A stretch of DNA of 64,000 nt, taken from Undaria pinnatifida. Its lineage: Eukaryota; Sar; Phaeophyceae; Laminariales; Alariaceae. A program made the position numbers and the translations under genes. The first letter of the stretch is position 1. Each line of letters opens with the position of its first letter. Below, in pieces: positions 1-64,000 of this stretch. The stretch is taken from NCBI GenBank assembly GCA_012845835.1, contig JABAKD010000020.1, positions 930,001 through 994,000 of the forward strand, in the 5' to 3' direction. Below the pieces are notes generated by a model that worked only from the letters and a program-made list of their open reading frames with translations, was not told where the DNA came from and searched no databases.

Positions 1-232
1 CTACAAGAGCCGGACAACGCGTGTGATGGTCAGTCCATGGTACAGGAGGGACCCACAGGTAGCACCGAAGCCATCAGTGGTCGAGGTTGCCTCGTCCATT
101 GTGCTCACGGTCTCCATCCCTTTTCCGTGCTGCGCGCCCTCTTTCGGCGCTCGGCGCCCTGCACGCTATTTTAGGGTTTCTAGTACATGCCGTTGGGCGT
201 TATTGTGGGATGTACGTAAGTAGACAATACGC

Positions 233-925
233 TGGTCGGCACCCCTAAACGGCCGGGGGGAGCGGGGGAGGGGGGGGGGGGGAATCGAGGGGGGAGGGGG
301 GGAGGAGGGAGGCGGGGGGGGGGGCGAGGGGGGGCGTTCTGCTCGAGAGACTGAAGTCTGGGTCTGGCCATCATCGTCTTGAAGTTTTTTGGGCCTTCCA
401 ATGGCCGTCACAAGATAGCGTAACGCCGCCCTGACTTACTCGCCCTGGTTGCGTTATTCCCCCAGTGCCATTGATGCACTTGCTACCCGAATGCCGTCTT
501 TAGGTAATTCTAGGGTCCGCTAGTATAACGTTTTTTCCATTTTCCTTTCCTTGCTCCCTCTTCTATTCTTGTCTTTTCTTGTATTTTCTTTCCTTTCCTT
601 TTTCGCTTTCTTTTCTTTCCTTTCCTTTCCTTTCTCTTACTTTCGTTTATTATTTACTTTGTTTCTTTCTTTTCCGATTGACTTTAGTCTGACGTGCGTA
701 TACGTAGTGAAAGGTACCACGTGTAATATAAATACGTGGTAGCCTTTCCTGGGTGGCAAGCGGTATGATCTTTTTTCTCAGGCGCGAGTAGTGAGACGTA
801 TGCACCAGTATGCACCTGGCACATCGTAGGCTGACTCCCGATTTCACTTTCTTATATGTTTCTGGCGGAGGCATGAATTGCGTCAGCTGTGATATATGCA
901 TATGTACCATTTTGATTTTTTTGCC
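233..925 (+). mobile_element. LINE (non-LTR) copy 1, 5'-truncated
   Basis: This is the 3' part of a non-LTR retrotransposon on the + strand. It carries, in reverse complement, the same blocks as the - strand copies at 45253-46889 and 62549-64000: the end of the ORF with its G-rich tract (about 255-340 here), the stretch around 340-480, a pyrimidine-rich block at 540-680, and a conserved block at 780-905. Similarity starts abruptly at about 233, which is normal 5' truncation. It fades near 905-925, before the conserved 3' tail seen in other copies. A matching tail piece lies at 3045-3165. No intact ORF remains. Boundaries were judged by eye and are good to about 20 bp. Confidence 0.7.
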
Positions 926-3044
926 TAGTCCGTCCCTTTTTCTCCGCCGGCGCAGAGTTTTTTTGTGTGCTTTCTTCTGCAATGCGATCAGACTACCCGT
1001 CGGTATATTATCAGCCGTGTGCCGGGCTCATGGGACGTCCGTGGCGCGAGCTATGGCCGCGGAAAGCCGCCGAGACTGGCTCTATTTTGCGGGGTATGAG
1101 ACGCTTCTGTCCCCGGGCAACCACACACTAGACGTATTTAAGCCTCGAGGTTAGGTCTTAAGTACTTCCAACTGGAAGAGCTAGGCCATTCGATACTTCG
1201 ACCTTAAACGCATAAAAAAAACACCATATGTCTAAAACTCGAAATAGTGGTCTCTTTCAGTACGCATAAAAAGAAAAGCCGAGGAAAGATCAAACTACTT
1301 GAAAATAGACTATGATATTTCTGCACTACTCCAGACGCAGATGGCAAGACGAGGATTTATGTCATGAGTCAGCACATGAGTGGGTGGAAACTTCGAGAAA
1401 GACCCTCCCCTGCCCATGCTGTGCGAGCTTGAACAAACGGCCAAAACAAATAACTGGTGCCTGGCAAAAACATTGAGTGCTTCGTACTCCATACTCGCTT
1501 CATATGTAGGATACCTCGCAGGCGTTTGCCGCCTTCGGTGTGCCTCAGTGTGGCAGTCAGTACAGCAGCACAGCAGGACTGGCCCTCAACCCGGTTCAAT
1601 TTCCACCCTCGAAATGTAGGCATCCGCGGGAAAGAGGCAACAGGGTTGTAAACTGCAGCAGCAGCTCCGGCCATGCGCTACGTCGGGCACAAAAACCAAA
1701 CAAAAAAAATGTGTCATCGAAAAATGACAGCCTCTCAGGACGAGAGAGCAGGAGCACGAGCGCGCGACGAACTATGTCAGAGTCCCAGTTCTCTGACCGC
1801 AGAGAACGCCAGGGTAGGAGGAGTCTCGCGGGCGTTTTCCACCGGCTAGTTGTGCTGTAGTTGGGTTGGCTGTTGGGGTGCTGGTTGTCTGTGTGTTGTG
1901 CTGTGTTGTTTTGTTTTGTGGTGTGTTGTGTTGTGTGTGCGCTCGATCCTCGTGAATGAACAAGGACTCCTTTTCAAGTAACAGTACGTAGAGGCATGCC
2001 GCTCCACGAGAGTGGGTCGCCTCTGACCACCGCCAACGTTTCTGATGGTGTTGTACACGCAGGTTGATTAACCCGGGTTGGGGATACACCAAGCGGCTTG
2101 CTAGGTTGAGCGTTGCAATTACTGCGTGGGTGTTGTGCTGTGCTGCTGCTGCAGAGTGTCTGATGTTTCCTCGAGCTTTTGTCGTCTGAAATGCTGTTGT
2201 TTGCTGGAAAATACTCGGAAAATTGCTTCAAATATGCACTTGGGCCAAAATGTGCCCAAGTGCATATTTTGGGAAAATCCACATCTCACCGTGGTCTGCC
2301 GTGGTCGTTCGGTCGATTAAATAGACCTATTTTTTAGACATTTAAAACACGATAGGGCTTAATTTGGTTTAGAGCCAAAAATATAGGCATATCGTCAGGC
2401 TTAAATACGTCTACTACACACACGGTGGAACTTTAGTCCTCGCACGTACATCGGGGTGGCATCAAAATGTATTTGCGAGAGAATTTTCCCGCACTGCTAG
2501 ACGCGGGCGCGGTGTATATGTACCCGCTGCAACGACGTGAACTATGTCATTACTGTGAGTTCTCCCTCACAATTGACACGGTGGTTACCATACAGCAGTA
2601 GCGAAACCTGTATAAAGAGATATAAAGTAGCAACACAACTCAAGCAAAAGTAACGATGTGCACACAACAGACCATATCGGCAACAAACATCGGTATAAAT
2701 TGTTTAACTGTTTAAGCGCGCGGGGAAAAATACTGGACACAGAAAACAAACAACAAATTGACACCAATGATTCCTCTAACAGCAGCGACAGCAGTACAAA
2801 CGTAGAATTAATTGCTGCCACGCAGTTATACGGAGTGGACTTTCGAATAACTTATCACACCGAGCCTCAGCAATATCCCAACCCTCCTCCTCCAAATGTC
2901 TGTGATATCTTATATTATCCACATTCTTTCCACTACGCATCCCTCCGATATACACCTTCTGCATAAATACTTCATCATCAGTTGTAGTCATTCGACTTGC
3001 GTCGCCCCCGGGAGGCACGTGTCCACCTCCCGAAGGGGAACCTT
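926..3044. other. No gene recognised between two LINE pieces
   Basis: I see no conserved coding region here. Only short unsupported ORFs are present. The stretch has GT-rich simple sequence near 1860-1940, a perfect short hairpin at 2230-2269, and otherwise unique AT/GC-balanced sequence. It separates the two parts of what could be one split LINE copy. Confidence 0.5.
2230..2269. repeat. Perfect 16-bp inverted repeat with 8-nt loop
   Basis: Left arm 2230-2245 reads AAATATGCACTTGGGC. The right arm 2254-2269 is its exact reverse complement, and the loop is 8 nt. It could be a transcribed hairpin, a cruciform or a MITE core. No target duplication is evident. Confidence 0.8.
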
Positions 3045-3165
3045 GTATGCGTGTACCACCTTGGTTTGTATTTTTTCTCTGGGGTATTCCTCAGCTCCAG
3101 AGTGACTGGAGCCTGTACTGTGACCACGGACTTGATCATGCGAGTAAATGAGAACAACAAAGAAA
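3045..3165 (+). mobile_element. LINE 3' tail fragment
   Basis: About 120 bp matches, in reverse complement, the 3' tails at 45253-45365 and 62575-62690. Shared words include CTGGGGTATTCCTCAGCTCC and GACCACGGACTTGAT. It ends in GAGAACAACAAAGAAACAAC, the AAC-rich terminus shared by the family. It is either a heavily 5'-truncated insertion or the detached end of copy 1 at 233-925. Confidence 0.7.
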
Positions 3166-4530
3166 CAACGCTGGCAACCCTGGCAGCTCTGCACCCAATG
3201 TACTAGTTCTACCAATGTAGCGCTACTGGCAGACATACATAGTGGTGGACGTGTACTGCACCCGCTCTACTTTTGGGCTTTTGGGACCCAGCGATAGCGA
3301 CGAAAACAAGCACATTTTCGACCAGTACATGTATATGAAAAGCGTGAGCGCGAAGCAGAATGATATACACGTAGCCTCATGCTCAATACCAGGTATTTAT
3401 TGACAGATTTTAGACGAGAAAACTCTGTGTGTGGTGCGTCTTTCCAAAGTACAGCATCCGCGACGGCCACAGCACAGCATTCACGACGGCCAAAACACGG
3501 CATCCAGGACGACCGCGCTTTACAAACCAAAGCATCCAACCACGGAACATCCCATAACGTTCGGGTTATAGCCTTCGGGTTAACCTTAGGGTTGTTAGCT
3601 TAGGGTTGGGGTTACGGTTCAGGCCGGGGTTAGCGTTGCCTCCCCCGCGACCACCACCGTGCGTATTTGAGCCTATCTGTAGTACAGTACGGCACCAAAG
3701 ACATTTCCTCATTTCCGGGAAATAGGTTGATCTAAAATCCGTTAATGCAGCCTCCTCATGCTGCTCCCCTGTCTCGTATCTTGTTACTTCGTACAACCAT
3801 GTACATGTTAGTACGTGTTAGTACATGTCGATACATGGTTGTAGTTCGGCCACTGAACGCATGGTGAGCCATTATGATGCTGAGATTGTCGTATTTTGTC
3901 GTCGGTTTCCCTCCTCTAATGTCACGGAGGGGTTACCTTGTGAGGCCAATGTGAACGGCCTACGTGTGTTGTGTAAGGATACAAGCAGCACAAGATTGGC
4001 ATGGGTACGATACAAATCGTAGGCTATGAAGCTCCACAACAGTTGCAGTTGTACGTGAAGCAGTAGTCTAGAGAGATGTAGAGTAGTCTAGCATCGTATA
4101 ATGTTATTTATAGTTTGTACAGGTTCCAGATATGCATTAAACATACCAGTTGTTTTGCTAACGACGCGTGGAGGTTTTTGGGCCGTTCGCGCTTGAGAAA
4201 AACACCGCCCAGAGCCGGGATGGCTAACTATTTACTACGACTTTTGTACTATGGCAGGCGCATATTATACGAGGACGAGGATGTGATATTGTTTTTTGTT
4301 TTCCACGCGATATTATCCAGGGTCACGAGGACAGTATGGGACATCCGTAATTGTCTGCTGGGATTGTACCATACTGCCGTTTGTTCTTCGTGTACCAGCA
4401 GTTGAGAGATACATAACTTTTTTAGTACTTCCGGTTGATCGCCAAAACATTGATATTAGTAGTCGTAGTTTAGTAGTTGTACTCGTATTTTTTAAATGAA
4501 AAAAATATGCTCCAGGTGGGAAATCGACCA
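3166..4530. other. No gene recognised; telomere-like patch
   Basis: No conserved ORF is visible. At 3558-3640 there is a degenerate run of GGGTTA, TTAGGG and GGGTT words resembling an interstitial telomeric repeat. One TACCAGGTA word lies at 3387. Confidence 0.45.
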
Positions 4531-4537
4531 TAAATGA

Positions 4538-4650
4538 TTGAGATTAAAACTCAGCTTTGCAAGGCTGCGTGTGATACCTCGATCGCGCGTGTTACGGGGT
4601 GTGTATACTGGTTGGTTGAACTTGACAATGGAAACGAACGTGGGACGTAC
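4538..4650 (+). repeat. Solo fragment of the unclassified 'R' repeat
   Basis: It shares the order AAAACTC..TTTGCAAG..GCTGCGTGTGATAC..CGATCGCGCGTGTTACGG with the arrays at 5330-6960 and 61745-62545 and with the fragment at 19778-19915. It is diverged. Confidence 0.5.
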
Positions 4651-5329
4651 GATTATTCCCAGCCTCGAAATGTGTGGCTTAAAACTGGTACGCAGCAGTC
4701 CAGTTAATTTTACGCGCGTACTGCTGTCGTAGGCAATACACGTAGATATTGTGTGGTGACTCCGATTATTCTATTTTTCCGTCATCGAATCGCCGTAGAA
4801 TACGAAGGGTTAAACAAATGTAGGGGTTCAGTCAACTTTAGTTTGTAGCGGTGTAGAGTCTTATCATGCTGTAAAATGTATTCGGAGTTGTACGAGTGGC
4901 GTATTACATAGCGGAGACGTAACAGCACCAGTCAGGCGAAATGTGCTATATCGCAATATCGCAATATCCCTGAGATGTTTTCCGTTTACCACCTCTAGCT
5001 AACAGATCGCAGATGCTACACGCGCGAAAGGGTTGGGTGTTATAGACGAGCAAGGAGCAGTGATGCTGCTCATGAGGCCAATGACCGAGGCAACTTATTG
5101 CCTTAGCTAAAAAAAGCCAGTTCGGACTCGTACATATCTCGCCTGAATCTCAAAACCGAAGATTCCGACCTCAGGAACAGCCCGCTCTTTCTGCGAGAGG
5201 TTATCCGAAGCAAGTTAATCCTTAGCTTCAAGTTGTTTCAATGAAGCGGAGTCTGTCGCATGTAGCATTCGCATCATCAAAATTCCGCGTATTCAAATGT
5301 GCCAAGGCTATACCGCCGTACTTGGTACA

Positions 5330-6960
5330 GTGTTAGGCAACTACAGTGTAGCTATCAGGGTCAACAGGGTGATGTTATGCAACCTGTGCGCGGAAACTAT
5401 AAAACCCGTTTCTGAGGGGGACAAAATCTGACAGCTGTGGAAGGAAATGCATCCGTTTATCAAGTGAATCCTGTAAGTCGTATAACCGGTGAGAGGAGGG
5501 CGGAGTTTTTAAGGACGTGGGGGCCTGATTTTGATCAAAAGGGGGGCGGGAGGGGGGGAGGGGGGGGGAGGGGACGGGTGGGGCAGGTCAATTTGTGCGT
5601 GGAAACTATAAATCCTTCTTGTGGGGGAGGGGGGGGAGAATGTGCCGGGGGGGGGGCGGGGGGCGGGGGGCGGGGGGGAGGGCTTTAGGTCGCATATATG
5701 TAGGGGTTAGCTATATCGCGTGGTGCTAGGTCTAGGCGATGGTGCGGGAGGTGGGGAAGGAGGGGGCGTTGGGGGCGGGGATATATATGTTATAAAAATA
5801 AAAATACACTCCAGCTGTGAGATCGAAGATTTTGTCGAAACTCATCTTTGCAAGCTGTGTGTGATACTCCGATCGCGCGCATTACGGGTTGTGTGGCCTC
5901 ATTAAGGATATGGGTCGGCGACTCCCCTTGCAACTACAGTGTAGCTATCAGGGTCAACAGGGTGATGTTGGGCAGTCTGTGCGCGGAAACTCTAAAACCC
6001 GTTTTGAAGGGGACATAATCTGACAGCTGTGGAAGGAAATGCATCAGTTTATCAAGTGAATCCTGTAAGTCGAATAACCAGTGAGGGGAGGGCGGAGTTT
6101 TGAAGGGCGTGGGGGGGGGGTGGGGGAGGGGGGCGAAAAAATCATGTCGCACAGATGTAGGGGTTTGCTATACGCGTGGTGCTAGGTCTAGGCGATGGTG
6201 CGGGTGGTGGGGAAGAAGGGGGCGTTGGGGGGGGGGGGGGGGGGTTGCAGCAGCGGCATGGATGGCTTCAGAAAGATAATGAGGTGATAACAAGTACGTG
6301 GAAGTGTTTATTACTCTGGCAGATTTCGATGTTAGGTGGGGCGTTTGAGCAAGAGGGAGCGGGGAAGAGGGAGGGGGGGAAAGGGTTTTCAAGAGGTTTA
6401 GGTCACATATATTATATAATGCTAATTTTTATAATAATACTCCAGCTGTGAGATCGAAGATTTGGTCAAAACTCATCTTTGCAAGCTTGTTTGTGATACT
6501 CCGATCGCGCGTATTACCCGTATATATAGGGGCTTGCTATACGCGTGGTGTTAGGTCTAGGCGATCGTACGGGTGGTGGGGAAGGAGGGGGCGTTGGGGG
6601 GGGCGGGGGCGGGGGGAATGAATGAAAGCTATGTCATGGATGGCTAGAAAGATAATGCCGTGATATCAATTGCGTAGAAGTGTTTATTACTCTGGCCGAT
6701 TTCGATTGTAGGTGGGGCGTTTGAACAAAAGGGTGGGGAGAAGGGGGGGGGGGGGGGGGGGATTAATTGGAGCTACGGCATGGATGGCTAGAAATATACT
6801 GAGGTGATATCAGCTGGCTCTGGCAGATGTTGATTTTTGGTGGGGCGTTTGAACAACAGGGATCGGGGGGGGGGGCTTCAATATGTGCGCGGAAACTATA
6901 AACCCTTGAAGAGGACAAATCTGACGGTTGTAGCTAGAAGACATCCTCTTATATCAATTG
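5330..6960 (+). repeat. Degenerate array of G-tract-rich 'R' repeat
   Basis: Four recognisable blocks recur in partial tandem order. One block contains GTGCGCGGAAACTATAAA and TGACAGCTGTGGAAGGAAA. A second has CGCGTGGTGCTAGGTCTAGG followed by long G runs. A third has CATGGATGGCT..GAAAGATAATG. The fourth has CAGCTGTGAGATCGAAGATT. Block spacing is irregular (about 600-950 bp). Runs of 8-18 G separate them. The same family is at 54003-56600 (inverted) and 61745-62545. I cannot assign it to a transposon class. If the epsin first exon lies upstream, the array would be intronic. Confidence 0.65.
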
Positions 6961-7162
6961 CCTATATATACAAAAGCCAAACATTCTGAAATTCACGATC
7001 GGAGAATGAAATTGCGCTCGCCCTCCGTCACGTCGTGACATTCTAAGCCGAGTTGAATTGTTCTCCTATATTACCCCCTACACCCTGCACAAGTTTTACC
7101 TATAGCGGCGACCCGAAAAACATGTGCCGACCGCTGGCCCAAGTCTTCAACCGCGACGTGTT

Positions 7163-7216
7163 GATGTGGTGATGTGGTGATGTGGTGATGTGGTGATGTG
7201 GTGATGTGATGTGGTG
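7163..7216 (+). repeat. Minisatellite (GATGTGGT)n
   Basis: Five perfect copies of an 8-bp unit at 7163-7202, followed by a degenerate copy, about 320 bp before the first recognised epsin exon. Confidence 0.9.
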
Positions 7217-7534
7217 AAATTCCGCTGTGCTATGCTAGAGGGGGCACCTCAAATCCCCCAGGCTACTAACGCGAGGAGCTCTGCACGTCGCCCAAAAACG
7301 GATAGTTATACAAACAACAAAATCGCGGTTCGATGAAACTCTCCCAGGAGCTATGTATATGTTGAATATATACACGTGTAAAGTACGAATTGGATTGCGC
7401 ATGTGTTGGGCGTTTGATTTCACTATTGATGTGTGGTTGAGAAGGGAGCCCCGTCAGTGCGAAATGTTGGGCTTAAACGTTCCCTCTCCCTTTATCACCC
7501 TCATATACCGTGGCGTTGCTTTATTCCCGAACAG

Positions 7535-10500
7535 GTATAGCTCAGTAATGCGGTTGGTGTGGAAAACCGTGGACTCGGCTCCTCGCAACTGGCGCTCGAT
7601 CGCGAAAGCTCTGATTCTGGTGGAGCACCTGACGAAGCACGGTGCTGAGAAGGTCGTGGGCGATGTGCAGCAGCACATTCACGATATCAACGGTCTGACA
7701 GAGTTCAGATACTACGAGGGGCACCTCGACAGAGGCAGCGGAGGTGCGGCATGTTTTGGCATATCGACCATTTGTTCCCGGCGTTGCAAAAACCGCCCAC
7801 TTCTCCCGATTTTGTTTTACTGCGCTCTGTTTTAGCTTGAGACAGCCTCCGAAAAGCAGGTGTATGTGTTGTCTGTTTTGTGTCATCTAACCAAATCGTG
7901 CCCCCCCTCGCCCCCAACCCCCTCCTGTTTTACTGGAAATCGTTCGAATGCCTTCCACATGCCTGTAAACGTGATATACCCACAAAATGCCAAATAAGTT
8001 CGCGAAAAAGCGCAAGAATTGTCGAACCTTTTGGGGAACCCCGATCGCGTACGCGCCGAGCGACTCAAGGCGCGTGAACTGAAGGCCCAATACAGCGGCT
8101 ACGGCTCACATATGTCCCCCAGACCTACGCTTGGGAGCCCGAGGGACTTCTCTTCGAGTCCCCGCGACATACACGGTGACCCGGGCGCAGGGACGAGTTA
8201 TAGCGACGAGGTAAGTGACGATTGGAGGGCCGGGTATGACCGAAGCCCCACCCCTCCAGATATGGAAGGGCAGAGGGTTATCGGCGGCAACGGCGGCGGC
8301 GCGATTTCCGACAAGATCGACTTTGACGCCGGGAGGGAATCGTACAGCGGTAGGCTCAGCCAATATCAAGAAAAGGAGAGGAGGGAGGCGAGCTCGCGCT
8401 CGCGCAGGTTTGTTCTGCGTGTTTTGCGTTTGTATTCAGCTGGTATGTTTCGCGTGTTGCGTGTTTTCATACCTGTTTTCAGAATTTCTGTTTTAGTGCG
8501 TTGCGGTGAGGTTGTCTCGTCACGCATTGCGAGCGGCTGCTTGTGAAAGCGCCGGCGGGGCGAGATAAGGTAGAAGCGAGCGAAAAAGCAGCTGGTCGAA
8601 CCCATGCCAGCGACCAAATAATGATCGTATGTATAACGTTTTTTTTGTTAGTTGTCCACCACCTCCGTCCCAACGGCCTCTGCTAAATAAAACAAGCGAA
8701 AAGGGCGCCTCGTGCGGGGAAATAAACGTCAGCAAATAACGCGCCGCGTTTAGAACCCACACTTTCCGCCTTATGTGACGTGTGCCGTGCCCAACGCTGA
8801 CACCCCGCTCCCCCGCAGGGGCAGCAAGGATAGCGGCACCAGCCACCCTGGAGACGCCATCCCCTCGAGCGGAGGCCAGAGCCAACCGAAGGGTGGCAGA
8901 GGCGGGGGCTCTTCGAAGAAACGAGACGAAAGGAGGCCGTCTGCCGCCAAGGACGCGAGCAGCGAGCCGGACCTCCTGTCCGGGGCTGACCCATTCCCAG
9001 CCTCAGCGCCTCGGCCCGCCAACGACGACTTCTCGTCGTTTGCCGCTTTCGAGCCGCAGCCCCTCCAGGGCGGTGTTCCTGTCGCGAGGGGTTGGTACGC
9101 AGGGGCAGGCGGGGGTGCGCCTCAGCAGTGGGCTCCTGAAGCCGGAGGGCAAATGGTTCCTTACGGACAAAGTGCCCCTGGAAGTCAGAACCAGAATCAG
9201 CAACAGCAGCAGCAGCAGCAGCAGTTTCAGGGCCAAGCTGTCTGGTCTCCGCAGGGTCCGAACGGGTTACAGCCTGGCCAGCAGGCACCACAGGTTTTGG
9301 GGTATGGTCAGAACGCGGGGCAGGGATACGATGGGCGGGGTGGTGGGCAGGGGCAGCAGCACATGCAGGGGTGGCCACAACAGCAGCCAAATGCGCAACA
9401 TCTGCCGCAGCAGCATGGGCAACCCCAGCAGCAACAGAGCTATCAGCAGTACCAGGTGCGGCATGAAACAGACGGTGGGACGCGCCAGGTTTTCGAAGGC
9501 AGAACGGGCCGTTCTAGCTTTTGCGCCGTGTTTTCTACCCTTGCTCTCAACCACTTTAGTTTTAATGGCGACATGTGACTAGTCCAACTCTGCAACTCTC
9601 CGACTATTTTGTGCTGGAAGCATGAATACGCTTCCTCAGGGGTTGAGAGGCAACCGCTGGTTGCATTCAATCAAATTTTGGAGTGTAGTCAGGTATGAAA
9701 AATGGCTGCGATGGAGGCGTGCATGTACCGACTTTGTCAATCTTGCCTATTAATAGGCATGTGTTGATTTCTCGAGTGGAGATTGGGAAAAGAAAAGGTC
9801 GGCCGCCCCGCCCCGCCCTCGCCCATCGTTCTACTCCCTACGACGTTGCGAATCCTAGCTGAAAAACTTTGTCGCCGCTTCATCTTTGGTGCGTCAGTAG
9901 TGCGCGCCGAAACGCTGTGTTTTGTTGCCACCGTCGCCATTTGGTAGACGAAGGTGGGGAAGACAGCCAGACCCTTCATAGTCCAGAGTACCTGGTGAGC
10001 CATAAGGCAACTTCTTTTGTTGATGGGGCTTGCACACGCATCGATTCACACAATTTGAAACGGCTAAAAACGTTGGTGCGTTGATGGTATGCACGACAAC
10101 AAGAACACACATACAGAGATGATATGTGGTTTGGCCATAGTGCGCGCCAGGAGCGGAGAGTAGGACTGATGCGATGCTGCCGTGTGGGGAGTGGCGTACG
10201 AGTTGTTTCGGTGCGAGCGCAAAGAGGGTGGACGCGCGAAGACATTACCCGCGAGTGTTGATAGCGGAGAGCGATCGCTCAAAAGGGTGCTTCAAGAATC
10301 TTATGGGGAATATGCTTGAAAGGGTGCTTCAAAAAATTGTTGAACTACTAATTTGCTTCAAAACGTCTATTCCCGAGAGAGAGAACTGAAGAGTAAACCT
10401 TTAGAAATAATTGTGATCGGAGGCACAAAAATGTACCGCGAGAACGAGGTATTGGAAAGATTGTAGCGGAGCTAATCGAGAGAGGAGTGTGTGCGTGATT

Positions 10501-10861
10501 GGGTGGATTTCGATCGACTGCCGTTTCCCGGTTCGTTGATGTGGTGCACGCTTATTGCCCAATGTCAGTGGTAACTTGGTATCCCTTTCCCCCGGCCGTG
10601 TTCGCCCTCGTTGCTCTCCAATGATCCAGCCACAACAGGCATACCAGCAACCTCAACAGGCGTACCAGCAGCCTCAACAGGCGTACCAGCAACCTCAACA
10701 GGCGTACCAGCAGCAGCAACCCTACCCTCCTCAACAGCAGCAGCTACAGCAGCAGCTACAGCAACAACCTTACCCTCAACAGCAGCAGCAACAAGTGCAG
10801 CAACATGTACAGCAGCAACAACCAGCACAACAACAGCAACAACCTCGGCAGCAGCAGCAGC

Positions 10862-10914
<53 letters not shown>

Positions 10915-12015
10915 CTACACCAGCAGCAACCGCATCACCAGCAGCAACTACATCAGCAGCAACCACAGCAGCAGCAGCAGCAGCAGCCACACCAGCAGCA
11001 GCAGCTGTCTCGCGAGCCGCCGCCTCCCCCCAGGCCAGAGCAGCCTCCCGCTCAAACCCAACAGCTACCTCAGACCCAGCAGCCATCCCCTCCTCAAGCC
11101 CAGGCGGCGCACCAGCAACAAACGCCGGGTTTGGGGAACTCCCAACAAAGCGTTACCACCGACGGGGACTGGGTACCGACCGAAGTCGTTAGGGCCGGCA
11201 TAGGAGGGCGAGATCTCGCTGCCGCCGTTGCGGACCTCAGACAGACGGGTTTCAAGCCTTCGGACGTTGGCGGACGTTCTGTTTTCTCGGGCCAGGGACA
11301 ACGAGGGGGCGGCTCGGGGCCCGCGGCGACGGCGACGACGGCGGTGCCTTCGACGCAACGCCCGGCGGCGCACCAAAAGCCGCCTCACAACGTGGAGTAC
11401 GTGGAGGAAGGGCAGCAGGTGCTCCGTGCGGGCACGAGCGAGTTCTTGGGGGCCCGATCGGGCCTGAACAGGACCGGGCTAAGCGACCGATTGCAGCAGC
11501 AGCAGCAGCCTCCGCCGCCGCAGCAACAACAGCAACAACAGCAGCAGGTGTCGGCGGCGTCGCCCATGTCGTCTCCGGTGTCGCCTCCCTTAGCAGGCGT
11601 TCAGGGGGCCTCTCCTTCGCAGGGGCCGGCTCAGGTGAATAAGGGCGTCGTTGCTGGAGCTGTGGGGCAGTGGCAAGGCTTACCGCGGGCGCAACAAGGC
11701 GGAGGCGGGGGGACGGGGCAACGACCCAGCTGGCAGACTCTCCAAGGAGGCCTCAGGAGCACAGGCCTTGCGGGAAACGGTGGCAGCGGCGGCGGTGGCT
11801 CCACCCTTGCGGCCTCAGCGGGACAGGCAGCCGCCGGTAGCCCCCAACAACAAGGTGGTGCTGCGCCTTGGCAGCAAGGTGCGGCGGGTCTGAGGCGGAC
11901 GGGACTCGTGGTGGCGGGTGAGGGCGGTGGGGGCGGGGGTGGGGGTGCGGATGCGGGTGGGCTCGACATGGGGAAACTCAGCCTGAACTCGGGCCAGCCG
12001 CAGTGGCGCACATGA
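7535..12015 (+). CDS. Epsin-like ENTH-domain clathrin adaptor (5' end missing)
   Basis: Epsins bind phosphoinositides through an ENTH domain and recruit clathrin and AP2 through a disordered tail. Exons read as 7535-7743, 7999-8407, 8819-9455 and 10630-12015, with matching phases and a TGA at 12013-12015. They give about 879 codons. Exons 1-2 carry ENTH signatures: MRLVWKTV, NWRSIAKALILVEHL, EFRYYEG, then VREKAQEL and LLGNPDRVRAER. The tail has a DPF tripeptide (AP2-type ligand), DDFSSFAAF, very long glutamine tracts, and four copies of L-[RN]-x-T-G-[LF]. About the first 50 ENTH residues, including the membrane-inserting helix, are not visible upstream. The first readable exon begins with the last base of a split codon, so at least one exon precedes it. 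Family assignment is strong; the exact start is unknown. Confidence 0.85.
10849..10910 (+). repeat. CAG/CAA polyglutamine tract
   Basis: A run of CAG codons with occasional CAA/CGG inside epsin exon 4. It is part of a glutamine-rich region spanning about 10630-11010. Its uninterrupted core is likely to vary in length. Confidence 0.85.
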
Positions 12016-15000
12016 GAGCCCCTCTGGGAGATTTTGGAGGCCGCTTGCTTGGCGAGGGTTAGGGCGGGGAGGACGGAAGCGAGGGGCTCATTGCTCATGT
12101 TTCGTCTGTGGGTTACTTGGTCTGTGTCTTACAGATATGACGGTGCGTTGAAGTGTTTGAGGGAGGGTGTCATTGTTGTTGTTTTTGTTGGTGGAATTAG
12201 GAGTGTGTTCGACGACCATTTGATGCGTGATATCTCTGTTGACCGTGATGGGTGGCTCGTACCCACTGTGTGAAGTTCGTTGTCGTGTGGTGACTTTTTT
12301 TCCATGGCGACCTGCGCAATATCTATGATATTAAATACTGGTAGCACCTTCGTGCAGTACTCTTCTTGTCGCGTCGTCGTGTCTCGTAATATCATGCCAA
12401 GCTAGCGCCTAAATATAAGGAGCACAAGTGGTGCTGACGTCTGAGTAACTCGTATTTGATGGACGGGTACGAACCCGACAGCTGCTTTATGCCGTAGCAT
12501 CCAGCTTGCGGTGTGCCCTCCGCTGAAACGACGTGAGTAGCTATCAAGGGCGAGGAATTACCCGGGTATTTGCGGCGGTAATTTTGCCGAGATTTCGCCG
12601 CGAGCGCGTGACCACGATTTTGCCGTGAGTAAATTAATAAAAACCCCAACCGAGGGAAAGTAGTATTCATAGCAGATATCATTGCACGTTGGTAGCGATA
12701 CTGAGGCGGGGCAATAATGGCGGGGGGAAGCACGGGGGGGGTCGTTGATGGCCCCTCTTTCGTGGTGCACGTTGTACGGAAAGGCTCTACCTTGCTCGTG
12801 GTATTGAGCGTTCTTGAATGTTTTAAAGTTCAGCAGAATACACAATGACAAACGCAACGCGTTCTCGCTTCAATGAGTAGGGTTGTGTTGGCTTTAGATT
12901 GTGACGTTCGATAGCATAATAGTACGCACCTGGTAAAGTGCATGTTGTGTTGGATATGTCTGCATCCCTCTATGGCTATTGGTGAGAGCGTAATTTTTTG
13001 CAAAACTAGCGTTGCCGAGTTGTAGTCCAGTACGAGTACCTGCCTTTTATGCTGCTCGTGAGGTCTAAGAGGATGCTGTACAGCGCGCGGAATGCCGCTT
13101 TTTTTTGCCCTAGACACGACAACGGCTTTATTTTCGTATGCTATTAATAGTGTGCTTTGCTGTTCTGCCCCTCTGGTATTCGGTGTTACTGTAGGTACAC
13201 TGTTCCGTAACTTGTGCTGTAAATTGTTCGGTAACCTGGGTCCACTGTCCTACCCACAGCCCACACACTTGCACCACCCCGCCCCGTGTACCATCTCATC
13301 TCTGATGGGGGGCGACACCACTATGCGAGTGTTTTTGTTTCTTGGGAACCCATTTGGAGATTCAGAAGGGAAGCGTGTTGACTAAAAGTGGCAATAATTA
13401 CAGCATCGGCCACCCGAGGCAGCCGTCGTTGCAGGGGTAAAGGATGTGTCCTAGGTACAACATAAGATGGTATGATACGGCATGCGCGCAGGATGAAGGC
13501 ACTTGTACTTTTTTTGCACGTTCTCCTAGGAGGTTGATATGACCGCACGCACTTATCGCTGTTTAGTGCGCGTTCTCTGTGCGGTCCGAGCTGGGCGGCC
13601 CACTACCCCACCGCGGAAAACGTCGGAATCGAAAACGTCGGAATCGTGTTTGTCCATGAATACCCCAAGCTGCGCAATAGGTATTTATCCAGCCAACCCG
13701 CAAAAGCGGCACGATTACCGATTCGTGCTTGCGTTTCTGTGGCTGGACCAATTTTTCAAGGAGAAAAAATAACTGTCACGAAACTTTTGTAATTATATCA
13801 AGCTGGTCCGCCGCCACGCAACAGCGGCGGTCGCTGTTGCAACGTCCAACGTCCTAAAGGAAATGCAACGCGACGACTAAACGCGAACAAGGCTTGAGAT
13901 TCCGCGGGAGACCCACATCATTGTGTCTAGCTTGGGTTGTGTTTGAGTATGGCAGTGCCAACCCAGCATCCCAATTACAGATTAGCTGGCATAACCAAGG
14001 CAAGCGCTGTTCGTTCAATGGTTGGTGCAGATATATGGGCTATTATCGTTCACAGGTGTAGATGGGGGGGGGGGGGGGGGGTACTCAATTTGTGCATGGC
14101 CGTAGTCGTATGACCATAGACCCTTGCATCCCTACTACAAGTATTCCGGGACGAAGCACTTCGGGTTTTCCCCAACCAGGCAGACATTATTGCTTGCACC
14201 AAGCGCGAAGCGCCGTGGCGTTTTCTGCGAGTCGCATGAAGGGTGAACTGCATCCTTCGAAGAACCGCTCGTAAGACGGACTTGGGCACCATGTGCCTAC
14301 TTTCTTGCTTATGGATTACATTGCCAAGGAGTTACTTTGTTTTCTGGTGTGACGACTCCAGCGGCGGGGGGGGGGGGGGGGAAAAGGGGGGGGCAACAAG
14401 GCACCAACACGCTACGAAAGGCCCGTTGGTCCGAGCGAATAAGCCCACCTCATGCAGCAGAGTTTTTTCTCTCGATCGTCTCGCTCAGAGCAACGCAGAG
14501 GCGTTGAGAGCAACGACGACGCTCGGATCTAGTCACGATGGACCTAATCGCGGGCAGGCCTTACTTGTAGACTAAACCGACAAAAGCAACTTACACTGCA
14601 AAAATGATCCCACACCACCAAATTCCAGGTGGTGGTTTGGCCCCAAAAACGTGGATGGAGTAGTGTTAATCTACAAGTATACCTGGTAAGGGTTAAAAAA
14701 ACGTCGCCGTGTGTCTTTGCCAACCAACGCCAAGTGCAACAAAACTCCATGAAGACGTTATCTTCCACGCCCGCGGACAGAGACCCCAAACATCGTCTTC
14801 GGATAAGGGCGGGGGGGGGATTCGGGGCACTGCTAACACGGCTGCTGCTATCGCGGCTACTGTGCAACACGGTAGGCGACGTGGTTAAAGGGGTATAGGT
14901 GGCAAAACCGCGGCGGAGAAAATATGTTCCCGAACCGTAACTGCTGTAAACACCTGGTACGTGATTTTGTTTTCGTTTTTCGTTCCCACCAAGATATCAT

Positions 15001-15493
15001 AATTAGCAAGCATGCACCGTCTGACTTGGGCCTTCGTTCTCTCCGTGCCGACATGAAAACAAACGTACGCTGCGCCAAGTTGCATGGGGGCTACTCGTGC
15101 ACCACCAGACCACGAGCGACAGGGACATCTCGGCAAGGTCACGAAACGCGACACAACAACAGCAGTAGTTCATCGTGGACACGCTTGGGCACGCCTAAGA
15201 GCCGTAACGAGACACCCCAATCTGTCGACCTATCACAGCGCATCAACCCGGGTCTCGCTTTCACTGGAACAAACGTCTGCCCTTCTCGTTGCGGCATCAA
15301 CAGCTCCTCGACACGAAAGCAAAATACCCTGAGATTTCCTCAAAAGAGCAGATGGCTAGCTTCAATATCAGCCGGAGAGCTAAAGACAGAAAGCGGCCCT
15401 CCCTCCTGCGCGTTGCCGCGGCAGTAAAAGCCCCTTCCCCCCCTCTCCCCTCGCCGGTCCACTCCCCTCCCCTCTCCTTCTCCCGCCGACCCA
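12016..15493. other. Convergent intergenic region (epsin / SF3A3)
   Basis: It holds the 3' flanks of both genes and no recognised ORF. Notable points are poly-G tracts at about 14066-14082 and 14367-14382, two close copies of ACCTGGTA (14681 and 14952), another at 12928, and the palindrome CTATTAATAG at 13141. A short GC-rich hairpin (CCGCCGC/GCGGCGG) lies near 13808-13830. Confidence 0.5.
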
Positions 15494-18400
15494 TCACATG
15501 AGTCCTTGGCGCGCCAAATCTTCGTAGGTGCGACGGTTGAGCACGTTTCCTTCGCCGTCCTCGTACTCCTCGTTGTCCTCCGGATTCCACTGCTCCTTGT
15601 CCAGAGAGTCCTTTATCTTAGCGTAAAGGTCTCGCGCGTCCTGCGTATATATAGAAGACAGGCAAGCAAGAGACGACCGCCACCATCGTTACCGGTCCCG
15701 GTTAACCAGTAAAGATTGGGGAGACAGCTACAGTACGCAATTTTTTTCCAAGACTATGATTAGTAGGGTACTACGAGAGTATATACTCTTGAGGTACCCG
15801 GGTACCAACACTACTGTCTACGTTGCTCCTACCCGGTAGATACCCGGTTACGTCCAGAGTACGCACCCGACGAAGAGAGTATAGCCTATTAATGCCATTA
15901 CAACTGGAAACCCGTTTTTGGGGAATACTAACTAGGAATTGGTATAGAGAGGGGTTTGGGGGCTTCAAGGGGTTAAAACCCTTGCACATTTCCTTTTCCG
16001 TTTCCTCTTGCTGTTGTTCCCGCATCTACTCATCGAAATGATCTGTTTCCTTTTTTTGTTCCCACATCAACTCATCGAAGCTACCTACAATGTAGTGCGT
16101 CGACGTTAGACTGGCTCCGAAGTTCCAGAAAACGAAAAAAAGGACAAAAGTACTCGCTTAGAGTAAGGAGCACAAAATCAAGACAAACTCCATGCCGGCA
16201 CGTTTGATGTTATTCCCCGTATACATAATGCTGTGTAGGGCTATCCAAATATAACTTCATTTTTATTTTTTATTTTTATTTGTCATCCCATATATATATA
16301 TATATATATCATCTTCGCACTTTTTCTTGCTCTTTCTCCCTCCTAAACAGGCTCTTCTCCCCCTTCCCCACCACGATACGCGCCTCAATTTATGTATTAA
16401 GAGAATAATCCAGCACTTTCTTCCCTCGTCGACTCGCGTCGAATTGTGCTTACTCACGCTATAAAGCGCTCTCGGCAGTTGGTGTCTAGAAAATAAAAAT
16501 ATCCGCAACGAGATTCCAACCCCTGACACCAACTCTGCTTATTAGTAGTGTTCGAGGTTAGCCACCAGACCACCAGGACAAACCGTGGCCACCGGCAATT
16601 GACTGTTGCATCTACTGTAAAATAAAACAATAGCGAGAAACGATCGCGCGCGCTTCGCCACTTGTCCTAACCCCGGCGGAGCCTTGACATCTCCACATCT
16701 TCACATCTTCGGCCGCCTCTTTGACGGTCGCACACCACCTCTTGATCTACCTGGTACATTGTTTGCCGGCGAAAGCGTCAAGGACCAAGGAAAGCACCCC
16801 CACCTGAATAAGGATGATGTCGTGGAAGTGTTTCGTGTTCGGGATTCCCAGGCACCGCATACCGTGTGCATGGCGCCACTCCTGGAAGTGGCGGTCGAAG
16901 TTCCTGCTCGGTCAAGAAAAAGCAACAAAGAGCAACACACACAGCAGCACACGAAATAATCAAAACAACGCACACGAACATAACCACAAATGCAATAAGG
17001 TCATACGTGTGCGGTCGAACATGTAATATCAACAACAAAGCGGAAAAAGGAACTCGTAAAAAAAAGGAGCAAAGAAAAAACCATGGTTAGCTCGTCTCAA
17101 GACAAAAAGGCTGTGTCAACGTGCCATCACACGTCCAACTCGTCCCGCCGACGCCTTTTCATGTCCATACCAGGTATTACGTTTTCCTGCTCGCAGTGCC
17201 GAGAACATAAAGCATAAAAGCGAACGGTAACAAACCGGCAAACCATTGCCGGCGGGTGCACCATCTCGTAAGCACGCCACGCTATATTTCGTCTTCAATC
17301 TCGACATACTACGTGCCCACTGTTGTTGTATGCCCCATGAACATCGTCGACAAGCGAACCACGACGTAGTGGTACAAACTCACTGCGTGGTTGAACCAAC
17401 GACACATAAAAAGAAGGCGAAAAAAACGAAGAACAACACCAAAAAATAACGCAAAAGACCAAAAGACCAACGCAAATCCAAAAAAAGGAAACACGATTAA
17501 AACAACGACGCAAAAAATACAAAAAGCGCAAAACACGTCCACAAAACGAAAAACACAAGAAACAACAACGCAAAAACTCGCGACACAACAAACATGAAAA
17601 CCAAGAACGCAAAAAAACGAGAAAAAAAAACAAAGAACACAACAACGCAAACACTGACGACGCAAGGAAAAAACGACGCAAAGAAAAAAACGACGCGAGA
17701 TCCAAGCAAGCATCGGAACAAGCGCGTCAGAGTCGGTCCGCCCTCACCTCCGACCCTTGTAGCTGAAATCGCCGCAGATCTCGCACTTGAATTCCACCCC
17801 GAGACCGTGCAACTTGTACAGCCAGTAGGGGATGGGCTTGCCGTCCCAGCCGAGAGGGAGGTTGAGAGGGTTGTAGATCGGCCCTTCCTCGTCGCTCTCT
17901 TCCTCCTCCTCCTGAGTCGTCGCGCACCCGACAGCAAAACATAAACGAAAAAAGCATTATGAGAAAGGCCGTGAGCGTTTCGCCATCGTCACTGATACTA
18001 CAGTAGGCTGAAATGACAAGTTCATGAATATCACTCTCCACGGAAATACAACGACCGTTGGTGCACAAATACATTACTCAAACGGCGCCTACATCGTCTT
18101 CCTCTGCGCGTCCAAGTGGTTTGAAAAAAAAAAACTCAGATGCGATTGTCAAGCTGTTAACAGAGATGCCTATAATACGACGGTCGGAGAATGCCACCGA
18201 CCTCGTTGAACTCCGGGAGGGCTCCCTGCTCCTCCTCCTGAATCTCCTGGTCACGCTCCTCGACCGTTCTCGTCTGTTTTTTGTCCACCTGCCGCTTGGT
18301 CGACTCCAACGTGTCTCCCTGAAGTTCAAGGAGGGCCTTCACCTGGAACGAGGAGACCGGGGAAGATAAATGGGAGTTCCAGTGAGGCGTGGAAATTTGT

Positions 18401-21400
18401 TGATGCAGCAAATATTTAGCAGGGGCACGAGGCAGTCGTCACCGATTGAGACGCGCGCGATTGCTAGGCTTTGACCCAATAAGATCGAAATCATTTTCGC
18501 TTAAAATGACCCTTTTCTCTTGTGTTCTCGCACATGCGCTATACTTCGTATAGGTCTGCTATATTTCGTATAGGTCTTGGGGTGCTTACGCGAATTTGAA
18601 GAAGATTCGCATAAAATTTGGGCCCTTTTCGTGTAAACTCTGCGACTTTTGCGAATAATCGTACCAGGGACACATCAAGGCAACAAGGCAATCCGCTTGA
18701 TGCTTCAAAGCCTACGATCGCGACCACGATGGCCTCGTGAAAAAAAACAGCATTGAACTCTTGCAACAGGCAACAACCAAACGCTTTGGGTAGAGCTGAC
18801 AGTCACCTGGATTTGACGGCTAGTAAAAGTGATAATGGTGATACAGTTTTTGCTTGCGCGTGACACATGCTACGCTACAGATGCACCGTTTGTCCCCCTG
18901 CAAGTTTCTTGACTTGATAAACTACTCTACACCTCACCCAAAATAACACTTATTGTGAGTAACCTAAAAGTGCAAAACTTTATGACCAAACTCGCGGAAT
19001 AGGTATATAAAAAGTTCATCTGACAAAACGAGAATGAACATTGCGACGATTTTGGGCTAACGAGCCGCCTTATTCACATTTTCATTTTCCCATGAGTGCC
19101 GCCTCTAAGCAGCGCCCCCTCATTCACAATTTGCTTTGGCCATAAACTGCTGCGAATCTCTACCGTACCATTGGTGTCGGCAAAGTAAGCCAACCAAATC
19201 AACCAAATCACTGTAGCCTAGTTGGACACAAAGCCACCAAGAAAATAACTGCGAACCATAAGCGCAGAAGTCAGAGCACTCCACCGATTGATTACCACCG
19301 AAGGGACCAATTCATAACCGTACTGTGATATATACACTGTGATGCACTGCCATACCTAGCAAACTTCAAACTAGTCAACAGTCGGCGACTTACTATTACT
19401 GCACTATTAGTATCATTAATAGTACACTACCTGGTATAGTATTACTGTAGTATACTACTAGTATACTAACAAATAGAATAGTCAGCCAACTTCAAGCCTT
19501 AGCAAAGGGAGTACCGGGCATGGGACAACACGCTCGCGAGAGGGAGGGCAGGTCTACACCGGCGGCTACCGCCCTCAATCCTGCGCCGAAGCCTGCTGTA
19601 GTGGTACACACCAGCGCCAACGATCCACCCCACGGCAGAGGATAATGGCTTCCCGCCGAGTACCGTCTGGTGGCTTTCTGGGCGCAAGGCATCTCGTTGC
19701 CATGCGGCCACGGTAAAAGAGATCGATCGGGAGCGTATATACCTTTACCGGGTAGCATTTGAAAAATAATTGAAAAAATACATTGGGCTGAGATCGATAA
19801 CTTCGTCGAAACTCATGTTTGCAAGCTGCGTGTGATACTTCGACTGCGCGTGATAAACGGGTGTGTATATGCCCTCGTGAAAGGAGATACGCCGGTGACT
19901 CGCCTGCCGATACTAGTCAATCGGGCGAAGACTTTCAGCCTATAATCCTTCTGCACACGGAAGCTACAGGTAACGGCTGCCAAAGGAACACAAAAATAAG
20001 GACGCATCCGCGGCAGAGGCCCAACAAGCTAAGTCACGGCAGGGTTTGATGCCATAAGCAAGAACTTACCCTCCCTTAACGGATCGTGTGTTCTCACATG
20101 TGCAAGTATCTGGGGTTTAGAGTGTCTACGCAATTTGAAGCAGGTTCGGAAACAAACCGAGCCCTTTTGGGTGCAAATATAGCGAATTTCGCAAGGTCAC
20201 GGAAAACATCAAAAATGAATCATCGCATATTGGGTAACCTCCTGAAACGATGGACCCATCAGGGTCGCTAAAACTATCAAAAGCGTTTAGACACCCCAGC
20301 CAGTCGACCGCCATGCCCACGAGAGGAAGCATAAGCCGTAACCCCTCAACATTGTTAGGGCAAGGGTGAGTTGCGGAAAACGACAGGCATCGTACGCAGA
20401 GCCCGAGCCAAGCAGGTGGACAAAAGACAACTCCTGTCATGTGTCCACACACAGCGACGATGCATGCCCGTTTCAAACTCAGCGCGAGCACCAAACAGCA
20501 AGTGGCGGCGGTAAAGTTATCGGAACAGTAGAGTGGAGGGGTACCTTAGAACGGTATAAGGGTAACTTGGAGCAGTAAAATAGGAGCGGTTACTAGGAGG
20601 GGTAAGTAACTCGGATCGGCCGATCGGTAACTTGGATTGGAAGGTTATCGCGGTAACGCCTAGGTAGACAAGGTGCTTGAGCTCAGGCTACCTTGGGTCG
20701 GTACACTTCGAACGGTGAACTCGAACAAATTTTGCAGCCGTAACTTGTAGCAGTAACTTCAAAGTGGAAAGCTAGGCCGGTAACGCCAACATATATAATG
20801 CCACGAGGAACCACCCACCGCGACGAAAACACACACGTGAAGCCGCGAAATCATCGCAGGCCTCTAGTGAGACTCCGCTCAACGAAGGAACATCAGATAA
20901 CGGGGCGGGGGGAAGAGGTCTCAGAAAAGTTGTCCGACTTCAGGAGGGACATGCCACCAAGCTCGGACAAATGACCAACCCCCGTGGGTACGCAGCGGTA
21001 CAGCCAGACCAACCAGCGTTCGAAACATCTCAATACGGTAGTGTTTGTCTTAGTCCAGGTTCGACGAGACACGTGATAGCTGCGACAACATGGTGGATGG
21101 TCCACACAAACTCATCATTATACATTCATCCAGAGAAAGTTCCCGGGCGTTCGGGAATAGGGTAGGACTTCAAAGTCAGGCATACTTCACGTTTCAAGCA
21201 TTCTGTCACAGCTGGGCAAGCGAAACCTCAGCGTGCACCGAACGCCTCGTCCTGCTCACGTCCCCACAAGGCAAGCAACAGAGACGAGCGTGTGTCACTG
21301 CAGCTCGTACTTCTCCTATCGCAATACTTGCGAAGCACCAGCAGTGAATGCCAACAGCGACAAATTCCCCTGTATGATAGCTTCCCGCGACGAAGGTGGC

Positions 21401-24400
21401 ACTTGACCAAATATATTTAATATCGGAGCACTGCCGAAGCGCCAGCACTAGATGCCAACACCAAATGCCAACAGTCCCGCGACGAGGGTGTCACTGCTGC
21501 TCACACTTTTCTAGTCGCCAACAGCAAACACCATCGTAAAATGCCAAGAACAGCAAACACCGACCATAGCAAATGCCAATAACAGCAATCGGCCAACAAC
21601 AAAATATCCCCCGTGGCTTGCCCCGGCTCGCACCTTCGCCTCCAACGCAGCGAGCTTTTTGCGCCTCTCCTCTCTGCCCCCCCCTCCCGCCCCCGCCCCC
21701 GTCGCGCCGCCATTAGCGTCCGCCCCATGACCCGGCGCCACCCCGTTGCTTTGGCCTTTCCCTCCCTTCTTTGATTTCGCCTGGAAGGCATCATCGCGCA
21801 GAGGGATGCGGTGATGCAAAATCAAAACAGCAGTACAACAAGCGCGACGAGAAAAAGACAAAATAGTACCAGGGGCAAAAAAATGCTCATTACACCAAAA
21901 CGACAACAAAACGGCAGCCTTTAGGCTCCGGCCTGCACGCCAGATTGAACAAATTTATCAAACTCATAGCTGACGTTTTTTTTTTTAAATGAAATGGCTG
22001 AAAACGAGTTTGTAGACAAAAGGTCGGGCGTTTGAGGATGCGGGGGAGGGGGTGGGCAGACGGGTCGATGCTCTTTCCGCCTGAAATGACACGCAGTTCT
22101 CGATCTCACAGCTGACATGTCTTTTCAACAAGCATGACACATGGGGAGCCAAAGCGCGGGCTCCCTACTCAAGTTTTTGTGCGAAACAAGACAGGAAACG
22201 CGACTAATACATGCTAAAAAAGAAGCGAAAAAGCAACACGGGTAGCACTCGGACTGAACGGAACGGAAGAAAGCGCCTGCTACCCTTCTCGAAGCTTTAG
22301 CGATTAAAACAGCGTTCGGATGCGCACGCTACGGTACACGGTTACACCCGACTTTCATGAAGTTTCTCACTCCACGACAAAAAAATGTATGTATCGCACC
22401 CGATTGTGATTGAAAAAAAAAAAAGAGCTTTAGTGATGAGCAATTCCATTGCCTGGGTATCGATTAAAAAAAACGATATCGAAACCAATATCGAGTACTG
22501 TAGTGCAGTCCCTTTTGGGGGAGGGTCTTGCCCGTCTCATCAATTCGTCGCATTTTTTCTCTCTCGTTCTCCCTTCCGAGACATAACTCTAATCCAGAGT
22601 GATCAAGCACGCTCTTTTCTCTCTCTCTTTCATCTCTAGGGCACGTGCCTTCATTTTTATTGCGAGAATACTTCAGCCCTTTCTTTTCCTCCTCGACTAT
22701 TAATAACATCGCAATTATGCAGTCATTAGTTGACTCTTACTTTACCATTACTTCACGATGACTTCGCCATGACTCGAGCCCCACCAATCAGAAACAACCA
22801 CTGTGGCTAAAACGAACTAACACTAATCGTGGCATGTGTGCTCGGTTTGTCCTCATCTTGTCTCAACGCACCACTTACATCGTGTGCCCCTCTCCGCGTG
22901 CCGCTGCTTCAATTTCATCTCCTACTGTATAATAGGCACATCATTATCTAGCAGCAAAACCGAGTACTATGATATCCAAACCCTTATCTTAAAGGCTGAA
23001 CAGCGCAAAAGCAAAATAACTAACAAACCTCATATCGAACCATGAGTGTGCCGACCATCCCCGCTCCCCCCCCCCCCACACACCTTAAGCTTGCGGTCGA
23101 TCTCTTCCGGTGCCTTCCCTTTCACAGAGAAAAGTCGATCCGCTCGCTGCTCGAGAGTTCCGCCGCACTTGAGGTTGATAGCTTCTAAAGCCTCTTTCAA
23201 CCGGTCCATGCCCAGGGCCCGCAGCTCATCCGCGTCGTGGAACCTTCGTGAACAAAAAACATAAGAGCATATGATGCAGTACCGAGCAAGGTTTGACTTC
23301 TGAGGAGGGGGGAAAAGTCCGTTTCGTGGTCTGTTTGGATATTTCGGGGAAATTTCCATTGTAGTGGTATGACACGCCAAGTCGTTTCTCGACAGCATAC
23401 AAGGACATGGACCAATATTGTCGTTTATGCCTGGAAAACATTACTGCTAACCCTTTGGGGACTCGATTATATCTTGATTCTAGTATACCGAGCGAAAAAG
23501 CAACAAGTGAGGTCTTATCAACTGTCTAGATGTGGATACCAGGTCCTATCCCCTAGACCGTACCTCCTCATTACCATGATCACTATAATCCTTCAAGGCC
23601 ATTCTGTCTGTATTCTCGGCTGGGGCACTCTCTGAGATTAGCTCTCGTTGCTGACCCCCGACAACATCAACAACAACAACAACAACAACGACAACAAACA
23701 CCAACACCAACGCCAACACGAACACCAACAAAAACACCAACACACCCACCTTTTCAAGTCCAGCACTCGTGGAGCCGCCGCCGCCCCCACCCCACCCTTC
23801 CCCGCCCGTTCCGCCGCAGCAGCTGCAGAGGCGGCCGCTCTTCCGGATGACCATCCAGGCAACGTACCCGCTTTCCACGCCTCCTCGAAAAAGGTGTCCG
23901 TGTCCCCCAACACCTGGACACAAAAACGCCGACGGAATGAAACAAAGCACACGGGAAATAAACCATTAGACTGGAACCGCTACAGATGCTACTATACAAC
24001 AGTCAGCACTGCAAAGTACGGCACACGGACCGGCCACGTCCAACGCACCACAATGAGCATACCAAACGCCAGCTTCAACCGATCTACCCCGTGATCCACA
24101 GAGGTCGAGCAAGAGTGATACCCCCGCCATTTGTGTTGGGCGAGGCGTTCAGTAGCTACCGGCGACACATTTCTCGCCGAAAGCCGAGCCCAGCCCTCAA
24201 AACTCTGTCTGATCAACACCCAAAACGAAACGACACACAAAACTACAGCAGTCAGCCTCGCCGGGTCCCAAAAGCTCCATGGATACTATATTTCGTCCAC
24301 GCGACATAAAAAGAGCAACAGAGCGGTAGCGTCATTCACCTCAGCGAGGTCGACAAGAGGCTGCGTGCGACCCAAGAAGCTGGCAAGGTACTCTCGAAGG

Positions 24401-27400
24401 TCCTCCAAAAAGGTAGCGTACGCCTTTCCCCGGAGCTGAGAGGGCACCGCCAGCCAGCCGCACGACGAAAAACAGACACGAAACAACCGCCGAACAAGGG
24501 TGAACAAAACGAGAGAGGAAGGGGAGGTTCGGCGTTACACCGAAGGCGGTGGAGCAGCTGCGAACGCTTCCCGAGGATGCTCCGTCGAACGTGCCCATCA
24601 GGAGAGAATGAGAGGAGGGGGGGGGGGTCGATATTACATGGAAGGCGATGGACCAGCGGCAACCGCTCCCGGAGCATGTTACATAGCTCGTTCGGCGGCT
24701 TCTTGCCTGGGAACCGAATTTCTCCGTTGACACGAGATTGCGGGGATTCATTCTAGCAGAGGTGACACTTTTCGTTTTTCACCGCCGACGAGGCGACTGG
24801 TTAACGCACTCGACCGAATCAGAGGTGACTCACTTCAGACACTTTGTTCCAAGTTCCGACGACATACAAGGCGACTGGAAAAAATCGCCCACGAATTTAT
24901 AGATGACTTGGTTTAAATTATCGACGATCCCAGCCAACCAGAAAAGGGCCGTTTGTAAGTCCGACGCCCGCCCATCTGTTGTTCACGACGCACCTTCTCC
25001 TGCTCCGGGATGTCCTCAAACCTCCCCAAAGCTTTCAAGAACTGGGAGTAGTCCAGCTGCTTGTCCTTGCACTGCGGAAGGTTAACCCACCTCACGAACA
25101 TATCGTGCAGATCGAAATACTGCCGGGAAATAGCAAGCGAGTCCACCACGTCGATTGATCACGCCAGTTGGGGGGAGGGAGGGATCAGCGAAAGAGAGCT
25201 TAGCGCGGAGAACAACGGGCACCCCCACAACCGCGGCCCAACAGGTCTACGCCCGTGAGAACCAAACCGCAGGTTGTGCTGCCGCAAGACACCTTCGGCG
25301 CGTGTCAGGGTAACGCTGCCCAGCCCAGCCGTCGCCCCTACCGGCCGCATATTGACCTGCCGCCAACCAAATATTGCAGCAGCAGCAGCAGCAAAAGCCG
25401 CAGAATAAAAAGCAACAGGAAACCAACCCCACAGCAACAAAATTACGTCGTACAAATGAATAAGGAAAAAAACGCTCAAGACAGCCGCATAAAACTTTGA
25501 AACGCCCGACGCAGCGCGACGCCTGCGTTCACCCGCCGACAGTTGCCGAGCAACAACGCACCTTGCCGTAGAGCTCCTCTCCCGAAAACTGCACCTTTAC
25601 CTCCGTCTCCGCCTCCAAGTTGGGTCCGAATGTCACCTGCAACATTTGTTGTTCACACCCGCATCGCGAAATTTAAAACGATTGCTGGCAGCAGCAGCAG
25701 CCGCAGCAAACAGTTCCGGCCTACGCAAAAGCGCTGAGCGAGTCATATTTGTGATCGCTGTGAGCGTGAATCACGCTTACACGCTTCGTGATGGCACACA
25801 AGTTGCGCCCTGGCAATACAGCTTACCGGAAGCCCCGGGTGGTGCGTGTGGTAGCTCCAAGTCTCCTTCAGCCTCCCGTAAAAGGTATCCATTACCTTCT
25901 GGCCCCTCATAGACGCCACCTGCACCAACGTAGCCACGCGAAGGGACAAGAAAGGATGGTCGCCACATCACGCCAGGCCATGCCGTCCTCTGCCTTGGGG
26001 AACTTGAAGCGAGAGAGCAAGCAAACATGGCCGCACGGTACGACTGGACATGTAGCCTTCTGCTGAACCCTCAAGATGCACACCCTTGCTTTACCTTAAC
26101 TCTTTTACCAGCACGCAAACATGCCCCATACCATTCGTGTCCTATCAATCAAAACAAGTATGCGGTTCGAACAGCGGGAACCAGTGCCGACAAAAAAAAG
26201 ACATGCAAACATCACAGCATCGGCCATCGCTTGGTTGAAAACTACCTGGTACTCGATCAAGAGACAAGCCCTCGCCACTCCCGTGTGTGCGACACCTGCG
26301 AAGGTATTCCAGGCACGATCCCCTAAAACTACCCATCACTCGTAACTTGTTCCGGTACGCCTTACGTAGAATACCAGCATCATACTTACACTACAGTTGT
26401 ACTGGTGGAGCAGGTATTATAAACGGCGATCACGTGGCCTGGCCGTGAGAGAGACCGGAAATGATGCGCGGTGCAAGCCGCCGTTTCCCGTGGACTCACG
26501 CTTTCGCTGGAGACCATGTACGGTGCGGCATACTGCTGACGGTTGCTCTACCTGCATGCGCTCACAAAGCGACCGCCCCACCAACCCCCTTCCCTTCACG
26601 ACTTTCCCGCACGGTATATGCGATAGACGACATACCTGGTACAGCTGTATACAAATCTACAACACATTCCATTGAAGGGTCATGTGTAGTTGGGGTTCGC
26701 AGACGCCTGCTTGCGGCCTACCTCTTCCCTCATGGAGCCATCCTTGTCTTCGTAAATTTCGTGGAGACCGAGGCTTCGCTCCGTCGACCCGTCCAGGAGA
26801 TTGCCTATCCGGTGCTGTTGCGCTACGCGTTCCTGTTCCACGTGTGAAGAAGGGGGATCGATACACCAAGTTAGTGCAAGCTGGTTCCAGCGACAAATAC
26901 ATGCTTTCATCTTCGGGATATCATATTTGACGAATGATATACTGAAAATCACAACACGAAACGTATGCACGTGACTGCATCAACGAGGGAAGCACATCTG
27001 CGAAGCTAGTGTTGGCGTGGGGGCTGCAGTATGCGATATGTGCGAATTGTTTGTAGTACTTGGGCAGGCGCTGTTTCATAGGCAGTTTTGCGGTCTAGAG
27101 CAAAATCCAAAATCCAGATACTACAGTCTTCAGACTATAAATCGGCCAATACGTCGAATAATCCGACGCTAGTCACGTTGGCATCATCGCATCAGCAAGG
27201 AGAAGATGTCTGGAGTACATATGTTGTTCTGCGAGCTGTACAAGGCCCAAAACAGAGTGGTACTGTCGTAGTGGTACAAAAGTAGTACATGACGCAAGAC
27301 ACGCATGAGACACATCTACCTGCTGAGCAAGCAACAAGTATCATAGGCGTGCTCGTGGTGCTGCTGTGTCGCTGTGTCCCGCTATTCACTGGCACACACC

Positions 27401-29845
27401 TCGGGCCTCACCACGAGCCAATGAGATTGGATAGTGATGGTGACAACTACGAGAGCATTGCCACTCTCCTAGCAGTCAGTAGCGATTGCAGCATTCGCCA
27501 ATCACAAAACACACACTACTCGTACTTGTCGAGGACGAGGACAGGCACCATCTGCGACATGTCCTTGTTCATGCACGAGATCAACGGGAGCGAGTGAAAA
27601 GACAACCCTCCTCGCGTGAAGCGCCCACGGCGTGTTTTCCAGGGCTCTTCACGGGTTAGGTTAAACCTCACGGGTCGGGGCGGGTCGGGGCGGGTCAGCT
27701 ACCCGACCCGACCCGCGAAAATTTTGAGACGTCTTGACCCGACCCGACCTGCCCCTCGAGATTTTGAAACCCAGGCGGGTCGGGGCGGGTCTGCTACCCG
27801 ACCCGACCCGCGATTTTTTAGACTTTTTGACCCGACCCGACCTGCCCCTCGAGATTTTGAAACCCCCTGACCCGACCCGACCCGACCCGACCCGACCCGA
27901 CCCGACCCGCGTTATTTTAAAACCTCTTGACCCGACCCGGCCCAACCCGACACACTCCGAGTGACCCGTGAGGTGCGGGTTTCATACGGGTCGGGTCTGG
28001 ACCCGTCACATATATCACGGGTCAAAAAGTCACGGGTCAAACATCTCTGGATATGTTCAAACATGTCTGGATATGTACCTCGGTCGGTTGGTTGGTCCTT
28101 GGTCCCTCGTACTTTTCCCAAAATGTCGTGATCTCTGTTTTTCTCCGGCATTGTTTGGAGCATTTTTGTGTACTCCTAGTGCGCGCGAAAAAGGAGAAAG
28201 ACCGCAACCCACACATCTCCGCAGCAAGCCCACAACTCGGGCGGTGGATCTGTCAGCAGGGGCTGCGATCCGTGAGGATCCGGCGTCTGCTGCTGGTGCT
28301 TGCTGCTGCCACACTGTAGTGCTGCTGCTGCTTTTGCTTCGACGACGACTGCTCTTAGACTTGCCCTTTTACGTTTGGTCACATTTCGTACTGATAAAAG
28401 ACTGGTATGATAATTCTTGCCAGATTTTCAATGTGTACGTACGTCGTGCATGGGTTCTTATACCGACATGTGTCGTCTATATTGTTGCACCCTGCAATAC
28501 AGCAAGAGTGTGTGCCCTGGCTTGTTTTAGTGGACCTACGGCTTCATACGACACGGGATTCACGTATCACTAGTAATACTTAATGCCTGGTACGAGAAGT
28601 TCTGCCTGGTATGACTTTTCTGGACGCGATGACAGCACACGATCGGAATATCGCCCGGGGACGAGAGAGGCTCTCGTGCAGGAAGCGGCAAGTTTTGCAT
28701 CATTTTCGGACGCGCGGGTCGGATCCGCGGGCGGCAATATGGGCTCTCCGGCAGGCAGTCGTAAGTTTGAAAATGAAAGGTCGAACCTGCAGACCAGATC
28801 CGTGGGTTCGACCCGCGGGTCAGCCAAAAACAACCCGCGGGTCATGGTGGCTTGACCAGCGAGTGACCCATATCTCGCGGGTCATGACCCAACCCGACCC
28901 GACCCGCGATATTTCAAAGCCTCTTGACCCGACCCGACCGGACCCGACCCGCGAGATTTCAAAACCTCTTGACCCGACCCGACCGGACCCGACCCGCGAG
29001 ATTTCAAAACCTCTTGACCCGACCCGACCCGACCCGCTAGATTTCAAAACTTCTTGACCCGAGCCGACCCGACCCGTGAGATTTGAAAACACAATGACCC
29101 AACCCGACCCGACCCGCGATATTTTGAAACCCCTCTGACCCGACTCGCGGGTCGGGTCATGACCCGTGAAAAGCCCTGGTGTTTTCCCACGGCCCACCTA
29201 CAAAGCTTCATCTGCGTGTGCGCTGAGATGCTCTGGTGCGGCGCACTCGCGCGAGTACGTAGTCGAGCGATCGCCGCTGTCACTTGTTTTTCACCCAAGG
29301 CTTTGTTCAAAATCTGTGAATTCGGGTTTCACGATATGTGTAAGGGTTATCGATCCGATTCTGCCCGTCTGATTCTGCTGCCCGAAAATCCATCTCATTT
29401 TCGGATTCGGATACGCTACAGTCTGATGGCTTCAAGCCTTTTTGTTTACTTTTTGTCTGTAGTTTAGCTTCCCTATGTTTTTGGTCGCAGGTCGACGTCG
29501 GAATTGCAGCAAGTCTCACTCGCTGTACACTCTGTATTCTAATGGGAGGCAAAAGAGGGCCCATCCTTCGCACGACCTCTGGCCACACACCCAAAAAATA
29601 AACGTGGCAACAAAGTACAAAAGTACCTCTGGATCCAGAGGCAACCATCCAACCACGCCTCATGGCACCAAGGCCTGGGGCACGTGATCGAACAGCGAAA
29701 GCTGCCCTCTGCGACGTTGCTGCAACGCTTTCCCACTCACTTTTTGGGTGCGCGGCTTGTTCTCAAGCTGCTCGATAATCGCGCGCTCGTAGATTTCGAG
29801 GTCCTCGTGGAAACCTCGCGCTCTCTCCAGCAGCGAAGACGACAT
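15494..29845 (-). CDS. SF3A3: Splicing factor 3A subunit 3 (SF3a60/PRP9)
   Basis: Nuclear U2 snRNP component needed for prespliceosome assembly. Thirteen exons join in frame (542 codons): 29741-29845, 26722-26832, 25827-25919, 25562-25636, 24994-25119, 24340-24435, 23750-23913, 23084-23243, 21634-21780, 18202-18342, 17748-17911, 16804-16903 and 15494-15640 (stop 15494-15496). Family signatures in order: N-terminal helix [54 protein letters not shown]; the SAP-like [45 protein letters not shown]; and the matrin-type zinc finger [32 protein letters not shown]. It ends in [10 protein letters not shown]. Human SF3A3 is about 501 residues; the excess lies in Gly/Ala/Ser linkers of exons 7 and 9. 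Ten of 12 introns are phase 0. Intron 1 hosts a MITE plus an hAT element. It is divergent to the AMMECR1 gene. Confidence 0.95.
15893..15985 (+). repeat. Dispersed repeat, copy 1 of 2
   Basis: About 90 bp is similar to 58712-58800 in the same orientation. Shared features are ACAACT.GAAACCC.TTTTTGGGG and GGGGTT.GGGGGCT..AAGGGGTTAA. It lies in SF3A3 intron 12. Class unknown. Confidence 0.6.
16262..16590 (-). mobile_element. tRNA-headed SINE-like copy 1
   Basis: Read on the - strand it starts with a tRNA-like head: GGTGGCTAACC as an A-box-like word, then GGGGTTGGAATCTC as a decayed B box. A body follows with TAAGCACAATTCGACGCGAG and TCGACGAGGGAAGAAAG. It ends in an AT microsatellite and an A-rich tail (T-rich on the + strand, 16262-16285). 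The body is shared with 37290-37445, 31870-32145 and 22545-22715. It sits in SF3A3 intron 12. Confidence 0.65.
19778..19915 (+). repeat. Solo fragment of the 'R' repeat
   Basis: It contains GTCGAAACTCATGTTTGCAA, GCTGCGTGTGATACTTCGA and a CGGTGACTCGCC ending, matching the last block of the 5330-6960 array. It lies in the SF3A3 intron between 18343 and 21633. Confidence 0.55.
22545..22715 (-). mobile_element. SINE-like body fragment, copy 2
   Basis: The - strand reads GTCGAGGAGGAAAAGAAAGG and TATTCTCGCAATAAAAATGA, which align with the body of the copy at 16262-16590. The tRNA-like head is absent. It lies in the SF3A3 intron between 21781 and 23083. Confidence 0.5.
27660..27960. repeat. Left GACCCG array of the hAT element
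   Basis: Repeats of GACCC/GACCCG are grouped into longer units separated by GCGAGATTTTGAAAC-type spacers. The first units are in the opposite sense (GGGTCGGGGC). Confidence 0.85.
28868..29165. repeat. Right GACCCG array of the hAT element
   Basis: Roughly six units of about 45 bp. Each is a GACCCGACCCG run followed by CGAGATTTCAAAACCTCTT or a close variant. The array ends next to the right inverted repeat. Confidence 0.85.
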
Positions 29846-31022
29846 GTCTCGAGACCAAGAAAAGCAGTGGACAACTGCCTTAAGTGGAGGTACTCAGGCC
29901 AGGGCGATCTACGTTCGTTGGCCCGGCTAGGCCCTGAGGATGCAACCGCGGCACAGGGGATAATATGCTGCTCACACCCACAGTAGAAACGCCGGACCAA
30001 CGTTTTGAGCTTCTTGACAGACAAAACATCATTTCTCCACTTTTAGAGTGCAGCTGCTGCTGTTGCTGCACACTTTCCCTTTTCGCCACGCACGTCACGG
30101 CGAGCTCCACTGACCACGTGCCGCTGCCGGTCGCTGCTTCCTGCGTCGCCTACTCTCCGAACCTCTGCCGGTGGCCGCGAAAGAGGTAGGAACAGGTGAG
30201 ATATACAGCCCACTCGCTTGTGGACTAGACCTCCGAAAGGACAAGAAGGCAGCAAGAAGTGTCGACGGAGAAAGGTTTTTCGCACGTTCAACCCGAAAAA
30301 TGTCCGCCGGCTATGGCCCGTGTCGTCCCGAGACAGTACACGCGCGCTCAACATGTCGTTATGCTGGATCGGTGCATCAATGTGATGGGTCCAACTTACA
30401 GAAATTCTCGGTATAGCGCCCGATATGGGCCCCAAAACCAACACCATCAAATGATGACTGCGAAGTTCCTCCTACGTAGTAAAGTTTTAGGTCAACGTTC
30501 CGAACCTTTTCCCAGTTCCATCTTCGGTAGGCAAGCGCATCTCACATCGCCTGCATGGCCGTCAGCGCAGCACACGCCACGTACATCAGTAGGATCCCGG
30601 GCACCCCAGTAGGGATTGAAGCTTTGGAGGGAGGCTCTTTCCATCTCTCTCATCGGTGGTCTCTTGTTCGAGATGGTTGCGTTTTGCCTGAGGTCGCAGA
30701 TTGCATAGTATCCGACCTTGGATCCTGCCCGTTGAAGTAATCAGGGTTGATGCTTTTTTTCGCAGGTTCGCACGAAGAGCAACCTACCACATCGACGACG
30801 GCCGAGCATGTCTCCTCTCCTCGTCAGAACTTTGCTGGGCATGCCAACACAATGCACTGCACGCACACACGCCCAGACACGTTAGCACGCCTCCAGACCG
30901 CTCTCAAGGTCGACTGGTAGTGCGAACGATGGTGGACACTCCACTGCTGTTATAGCGGTGGCGGATTATCTGGTGTGAATCGTGACCCACCCTGACTTTA
31001 TATTTCGCCGCAGGCAACCTCG
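29846..31022. promoter_or_regulatory. Divergent intergenic region SF3A3 / AMMECR1
   Basis: The start codons of SF3A3 (-) and the AMMECR1 gene (+) are 1,177 bp apart, so this stretch must hold both promoters and 5' UTRs. A possible 3' splice site (TTCGCCGCAG) lies 9 bp before the AMMECR1 ATG, which would allow a 5' UTR intron. I see no convincing TATA box. The regulatory role is inferred from gene layout only. Confidence 0.5.
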
Positions 31023-34000
31023 ATGGCGACGGCACTGGTGGGGAGCCCGACGGGCGAGAGCCGCGCCGAACAGGAGCGGCAGTTCTCTCGCCACGAGGAC
31101 GGGCTACAGCGCGAAGTGGAGCCTCCCGAGGCTCCGCAGGCGACCAAGGAGATGTGCGCGTACTGCTTCGGTGCGTGATAGACGCATGTCCGCGGTTTTT
31201 AGAGTGTTGAAGGTTGAAGTCGCATCCTGCCTGCCTGCTGCATCCCGGTGTAGACGTATTTATCCGGCGACGTGCGCTCCAAAAGGGGCTCGATTACTGG
31301 TCCGTAGCATGTGGTTCTGCAGTTTCCATCTGCACAGCTGCTGGCAGCAACGCGAAGTTCTGGGTTCCTGAACACGTACCCCCACGCGTCAGTTGCTTCA
31401 AACCTGCCATTTTTCCTTGCAACCGCTGCGATTTGCGGCATTTTTTCTGTACGTATCATAGGCGGGGGCACGGAATCAACCCCCGCGTTGCACCCGCCGC
31501 GCTCGAGAATTTAATCTGCCAATTGTCAACACTACTGTCTGCCAACTGCCAACACTACTGTCATGGGGCCCCTATTGAAAGTTGAAGTACTGTACCTGGT
31601 ACGTCGTATTAGTACGTCGTATTTCTATGTAGCACACGTGCGGCTTGTACCCAAGGCCTCTCGTGGCGATCTAGACGGCAACTACCACCGTTGGAGCGCG
31701 CTGGACCAACTCGGCGCCTCTGTCGGGGAGTGTCGTGGTTCGGTGTTTCTTTTGTTTGTTTTAACCATCACTTTTTACTTTCCAGCTTAACTCGTAACAA
31801 GAGGTTTTACCCTCAGAGGTTTTACTTACAGCGATAGCGACCTTCTGGACAAGCCGTCCGTGGTCACAGGTGGCTTCCCTTCCCCCCGGTACTTGCCTTC
31901 ATTAATTCGCGCATAGGGTTTCCATAGGGTTTCAGCATTCCCACTTTTCTGCTTTTTGTGCTCGTCGATTTTCTTTGCATTGTACTGATTCACGCTCTCG
32001 CGATTTCCGCTATTAATAGTCATTTTTTGCGCAAGAGAAATTCCCTACGGCACGAGTATACACTCGGGAGGATTCGAACCCGCATCATTGACATCAGTAG
32101 GGACGAGACTCATCTACTACTCCACAGGGGATGGTGTATATAGCTCTCTGATACGCTTTCCCCCTCTCTTTATTTAGGCCTTGCCTGACAGGGTTATCCC
32201 CCCTCTTCCCGTGGTTGTCTTCCTGCTTACGCTACAGATGTGATCGTGGCGCACTTCAACAGCGTCGACTCGCCTCCGCCGTCGTTCATCACATCGTACA
32301 TCTGGTAAGACGCTTATCCGTTGAATCATTGCTGCCGCCAGCGTTCCGGCGCGTCCCTTAGCATCAACCCTTGGTGCAGGGTAGGCTGCGATTGGAATCT
32401 GTGGCCGGTTCCTCTCTCCGCAAAGCACAAGCGGCGTGAACAGGCCCATGTACCTAGCTAACCGTTGCAACGCCGGGTGCCCTGAAAATGTGTTTCTGTC
32501 CACGTACGCGTACATGCAGCACCGAATTATTTTTTGGAGTCCGTCCGGGGTTACTTTTGACACGACAGCAGAGCAACAGCGTTCCCTGAAAGAGCGCGCC
32601 TACGCGTGTGCAAGTTTAGCGCCAGGGAAGGCCATAACTCGTTCGTAGCCGTAGCTCTCGCTTGCGGTGGCGCGTTATTCCCAGTTTTGACGTCGTGGGA
32701 CACTGCTGATACCTTCCCCGAGTATGTTACCGATAAACGCTCAGTAAAATTGGAACGCGTTGCGTTTTCACGTCTGTCTGCAGTGGTATGTTCGTCACAT
32801 GGGATAAGCACGAGGAAGGCTTGGAAAGCCTTCGAGGTTGTGTCGGGACCCTTAGCCCCATGGCGATATCGTCGCTCAAGGACTACACTTTTAGCAGGTG
32901 GGAAGCTTTTGTAGAGGTCCGCAGCAGAGCGAGACTTGGTGTGCTGTTACCTTCTTTGATTCCGGTGTGGGGTACTAGTTACTCTAAGGGTCTCCTTTCA
33001 GCGTTTAGAGGAAAACACTCCTGCGGCACCGTTTGACGCCACGACGGCACAGAATGCTCAACCTTGATTGCTACTACTGCAGTAGCTGTCTAAACTACAC
33101 GGAGTGGTACCCGCCGGTACGGAGAAAGGCATGGTTTCCTCCTAGGTATCGGCGCCTACTCGTGGCAGAGCGGGCAACGGCGTTGTTTTCGTACAAAACA
33201 AATCAAAGAGAGTTTCTTTGTCTTCGAGCAGAGAATGGAGCACTCGACCGTTTTTTTCTCTGTTGATACTAACTATTACGGGTGTTAAATACATAGCGGT
33301 AGTCTACAACAAATAACCTCTCGATAGTTCGTCGCAAAGTACCTTCTTTTAGTTCTACCGTATTACACGGCTTACCCGTGAATAACCTAGCCTCTCCCAA
33401 ACTCTTACTGATACCTGGATATAGCCACTCCCTCTTCTCACGGCGGGCTGGTGACACGGGCAATTTTATGCGCGTAACAAATTCGTGGGTTCCGTAAAGT
33501 ATGTTCTGACCCATTTCTGTTTGGTTGTTTCCTCGATCCCTTGCCTGGCCCCCAAGTGCTTTGAACGACACGAGGTTCTTTCCAATTCAGCCGTCAGAGC
33601 TAAGCTCTCTGGACGTGTCCGTGTCCCTTCTCGTCAAGTTCGAGCAGGCTCGACACTGGGAAGACTGGGAGGTAAGCCAACTCATGGAATGATGACCGTT
33701 AGAATGTGTTAAAACCGTTGAAATACCTTCAAAGCCACGTCGTTGGGGCATTTAGCCTGCGCGCTTGACGGCCATATGACGCTGGCGGTCGGTCGTCATC
33801 GTCCGTTTCTTGAGCTTTTGTCGACCAATTGTACTTGATCTTGAGAAGGACGCGTGCTACGACAGAGGTGCACCAACCATTGTGTTTTTCTGAGGTTCCT
33901 CAATTTGGGAGCTCAAGACCCGTTCTTCTTGACCCAAAAACTGATTTGGACAAAAAAATAACTGCAACCGGATGAAAAATCCCATGTGGCTTAGGTACAA

Positions 34001-35047
34001 CAACAAAGAATGATGACCAAAAATGGCCTATTATTTATTTATTTTCCGGCGATTTTGGGTTGAGGAGCCGCGTCATTCAGAAAACAAAGTAGCCAAAAAG
34101 TGCTAGCTCTATCGTAGCATGCGTCTCAGTGAAGCAACAGTATGTAACGCTCCGTGTCTTCTTTTTCCCCTCCCAATGTCCGTGTTTATCGAGGCAGGTT
34201 GGGGTGCACGGTATCGTGATCAAATTCACCGATGATCGCGGGTCAGGTTTCAGCGCCACGTTCCTCCCGGAGGTGGCAGCGGAGCAAGGTGTGCTGGCCG
34301 GCTCCTCGACGGGATCAATGTTTTGCCACTATTGCAGGTCCCTTTTACCGATCAGCAGATGAACCCTCAACTTTTCCCCTGCAATCATGCGATCGGTATT
34401 TGACACGTTGTGACGTTATAACTTGCGCCCCCCCGTAACGCAATACCTGATTGAGCATGCATTGCCTTTCCGCGCATCTTGGTTTCTATCACACGCCGTT
34501 TGTTTGTTGGTCGCCACCAGGCTGGACGAAGAAGGTCACCCTTACCCGTCTCGTGCGCAAGGCCGGTTACAAGCGTTCTGTGGACAGCGGGTTCCTTGCC
34601 GGCGTGCAGGTGAGCTGTGGATAGGGTGGAGGAATTCATCTAGACGCGGAAAAGGGGTAGTTTTGGCTTGGTTGGGGAATCCTAACTAGACACGGAGCTG
34701 GGGAGTCTTGATTTGACGTGGGACAAGACTGCCTGCCACCTTCCGTGGGCGCGGATGCTGGTCGAAGGATTTCAATGCCTTGCTATTCGACGATGTTGCA
34801 GAAGTTTGTCCGCTTTGACGCGCTTTTTGCGATGCCTTTGTTTATGCGCCGTCGAGGTGGCTTTCAGCAAACCCGCGGAGATTAGTCGTCGATTGTAGGC
34901 CGGGGCCTTATGCTCGCGCCCCCCCTCGCTAACACCTCTACCACCACCTGCCCGGTCGTCACGCGCATTACTCAGGTAACGCGCTACCAGAGCTCGAAGT
35001 GCAAGCTACCCTACAAAGAATACCTGGAGATGAGACGGCAGGTCTAG
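31023..35047 (+). CDS. AMMECR1: AMMECR1-domain protein
   Basis: Eukaryotic member of the AMMECR1 family, conserved from archaea to humans; the molecular activity is not settled. Seven exons join in phase: 31023-31170, 32238-32304, 32784-32897, 33557-33671, 34198-34288, 34521-34609 and 34976-35047, with stop TAG at 35045-35047. They give 231 codons. Landmarks in order: TKEMCAYCFD; FVTWDKHEEG; the family-defining LRGCVGT (usual core RGCIG); SALNDTRFFPIQPSEL; VSLLVKFEQARHWEDWE; VGVHGIVIKF; ATFLPEVAAEQGW; LVRKAGYK; VTRYQSSK and the C-terminal YKEYLEMRRQV. The domain is complete. Human AMMECR1 is longer mainly by an N-terminal extension. The start at 31023 is the first ATG before the conserved region; an upstream coding exon cannot be excluded. 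A SINE-like copy sits in intron 1. Confidence 0.93.
31870..32145 (-). mobile_element. tRNA-headed SINE-like copy 3
   Basis: On the - strand the head carries GTGGAGTAGTAGATGAG (A-box region) and a good B box GGGTTCGAATCC near 32070-32085. The body follows, with GAGCGTGAATCAGTACAATG and AAATCGACGAGCAC, aligned to copy 1. The tRNA acceptor strands do not pair, so this is not a working tRNA gene. It lies in AMMECR1 intron 1. Confidence 0.65.
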
Positions 35048-36964
35048 CACAGGCGTGCATTGGTGTTCGTCTTGACGGGAGTGCCGACAAGGCAGTTTCG
35101 AGAGGCCTGCGGTCGAGCAAGATGCGACATGGCCGCGTTGCGGATTTTTTCTTTCGCATCGAGCTACGCTCCCGCCTTTAGTGCGTACGTTTGGAGCTCT
35201 ATTCTATTGCTTTTTGAATGGAGGCCAAAGAAGACGACAGGCACACATTTCATCTGAATCAAAGTTAAAATGAAGTGTACCGCTAGTGAGGTTAGCCGTG
35301 ACAAGGGGCTTTTCCGAGCGTCCCAATACCACGTGGTGCGACCCTGGGAGGCAGGCTTGAGTCGGGTTAGGACTAAACACCGCGCGTTTTATCTATGTGG
35401 CGGTGCCTTCTTGAGTAAACCGCGCCGAGGGGGACGTTCAAAAATTTTGGGTGCAGCGTCGTGAGAGGTACATGGCGGCTGCTTGGTCGATCACGATAAT
35501 GGTGATCCGTTGACGTTCGTGAATTCGTTGGTGAGTTCTTTGGTGAAAACATTCCGCGGACAGAGTTTGTCCGAAGGCGGGTTCTCGAGATTTGGTGGCA
35601 CTTCGGTCTACTTGCGTCGTTTTTTTTAGTGTGTTTTATGAAGGAGGGGTAAGCAACGTTGTTTATAGTGTATGATACTAGTAAGGACAATGTTTCCAAG
35701 CGACAGAGGACGTACGGTTGGACTGCTCAATGGTGTTGTGCTAATTGTGTTGTTTTTTGGCGTCAGCGCACTTTGCGCCCGGCCGTTCGATTCGGGCCCG
35801 GACTACCTTTGGCTTAATCTTGGTGGACATCATAGAGTCCGTCGATAGGACACTGCTATCTCCTATTGGTGATTTTGACGCCGATTGTCCACTTGGGTGT
35901 GCAAAACGAAATGTTTGCTAGGGTTGGGGGGTGTAACTGTAGCGATCGCGTGGCAATGTAGGCGGATGTGCAGTCTTGTAGGTGGTCATACTATTTTAAC
36001 CGAGTGCTGTTCACACGTGCTATGCAGAGGGCCAGCATTGTTGTGTTTGTGTTTGTGTGGAAGAAAGGATCTCCGTACGTAAAATCCAGATCAATTGTTA
36101 CCTACCTGGTACACGAGAAATGTGTATTTCTCGGATGGCAGCAAGCTATGCGTTGTGCGCCGCGCGGTGCGTCCTTCCAACCCTTCAATCGGATGAATGC
36201 CACCGGCGAAGAGAATTCGTGTTCTTCGTGTACATACCTGTTTATCATATCATAATTCGTTCGGTTGTGCTGGGTTGCGCCATGATAAGGACAGCAAGTT
36301 AATTCGCTCGACTGGTGGTACAGCAACAACGCCCAAAGTCCCGGGTTACCTCGTAACTGGTGACGACGTATGATATGTGGTCGCAGAGGGGATGCCGCCC
36401 GTTTCCGTTTTCTGTTGGCACTGCTGGAACGTTCCCTGGTGCCAGGCACATCAGTTGTCGGACAAGCTAGCATTGCCATCAGTTACTTCAACTCGCGCAC
36501 CAGCCCCCCAGGCACCAGTTCTCTAGGCTTACCCAGCGTTCTTTTCGAGCGAAACAAGATCTCATCCGTCTGTCTGAGCCCCCGAATGATGTCTGGCCAC
36601 CATCCAATAATAATAGGTGAAAAAACAGGAAGATGGTAGTCTTGTTGCTGCATTACAGAGTACAACAAAAGAAGCAAAATGTGTAGTGCTGTGCTGACTT
36701 CCGTTCGAGGTATATACTCGTATATATAGCACGCTGATATGTGCTGGTTCATATATACCAGGTAATGTTATACCGGCACTAAAATAATAGTATTTGTCCC
36801 TCTATAGTGCCGTTTGCCGTTATTGTAGTGCCTGTAAAATTGCTTAGCCCGCCCACACCAGGTATGGGAAACAGGTGCACAGCAGTGGCTGTATGCGGAG
36901 TAGTTGTTTTCCTGTTCGCTATAGTGCCGCTATTTTCGACTGGCACATACCGTCGCTAGATATG
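35048..36964. other. No gene recognised
   Basis: Downstream flank of AMMECR1. Only short unsupported ORFs are seen. TACCWGGTA words occur at 36103 and 36756. Confidence 0.4.
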
Positions 36965-37128
36965 ATAATATAATGCTGGTGTTGGTGTTGCTGGTGTTGT
37001 TGTTGCTGCTGTTGTTGTTGTTTTTGTTTTTGTTCTCACATTAACTCTCATAATCAATTCCGTGGTCACAGGACAGGCTCCATTCCCTCTGGAGTGGAAG
37101 AATACCCCAAGGAAAAGCACAAAATGAA
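36965..37128 (-). mobile_element. LINE 3' tail fragment with (AAC)n-like terminus
   Basis: 37033-37128 matches the family 3' tail (CCGTGGTCACAGGACAGGCT and GGAAGAATACCCCAAGGAAA). On the - strand it runs into an AAC/AGC/ACC-rich microsatellite at 36970-37030. It is an extremely 5'-truncated insertion. Confidence 0.75.
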
Positions 37129-37289
37129 GGACCACTACTGCTACTGCTGCTGTGTAATATTACATGTTGTGGCGCGAGTCGTGACTCTGTGCATCTGATG
37201 TGCGTATATTACGATGCTACGGCTAAAATGCCAGACAATGGTACCTGGCGGTACAAAATTGCAGCGGCCGGCCGGCCGAGGCGGAGGGA

Positions 37290-37445
37290 AGGGGTCATGT
37301 GAGACTCCGGATCTGAGTTCCGACCCGCGCAATTTAAGCACAATTCGACGCGAGTCGACGAGGGGAAAAAGCACTAAACTCTTCTCGCGGTAAGTATGAA
37401 AGGGCGTACCGTAGTGGGGAGGAGGGAAAAGAATCTGCTTAGTAA
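37290..37445 (+). mobile_element. SINE-like copy 4
   Basis: It contains TTTAAGCACAATTCGACGCG and AGTCGACGAGGGGAAAAAG, nearly identical to the body of copy 1 but on the + strand. The tRNA-like head is not clear here. Confidence 0.6.
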
Positions 37446-37747
37446 ACCTCGGGTCTGATTTACGTCTAATACGGAGGGAGTACAAGAAAAAAAAAGTTAG
37501 AAGACAAAAGTTGGGATGAGCAAATAACAACCCCAAAACGTGCTTTTCATACTAACATTATTAACACGTTGACCATGCTACCCATGAAGTAGTAGATGCA
37601 TGCCACATTTCGCATACGAGTATCGATATCCTTGGCCGGTCCCAATACGCGAACAAAAGATCCTGCCCCCACTCTGCTTGAACAGCGAGCAGTACGAGTG
37701 CGGTAGCAACGGCAACTGCGATCCGTGTTGTCAACGTCTCAAACAGA

Positions 37748-38020
37748 CGGTGTTAAGATACGGCCTCGAAAGGCCTGTAATTATCCGCGTTTGAGATCAT
37801 TTGGATGGGTTTCGTATGATAAGATTGGCATTTTATATTCGGGAAAGTTAGGAAATAGATCAGAGGCACGTGCCTCCGATCTCAGAAGCCATCCGGGGCT
37901 CTGGTGGAATCGAATAAAGCAACGTCTCTACGAAGGAAAAGAAAGTGCGTACTCTCCGAGGACCCGCTCAATTGGCAGACCTGCAGGGGGCACTCTGTGT
38001 CCCCAACAATAACCTTACAA
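37748..38020 (+). repeat. Duplicated block P, copy 1
   Basis: 37748-37826 repeats at 39365-39448 (TGTTAAGATACGGCCTCGAA.. and GATCATTTGGATGGGTTTCG). 37826-38020 repeats at 42530-42720 (TTTTATATTCGGGAAAG.. and CATCCGGGGCTCTGGTGGAA). It includes an imperfect copy of the 26-nt palindrome at 42564. Confidence 0.8.
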
Positions 38021-39335
38021 ATGGCGTCGTCTAAAGCTTGACTTGGTGCCATTCCTCCGCCCTCCGTTGCCTCCGCCAGGGCTGCGGCCAACTGCCCCGG
38101 TTGTTGGACCAAAGTTGCCCCCTCGGCGGCGCCCTCAGCCAGACCAGCACCCGATGCGCCTCCCCCGTCTCCACCACCGCTGTCACCCCCGCGGCGGTGG
38201 TGGTGGTCCCCACTCCCACCATTTTTGACGCCACCCCCACCATTTTTGACGCCACCCCCACGATTGCGGTCCCCGCGGTCGCAACTGTCGCTGCGTCGCT
38301 GTTTCCCCCGGTTTCGTTCTGCCAACTCTTCGTCCGGGGTTCGGCCAAAAACCAGAGTCGGGGTCCTCGTCGTGGGCTATCAGCAGGGCCTTGACGACGC
38401 CAAGCAGAAGATTCTCCGGCGTGAAGCACGCCGACGTCGGTTTGACGGAGATATCGAGCAGGCGAAGACCGCTGCGCGGGAGGCGTCTCTGGTAGTCGAG
38501 AGGACGCAACAAGCCCTTGCTCAATCAGTTGCGTCGGCTGCAGCAGACACTACCGCGGCCCCCACGCTTTCGACGCGCCCGCAGGGTGTCGCATCCCAGC
38601 AACCACGACCCGGGGACGCCGCCGTTTTCAAGGGCAGCGTCGCGTGTATGGCGTCTGCACCGAGGGCAGAGTTCTCCCCAGCGTTGGCGTCCGTGGTGGT
38701 GGAAATGGCCTGCGCCCTCCTCTAACGCACTGGCGACGTGAACTTGCAAGCACCAAGAGCCTCGTACGGCTCCCGTCGAAGTCGTGTAGCGCGCCGGGGG
38801 AAGGGGAAGTTTAATCGGTCCCGGGTCGTCCAGAAAGCGGACCAGGTGTACCTTGTCCTCGGTAGTGCTCGCGCTGAGGTTTCCAAGCCACCATGACCCA
38901 TCGTTTCCCTTGTACCCAAAGTGGGCTTCCTCAGGGAAGTACTGTGTCGTGGTAGCGACGGAGCCAATCAGCGCGGGGAACACAGGCGTAGCCCGGCGCT
39001 AGGAAACGCTCCCCGTTGCTGCGGGAGAGCTCGCGCTGTGCCACCCCGATCCGCATTCGGCGGCAGAGACGGTTGGTTTGGCGGTGCTGGTCCGGGGTTC
39101 CGGCCCAATAACGCAAGATGTGGAGCGGGAGAGGTGGAGGTCCATTTCCCGCTCCCAGGAAGGTTCGGAGAGTCCCACCCAATGCGTCTCGTATAGCACC
39201 GTGATGACGCCACCTCGCGTGTTCCTGGCTCCATAGCCAGACCGTTAGAGGTGTGGGAGTGGGTTTTGAGGAGCCGCATCTTCGACTCATGGTCTAGTTC
39301 GTAGAACCGGAGTTTCCACGAATCTCCCATATTTC
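38021..39335 (-). mobile_element. Probable retroelement fossil, family uncertain
   Basis: The - strand shows protein-like stretches reminiscent of retroelement polyproteins (for example words such as HFGYKGNDGSWWLG and PARYTTSTGAVRGSW). It is bracketed by two copies of repeat block P. The element is broken in several places and looks old. No terminal repeats were identified. The class (LTR-type or other) is not established. Confidence 0.3.
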
Positions 39336-39364
39336 TGCATATGCGACTCCTCAGGGTGGGCTAG

Positions 39365-39448
39365 TGTTAAGATACGGCCTCGAAAGGCCTGTAATTATCC
39401 GATTTTTTTCAAGATCATTTGGATGGGTTTCGTATGATAAGGTTGGAA
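39365..39448 (+). repeat. Duplicated block P, copy 2 (partial)
   Basis: An 80-bp near-identical repeat of 37748-37826. It differs by an insertion of a T-rich stretch before GATCATTTGGATGG. It runs directly into the ORF at 39419. Confidence 0.85.
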
Positions 39449-40213
39449 TTCCTGGCGGCGGGATGCCCATGCTTCGGTGAAGCGGAGGTTAATACGCGGC
39501 ATGCACGATTGTGTCACCGAGCGGGCGTGCAAGTGAACCAGCACCAACCCCTTGTGCACGCGCTCTCCCGTACCCTTAAGAGCATGTCCATCCGGCACCG
39601 GGTGGAAAGCGGAGCCCAGTTCCACGCAGACAGGGGTTTGCGAATGGACATCGTGATTGAGGCAGGTGGAGTAAGGGATGCTACGGCACCGGAGTATCGC
39701 GACAAGTCGATACTCCTCGACGTGACGTATGCGGACCCACAAGCAGGGTCCCACATGCGGGCAGGAAGCGCGGATCGAAACGGATCAGTGGCTTCCACTT
39801 CCGAGGCGCGCAAGCGCAACCACTACGCTCGTCCGGGACAGGTGTCCTTCGACGAACGCAGCTACAAACTCGCCACCCTCGCGGTGGAAAGCTTTGGGCG
39901 CCTCGGTAAAGAAGTCAGCGACCTGATAGATGATCAGGTGGCGGCAAGCATCGTTGGAGGAACGGACGCATCGTCCCTAGCGCGGAAAGGCGTGTGCAAG
40001 GAGCGACTATTCCAAATCATTTCTGTGACCACTCAGGTCGCGATTTCGCGCAGAGTTCATCGATATAGGGACTATCTCAGAGGGATCGTCAGGCCGCGAG
40101 GGGAAGGGAGGAAGAATCGGGAGGACTACGGTCACTGGCCTGGGGTGGCAATGTTGATGAGGATTAAGGTAGACTCTCAGCTGAAACGTATAGTCTACAG
40201 GAAAAGGAAATAG
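39419..40213 (+). CDS. LINE-type C-terminal endonuclease-like ORF (tentative)
   Basis: A 264-codon ORF. Near the N-terminus is CPCFGE..RHARLC (C-x-C..H-x4-C), a zinc-knuckle-like motif. It is followed by a region with RMDIVIEAGG and, about 25 residues later, SILLDVTYADP. The spacing of an acidic residue, then D-V-T, resembles the PD-(D/E)xK-like endonuclease found after a CCHC motif at the C-terminus of some non-LTR retrotransposon proteins. No reverse transcriptase domain precedes it, so it would be a fragment. It starts inside repeat block P. The fold assignment is by motif resemblance only; the ORF may equally be a host gene of unknown function. Confidence 0.35.
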   Translation: MDGFRMIRLEFLAAGCPCFGEAEVNTRHARLCHRAGVQVNQHQPLVHALSRTLKSMSIRHRVESGAQFHADRGLRMDIVIEAGGVRDATAPEYRDKSILLDVTYADPQAGSHMRAGSADRNGSVASTSEARKRNHYARPGQVSFDERSYKLATLAVESFGRLGKEVSDLIDDQVAASIVGGTDASSLARKGVCKERLFQIISVTTQVAISRRVHRYRDYLRGIVRPRGEGRKNREDYGHWPGVAMLMRIKVDSQLKRIVYRKRK

Positions 40214-41028
40214 TAGATAAAACGAAAAGATGTGGGGAAAGAAAATGGGCAAATGATTGGCGGAAGATACGACTGCATTATGGTGCCATCATTCGACTTT
40301 ATATTAGGTACGACTACTACTGCTGCTTTATGGAAGGATATTCGATTTACATCGGAAAGGCATCTACGCTATATTGTCGGAGGGCAAAAATACAATAATA
40401 ACAAGGCTTTTCTCCGGGAAGTGCCTAAGGGAGTGGCGCAAGAACGCAACCCAAAATCCAACATCTGACTGTCTGTGGGCAAATAAGATGTACCTGGTGG
40501 TAGTAAAAACTATGCTCTTGTCCGCAGCTTGAGAAGCGGAGTGTGGGGAGGCGCCCTCCCGGGTACGGCTCGTTCTCTCGCCGTCGTGGTGGAGAATCGA
40601 AAATAAGTGGTAATCTCATCAGTACGTACGTGTCCAGCGCCAGTACTCGTACGATGGGGACTTTTTATACGGGCGACTATTATGCAGTAAAATTTGCGTG
40701 GTAAAAATAAAAGGACGAATAGGTGGATTTTCAACCGGAAAAAAAACAAATCAGCAGCCAGTTGTTCCGTGCGCCGTCTTTCTATCGTGGTTTTGATGTT
40801 TTTTGTTTGTTTCCTGTTGTTTCGTATGGAAATCAGCAATTCTTTTCAGAATAGGTACTCTTCGTGTCTTGTTGAGCCAGATATTGAACTTAACGACGAG
40901 TGATACACGCCAGGATGGGCAATCATCCCCCTTCACCGCCAGTTCGTCGCAGAGAGTGCGCGGAATGAGGAACTGCAGGGCTTTTATTAACATTGTCGCT
41001 GAGACAGAGAAGCCCTTTCTCATGGAGC
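40214..41028. other. No gene recognised
   Basis: AT-rich, with several short ORFs but no recognised family. Confidence 0.35.
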
Positions 41029-42178
41029 ATCAGCGCCTATATCCACTTCTGTTTGCTTTTTAAATTCAAGAAAAAACACGCTGGATTGTTTTGATCGTCG
41101 TCCAACTTAAAATCGTCCCCTCGTCGAGACGAAAGCAACTCGCCTCAGCATATAGCGAGGACTCGCCACGCGCACGTACATGATGTATCCTACTACTGCT
41201 GCTGTGCGGCAAGGTTGTACACGTAGCGTTGTGCTGTTCTCATGTTGTCTGGTCCATGTCATCTGTGGTGTGAGCAAAATCTCCGCCCTATAACATGATT
41301 ACCCCTCTGTTACGGACGTAAAAACATTCTGTTTATTTGGACGTAAATGTAAGGATGGGTTGCTATATCAATTACAATCAAACAGATTCCTATATCACCA
41401 TCCAAATTGGCGCAATATATGGACATGCAATGGAGATGCGCACGAAGTGGCAGCACGGGGGTATGGTGGGGTGACAATTGGCACGCTCTGATCAAAGAAT
41501 CAGCTTCTACAACAGCAGCCACACGCGCATAGAGGTGCAGGCTGCTGATGCTAGGACGCTGGACCGCTGCTGGGCGGCAGGATCGTAGCGTGGTGCCATC
41601 AGCGCCTATATCCACTGCTGTTTGCTTTTTAAATTCAAGAAAAAATACGCTGGATTGTTTTGATCGTCGTCCGATTCAAAATCGTCCCCTCGCGGAGACG
41701 AAAGCAACTCGCCTCAGCATAGCGAGGACTCGCCACGCGCATGTACATGACGTATCCCACTACTGCTGCTGTGCGGTAGGGTTGTACACGTAGCGTTGTG
41801 CCGTCCTCATGTTTGGTACCTGTCATCTGTGGCGTGAGCAAAATCTCCGACACAAAACAATACCCCTTTGGTATGTAGTACGGAAAAATGCTTCCTCTTT
41901 GGACGTAAATGTAAGGATGGGTTAGTATATCAATTATTATCAAAAAGGTTAGTATGTTACCGACGAAATTGGCGCGATCTATGGAGTCCGACATGCAATT
42001 GAGATGCGTCCGAAGCGGCAGCACACCAGGAAGATGGGGTATGATGGGGTGACAAATGCCACGCTCCGATCAAAGAATCAGCTACTACAACAGCAGCCAC
42101 ACGCGCATACAGCAGTTGCAGGCTGCTGCTGCTAGGGGGCTGGACTGCTGCTGGGCGGCAGGATCGTAGCGTGGTGCT
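41029..42178 (+). repeat. Tandem direct duplication, two units of about 570 bp
   Basis: Unit 1 (41029-41598) and unit 2 (41599-42178) start with ATCAGCGCCTATATCCACT and end with GGCAGGATCGTAGCGTGGTG. They are clearly alike along their full length with scattered substitutions and small indels. No conserved ORF is present. Confidence 0.9.
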
Positions 42179-42529
42179 CTGTGCAAAAAGAAAGAGGGAA
42201 AGAAACGTGTACCCTCTACGAGAGCAGAAAAGACGGGTTTGCATCCAAATTTTACGTGCGTACGCGGGGATAAGGGATGCAGAAACCCAATCCCCGCGTG
42301 GATGTTGCGGAAACCCGGGGATTTGCCTTAAGTGTGTCCAAGGCCTAAAAAGTTCAAAAGGCTTGTCACCCGCGACACACTGCACGGATCGCGCCCAGAC
42401 CTCCAGCAACGTGAGCCCAAGGGTCGAATTGTGCCCACCCCGCCCGACGTTTGGGACAAAGGTGCGAACACGAAGAGATGCGCTCGAAGGGAAAAAAAAA
42501 TCACAATTATACATATAGTCTACATACAA

Positions 42530-42720
42530 GGTTGGCGTTTTATATTCGGGAAAGCTTGGAAATAGATCGGAGGCACGTGCCTCCGATCTCAGAAGAAGCC
42601 ATCCGGGGCTCTGGTGGAATCGAATAAAGCAGCGTCTCTACGAAGGAAAAGAAAGTGAGTACTCTCGGAGGACCTGCTCAATTGGCAGACCTGCAGGGGG
42701 CACTCTGTATCCCCACCTAA
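42530..42720 (+). repeat. Duplicated block P, copy 3 (partial)
   Basis: About 190 bp nearly identical to 37826-38020. It includes a perfect 26-nt palindrome at 42564-42589 with a CACGTG core. Confidence 0.85.
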
Positions 42721-42988
42721 AAGCTTACAACGGCTCTCCATTACCAGGTACTACACGATAACTCTAACAATATTAATATTAGACTAGTTAAGACTAGACT
42801 AATACCTCGTAGTGCAGTGTTTTTTTCTTTGTTCCTAACTTTCAAATTTCCTGTGGCTCCCCGTTATTTTATGCCTACAAATTGGAATTGAAACCCCTCC
42901 TCCGGCAACGACCTGCTCGTCTGCATGCCTACTGCTACAGAACATCAGCTCCCGAAGCTCATTTCTCTCAGCTCTCAGCAAGGGAGGA

Positions 42989-43684
42989 TTGACGAAGCAC
43001 ATGGCGATAAGAAAGAAAGACAGCAATAGCGAGCACCATGCGGGTTCTCTGCACCTCGTAACGCCAACCGCGGCATTAGAAGCCTTGAGAGAACCCACTG
43101 CCGGCGTGGACCTGATGGATCGCCACAACCTCAATCGCTACGAGGGAGAGAGCAGACGAACCCTGCGCCGGGGCATCTCGCATTTCCTCTCCCCTCTGCT
43201 GCAGGCACTCATCAAGGAGAAGCCACGGATCGCTCTGGCGGAAAAGGCGGAATTTGCAGAGCTGTTGAGCGAGGAGCTATCTGGGAGGCCCATACAGGAG
43301 CTGTCAATCGACCTGCTGCGGCGGTCCTTCATGATTCGAAGAAGAGTTGCGAGTGACTCGTCTCCTGATGATGACGACGAGGCACCGGGATCCGGCAGAC
43401 CACCGGTACCCCCTGACGTGCCTTTCGCGGAGCAAACCACCAACAAGGCTTCCCCTGCGTATGCGCGGAAGGTAGGCACCAGGACTGCGAATCTCAGCTC
43501 TGTCAGCAATGTATACGTTCGGTTGTTCATTCGATGTTGCACTATTTATATTAGTACCAGGTATACCCACAAGGTATGGTATTTAACAAGAAACTCTCGA
43601 CGCGGAGGTTCTGCTGTAGTTCTTAACAATGACTACTGCTGTAGACTACCTGGTGGTCTATTAATAGTACCACAGATAGCTTAG
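42989..43684 (+). pseudogene. Possible piggyBac-type transposase fragment
   Basis: A 231-codon ORF whose first part reads PTAGVDLMDRHNLNRYEG, followed by RRTLRRGISHFLSPLLQAL. In piggyBac-type DDE transposases a G-V-D-x-x-D segment followed by Y and a basic, hydrophobic helix marks the region of the last catalytic Asp. The rest (acidic DDDDEAPGSG and a Pro-rich stretch) is not informative. The last third runs into simple sequence with two ACCWGGT words. No TTAA-flanked ends were found. It could instead be an unrelated or spurious ORF. Confidence 0.25.
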
Positions 43685-43912
43685 CTTAGGCCATCTCTTA
43701 CAACACCGTTTCTGGATCCGAAAATGGGCGTTTTCGGGGCGCAAACCCGGTTTGTCTATCTTATAGACCCGAAATCGAAACTGGTGATTTTTCAGGCTTC
43801 CATTTCTTTTTCGGGTCGGCCTCCACCCGAGAAAAAGAGTCAATTTTCGGATGAAATCCCTACCCGAAAACGGAAAACGGCATCCGGATTTGGTTTTCAA
43901 CAAGTCATGTTA

Positions 43913-44683
43913 GGCCATTTCTTATGCAGTCGGATTTGTCAGTCGAAAGCGGCCTTTTTCGACTGAAGCCCAAATCGGGCTTTCTTACGCAGTCAAAAAA
44001 GGGCTTTTTCGACTCAACTTTTTTCGACTGAGAATTCCGACTGGCGGATCCAGTCGAAAAACTCGACTTTGTCGACTGGATTCTCCAGTCGAAAAACTCA
44101 GTCGAAAAAGTTTTACACGTGTTTTTTGAACCGATCGCATCGCCCACCCCACCACCAAACACACACCCACACGGCCACACGGCCACACACCCACACCAAG
44201 TACCACACTGCAGTATCATACAATGCGCTGACGCTGGCTTGGCTATCCCAGCTGTTGCTTCTCGCTGCAAGTCAGCGTGGCGCATTCCTAGTTTTGCTCG
44301 CCAGCAGCGTGTATCACACGACGGCAGCAGCGCGCGGTCTCGATCCCATTCTGCCAACAACGGCTGCGCCTGCTGTAGCTTTGGCGGCTCTCGGCTGAGT
44401 GCAACTCCACGAACGTATCTTTGGCGGCTTTCGGCTAAGCCCAAAGCCACCAACTCGCTGGGACGAGGGTTTGCCGAGCCGTTGCTCGCGGAGAAAGCGC
44501 GAACCACAGAGCTGCCAACCGATTTCGACTGCTGTACAGCAGTACTCCCTCACACCAACCGCCTCTAGGAAGAGCACAAAAACTATAAAATCGACTCGAC
44601 TGACGATAAGAAGAAGGACCAGAAGAATCCAGTCGAAAAGGGCCGTTTTCGACTGGCGGAATCCGACTGCATAAGAAATGGCC
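43913..44683. mobile_element. MITE E2a with CAGTCGAAAA subterminal repeats
   Basis: 771 bp with long inverted ends GGCCATTTCTTATGCAG.. that extend, imperfectly, beyond 24 bp. The flanks are TTA on the left and TTG on the right. About ten copies of CAGTCGAAA or its reverse complement lie within the terminal 200 bp on the left and 60 bp on the right. It is inserted into E2. The terminus resembles E2, E3 and E5, so the families are related. Confidence 0.85.
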
Positions 44684-45252
44684 TTGGGCAACGAGCGTGG
44701 TAACAAGCTCAAAACAGAGTAGTACTGCTGTTGCAGTAGTACAAAAGTAGTACAAGACGTGAGACACGCATTAGGCACATCTATCTGCTGGGCAAGCAAC
44801 AAGTATCATAGGCGTACTCGAGGTGCTGCTGCTGTGTCCCGCTGGCACACACGTCGGGCCTCACCACGAGCCGATGGGATCGGATGATTATGGTGACGAC
44901 TATTATACCAGAGCCTTGCCACTCTCCTCGCAGTCAGTCACGATTGCGGCATTCGACAAACGCAAGACGCACACTACTACTCGTACTTGTCGAAGACGAG
45001 GACAGCCGCGGGCTGCGACATGTCGTTGTTGATACACGACATCGACGGGAGCGAGGGGGGGAACAACCCTCCTCGCGTGAAGCGCACACGGCGTGCTTTC
45101 CCTCGGCCCACTTACAAAGCTTCACCTGCGTGTGCGCTGAGATGCTCTGGTGCGGCGAACTCGTGCGAGTACGTAGTCGAGCGATCGCCGTTGTTCATTT
45201 TTTTCACGAGGGCTTTGTTAAAAAAGCAATCTGTAGATTCGGGTTTCGTTAT

Positions 45253-46889
45253 GTTGTTCTCACAGTAACTCGCATAATCAAGTCCGTGGTCACAGGACAG
45301 GCTCCATTCTGGAGTGGAGGAATACCCCAGGGAAAAAACACAAACCGAAGGTGCTTCACGCATATATTATAGCTGACGCAATTCATGCCTCCGCCAAAAG
45401 AATATAAAAAGTAAAATCGGGAGTCAGCCTACGATGTGCCAGGTCCATACTGGTGCATGTGTCTCACTACTCGCGCCTGAAAAACCGACTATACCGCTTG
45501 CCACCCAGAAAAGACTACCACGCATATATTAGACGTAGTACCTCACCACGCATACGCACGACAGACGCAAGTCAATTGCAAAAAAGAAGAAAAAGAAAAG
45601 GAGAGAAAGAAAAGAAAAGAAAGAAAAGAAAAGACGAGACAAGAAGAGGAAGCAAGGACAGGGAAAGAGAAAAATGTCATACTAGCAGACCCTAGGAACT
45701 GACTAAAGACGGAAGTGGGCTCATAGAGGGTACCAAGTGCATCATCAATGGCGGTGGGGGGAGAACGCAACATGGCGAAAAAGTCAGGGCGGCCTTACGC
45801 TAGCTTGTGACGGCGGTTGGAAGGCCCATAAACTTCAAGACGATGGTGGCCAAACCCAGACTTCAGTCTCTTGGGTAGGACGCCCCCCCTTCCCCCTCCC
45901 CCCTCCCCCCGGCCGTTTAGAGATGCCGACGGTGGATGGCGCTGCCGTGATCTTTGCGGGTCGCTCTGCAGCTCTGCATCTCTCCGTCTCATGCCATTTC
46001 CGCATTAATGACCTGCTCCCTCCCCTACTCGTCGAAACCATCTGCCAGCCTTCTGTGCAGCCTTTCGCCACCTTTCGACCTTCATTCCAATGGCGGACAT
46101 ATCCTCCTTCAGATGCACAAGCCAGTCCTTCTCTTGCCCCCCTGAGTAGCCCTCACCCCCAACAAGCTCCCCAAACATCACCCTCTGTGGCAGACGCTCC
46201 TCCCCCATACGTGCCACGAATCCCGCAAACAATATCCTCCGTTTGCGCACTATCGCCTCTATGCTCTCGGAAGCTGTCTTGACAAGCGCGTCGGCGTACG
46301 ATAGGGTGTGGTCGTCGCGCTTCCGTTTCCGCCATCCGAGGCATCGGAGGAGCATGGAGTGGTGAACCCGTCGTAGCCTGTCATAGTTAGGCTTGTTCGG
46401 GCTCCACGTCATGCAACCGTAAAGTAGTGTCTCGATCACCTCGGCTTTCAGCAACCGCACCTTTTACCGTAGGCGCACACCCGGGCGATCATAGCTTTCC
46501 ATCTTGTACCGCTGGAAGCACGCCCAGGCCCTCTGAAGACGCCGCGTTATCTCGATGCAGCGTTCTCTGTCTGCGGTGATAGCCCCGCCCAAGTACACAA
46601 ACTCGCTTGTTTTTGTTTGTATACCTAGCCGGCTGCATTGATGGTGAACGAGACCTTCCCCCCACCTTGGTCTTAGGCGCATGATATCTGTTTTCGATTC
46701 GGACACCGTAAGCCCGAACGCCGAGCACGCAGTCACGATCACCGTCATCCTCTCCAGCCCTTCTGATGATCGCGATACGATGCCCGCATCGTCAGCGTAC
46801 AGCATACCCCACAATCTCTGTACCCCCGCCTCCTCCCTCCCCCCCCGCCCGTCGACTTTGCCTGTGCTTGAAGTGCCCTTCTCCTTCCC
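45253..46889 (-). mobile_element. LINE copy 4, 5'-truncated, inserted in MITE E2
   Basis: Sister MITEs E3 and E5 give the empty site. The flanks TTTCGTTAT (45244-45252) and TTTCTTAT (46890-46897) look like a slightly diverged target duplication. On the - strand the order is: C-terminal part of a reverse transcriptase ORF, G-rich tract, purine-rich 3' UTR (45585-45680), and the conserved 3' tail at 45253-45365. Confidence 0.85.
45835..46889 (-). pseudogene. LINE reverse transcriptase C-terminal half, broken
   Basis: It contains the catalytic YADDAGIV box, SKTDIMRLRPRW, FVYLGGAIT, then KAEVIETLLYGCMTWSP and RRVHHSMLLRCLGWRKR. These are typical of the thumb and C-terminal region of RTE/Jockey-like non-LTR elements. 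One in-frame TAA lies at 46464-46466, and a frameshift lies near 46005. The ORF resumes with LMRKWHETERCRAAER and ends ..TEVWVWPPSS. Clade assignment is tentative. Confidence 0.8.
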
Positions 46890-46984
46890 TTTCTTATAAG
46901 GGCTGTCGATCCCATTCTGACTCTGCAACCCGAAAATCTATCTCACTTTCGAATTCGGACACGCTATTATATAAAGTGGCCTAC

Positions 46985-47859
46985 GGCCAACTCTTATAAC
47001 ACCGTGGATGCGAAAATGAACGTTTTCGGGTCGCAAATCCTGTTTGGCTATCTTCTAGGCCCGAAAATGGTGAATGTTCAGGCTTCCATCTTCGGCTATC
47101 GTTTTCGGGTCGGCCTCCAACAGAAAACGGGCTTCATTCTCGGATGAAATCCCCATCCGAAAATAGTATCTGGATTTGGTTTTACGTATGTCATGGGAGG
47201 CAACAAGCTTGGTAACGAGTCGAAAACAGTAGAAGTACTGCTTGTAGTACAAGGCACAAGACACACGAATCAGACACATCTATCTGTCCGCTCAGGAAGT
47301 GACATTTATCATGGGCGTGGTCGTGCTGCTGCTGTGTCCCGCCTTTCGCTGACACACGCGTCGGGCCTCACCACGAGCCGATGGGATCGGATAGTGATGG
47401 TGACGAACACGAGAGCCTTGCCACTCTCCTCGCAGTCGCGATTGCCACTGTCCATTCGACAAACAGAGACACACACTACCTACTACTCGTATTTGTCGAG
47501 GACGAGACCAGCCGCCTTCTGCGACTTGTCGCTGTTGATGCACGATATCGACAGGAGCCAGGGGGAAGGCAACCCTGCTCGCGTGAAGCGCACACGGCGT
47601 GTTTTCCCTCGCCCCACCGACAAAGCTTCATCTGCGTGTGCGCTGAGATGCTCTGGTGCAGCGAACTCGGGCGAGTGTGTACGTAATCGAGCGATCGAGG
47701 TTCGTTGCTGATTTTGTTTCGCGAGTATTTTTTTAATTAAAAACCCTGTAAATTCGGGTTTCATTATAAGGGTCGTCTATCCGATTCTACCCGTCTTATT
47801 CTGCCGTCCGAAAATCAAGCTCATTTTCTGTTTCGGATATGCTACTATAAGAGATGGCC
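46985..47859 (+). mobile_element. PIF/Harbinger-like MITE E3, 875 bp
   Basis: It begins GGCCAACTCTTATAACACCG and ends CTATAAGAGATGGCC, with subterminal TCCGAAAATA/TTTTCTGTTTCGGATA. It abuts E2 across a TAC trinucleotide and E4 across TTA. The interior is shared with E1, E2 and E5. A segment encodes, in one frame, words such as ESLATLLAVAIAT and, in another, RVKRTRRVFPRPT. These are repeated in all copies and may be decayed transposase-gene sequence. Confidence 0.85.
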
Positions 47860-47862
47860 TTA

Positions 47863-49515
47863 GGGCCAGTTTTAACAACTAAAAAGAAAAATTTTAGCAA
47901 AAATAAATCCAATTTAGATTTGATTTGGCGACTAAAACTGAATTAAAGAATGAAACCCGAACGATTCTATATGACGACACAGGGCGTTATATATCCTGCG
48001 AGGGGAGCTCTTCGGTTGTAGTTGATGCTTGACTCTTCAACCTGCAAGCCAGTTTTCATTGCCTCACGCACCCCACCCTCCCCACACAACGATATCATGC
48101 CCTCCTCCGAACGCTCTACATCAATCACCACCCAACCCTGTCGGGCGCAGACACGAGATAGATGTGGCTACCACCACGGCAAGACCGGGAGGGCCCTCTT
48201 GGCTGTGCTGTGGTGGGCTACTACTACTGCTGTGTCTTCTTTGCGTTTGCCGCCACACATCCGCCGTGCTCTCGTCCTTTGTTGTGGGTGTCGCTCATGC
48301 TCATCTGCCAACGTGTGCAGGCACGCGCATTCACGCGTCGTAACGGCAAATGGCAACCAATGCCGTGTGAAAGGCTGCCGTACAGTAGAAGCACGGGTGA
48401 AGTTCCGTGAGGGGCCGCTCACGTGCGCACAGGGTACTACTCCAACGCATCTCGAGGGTCGCGCACACAACGAGATGAACGCCGTCTATTTGTCCCCAGC
48501 TTTTAGGACACACATCCCGATCTACTTCGATCTATAACACGAAGAAGGCGCGTTAAATTATGTTGTGTTCTCAGCTCGGGTGTTACGTTTTTCTGCAAGA
48601 GTTTTGCCGGGAATCTCGTGCAAGAACTTTCCCAGAAAAATCGTTGCGGAGATATTTTTTTTTGTGGAAAAATGCTAATAATAGGTTTCCAAATACATCA
48701 CAGGCATTGTTCCTACCGGACCTGACAGGCGTTATACACTCTCGATTTACTGTACAACCGTTTGGGTGTGTTGCATCCTATCGAGGAAAGGGCGCATTGT
48801 TCTTTAAATATGTGGGGAATCGGAATTACGCAGCAGGTCACACAACGCCCTGCAGATGAACACTGACGAGAGTAGACAAGAGCGACATCTTGCGTCGCCG
48901 CGTGCGCGCCGCCACCAACCTCTCCGTTCTTTTGGCGGCCCACGCTAGGAAGCCATCACTTCCAGGGTCTCTTCGGTGGGCGGAGGGAGCCTCAAAACGC
49001 CGCACGCGGAGCAGCGACAGCGATGAAGCGGTTGAACTATTTAGCGAATACTCGTGTTTTTGGCTCCTTGCGGCTTGGCCGAGCGAGCTGCTTGAAAAAA
49101 TGCATTGCGGTCGCCATGATTTTTTTTTTTGAGGCGCCACCGCCGGGGTATGATGTACTATGGTCTGCAGGCGTGGGCGCGGCTATTGCCCCGTTTGCCT
49201 GCCGTTGAGGTTCGCGTTTTATCGCCTCGATCGTGGTCGTCGACGCGGCCAAAAAATGCAAAATCGTGCCAGGCTGCCCCAAGTGTGTTGTCCCACCGCA
49301 AACATGCCACGTCAAGTTGGGCCAACTCCGAAATTGGATTTGGATTTCCCTCCCAAAAAGTATTTCAAACCTTTTCATTTTTTTCTTTTAATTCAAATAC
49401 CAATTGCCCCGAAATCGGATTCCTCAATGATGCTGCGTGTCCAGACCAATCAAATCCAAATTGGATTTTGACATTTTTTTCCAAATTGGATTTTTTTCAT
49501 CGTTAAAACTGGCCC
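47863..49515. mobile_element. PIF/Harbinger-like element E4, 1,653 bp
   Basis: Perfect 14-bp terminal inverted repeats GGGCCAGTTTTAAC with further imperfect AAATCCAATTT pairs inside, and perfect TTA duplications at 47860-47862 and 49516-49518. It holds a 171-codon ORF at 48022-48537 (+) with no recognised domain and no visible DDE transposase. It is a different family from E2/E3 but has the same target preference. Confidence 0.88.
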
Positions 49516-49518
49516 TTA

Positions 49519-50028
49519 CAGGACACCTATTAATAGTACCATTGGTAAGAACCAGGGTAAAAAGAAAGTCAGGCTGAGAAGTCTCCAAGAACAAGGAAGG
49601 CGCGAGGCTGGCCATCCGCCAAAACAGAAAGGTCCCACACCCCTGTGACGCGAAGCCCCGACCCCCTTGGATTACCCTGCTGTACTGGCCCGGTGGCCGC
49701 GAGGGGCCTATTTTTTGCTTGTCAGCGAACGGAAGTTTCAATTTTGACCTGGCACTCTGTACATTAGTGTGGTCGTCGACTCTATGTATTGTTTTGACGG
49801 CATTTTTTTTGCCGTATATATTTTTCAAGTATGTTGCTACTTTTTCGACGGGAAAAATCCCCAGAAAATGCTGTTTTTAAGAAAATCCCTGCTGTCACCA
49901 GGGAAGAAAGAGAAGAGCACACGAGCAGACGCCCGGTATACATGGCCTGCTTCGATGAAGGAAAACAATTAATGTCTTGAATTAGAACAAACTTTATTTC
50001 TGGCCGGCGAAAATAGGGAAGAGGCTCA
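49519..50028. other. Short unique spacer between elements
   Basis: No gene is recognised. It includes CTATTAATAG at 49527-49536 and AT-rich sequence. Confidence 0.4.
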
Positions 50029-50861
50029 GGCCATCGCTTATAATAGGGTATCCGAATCCGAAAATGAGATGGATTTTCGGGTCGCAAAACCAGACGGGCA
50101 GAAGCGGATCGACAACCCTTGTAACACGATTTTACAGATTATTTTTGGATGCAGTTCTCGCGAAATAATCAACAACAGCGATCGCTCGACCACCTGCACG
50201 TATGAGTTCGCCGCACCAGAACATCTCAGCGCACGCCGATGAAGCATTGTAGGTGGGGCAAGGAAAAACACGCCGTATGCGCTTTACGCGAGGAGGGTTG
50301 ATATCGCCCTCGCTACCGTCGATCTCGTGCATCAACAACGACATGGCTGTCCTCGTCCTCGAGCACAAGTACGAGTGGTGCATGTTTTGTGTTTGGCGAA
50401 TGCTGCAATCGCGACTGCGAGGAGTGACAGGGCTCTGGTATTAATAGTCGCCACCGTCACTATCCGATCCCATCGGCTCGTGGTGAGGCACGATGTGTGT
50501 TCCAGTGGGTAGCGGGACACAGCAGCACGAGTACGTCTATGATACGTGTTGCTTGATCAGCATATACATATGTCTGATGCTGATGCGTGTCTTGTACTAC
50601 TACTGCTGTTTTTGGCTCGTTACCAGGCTTGTTGCCTCCTACCATGGTATGACGCATGGAAAACCTAATCCGGATGCCTTTTTCGAATACGATTTCATCC
50701 GAAACTTGGCCCTCATTCCGGGTGAGGACCGACCCGAAAACGACACCCGAAAATGGAAGCCTGAGAATCACCAGTGTCGGGTTTCACTCGAGTTGCAAGC
50801 TGGTTTTGCGATCCGAAAACGTTCATTTTCGGATCCAGAAACGGTGGTATAAGAGACGGCC
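50029..50861 (-). mobile_element. PIF/Harbinger-like MITE E5, 833 bp
   Basis: It is reversed relative to E3. The ends are GGCCATCGCTTATAATAG and GGTATAAGAGACGGCC. Perfect TCA duplications lie at 50026-50028 and 50862-50864. Subterminal TCCGAAAATGA words are inverted. It is the best-preserved uninterrupted copy of the family. Confidence 0.9.
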
Positions 50862-50864
50862 TCA

Positions 50865-51965
50865 ACGAGATGAAGACTGGGAAAAAGGAAAAAAATAGGA
50901 AGTACAGGCTGAGCCCAGATCCCTGTGTCTTACTAGGTGTCCTGTACTATATTGATGGGGACTTATTGGCCATGATTGACTTAACCGTCATCACATCAAA
51001 TAGTTGACTACCGACGGGTTTTCACGTTTCGTAGAATGGAGGCTGAGGGTAACTTGTACCGGCAGTATAATGTCATACCACAGATACTTGTGGGTAGAAT
51101 TGTGTATTTTGGGTCGGCAGTCAGTAGATTGTTTTGGGTGCTGACTAAGGTCTCGACGCGTGGTTGTTGTGATGCTGGCGTGGCGTAGAGCTGCACGTTG
51201 TAGAGCTGATGGCGGTACAAGTATGCCGATAGTATCATGCTCGTATAGCTAGATTCGAAGCTGTGTCACTTTCGAAAAAGCTGGTGATGCCGTTGCTGGT
51301 CTTCGCTCTTTGCTCCAGACTATATATAGCAGTAGGGATGATTGCCCCTTTCAGCAGTGGCAATGATTTACCGTGGTTATCGCGAAGTAATTCAACGTGA
51401 GCATACTTGTGAAGTATTGTTCAGCGGGGTAATCAAGTGTACTGATGTAGGAGAGGAGAGGTTCAGATACTTGGTCAAATGATTCATGCGTCCGCTGTCT
51501 ACTGTCACCGAACGAAAGAAGCGAACTCGTTTGTTTTACAGCTGGTGTCCGTACCAGGTGTGCACCCGGGATGTGGTAGGTCGTGTTGTACGACCATATG
51601 AGTACGTACGCAAGCCGCCGTCATTTGAACGAGTCATATAATGGATATGCGACGTGCGTGCTGCCATTGGGGAGGACTATGGTGTAAACCAACGGTTTCT
51701 GCGATAGTGAGTGAGTACTGAAGCCCATTTGTTGCCGATGTTGTGGGTTCACGGCAATGCCGCACAAAGATTGAGTGTTTTCTCCCTTACGGCCTTCCAG
51801 TACTAATACATGCTTCGAAGCATGCCGTTAGTCCCACTACGTCACACCCCTTCGTTCTCGCATGCATGATTATGGCCAACGAGCACTACACGCATTGAAC
51901 TGATTCCGATATTGGCGGTTCTATTGAGGAATCTGTGCACAGCCTAACCCTGTGGCGTACGTACC
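50865..51965. other. Upstream flank of the bromodomain gene
   Basis: No recognised ORF. Promoter elements could not be identified. One TACCAGGT word is at 51552. Confidence 0.4.
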
Positions 51966-53125
51966 ATGTGTCTTCCGCAGAACGCGAAACGGGCAAGATC
52001 TCCCGATGTCGAGGACACGCTTCCACCACCGCCCGACATCAAGGCCATCGTGAAGCCGCTAATTTCCAAGCTGATTGCCATGAAATGGCCCGGTTGGAGC
52101 AATCCTTTCAGCATTGTGCTCAAGAGGAGCAACGCTCCCCCCCGATACTTCGAGGTGGTCAAGCGGCATATGAACCTCATCTACATCCGGGACAATATCA
52201 ACAAGAATAGATACTCGACGGTGAGTCGACATTGGGTTACAGGGTTGGCGGGGGGCGACGGGTTGTGTAAGGTTGGGACATTTTCCGTGTGCACAATAGA
52301 CACGTCTTGTACTGTTTATCGTTAACGCATCGCTTTGCGCATTTGGGCCCATCAAGGACGTCGCATAGTATGATAAGTTTGTGTTCTTGGTCTGTGCTGC
52401 TGAGCGGGTTCGATAATGCGGAGGCTCTGTCCGGTGCCCGAACGACCTACAACCGAACAGAGAAAGCCGCAAAGCAGTGCTCGCCATCAATGCTGACCCG
52501 ACCAGTGCAGCCACAACAGTGGTACAAGCAACCTATGTCATCACACATACGGCAAGATGGTATTTACTTGGTGCTTGAACATAATATTGGGAAGTGGTGA
52601 TTCGGCGTGGTGCTCACTTGTCTGTCGATCGAATTCTGCGGCAACCGCACCAAAATCCCAAAACTGCACACCTGCCAATGCGCTGCGAGCCAAATGTTGT
52701 ACGTAGTGATTCCTTAGGGGGTAGCGCTTTCGGGAGCATGTGAATCATCAAGTGGCGGGTGACGTTGCATACCCGTTTCCCCTTCAACATCACAGCGAAT
52801 GCACAAACCGGCGTTTGCTTATTCCCCCTGCTGTTCGGGTTCCGGAAAAGCCTTGCACTGACACTTTCATCCTCAATTTTTCCATCCCCAACGACGGGGG
52901 GCGTTCTTTTATCCCGTGTCTCAGGTGTCCGAGGTGGAGGCGGATCTGGAGCTGATTGTCAACAACGCAACTACGTTCAATCGACCGAACGATCCAGTGT
53001 ACCAATTTGCCCTCGAGCTGCAGACCGTGTTTCGCAGCGAGCTGTCGCTGATAAGGCGTACAGGAGGGGGCGGCCAGGGAGGCAGGGAAGACGGGCAGAT
53101 TGACAAAAGACCTAGGGTTCGATAA
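51966..53125 (+). CDS. Small single-bromodomain protein
   Basis: Bromodomains bind acetyl-lysine on histones and act in the nucleus. Two exons, 51966-52220 and 52925-53125 (stop TAA 53123-53125), join at GTGAGT..CAG in phase 0 to give 151 codons. Exon 1 has the ZA region (ISKLIAMKWPGWSNPF and PPRYFEVVKRHMNLIYIRDNI). Exon 2 has SEVEADLELIVNNATTFNRP, which keeps the conserved Asn of the YN/FN pocket (TTFN), then YQFALELQTVF. A basic, Gly-rich end (RRTGGGGQGG..KRPRVR) may be a nuclear signal. Nothing else is attached, unlike BET or GCN5 proteins. TTCCGCAG just before 51979 looks like a 3' splice site, so exon 1 may really start there and be preceded by further coding exons. Confidence 0.82.
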
Positions 53126-54002
53126 CATCGGTTTGCTGTCGCCGCTGACGCTGTATTTCTTGAATTACGTCGGTCAGTTTTGGTCATAGATGGGTGGGTG
53201 GCGGTGACACGGTGTTCTCCTTTGTTTTGGGGTTCATTTCGTCTGCGTTGCACATGTTTTTTGTGATGCAAATGGTGGATAACATTTGTATTTGCTGTCT
53301 CCACAGACGCGGTAGTTCCGCGATCTCTGCGAGAGCGTGGTGGGCGGATGACGGTGAAGTGGTGTCCTTTGTTGTGTTCGTTCCGTCGGCGTTACAAAAG
53401 TTACTCTCGTGATACCCAGGCACGCGAAATAGGTCGTGTGACCGCACGCACTTGGCACCGGTCGAAATACGGCTGTGGTGCGTAGACGTGTGGTCTCATC
53501 TCTGGCCGTTTGCCGGTGTATCGTACGTATACATTTTGGGTATTCGTCGCTCATGATTTGAACCAGATCGTCCTTTATATAATGCCAATAGAGACGTTGT
53601 TCTTGGGCGCGCTGGTCTTTAGACAGCTGTTGTTGTTGCCACAGGGCGATAAGTTGAAGTACCACCGGGGGGGGGGGGTCCCTAGCTTCGGATAACACCT
53701 GCCTGTTATGTGATATCCCTGCAGTGCTTACCATACAGATTGACTCCCACCCTCCGCGTTGTTGTATTGGCGGGAAAGGGTAGGAGACTAACCGCGTGGG
53801 GGAATGTTTCGGTTCCTTGAGCAGGAGTATCATACCTGCTTGTGGTTGTGTTTCAAAAACCGGTGCTTTCGTTTCCCGCCCCAGCCCATCCCTGGCTGGG
53901 TCCTGTTTTCGGCACAGCTCTGGCAATGTACACAATCGAAGAAGGGACTCTGGATACGCGCGGCTAGGCCATCCCAAATTATCACCTCGCTCTGATGTGA
54001 TA

Positions 54003-56600
54003 TAACCCCGCCGCGACCTAGCACGTATAGTATAGTTCCTCCCAGATACACATTCATACCACCTAAAGGGGTTTGAATCGCACCGCCTCGTTTTGTTCTC
54101 TCCCGCCGCCCCACCTAAAAGCAAAAATCTGCCCAGAGAAATAAAAACTACCAGACAGTTGATATCACCTCATTACCTTTCTAGATGTCATCGGCGTACA
54201 ACACGCAAACTTTGTTTATGAAAGAAGCGTAACAACAGCTGCCGACGTGGTAACGTCATCTAAGAGGGTTTTTCCTAACGAGAACACGAAAACAGCACAC
54301 GCCAATCCTGACAAATGCCGCCAAAGGTCCTAACGTGAAAAAAAAACATAAATTAATGACCAAATACCACGATTGCTGACATTTTGAAATAATGAAATGT
54401 CACGGTTAAATAAAACAAAAACGCCATTTTGTCAGGAATAGGAACCCTTGGATATGGAAGATGTTAAAACTATTCAAAGTCCGGATTCCTGACAAATACT
54501 TCGAAGTATGTACCTAAAATAAAATCTGCTAGATTAATAAACACTACACCCGAAGGGTGCGCCAGCGAGCACCCGAAGGGTGCGCCAGCGAGCACCCGAA
54601 GGGTGCGCCAGCTAGCGTTGGGCTGCGAAAGCAACTGAATTAAATCGACACACGACGCGTATGAAAATACGTGGAAGTGTGGTGAGCTAAAGCTTTATTT
54701 TTCCCCATCCGCCGGAGGATATATAAAAAAAAAAAAAAAAACTACCAGGCAGATGATATCACCTCAAATTATCCATCCAACCAGCCATGCCGTAGCTCCA
54801 ATTCATTTATTTCCGCCCCCCCCTCCTTCCCCACCACCCATAACCCCGCCGCGACCTAGCACGTATAGTATAGTTCCTTGTCCAGGTATACATTCATGCC
54901 ACCTAAAGGGGTTTGAATCCCACCGCCTCGTTTTGTTCTCTCCCGCCGCCCCCCCTAAAATCAAAAATCTGCCCGGAGAAATAAAAACTACCAGACAGTT
55001 GATATCACCTCATTACCTTTCTAGCCGTCCATGCCATAGCTCCAAGGGTCCTGCCGACGACGCCAATTGTAGTGGTGCTCCGAGTGGGGGATGCGGGGTT
55101 GGTCGGTGCTGGGAAGCGTGCTCCTCATGGGTTCCGGTGCCCTTGTTTGGTCTTTCGTCATGGCTCGCTGGATAGACTCAAAAGCTTATACATTATTTCC
55201 TCTACATTAAACTCTAAAAGACAGACAAAACATGCCTTTGGCACATGGTAGCGCAGGGCAAAGCAAGTAGAGCAGGTAGAGCAGGTAGTGAGATGTGGGG
55301 CGTCCTGCTTGTCCTATCATCGTCACCTACATTATCGCCCATCTATGATGGCCTTGACGTGAATGTGACATCTAATGTCACGTGGTTTCACCTCAACCAT
55401 GACATGGTTTCACGTCGAATCTATAAACTATCCTTCTACGGAGGGCACTCCATTACAATACCCCCCCCCCGCCCCCCCCTTCCTCACCACCCGCACCACC
55501 GCCTAGACCTAGCACCACGCGCATAGCAAGCTCCTAACATATATATGTTTTTGCTACCTAAAGCTGTTAAAAATCCTCCCCTTCCCCCCCCCCCCCCCCG
55601 TTTCGAACACTCCGCCCTCTCCTCACCGGTTGTACGACTTACAGGATATACTTGATAAACTGATGCATTTTTTCGTCCACGGCTGTGTCAGATTCTGTCC
55701 CCCTCAAAAACGGGTTTAATAGTTTCCGCGCACAGATTGACTAACCCCACCCTGTTGATTCTGGCACAAGCTACACTGTAGTTCCAAGGGGAGTCGCCGA
55801 CCTATATCCTTAATGAAGACACACACCCTGTAATACGCGCGATTCGAATATCACGCACAGCTTGCAAATGAGTTTCGACGAAATCTTCGATCTCACAGCT
55901 GGCGTGTATATTATTTCTATAATATGTATTGGATGAAGGGGGCCCAAAATCGATTTTGAATATGGAAAATGTCGAAACGATTCAAAGTCCGGATTAGGGA
56001 CAAGTACCAGCCAGGTACCAACCTGGTATCACGACCCGCAAAAGTGTCACGTTTTTTTGTAACCATATTAACAATTCCTGACATAATTTGTGTTAAATTG
56101 TAAACACTTGTTTGCTGCTTCTGGTTGCATTGTTTATTATTTTACAAAATCATTCTAACGACGTTAGCTGTAAGTTCGACGAATTTAGGGTCGATGTGAC
56201 GGTACTCCGAGCGGGGGATGCGTGGTTGGTCGGTGTTGGGAAGCGTGCCCCTCATGGATTCCGGTGTCTTCGGTTGGTCTCTCCTCATAGCTCGATGTGG
56301 CTAATGATAGGCAAAAAGCTTATATACATTATTCCCCTACAAAGAATCCTAAAAGACAGGCATAACACAGGGCTAGGTAGGGTAGGGCACGGTAGTGCAG
56401 GGTAATGCAGGGTAGTGAGATGAGGGGCGTCCTGCTCGTCCCATCATCGTCACCTACATTTTTGCCCATCTATGATGGCGTTGACGTGAATGTGACATCT
56501 AATATCATGTGGTTCCACCTCAACCATGACGTGGTTTCACGTCGAATCTATAAACTATCCTTCTACAGAGGGCACTCCATTACTTTGGTGTTATAATGCT
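54003..56600 (-). repeat. Inverted, partly duplicated 'R' repeat region
   Basis: It carries reverse-complement blocks of the 5330-6960 family. The block at 54003-54187 recurs at 54840-55037 (CCGCCGCGACCTAGCACGTA.. and CAGTTGATATCACCTCATTA). A second pair, 55074-55456 and 56201-56583, is about 383 bp, offset by 1,127 bp (ATGTGACATCTAAT..CACGTGG). C-runs are frequent. No gene is recognised. Confidence 0.7.
54547..54615 (+). repeat. 23-bp minisatellite, three units
   Basis: Three consecutive copies of a 23-bp unit starting CACCCGAAGGGTGCGCCAGC. Each contains the small hairpin CACCC-GAA-GGGTG. Confidence 0.92.
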
Positions 56601-56970
56601 TAGTATGGGGGTAAGCTATCGGTTCAACTTTTGCAAAGGTGGTCAAACGGACTAATGCCCCACTAATACCTTAACAAATAAATGGCGTCGTCGAAAGACC
56701 ATGGGTTTTTCGGTCTTGGGTTCGAGTTCCACACCCATCATAATAAAGTTTGTCAGACTTTCCCCATGTCGAGCTTGAAAAATACTCTCCCCGGTATCCC
56801 CAGGAAATGAAACCGCTTGGATCTTGACACGTCCGCCCGTTTTTGCGGCCGACCTGCTATTCCGCCGTTTCAGGGGGGAAGAAGAGTGTTTTAAGGCTTA
56901 GTTGGGGTAAGCTATTGGTTGACCTTTTGCAAGTGGTCAAACGGACTAATAACCCACTAATTCCATTACA
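56595..56970 (+). repeat. tRNA-like segment between two direct repeats
   Basis: Direct repeats at about 56610-56672 and 56900-56965 share GGGGTAAGCTAT.GGTT and GTGGTCAAACGGACTAAT. Between them, 56687-56745 has a B-box-like GGGTTCGAGTTCC and an upstream TGGCGTCGTCG that could be a weak A box. The acceptor arms do not pair, so it is not a functional tRNA. A SINE is possible. Confidence 0.45.
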
Positions 56971-57431
56971 TTAGGCCACCCTGAATAGTCGTATAGATGC
57001 AGATCACCTGGCATTCAAAGGATGTCAACAAAACATCCAGAATTGGAAAGGGGATCGAAGATGCGGCTGTTCGAAACAAACGAAAATGAGGCTATAGATT
57101 CCCCCACACCTCGTAATAATGAGGCTGAAATGCCTCATTGCAAGATATACAACCCTATCTACGATGGAGCTCAACATCGATCATCTTGGCAAGCTGCGCA
57201 CTATATTTATCGCCCCCGTCTTTAGTAAGTTTCAGGAATCAAAACCTATCATCATATATATATATAATAAGATGAATTTACCTATCTCATGTATGACCAA
57301 TAATAGTCTGATTATCTGAACGCACTTTCTTTGACGTATTTTGAATTTTTTATTAGTATACTATTAATAATTGAATATCATTAATAAGTGCAGCTTTATT
57401 ACTATTATTATAGGTATTAATATTAATATTA

Positions 57432-57530
57432 CGGGGGACCATAGTAAATAGGACCAAATATTGTTAGTCAAAATAGGGAAATATATTGGTTTTTGTCTGT
57501 ACCGTAGGTCCTATTTACTATGGTCCCCCG
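57432..57530. mobile_element. Tc1/mariner-type MITE, 99 bp
   Basis: 24-bp perfect terminal inverted repeats beginning CGGGGGACCATAGTAAATAG, flanked by TA on both sides (57430-57431 and 57531-57532). TA duplication and small size fit a non-autonomous Tc1/mariner element. Confidence 0.85.
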
Positions 57531-57532
57531 TA

Positions 57533-58711
57533 ATAGTAGGGTATACAGGTTTGGTCTACCTTATTAATAAAACAGTAGTAGATAGAGTGAAGCGTCCTAA
57601 TAAGCACAGTGAGTGCCCTATTAAGCACGCCATAGGGTTGTACTTGTATGTGAGCTTTAGTTGTTGCACTACTTATTACTACTCTCTTACTCGCGTCCAT
57701 CCGCACAACTAACTTTTTGGTTATAGAAAGTATAGTCCTACACCGCCGCTTCCATAAGGCCTCAGCCCTTCGGCGAATAACCTAGCTAGATAGTACCAGG
57801 TATATACTCCGAGTAATAGACTAGTATAATAATAGGTGGTGTGGTGTATGACAGCAGCGGAATGAATGCGATCGAAAAATAATGCGACGGGGTTCACGAA
57901 TTATTCCAGCACAGACGACGGATCTGATGCAGTATACTACTCTTCTCTTACTTGTTGTATAGACAGCACCACACATAATCACACGAAGAAAGAGAGGAAA
58001 CGACTTGGCCGACACTCTCGCGCCGATAATACTATTATTAGACTATGTTACTATGAACGATGAGCAGCAAATAAATGTATGATGTTGCGTCGAACGTTGG
58101 TGTGGTGTGTGTATTCATGTGAACATCGAAACGGTATACTTCGAAGTATACTATATGATGTCCAGATATACAACAAGGTATTCTTCGTAGATCGGTGTTA
58201 TTAATAGGACTCTTCGCTCCGCGGGCGGCATTCGCCGCCCGCCACACGCTCTCAGGAACTTCAATGAAAAATGCAACAACTTTTGTCAAACGGGGGCAGA
58301 AGAAGAGGTTCACACGAACGATTGGTTGATGGCAGGTGCAAACTGGCGACTATGATGATGAGGCCACACGGCCCCCGCCGCGATGGTCCAGGAAAACAGC
58401 CCGGACGTCACATGCATGATGAGTAGAATACCGTATTTATTTGTGAAAAGGCCCTCTATCCCAGAACGGCCGAAGTCGCGAAGATGTTGAAGCGGAAGAT
58501 CCCTGGAGCCTTGGTCCCTCGTCGCCACCGTTACGGCCGGTGTAGCCAAGCGTTTTCTTTAGTTCGTTTAGCAAGGAAGGAGAGGTGCTAGAGCTCAAGT
58601 TTAACCAAGAGGGGTCATAGAGGCTATCGTCCCTACATGCCTCGCCTCACGTCCTACCCTAGGTTCATCACATATTATGTGCCTGGATATATGCGCCTCT
58701 GGTAGCTTTAA
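57533..58711. other. No confident gene; one weak exon-like ORF
   Basis: AT-rich. 58310-58549 on the - strand encodes 79 residues including FTNKYGILLIMHVTSGLFSW, a possible membrane helix preceded by K-Y-G. This faintly recalls DUF1279/FAM210 proteins, but no partner exon was found. Confidence 0.3.
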
Positions 58712-58800
58712 AACCCCTCTACAACTTGAAACCCTTTTTGGGGACAAAATTACTTGGATATAGTATACGGAGGGGTTCGGGGGCTCTAAAGGGGTTAATT
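58712..58800 (+). repeat. Dispersed repeat, copy 2 of 2
   Basis: Counterpart of 15893-15985. It ends GGGGGCTCTAAAGGGGTTAA. Confidence 0.6.
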
Positions 58801-61744
58801 AAGCACTCGCGATGTGAACGTCTGTCTCGAAATTTGCGACTTGACGAGTTCGTACGGAACTTTTCTTTGTAGGCGTAAGATGAATCCGCACGGGCGCTGG
58901 ATGTATGCTGGATGTCGATGGGTGGAAATAACACAGTTTATCGTGGTCGAATTATTGTGTTCAGCCAAACAACCACACGACGACTACGTTCTGGTAGACG
59001 TGGGATCATTTCTACAATATACCTGGTACCTGGTACTATTCAACTATTGTTCTGGTGTACTTGCGATTGTCGGTCGTTAGATCACTGCTGTGTCCTGTAT
59101 GTACCCTGTACAATGTACGGCGACGACGTAACGGACGGCTAGTATGAACAATAAATATCATAATACAAGTAACTTTGTAGTTGCCTCGGTACTTGTAGTG
59201 TTGAGCAGAAACAAAAAAAGGCGGTTTCGGTTCCCGAGCAAACTCTCCCCACCCCGGGAAAAAAACGCCTTCACAATTGTCTTACATTTTTGAAACACTT
59301 GCGCGCGCCTCGCGGATGTTGCACACATCATACTTAGCCTGTCGGAAACAGTGGGGTGTGAGATACCATCGAGAGCGACGACCCCAGAGTGATACGCACG
59401 CATTTCCATGATGTCGGATCAAGTAACTCGGGGCGCTATTGCTAGCGTCATGGGTGGAGCCACCGGCGCCACCGGCTTCAATCCAACAGTACAGGTGTGA
59501 GTTCGAAACTCTCTGTTTAGGACAGTCTCTGCGCAACGCCCCTCACCCCCGCTAATCTTGAGAGGTAGAGCATGTCCTGTTGGAGGGAATGGGGGCTGAG
59601 GGTAGGGTTAACCGCCCTATTCGCTGGCCGGTGACTGTGTGGGGCATTGATGTTCGCACGGAGCTGCGGGAGAAGGCGGTGCGCCGGGCGAACAGGATGG
59701 AATGGATGGAGTGATTCACACAAATTTGAATTGCTGTGAATCCAAGCCTAGTCACCCTGCTGGGCGTCTCGCGCGGTTCTATGCGCGGTCAGTCGCCGCT
59801 CGCCACGAGCAGAAGATCCGAAGGGAGTGCTCCGCACTGGCGTGATGTTCTTCACATTGTGTTTTCCAGGCGTTTTCCTCTTCTGTTGTTGGGAACGCGG
59901 TGCTTCCTACTGCTCTTGAAAAGCCTGCAAGCCGCAGCAATCGTTTCGTATTGTTGCACATGGAGCCACTCTGCGAGTTTGAGGTTTGGTTGCTGTTCGT
60001 GGTGGACGGAGGCACGAAGACACAGCAGCGTACAACCCGACCTGCTGTGTTTTTGGCCCCCACGCGTCCGTCCCATTTGCGTGTCCAAGGAAGGTGGTGG
60101 GGCCGGGCTAGTCCCGCCAGCGTAACACGGACTTGGCCGACTGTAGTTGTAATATGTACCAAAGCACCGCAGCAGCAGCTGTCGAAATCACTGCTGCTGT
60201 ACTTGTGCTGTACATTTTTACCGCTGTACCTGGTACCTGGTATTTGATGAAAATATTGTTTTACAAGGTATGTGCGTACACTGAGTGCACCATCATTACG
60301 CAGCGGCCAAAACCCCAAAAATCTGCTGTAATGTTCCTGCTGGACGCGATCCCGGTTACCTCTTTTTGAACAAGCGAACGGGATCTCGCGCGTACCAGAT
60401 ACGAAGCCGTAGAAGCGCGTAGGATCCTACCCCAACCCTACGTGTGCACTGCGCGTGGTGATGGCTCCTCCGTTGGCTAACAACGTCTAGCTCGGACTCT
60501 CGGCCGAGCTTTTGGAGGTTGGCGCAGTCCCCGCTTTTTTTCTTGCCGCATGTCGTCACAGGTATCACAGTGGAAACCCAACGCCATGTTATTTGGGCTT
60601 GGACAGGCTTACTTTACTTGTTACACCTTGCCTCCAGCCAGGGAACTGGATCCGGACACCTCTCCCAACGGCTGGCGGGGGGGGGTGCGCCGAGGTCGCC
60701 CTACGTACACATACCAGAATCCTATTATTTCGCCATTTGGCTTTACTGTCTGCTACTGATATTAATCAGCCTGCTCGTATCATGCGACGTCTATTTTTTG
60801 CTCATACTCGTACCGCATTTCAAAGTCAACTTTTGGGTCAGGGGTCAGGGGTAGAGGTGGGAACGGGCACCTTTAAAAAAGAGAACGGTTTAAGTTTAAA
60901 CCATTTTTTGGAAAACCAATACGAGGCGCGTACGAGAAGAGGGTTTTTGAAAGTATAACCGCGGTCCACGCCGACTTGCTGTGTAAAATTCTGACAATAT
61001 GAGTACCACTATTTACCGAGGACGTGCCCCGCTGTTAACAAACGTCACTTTGGCGCCCAGGCCCAAAGTCGCTTTTTGTGTGCCCTCACCACCTTCACCA
61101 GCCGATTTTCTCAAGTGTCACCTGGTAGTTTCTTATATTTCTCGGCTGATTTTCACTTGTTTCCATAGTTTCTTGTTTCATCGTTTTTCCTTACGTCCCG
61201 CGAGGCCACACCTCATGTTGACGTTGTACAGATCTGCTGCATCCGAACACTGCTCGTACTACCCTCCCGTTGCCCTGCGTTCAACAGCGCTCACGCCCTG
61301 ACAGCGGCGCCCTCAGCCGTGCCGTACGACTCCAATGGCAACTACATGAGCTGTTTGTGATTCCATCGTCGTGGAGCACGGCACGTCATTAGTCATACTC
61401 ATACCTAGAACTTTAGTGTGTGCTCTGGTTGTGACGACCCCGCCCAATGAACCCAGTCCCAATCTCACAAGCCCCCCGCGTTCAACGGGCGACTGATGCA
61501 GGACCGCGGGCGCAAGTTGTGATTTTGACGTTTCTTACTATGTTTCACCCTACGGAATGACCTCGTTCCTCATATTGGTTGGGCGTCGATCGCGGCTGTT
61601 TCTTAAGTTATTGTTTCTTCTGTTTTTTCCTGTTAATTGTTTGATATGTCCTTCTCTCACGACGTTCTTATTATTTTTTACGAAAGTTTCAGCGAATCTT
61701 TCTCAGCATAATTATTTCTTACTCTAAATACAAGTATAGTATAT
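58801..61744. other. No gene recognised
   Basis: Several ORFs of 60-180 codons overlap on both strands without family signatures. Doubled TACCTGGTACCTGGTA words occur at 59020-59035 and 60227-60242. Confidence 0.4.
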
Positions 61745-62545
61745 TATAAAAGTGAAAATACACTCCAGCTGTGAGATCGAGGATTTTGTCGAAACTCATC
61801 TTGGCACGCTGTGTGATACTCCGATCGCGCGTGTTGCGGGTTGTGTCCTCATGAAGGATATAGATCGGCGACTGCCCTTGGAACTACAGTGTAGCTATCA
61901 GGGTCAACAGAGTGATGTCAAGTCAATCTGTGCGCGGAAACTATAACACCCGTTTTTGAGGGGGACAAAATCTGACAGCTGTGGAAGGAAATGCATCAGT
62001 TTATCAAGTGTATGCTGTAAGTCGTATGGTGAGGAGGCCGGAGTTTTCAAGGGGGGGGGCGGGCCGGGGATTGAAAAGGGGGAGGGGGGGAGTCAATCTG
62101 TGCGCGGAAACTATAAAATCCCTTTTTGAGGGGAACACAATTTGACGGCTGTGGAAGGAATGCATTAGTTTGTCATGTATATCCTGTAAGTCGTACAGCC
62201 GGTGGGGGGAGGGCGGAGTTTTGGAGGGGGGGGGGGCGGGCGGAGAAGCGGGGGTTGAAAAGTAGGGGGAGGCGGGGGGGGGAGGATTTCCAACAGCTTT
62301 AGGTCGCATAAATCTGTTGGAGCTGCGTGTTGCTAGTTCTAGGCGATGGTGGGGGTGGCGCGGAAGGAGGGGGCGGGCGGGAAATGAATTTCAACTTGAA
62401 GACCATATTTGTATAATAAATTATTTGGAACTACCGCATGGATGGCCGAAAAGTAAAGAGGTGACATCAGCTGTCGGGGAGTTTTTTTTTACTCTGGCAG
62501 ATTTTGGTTCTAGGTGGAGTAACGGGGGAGGGGGGAGGGTGTTTT
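61745..62545 (+). repeat. 'R' repeat array, third locus
   Basis: It holds the blocks CAGCTGTGAGATCGAGGATT, GGAACTACAGTGTAGCTATC and GTGCGCGGAAACTATAA (twice), long G runs, and CGCATGGATGGCCGAAAAG. It is interrupted at 62549 by the LINE copy. Confidence 0.7.
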
Positions 62546-63190
62546 TGTGTGCGTGTTGTTGTTGGTGTTGTTGTTGTTCTCAAACTAACTCGCATAATCA
62601 AGTCCGTGGTCACAGGACAGGCCCCAGTCACTCTGGAGCTGAGGAATACCCCAGGGAAAAACACAAACAAACCAAAGGTGGTGAACGCATACATCACAGC
62701 TGTCGCAATTCATGCCTTCACCAGAAACACATGAAAAATGAAATCGGGAGTCAGCCTACGATGTGCCAGGTCCGTACTGGTGCATACGTCTCACTACTCG
62801 CGCCTGGAAAAACCGACTATACCGCTTGCCACCCAAGACTACCACCTATATATTGCACGTAGTACGTATCACTATGCATACGCACGACAGACGCAAGTCA
62901 ATTGGCAAAAAGAAACCAAGAGAAGGAAAGAAAAGACATGAAAGCGAAAAACGGAAAAGGAAAGGAAAGAAAAGAAACGAAAAGACAAGACAAGACAAGA
63001 AGAGGAAGCAAGGGAAGGAAAATAGAAAAATGTCATACTAGCAGACCCTAGGAACTGACTACAGACGGCATTGGGCTTACAGAGGGTATCAAGTGCATCA
63101 TCCATGGCACCGGGGAGAGAACGCAACAAGGCGAAGAAGTCAGGGCGGTCTTACACTATCTTGTGACGGCCATTGGAAGGCCCACAAATT

Positions 63191-64000
63191 TCAAGACGAT
63201 GATGGCCAGACCCAGACTTCAGTCTCTTGGGCAGGACGCCCCCCCTTCCCCCCTCCCCCCTCCCCCCTCTTCACCTCCCCCCTCCCCCCCTCTCCCCCTC
63301 CCCCCCTCCCCCCCTCCCCCCTCCCCCCCTCCCCCCCTCCCCCCTCCCCCCCTCCCCCCTCCCCCCCTCCCCCCTCCCCTCCTTCCCCCTCCCCCCCTCC
63401 CCCCTCTCCCCCTCCCGCCCTCTCCCCCCCCCCCCCTCCCCCCCTCCCCCCTCCCCCCGGCCGCTTAGAGATGCCGACGGTGGATGGCGCTGCCGCAGCC
63501 TGTGCGTGTCGCTCTGCAGCTTTGCGTCTCTCCGTTTCATGCCATTTCCGCATGAACAACTCGGCTCCCTCCTCTACTCGTCGAAACCATTTGCTGACCT
63601 TCTGTGCAGCCTTTCGCCACCCTTCGAATTCCAAAGACCGACATATCCGCTTCAGATGCACAATCCAGTCCTTCTCTTGCCCCCCTGAGTAGCCCTTACC
63701 CCCAACAAGCTCCCCAAACATCACCCTCTGTGGCAGACGCTTCTCCCCCATACGTGCCACGAATCCCGCAAACAATATCCTCCGTTTGCGCACTATCGCC
63801 TCTATGCCCTCGGAAGCTGTCTTGACAAGCGCGTCGGCGTACGATAGGGTGTGGTCGTCGCGCTTCCGTTTCCGCCATCCGAGGCATCGGAGGAGCATGG
63901 AGTGGTGAACCCGTCGTAGCCTGTCATAGTCAGGCTTGTTCGGGCTCCACGTGATGTAACCGTATAGTAGTGTCTCGACCACCTCCGCTTTCAGCAACCG
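63191..64000 (-). CDS. LINE ORF C-terminal part, open to window edge
   Basis: At least 268 codons without a stop, ending ..TEVWVWPSSS (stop 63191-63193). It shares KAEVVETLLYG, RRVHHSMLLRCLGWRKR and LMFGELVG-like words with copy 4. It includes about 75 residues of Gly/Glu/Arg low complexity from the expanded G-rich tract, which copy 4 almost lacks. The segment around LKRICRSLEFEGWRK differs from copy 4, suggesting a small compensated indel. Confidence 0.75.
   Translation of the reverse strand, partial: RLLKAEVVETLLYGYITWSPNKPDYDRLRRVHHSMLLRCLGWRKRKRDDHTLSYADALVKTASEGIEAIVRKRRILFAGFVARMGEKRLPQRVMFGELVGGKGYSGGQEKDWIVHLKRICRSLEFEGWRKAAQKVSKWFRRVEEGAELFMRKWHETERRKAAERHAQAAAAPSTVGISKRPGGGGRGGGGGGERAGGGEGGGGEGEGGEGGGGEGGGGEGGGGEGGRGEGGRGGGGEGGRGEVKRGEGGGGKGGRPAQETEVWVWPSSS
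63238..63460 (-). repeat. Expanded (CCCCCCTC)n tract within the LINE ORF
   Basis: About 220 bp of C runs broken by single T's on the + strand (G runs with A on the coding strand). The equivalent in copy 4 is only about 35 bp (45886-45920). In copy 1 it is about 90 bp (255-340, opposite strand). Confidence 0.92.

Follow-up and report, generated by a model that had tools for sequence, protein, structure and literature searches.

Occurrence of TACCWGGTA in the window and in the genome

The 64-kb stretch of DNA analysed here (the window) carries repeated copies of an odd palindrome, TACCWGGTA. The original prediction had counted at least 24 copies of the eight-letter word ACCTGGTA or its reverse complement TACCAGGT; all 24 starts were found where it had placed them, 15 with the former and nine with the latter, and 17 of these copies, about the number it had estimated, extend to TACCWGGTA, with a central T in 11 and a central A in six when read on the + strand. 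Outside the two doublets described below, exact matches are present as TACCAGGTA at 3387..3395, 17168..17176, 36756..36764, 42742..42750, 43555..43563 and 57794..57802, and as TACCTGGTA at 14680..14688, 16748..16756, 19428..19436, 26243..26251, 26633..26641, 31593..31601 and 36103..36111. Near-matches on the + strand depart from the word by one transition (TACCAGGTG at 9450..9458, a possible decayed footprint, and at 51552..51560; CACCTGGTA at 12927..12935, 14951..14959 and 61119..61127) or by one transversion (TACCAGGTC at 23537..23545 and AACCTGGTA at 56020..56028).

The 17 copies compare with a mean of 0.32 and a maximum of 2 in 100 dinucleotide shuffles of the window, and with 0.35 expected under a third-order Markov model. 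The core CCWGG by itself showed no enrichment (126 seen against 136.6 expected, sd 11.1); it is the TA-flanked form that is enriched. A Dcm-like CCWGG methylation or restriction site was rejected as an explanation because CCWGG itself is neither over- nor under-represented. Among the 16 words of the form TA-X-W-X'-TA with complementary two-letter arms, TACCWGGTA ranked first in 124 kb (30 against 0.74 expected), the next word reaching 6 against 1.05. Further words are also in excess within the window, chiefly owing to simple or tandem repeats.

In the 511-Mb genome, TACCWGGTA occurs 85,263 times compared to 3,475 for the reversed-word control, a density of 1 per 6.0 kb against 1 per 3.8 kb in the window (Poisson P 0.045); by extrapolation, ~0.3% of TA dinucleotides carry the word. 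In the window, the flanks hold little information outside the word and its immediate neighbours, and the copies are therefore not those of one dispersed repeat. The strong over-representation first noticed in the window is thus confirmed and extends genome-wide, and neither a background-like frequency nor a single dispersed repeat, the two circumstances named at the outset as speaking against it, found support.

Insertions of CCWGG at plain TA sites

One repeat copy, L051 (C1:19208203), reads ATGTACCTGGTAGGGG, whereas 6 of its 11 site-spanning sister copies read ATGTAGGGG and lack exactly 7 bp in the alignment; the empty copies have TA alone where L051 has CCTGG+TA. Two empty-site copies of this repeat were aligned within the window on the + strand, at 5683..5773 (ATGTAGGGG) and at 6017..6308. 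An all-against-all alignment of the collected loci had given no CCWGG empty-site pair, and repeat-specific patterns were therefore applied. The pattern that includes the insert occurs at three places (CCTGG+TA, CCAGG+TA and CCTGG+CA) and its reversed control at none; the first place was aligned, and the second and third are pattern matches alone. Both W letters were thus found at one TA, in one orientation, of an abundant repeat.

All direct CCWGG insertions fall within this one repeat family. At two other abundant-repeat TAs no CCWGG insertion was seen among the 100 variants listed for each, and at the positive TA about 3 of a roughly estimated 16,000 copies are filled, compared to 0.3% of TAs on average. 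In one repeat subfamily the word is a 9-bp difference rather than one of 7. It should be noted that the repeat at 27249-29418 of the window, which dominates a DNA search using 19.9 kb of the window, contains no site.

Since sister copies of one repeat show that a bare TA was the earlier state, the word is better read as what an element leaves than as what it targets. We consider it highly probable that TACCWGGTA is mostly an excision footprint, TA-CCWGG-TA, left by a cut-and-paste DNA transposon with TA as its target, a confidence slightly lowered by the restriction of direct insertion evidence to one repeat family. Such a transposon would duplicate TA on insertion, and its ends are predicted to begin with CCAGG or CCTGG. 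Excision with a five-letter stagger would leave the five terminal letters on each flank as overhangs, which would pair except at the centre, where an A:A or T:T mismatch would remain; end joining and mismatch repair would then yield TA-CCAGG-TA or TA-CCTGG-TA, and the excised element would reinsert elsewhere. Of the three roles offered by the original prediction, the involvement of a mobile element is thus retained as probable, the word as the target of that element is replaced by a bare TA, and a binding site or replication signal is not needed to account for the enrichment.

The word could also have spread inside transposon copies, as a terminal or subterminal motif, rather than by excision. 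Inherited copies do occur in some repeat families (L031, L033-L042), and the genome has DDE_3 and DDE_1 elements. However, the window copies have unrelated flanks, and among 45 sites tested, the only site-spanning alignments paired loci that overlap at one genomic place. In the 124-kb sample, moreover, the repeat-covered part holds 2 of 30 sites but 29% of the TAs (P 0.003), a shortfall that counts against the footprint reading as well, and carriage inside an element does not account for CCWGG+TA insertions that separate sister repeat copies. We therefore hold this possibility to be very improbable.

Doublets, decay and a similarly built word

The original prediction had pointed to two overlapping doublets, which were found at 59020..59035 and 60227..60242 (word starts 59020/59027 and 60227/60234), both exact matches to TACCTGGTACCTGGTA in which a single TA is common to two words. 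Counted genome-wide, doublets with a common TA number 3,654 against 2 for the control, and 26 other spacings summed give 2,832, the TA-sharing spacing being 33 times the mean per spacing. If the word is an excision footprint, doublets would result from a later insertion into the TA of an older scar. This excess is weaker evidence than it first appears, because a TA-sharing neighbour requires fewer new letters. Among 50 doublets listed, the central W was unlike in 16 and alike in 34 (P 0.015 for an excess of alike), so that some doublets are probably tandem duplications; the unlike-W doublets count in favour of the footprint, since plain tandem duplication does not produce them.

Another TA-bounded word with a central W, TAGWCTA, occurs 107,556 times against 41,033. 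At one repeat TA, 30 GWC insertions (15 GAC and 15 GTC) and 2 doublets GTCTAGAC were seen among the 100 variants listed, and empty-site alignments exist for this class. Of the 100 variants listed for a TA within a repeat, 9 are CAG or CTG. Three TAGWCTA words of the 124-kb sample could be aligned within repeats: one is a clean insertion, one shows a 4-bp gap and one is not an insertion. The window also holds a 1,285-bp TA-bounded stretch with GAC ends at 1129..2413, its 15-bp perfect inverted ends reading GACGTATTTAAGCCT, which is a candidate for the type of element that would leave a TAGWCTA footprint. Translation in six frames gave no Pfam match within it, and no second full copy was present in the sequence examined. 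Scans of viral contigs found 4 stretches with a GAC end and 9 with a doublet. The TAGWCTA class resembles TACCWGGTA in being an odd palindrome bounded by TA, in having empty sites and doublets with a common TA, and in showing either W letter at a single site; it differs in its three letters, in insertions found within abundant repeats and in the candidate for its source type at 1129-2413 of the window.

These variants also bear on short templated or slippage insertions made during break repair, without a transposon. At CGGAGTA|TATCACACA, a lone G, which duplicates GTA, makes up 33 of the 100 variants listed, more than any other variant, and more than half of the doublets listed have like W letters (34 among 50), as such events might give. 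Against them, the inserts have a set sequence (CCWGG, GWC) with TA on either side, a single site shows both the A and the T form, and slippage duplicates adjacent letters and so would not supply CCWGG. We give this origin very little credence.

Regarding decay, one-letter variants of TACCWGGTA were in excess chiefly as transitions (27 against 6.5 expected), compared to 14 against 12.5 for arm transversions and 3 against 0.5 for changes of the centre to C or G. The transitions affect all four arm positions, the outer T most strongly (T>C, 13 against 2.2). Sites are loosely clustered, with 27 of 99 gaps below 1 kb against 18.9 expected, and the flanks carry an excess of TA at +6 (16 of 78 sides), which the footprint model alone does not predict.

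Several of these features would suit a dimer binding site, for a transcription factor, an origin-binding or an insulator protein, preserved by selection in tens of thousands of copies: a palindrome with a free centre, the loose clustering, the extra TA at +6, the avoidance of abundant repeats and an outer T most tolerant of change. Such a site does not explain why CCWGG+TA insertions separate sister repeat copies, why the variant excess consists mainly of transitions across all four arm positions, or why insertions are also numerous for the similarly built TAGWCTA; in our judgement, 85,263 copies also exceed the expected regulatory repertoire. We regard selection for such a site as improbable. 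Binding or replication functions are not needed for the enrichment, and they account neither for the short insertions nor for the doublets whose centres differ around a common TA nor for the mainly transitional decay, although some copies may have such a role.

Source element and comparison with known footprints

The roughly 210 kb examined yielded no element whose ends read CCWGG. The sole perfect inverted pair in a scan for TACCWGG...CCWGGTA, L009 4242-5826, was rejected because its outer flanks also match, so that the word is not a terminus there. The inverted pair of L032 was weak (10/15), and the pair at 57794-59028 of the window was taken as chance. Regarding transposases, the Transposase_1 profile had no match in the genome, the control genomes being equally silent.

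DDE_3 gave 8 partial matches in the genome. Four loci (L015-L018) hold elements of ~1.75 kb that are TA-bounded and have terminal inverted repeats and a partial DDE_3 domain; their ends read TGGTCC (TGGTCCGTGCAC) instead of beginning with CCWGG and would not be expected to yield an odd palindrome, and they were rejected as the source. DDE_1 gave 82 matches. These pogo-like elements share the TA target but differ in their candidate ends, TACAGCAG with inverted repeats in 2 of 8 loci examined; none of those examined begins with CCWGG, and they too were set aside.

Studies of cut-and-paste transposons usually deal with small numbers of footprints. When the 3,475 control copies are subtracted from the 85,263, the word count suggests about 82,000 footprints in this genome. 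Such a number would make past jumps countable in their tens of thousands, as a record of excision that does not depend on surviving copies, and would give a route to lost transposon families, empty sites usable for dating and a natural experiment on the repair of A:A and T:T mismatches. The chances seem close to even, if marginally below, that a now rare or extinct TA-target lineage with an unusual five-letter stagger made some eighty thousand excisions and moves in the history of this genome and left few copies, its past surviving mainly as scars that each record one A-or-T repair choice. The footprint count would also call for caution with motif finders, which could take the word for a transcription-factor site. 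In a literature search restricted by licence, no title on the motif TACCTGGTA or TACCAGGTA, nor on a census of fossil footprints, was among the matches listed, and the main text of an Ectocarpus transposon paper mentions neither footprint nor excision (PMC12477816).

Tc1/mariner footprints are reported to span 2-4 bp (PMC7913693), a range that the five letters of CCWGG exceed, and those of a fish pogo element 0 to 4 bp (PMC9976928). A close likeness is to Sleeping Beauty, a Tc1/mariner element whose excision footprint is given as TAC(A/T)GTA (PMC4378557); a further report attributes the footprint to overhangs at the donor site (PMC7827188). As described there, it has TA on both sides, an odd palindrome and a central A/T (PMC4378557), as does TACCWGGTA. 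The two differ in that TACCWGGTA has five letters (CCWGG) where Sleeping Beauty has three (CWG), its source is so far a predicted one, and it is a fossil spread genome-wide.

Frequency and variants of TACCWGGTA

The original prediction placed 24 copies of a short palindromic word in the window and estimated that about 17 of them extend to TACCWGGTA. Exact matching recovered every copy at its predicted position, and 17 of the 24 carried the full word, compared to a mean of 0.32 and a maximum of 2 in 100 shuffles of the window. The core CCWGG by itself was not enriched in the window (126 versus 136.6 expected), and it is therefore the TA-flanked form that is special; the flanks of the word held little information, chiefly a deficit of A and a surplus of C immediately after it. 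In a 124-kb sample composed of the window and six 10-kb stretches chosen by place, TACCWGGTA was found 30 times against 0.74 expected, and the runner-up of the 16 TA-X-W-X'-TA words with two-letter complementary arms 6 times against 1.05. The over-representation extends to the whole genome searched (511 Mb, 68 contigs), with 85,263 copies compared to 3,475 for the reversed pattern, a 24.5-fold difference; the window is slightly denser, at one copy per 3.8 kb versus one per 6.0 kb in the genome. The enrichment of TACCWGGTA is real and large.

The surplus of one-letter variants consists chiefly of transitions (27 versus 6.5), transversions outside the centre amounting to 14 versus 12.5 and centres changed to C or G to 3 versus 0.5. 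If neutral, the surplus of arm variants (22, versus 29 perfect copies) would correspond to about 0.09 changes per site.

Regarding other features of the window, another word, ATTAATAG / CTATTAATA, is also over-represented (16 versus 1.2 and 14 versus 0.34 expected), and a repeat with GACCCG arrays (27249-29418) matches the genome at tens of places, most of the listed matches being 70-88% identical. An ENTH-domain match (7353-7835, + strand) probably belongs to an epsin-like gene; the glutamine-rich frame that follows it (10555-12015) gave no Pfam match. Two stretches, 46005-46928 and 63191-63997 (-), are presumably LINE-like remnants, and 46464-46928 contains a weak reverse transcriptase match below its cut-off.

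Empty sites, filled sites and doublets

The best reading of TACCWGGTA is that of a fossil record of transposon excision. Insertion at a TA target would duplicate the TA, and excision would leave the terminal letters of the element between both TAs. CCAGG or CCTGG overhangs would pair mutually at every position but the central one; an A:A or T:T mismatch there could be repaired either way to yield W as A or T. If the word is built as TA + CCWGG + TA, doublets with a common TA are expected, and in each of the two overlapping doublets predicted in the window a single TA does belong to both words. Genome-wide, the shared-TA doublet TACCWGGTACCWGGTA occurs 3,654 times (2 for the reversed control), which is 33 times the mean of the 26 other spacings (0 to 25 bases; 2,832 pairs in sum, control 21). 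It should be noted that this surplus is partly trivial because a TA-sharing neighbour requires just seven new letters. Among 50 doublets listed of the 3,654, the W letters were alike in 34 and unlike in 16, and this surplus of like-W doublets (P 0.015) suggests that part of the doublets are tandem duplications, a process that accounts for like-W doublets only and not for unlike-W ones.

The abundant repeat ATGTAGGGG...CTATACGCGTGGTG was scanned for length variants, giving 214 places, 100 of them listed. Among those listed, the variant at C1:19208203 reads ATGTACCTGGTAGGGG; several more belong to a longer subfamily, in which the word appears as TATACCTGGTA. When the stretch fetched from C1:19208203 (L051) was aligned, exactly 7 bp were absent from 6 of the 11 site-spanning copies, the remaining 5 being the longer subfamily. 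A filled-site pattern allowing up to 3 mismatches matched three places (control 0), namely CCTGG+TA, CCAGG+TA and CCTGG followed by CA in place of TA, the second and third known as pattern matches only; both W letters are therefore represented at one TA and in one orientation. In the ATGTATATCWGTTAGGAGC subfamily, a repeat subfamily of fixed orientation, the centre of TCWGT is commonly A as well as T. A tandem array (L031) has 7 additional bp, CATGGTA, in its third unit. Direct evidence for insertion of TACCWGGTA comes from one repeat family, and a 9-bp difference in one subfamily carrying the word counts against the model.

At two further TAs in repeats, CCWGG was seen in 0 of 100 listed variants each. 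Repeats cover 29% of the TAs of the sample and hold only 2 of 30 TACCWGGTA and 3 of 30 TAGWCTA words. Filled CCWGG places at the positive repeat site number about 3 per roughly estimated 16,000 copies, a lower rate than the 0.3% of TAs filled on average. We infer that CCWGG activity may mostly predate these repeats or may have followed a different choice of targets. A TA at +6 beyond the word is also too frequent (16 of 78 sides versus about 8% elsewhere, with varied spacers); this is not predicted by the footprint model on its own and may reflect target preference or decayed doublets.

TAGWCTA and candidate source elements

In the same word scan TAGWCTA reached 30 versus 5.3 in the 124-kb sample, and with 107,556 versus 41,033 genome-wide it is a second footprint-like word. 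Sister repeat copies differ by TA versus TAGWCTA (including L009 at 3827, L052 and L053), and L052, read by eye, contains one doublet and another single word inside 25 bases. The CTATATCCTTA/TAANGA site has 521 length variants (control 1); among 100 listed, GWC occurs in 30 (centre A 15, T 15), the doublet GTCTAGAC in 2 and one additional A in about half. The three TAGWCTA words alignable in sample repeats comprised one clean 5-bp insertion, one 4-bp gap and one non-insertion. The CGGAGTA/TATCACACA site has 182 variants, with G (33), CG (10), CAG (6), TG (6), CTG (3) and CA (2) among 100 listed, which may mix footprint types with tandem duplications.

A candidate TA-bounded element of 1,285 bp (1129-2413) has perfect 15-bp inverted ends GACGTATTTAAGCCT beginning GAC, and fits the TAGWCTA class, as a GAC-end type would leave TAGWCTA. 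None of its six frames matched Pfam, and the sequence examined showed no second full copy. DDE_1 elements give 82 matches in the genome, with candidate ends TACAGCAG at 2 of the 8 loci examined; a search of about 210 kb turned up no element whose ends are CCWGG. A TA-bounded inverted repeat of 1,430 bp with ends CAGGACACCTA (49517-50946) is a possible further TA-target element, and a TA-bounded, hairpin-like element of 109 bp with 33-bp arms lies at 57427-57535. Given the TAGWCTA class, the CAG/CTG insertions and the DDE_1 elements, this genome seems to be marked by TA footprints from more than one family.

On the excision reading, the TACCWGGTA scar is of a kind already known, its scale and length being unusual. 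Tc1/mariner footprints are reported as 2-4 bp (PMC7913693); the proposed mode of working is alike, but the five letters of CCWGG exceed that range and TACCWGGTA is therefore not classed as Tc1/mariner.
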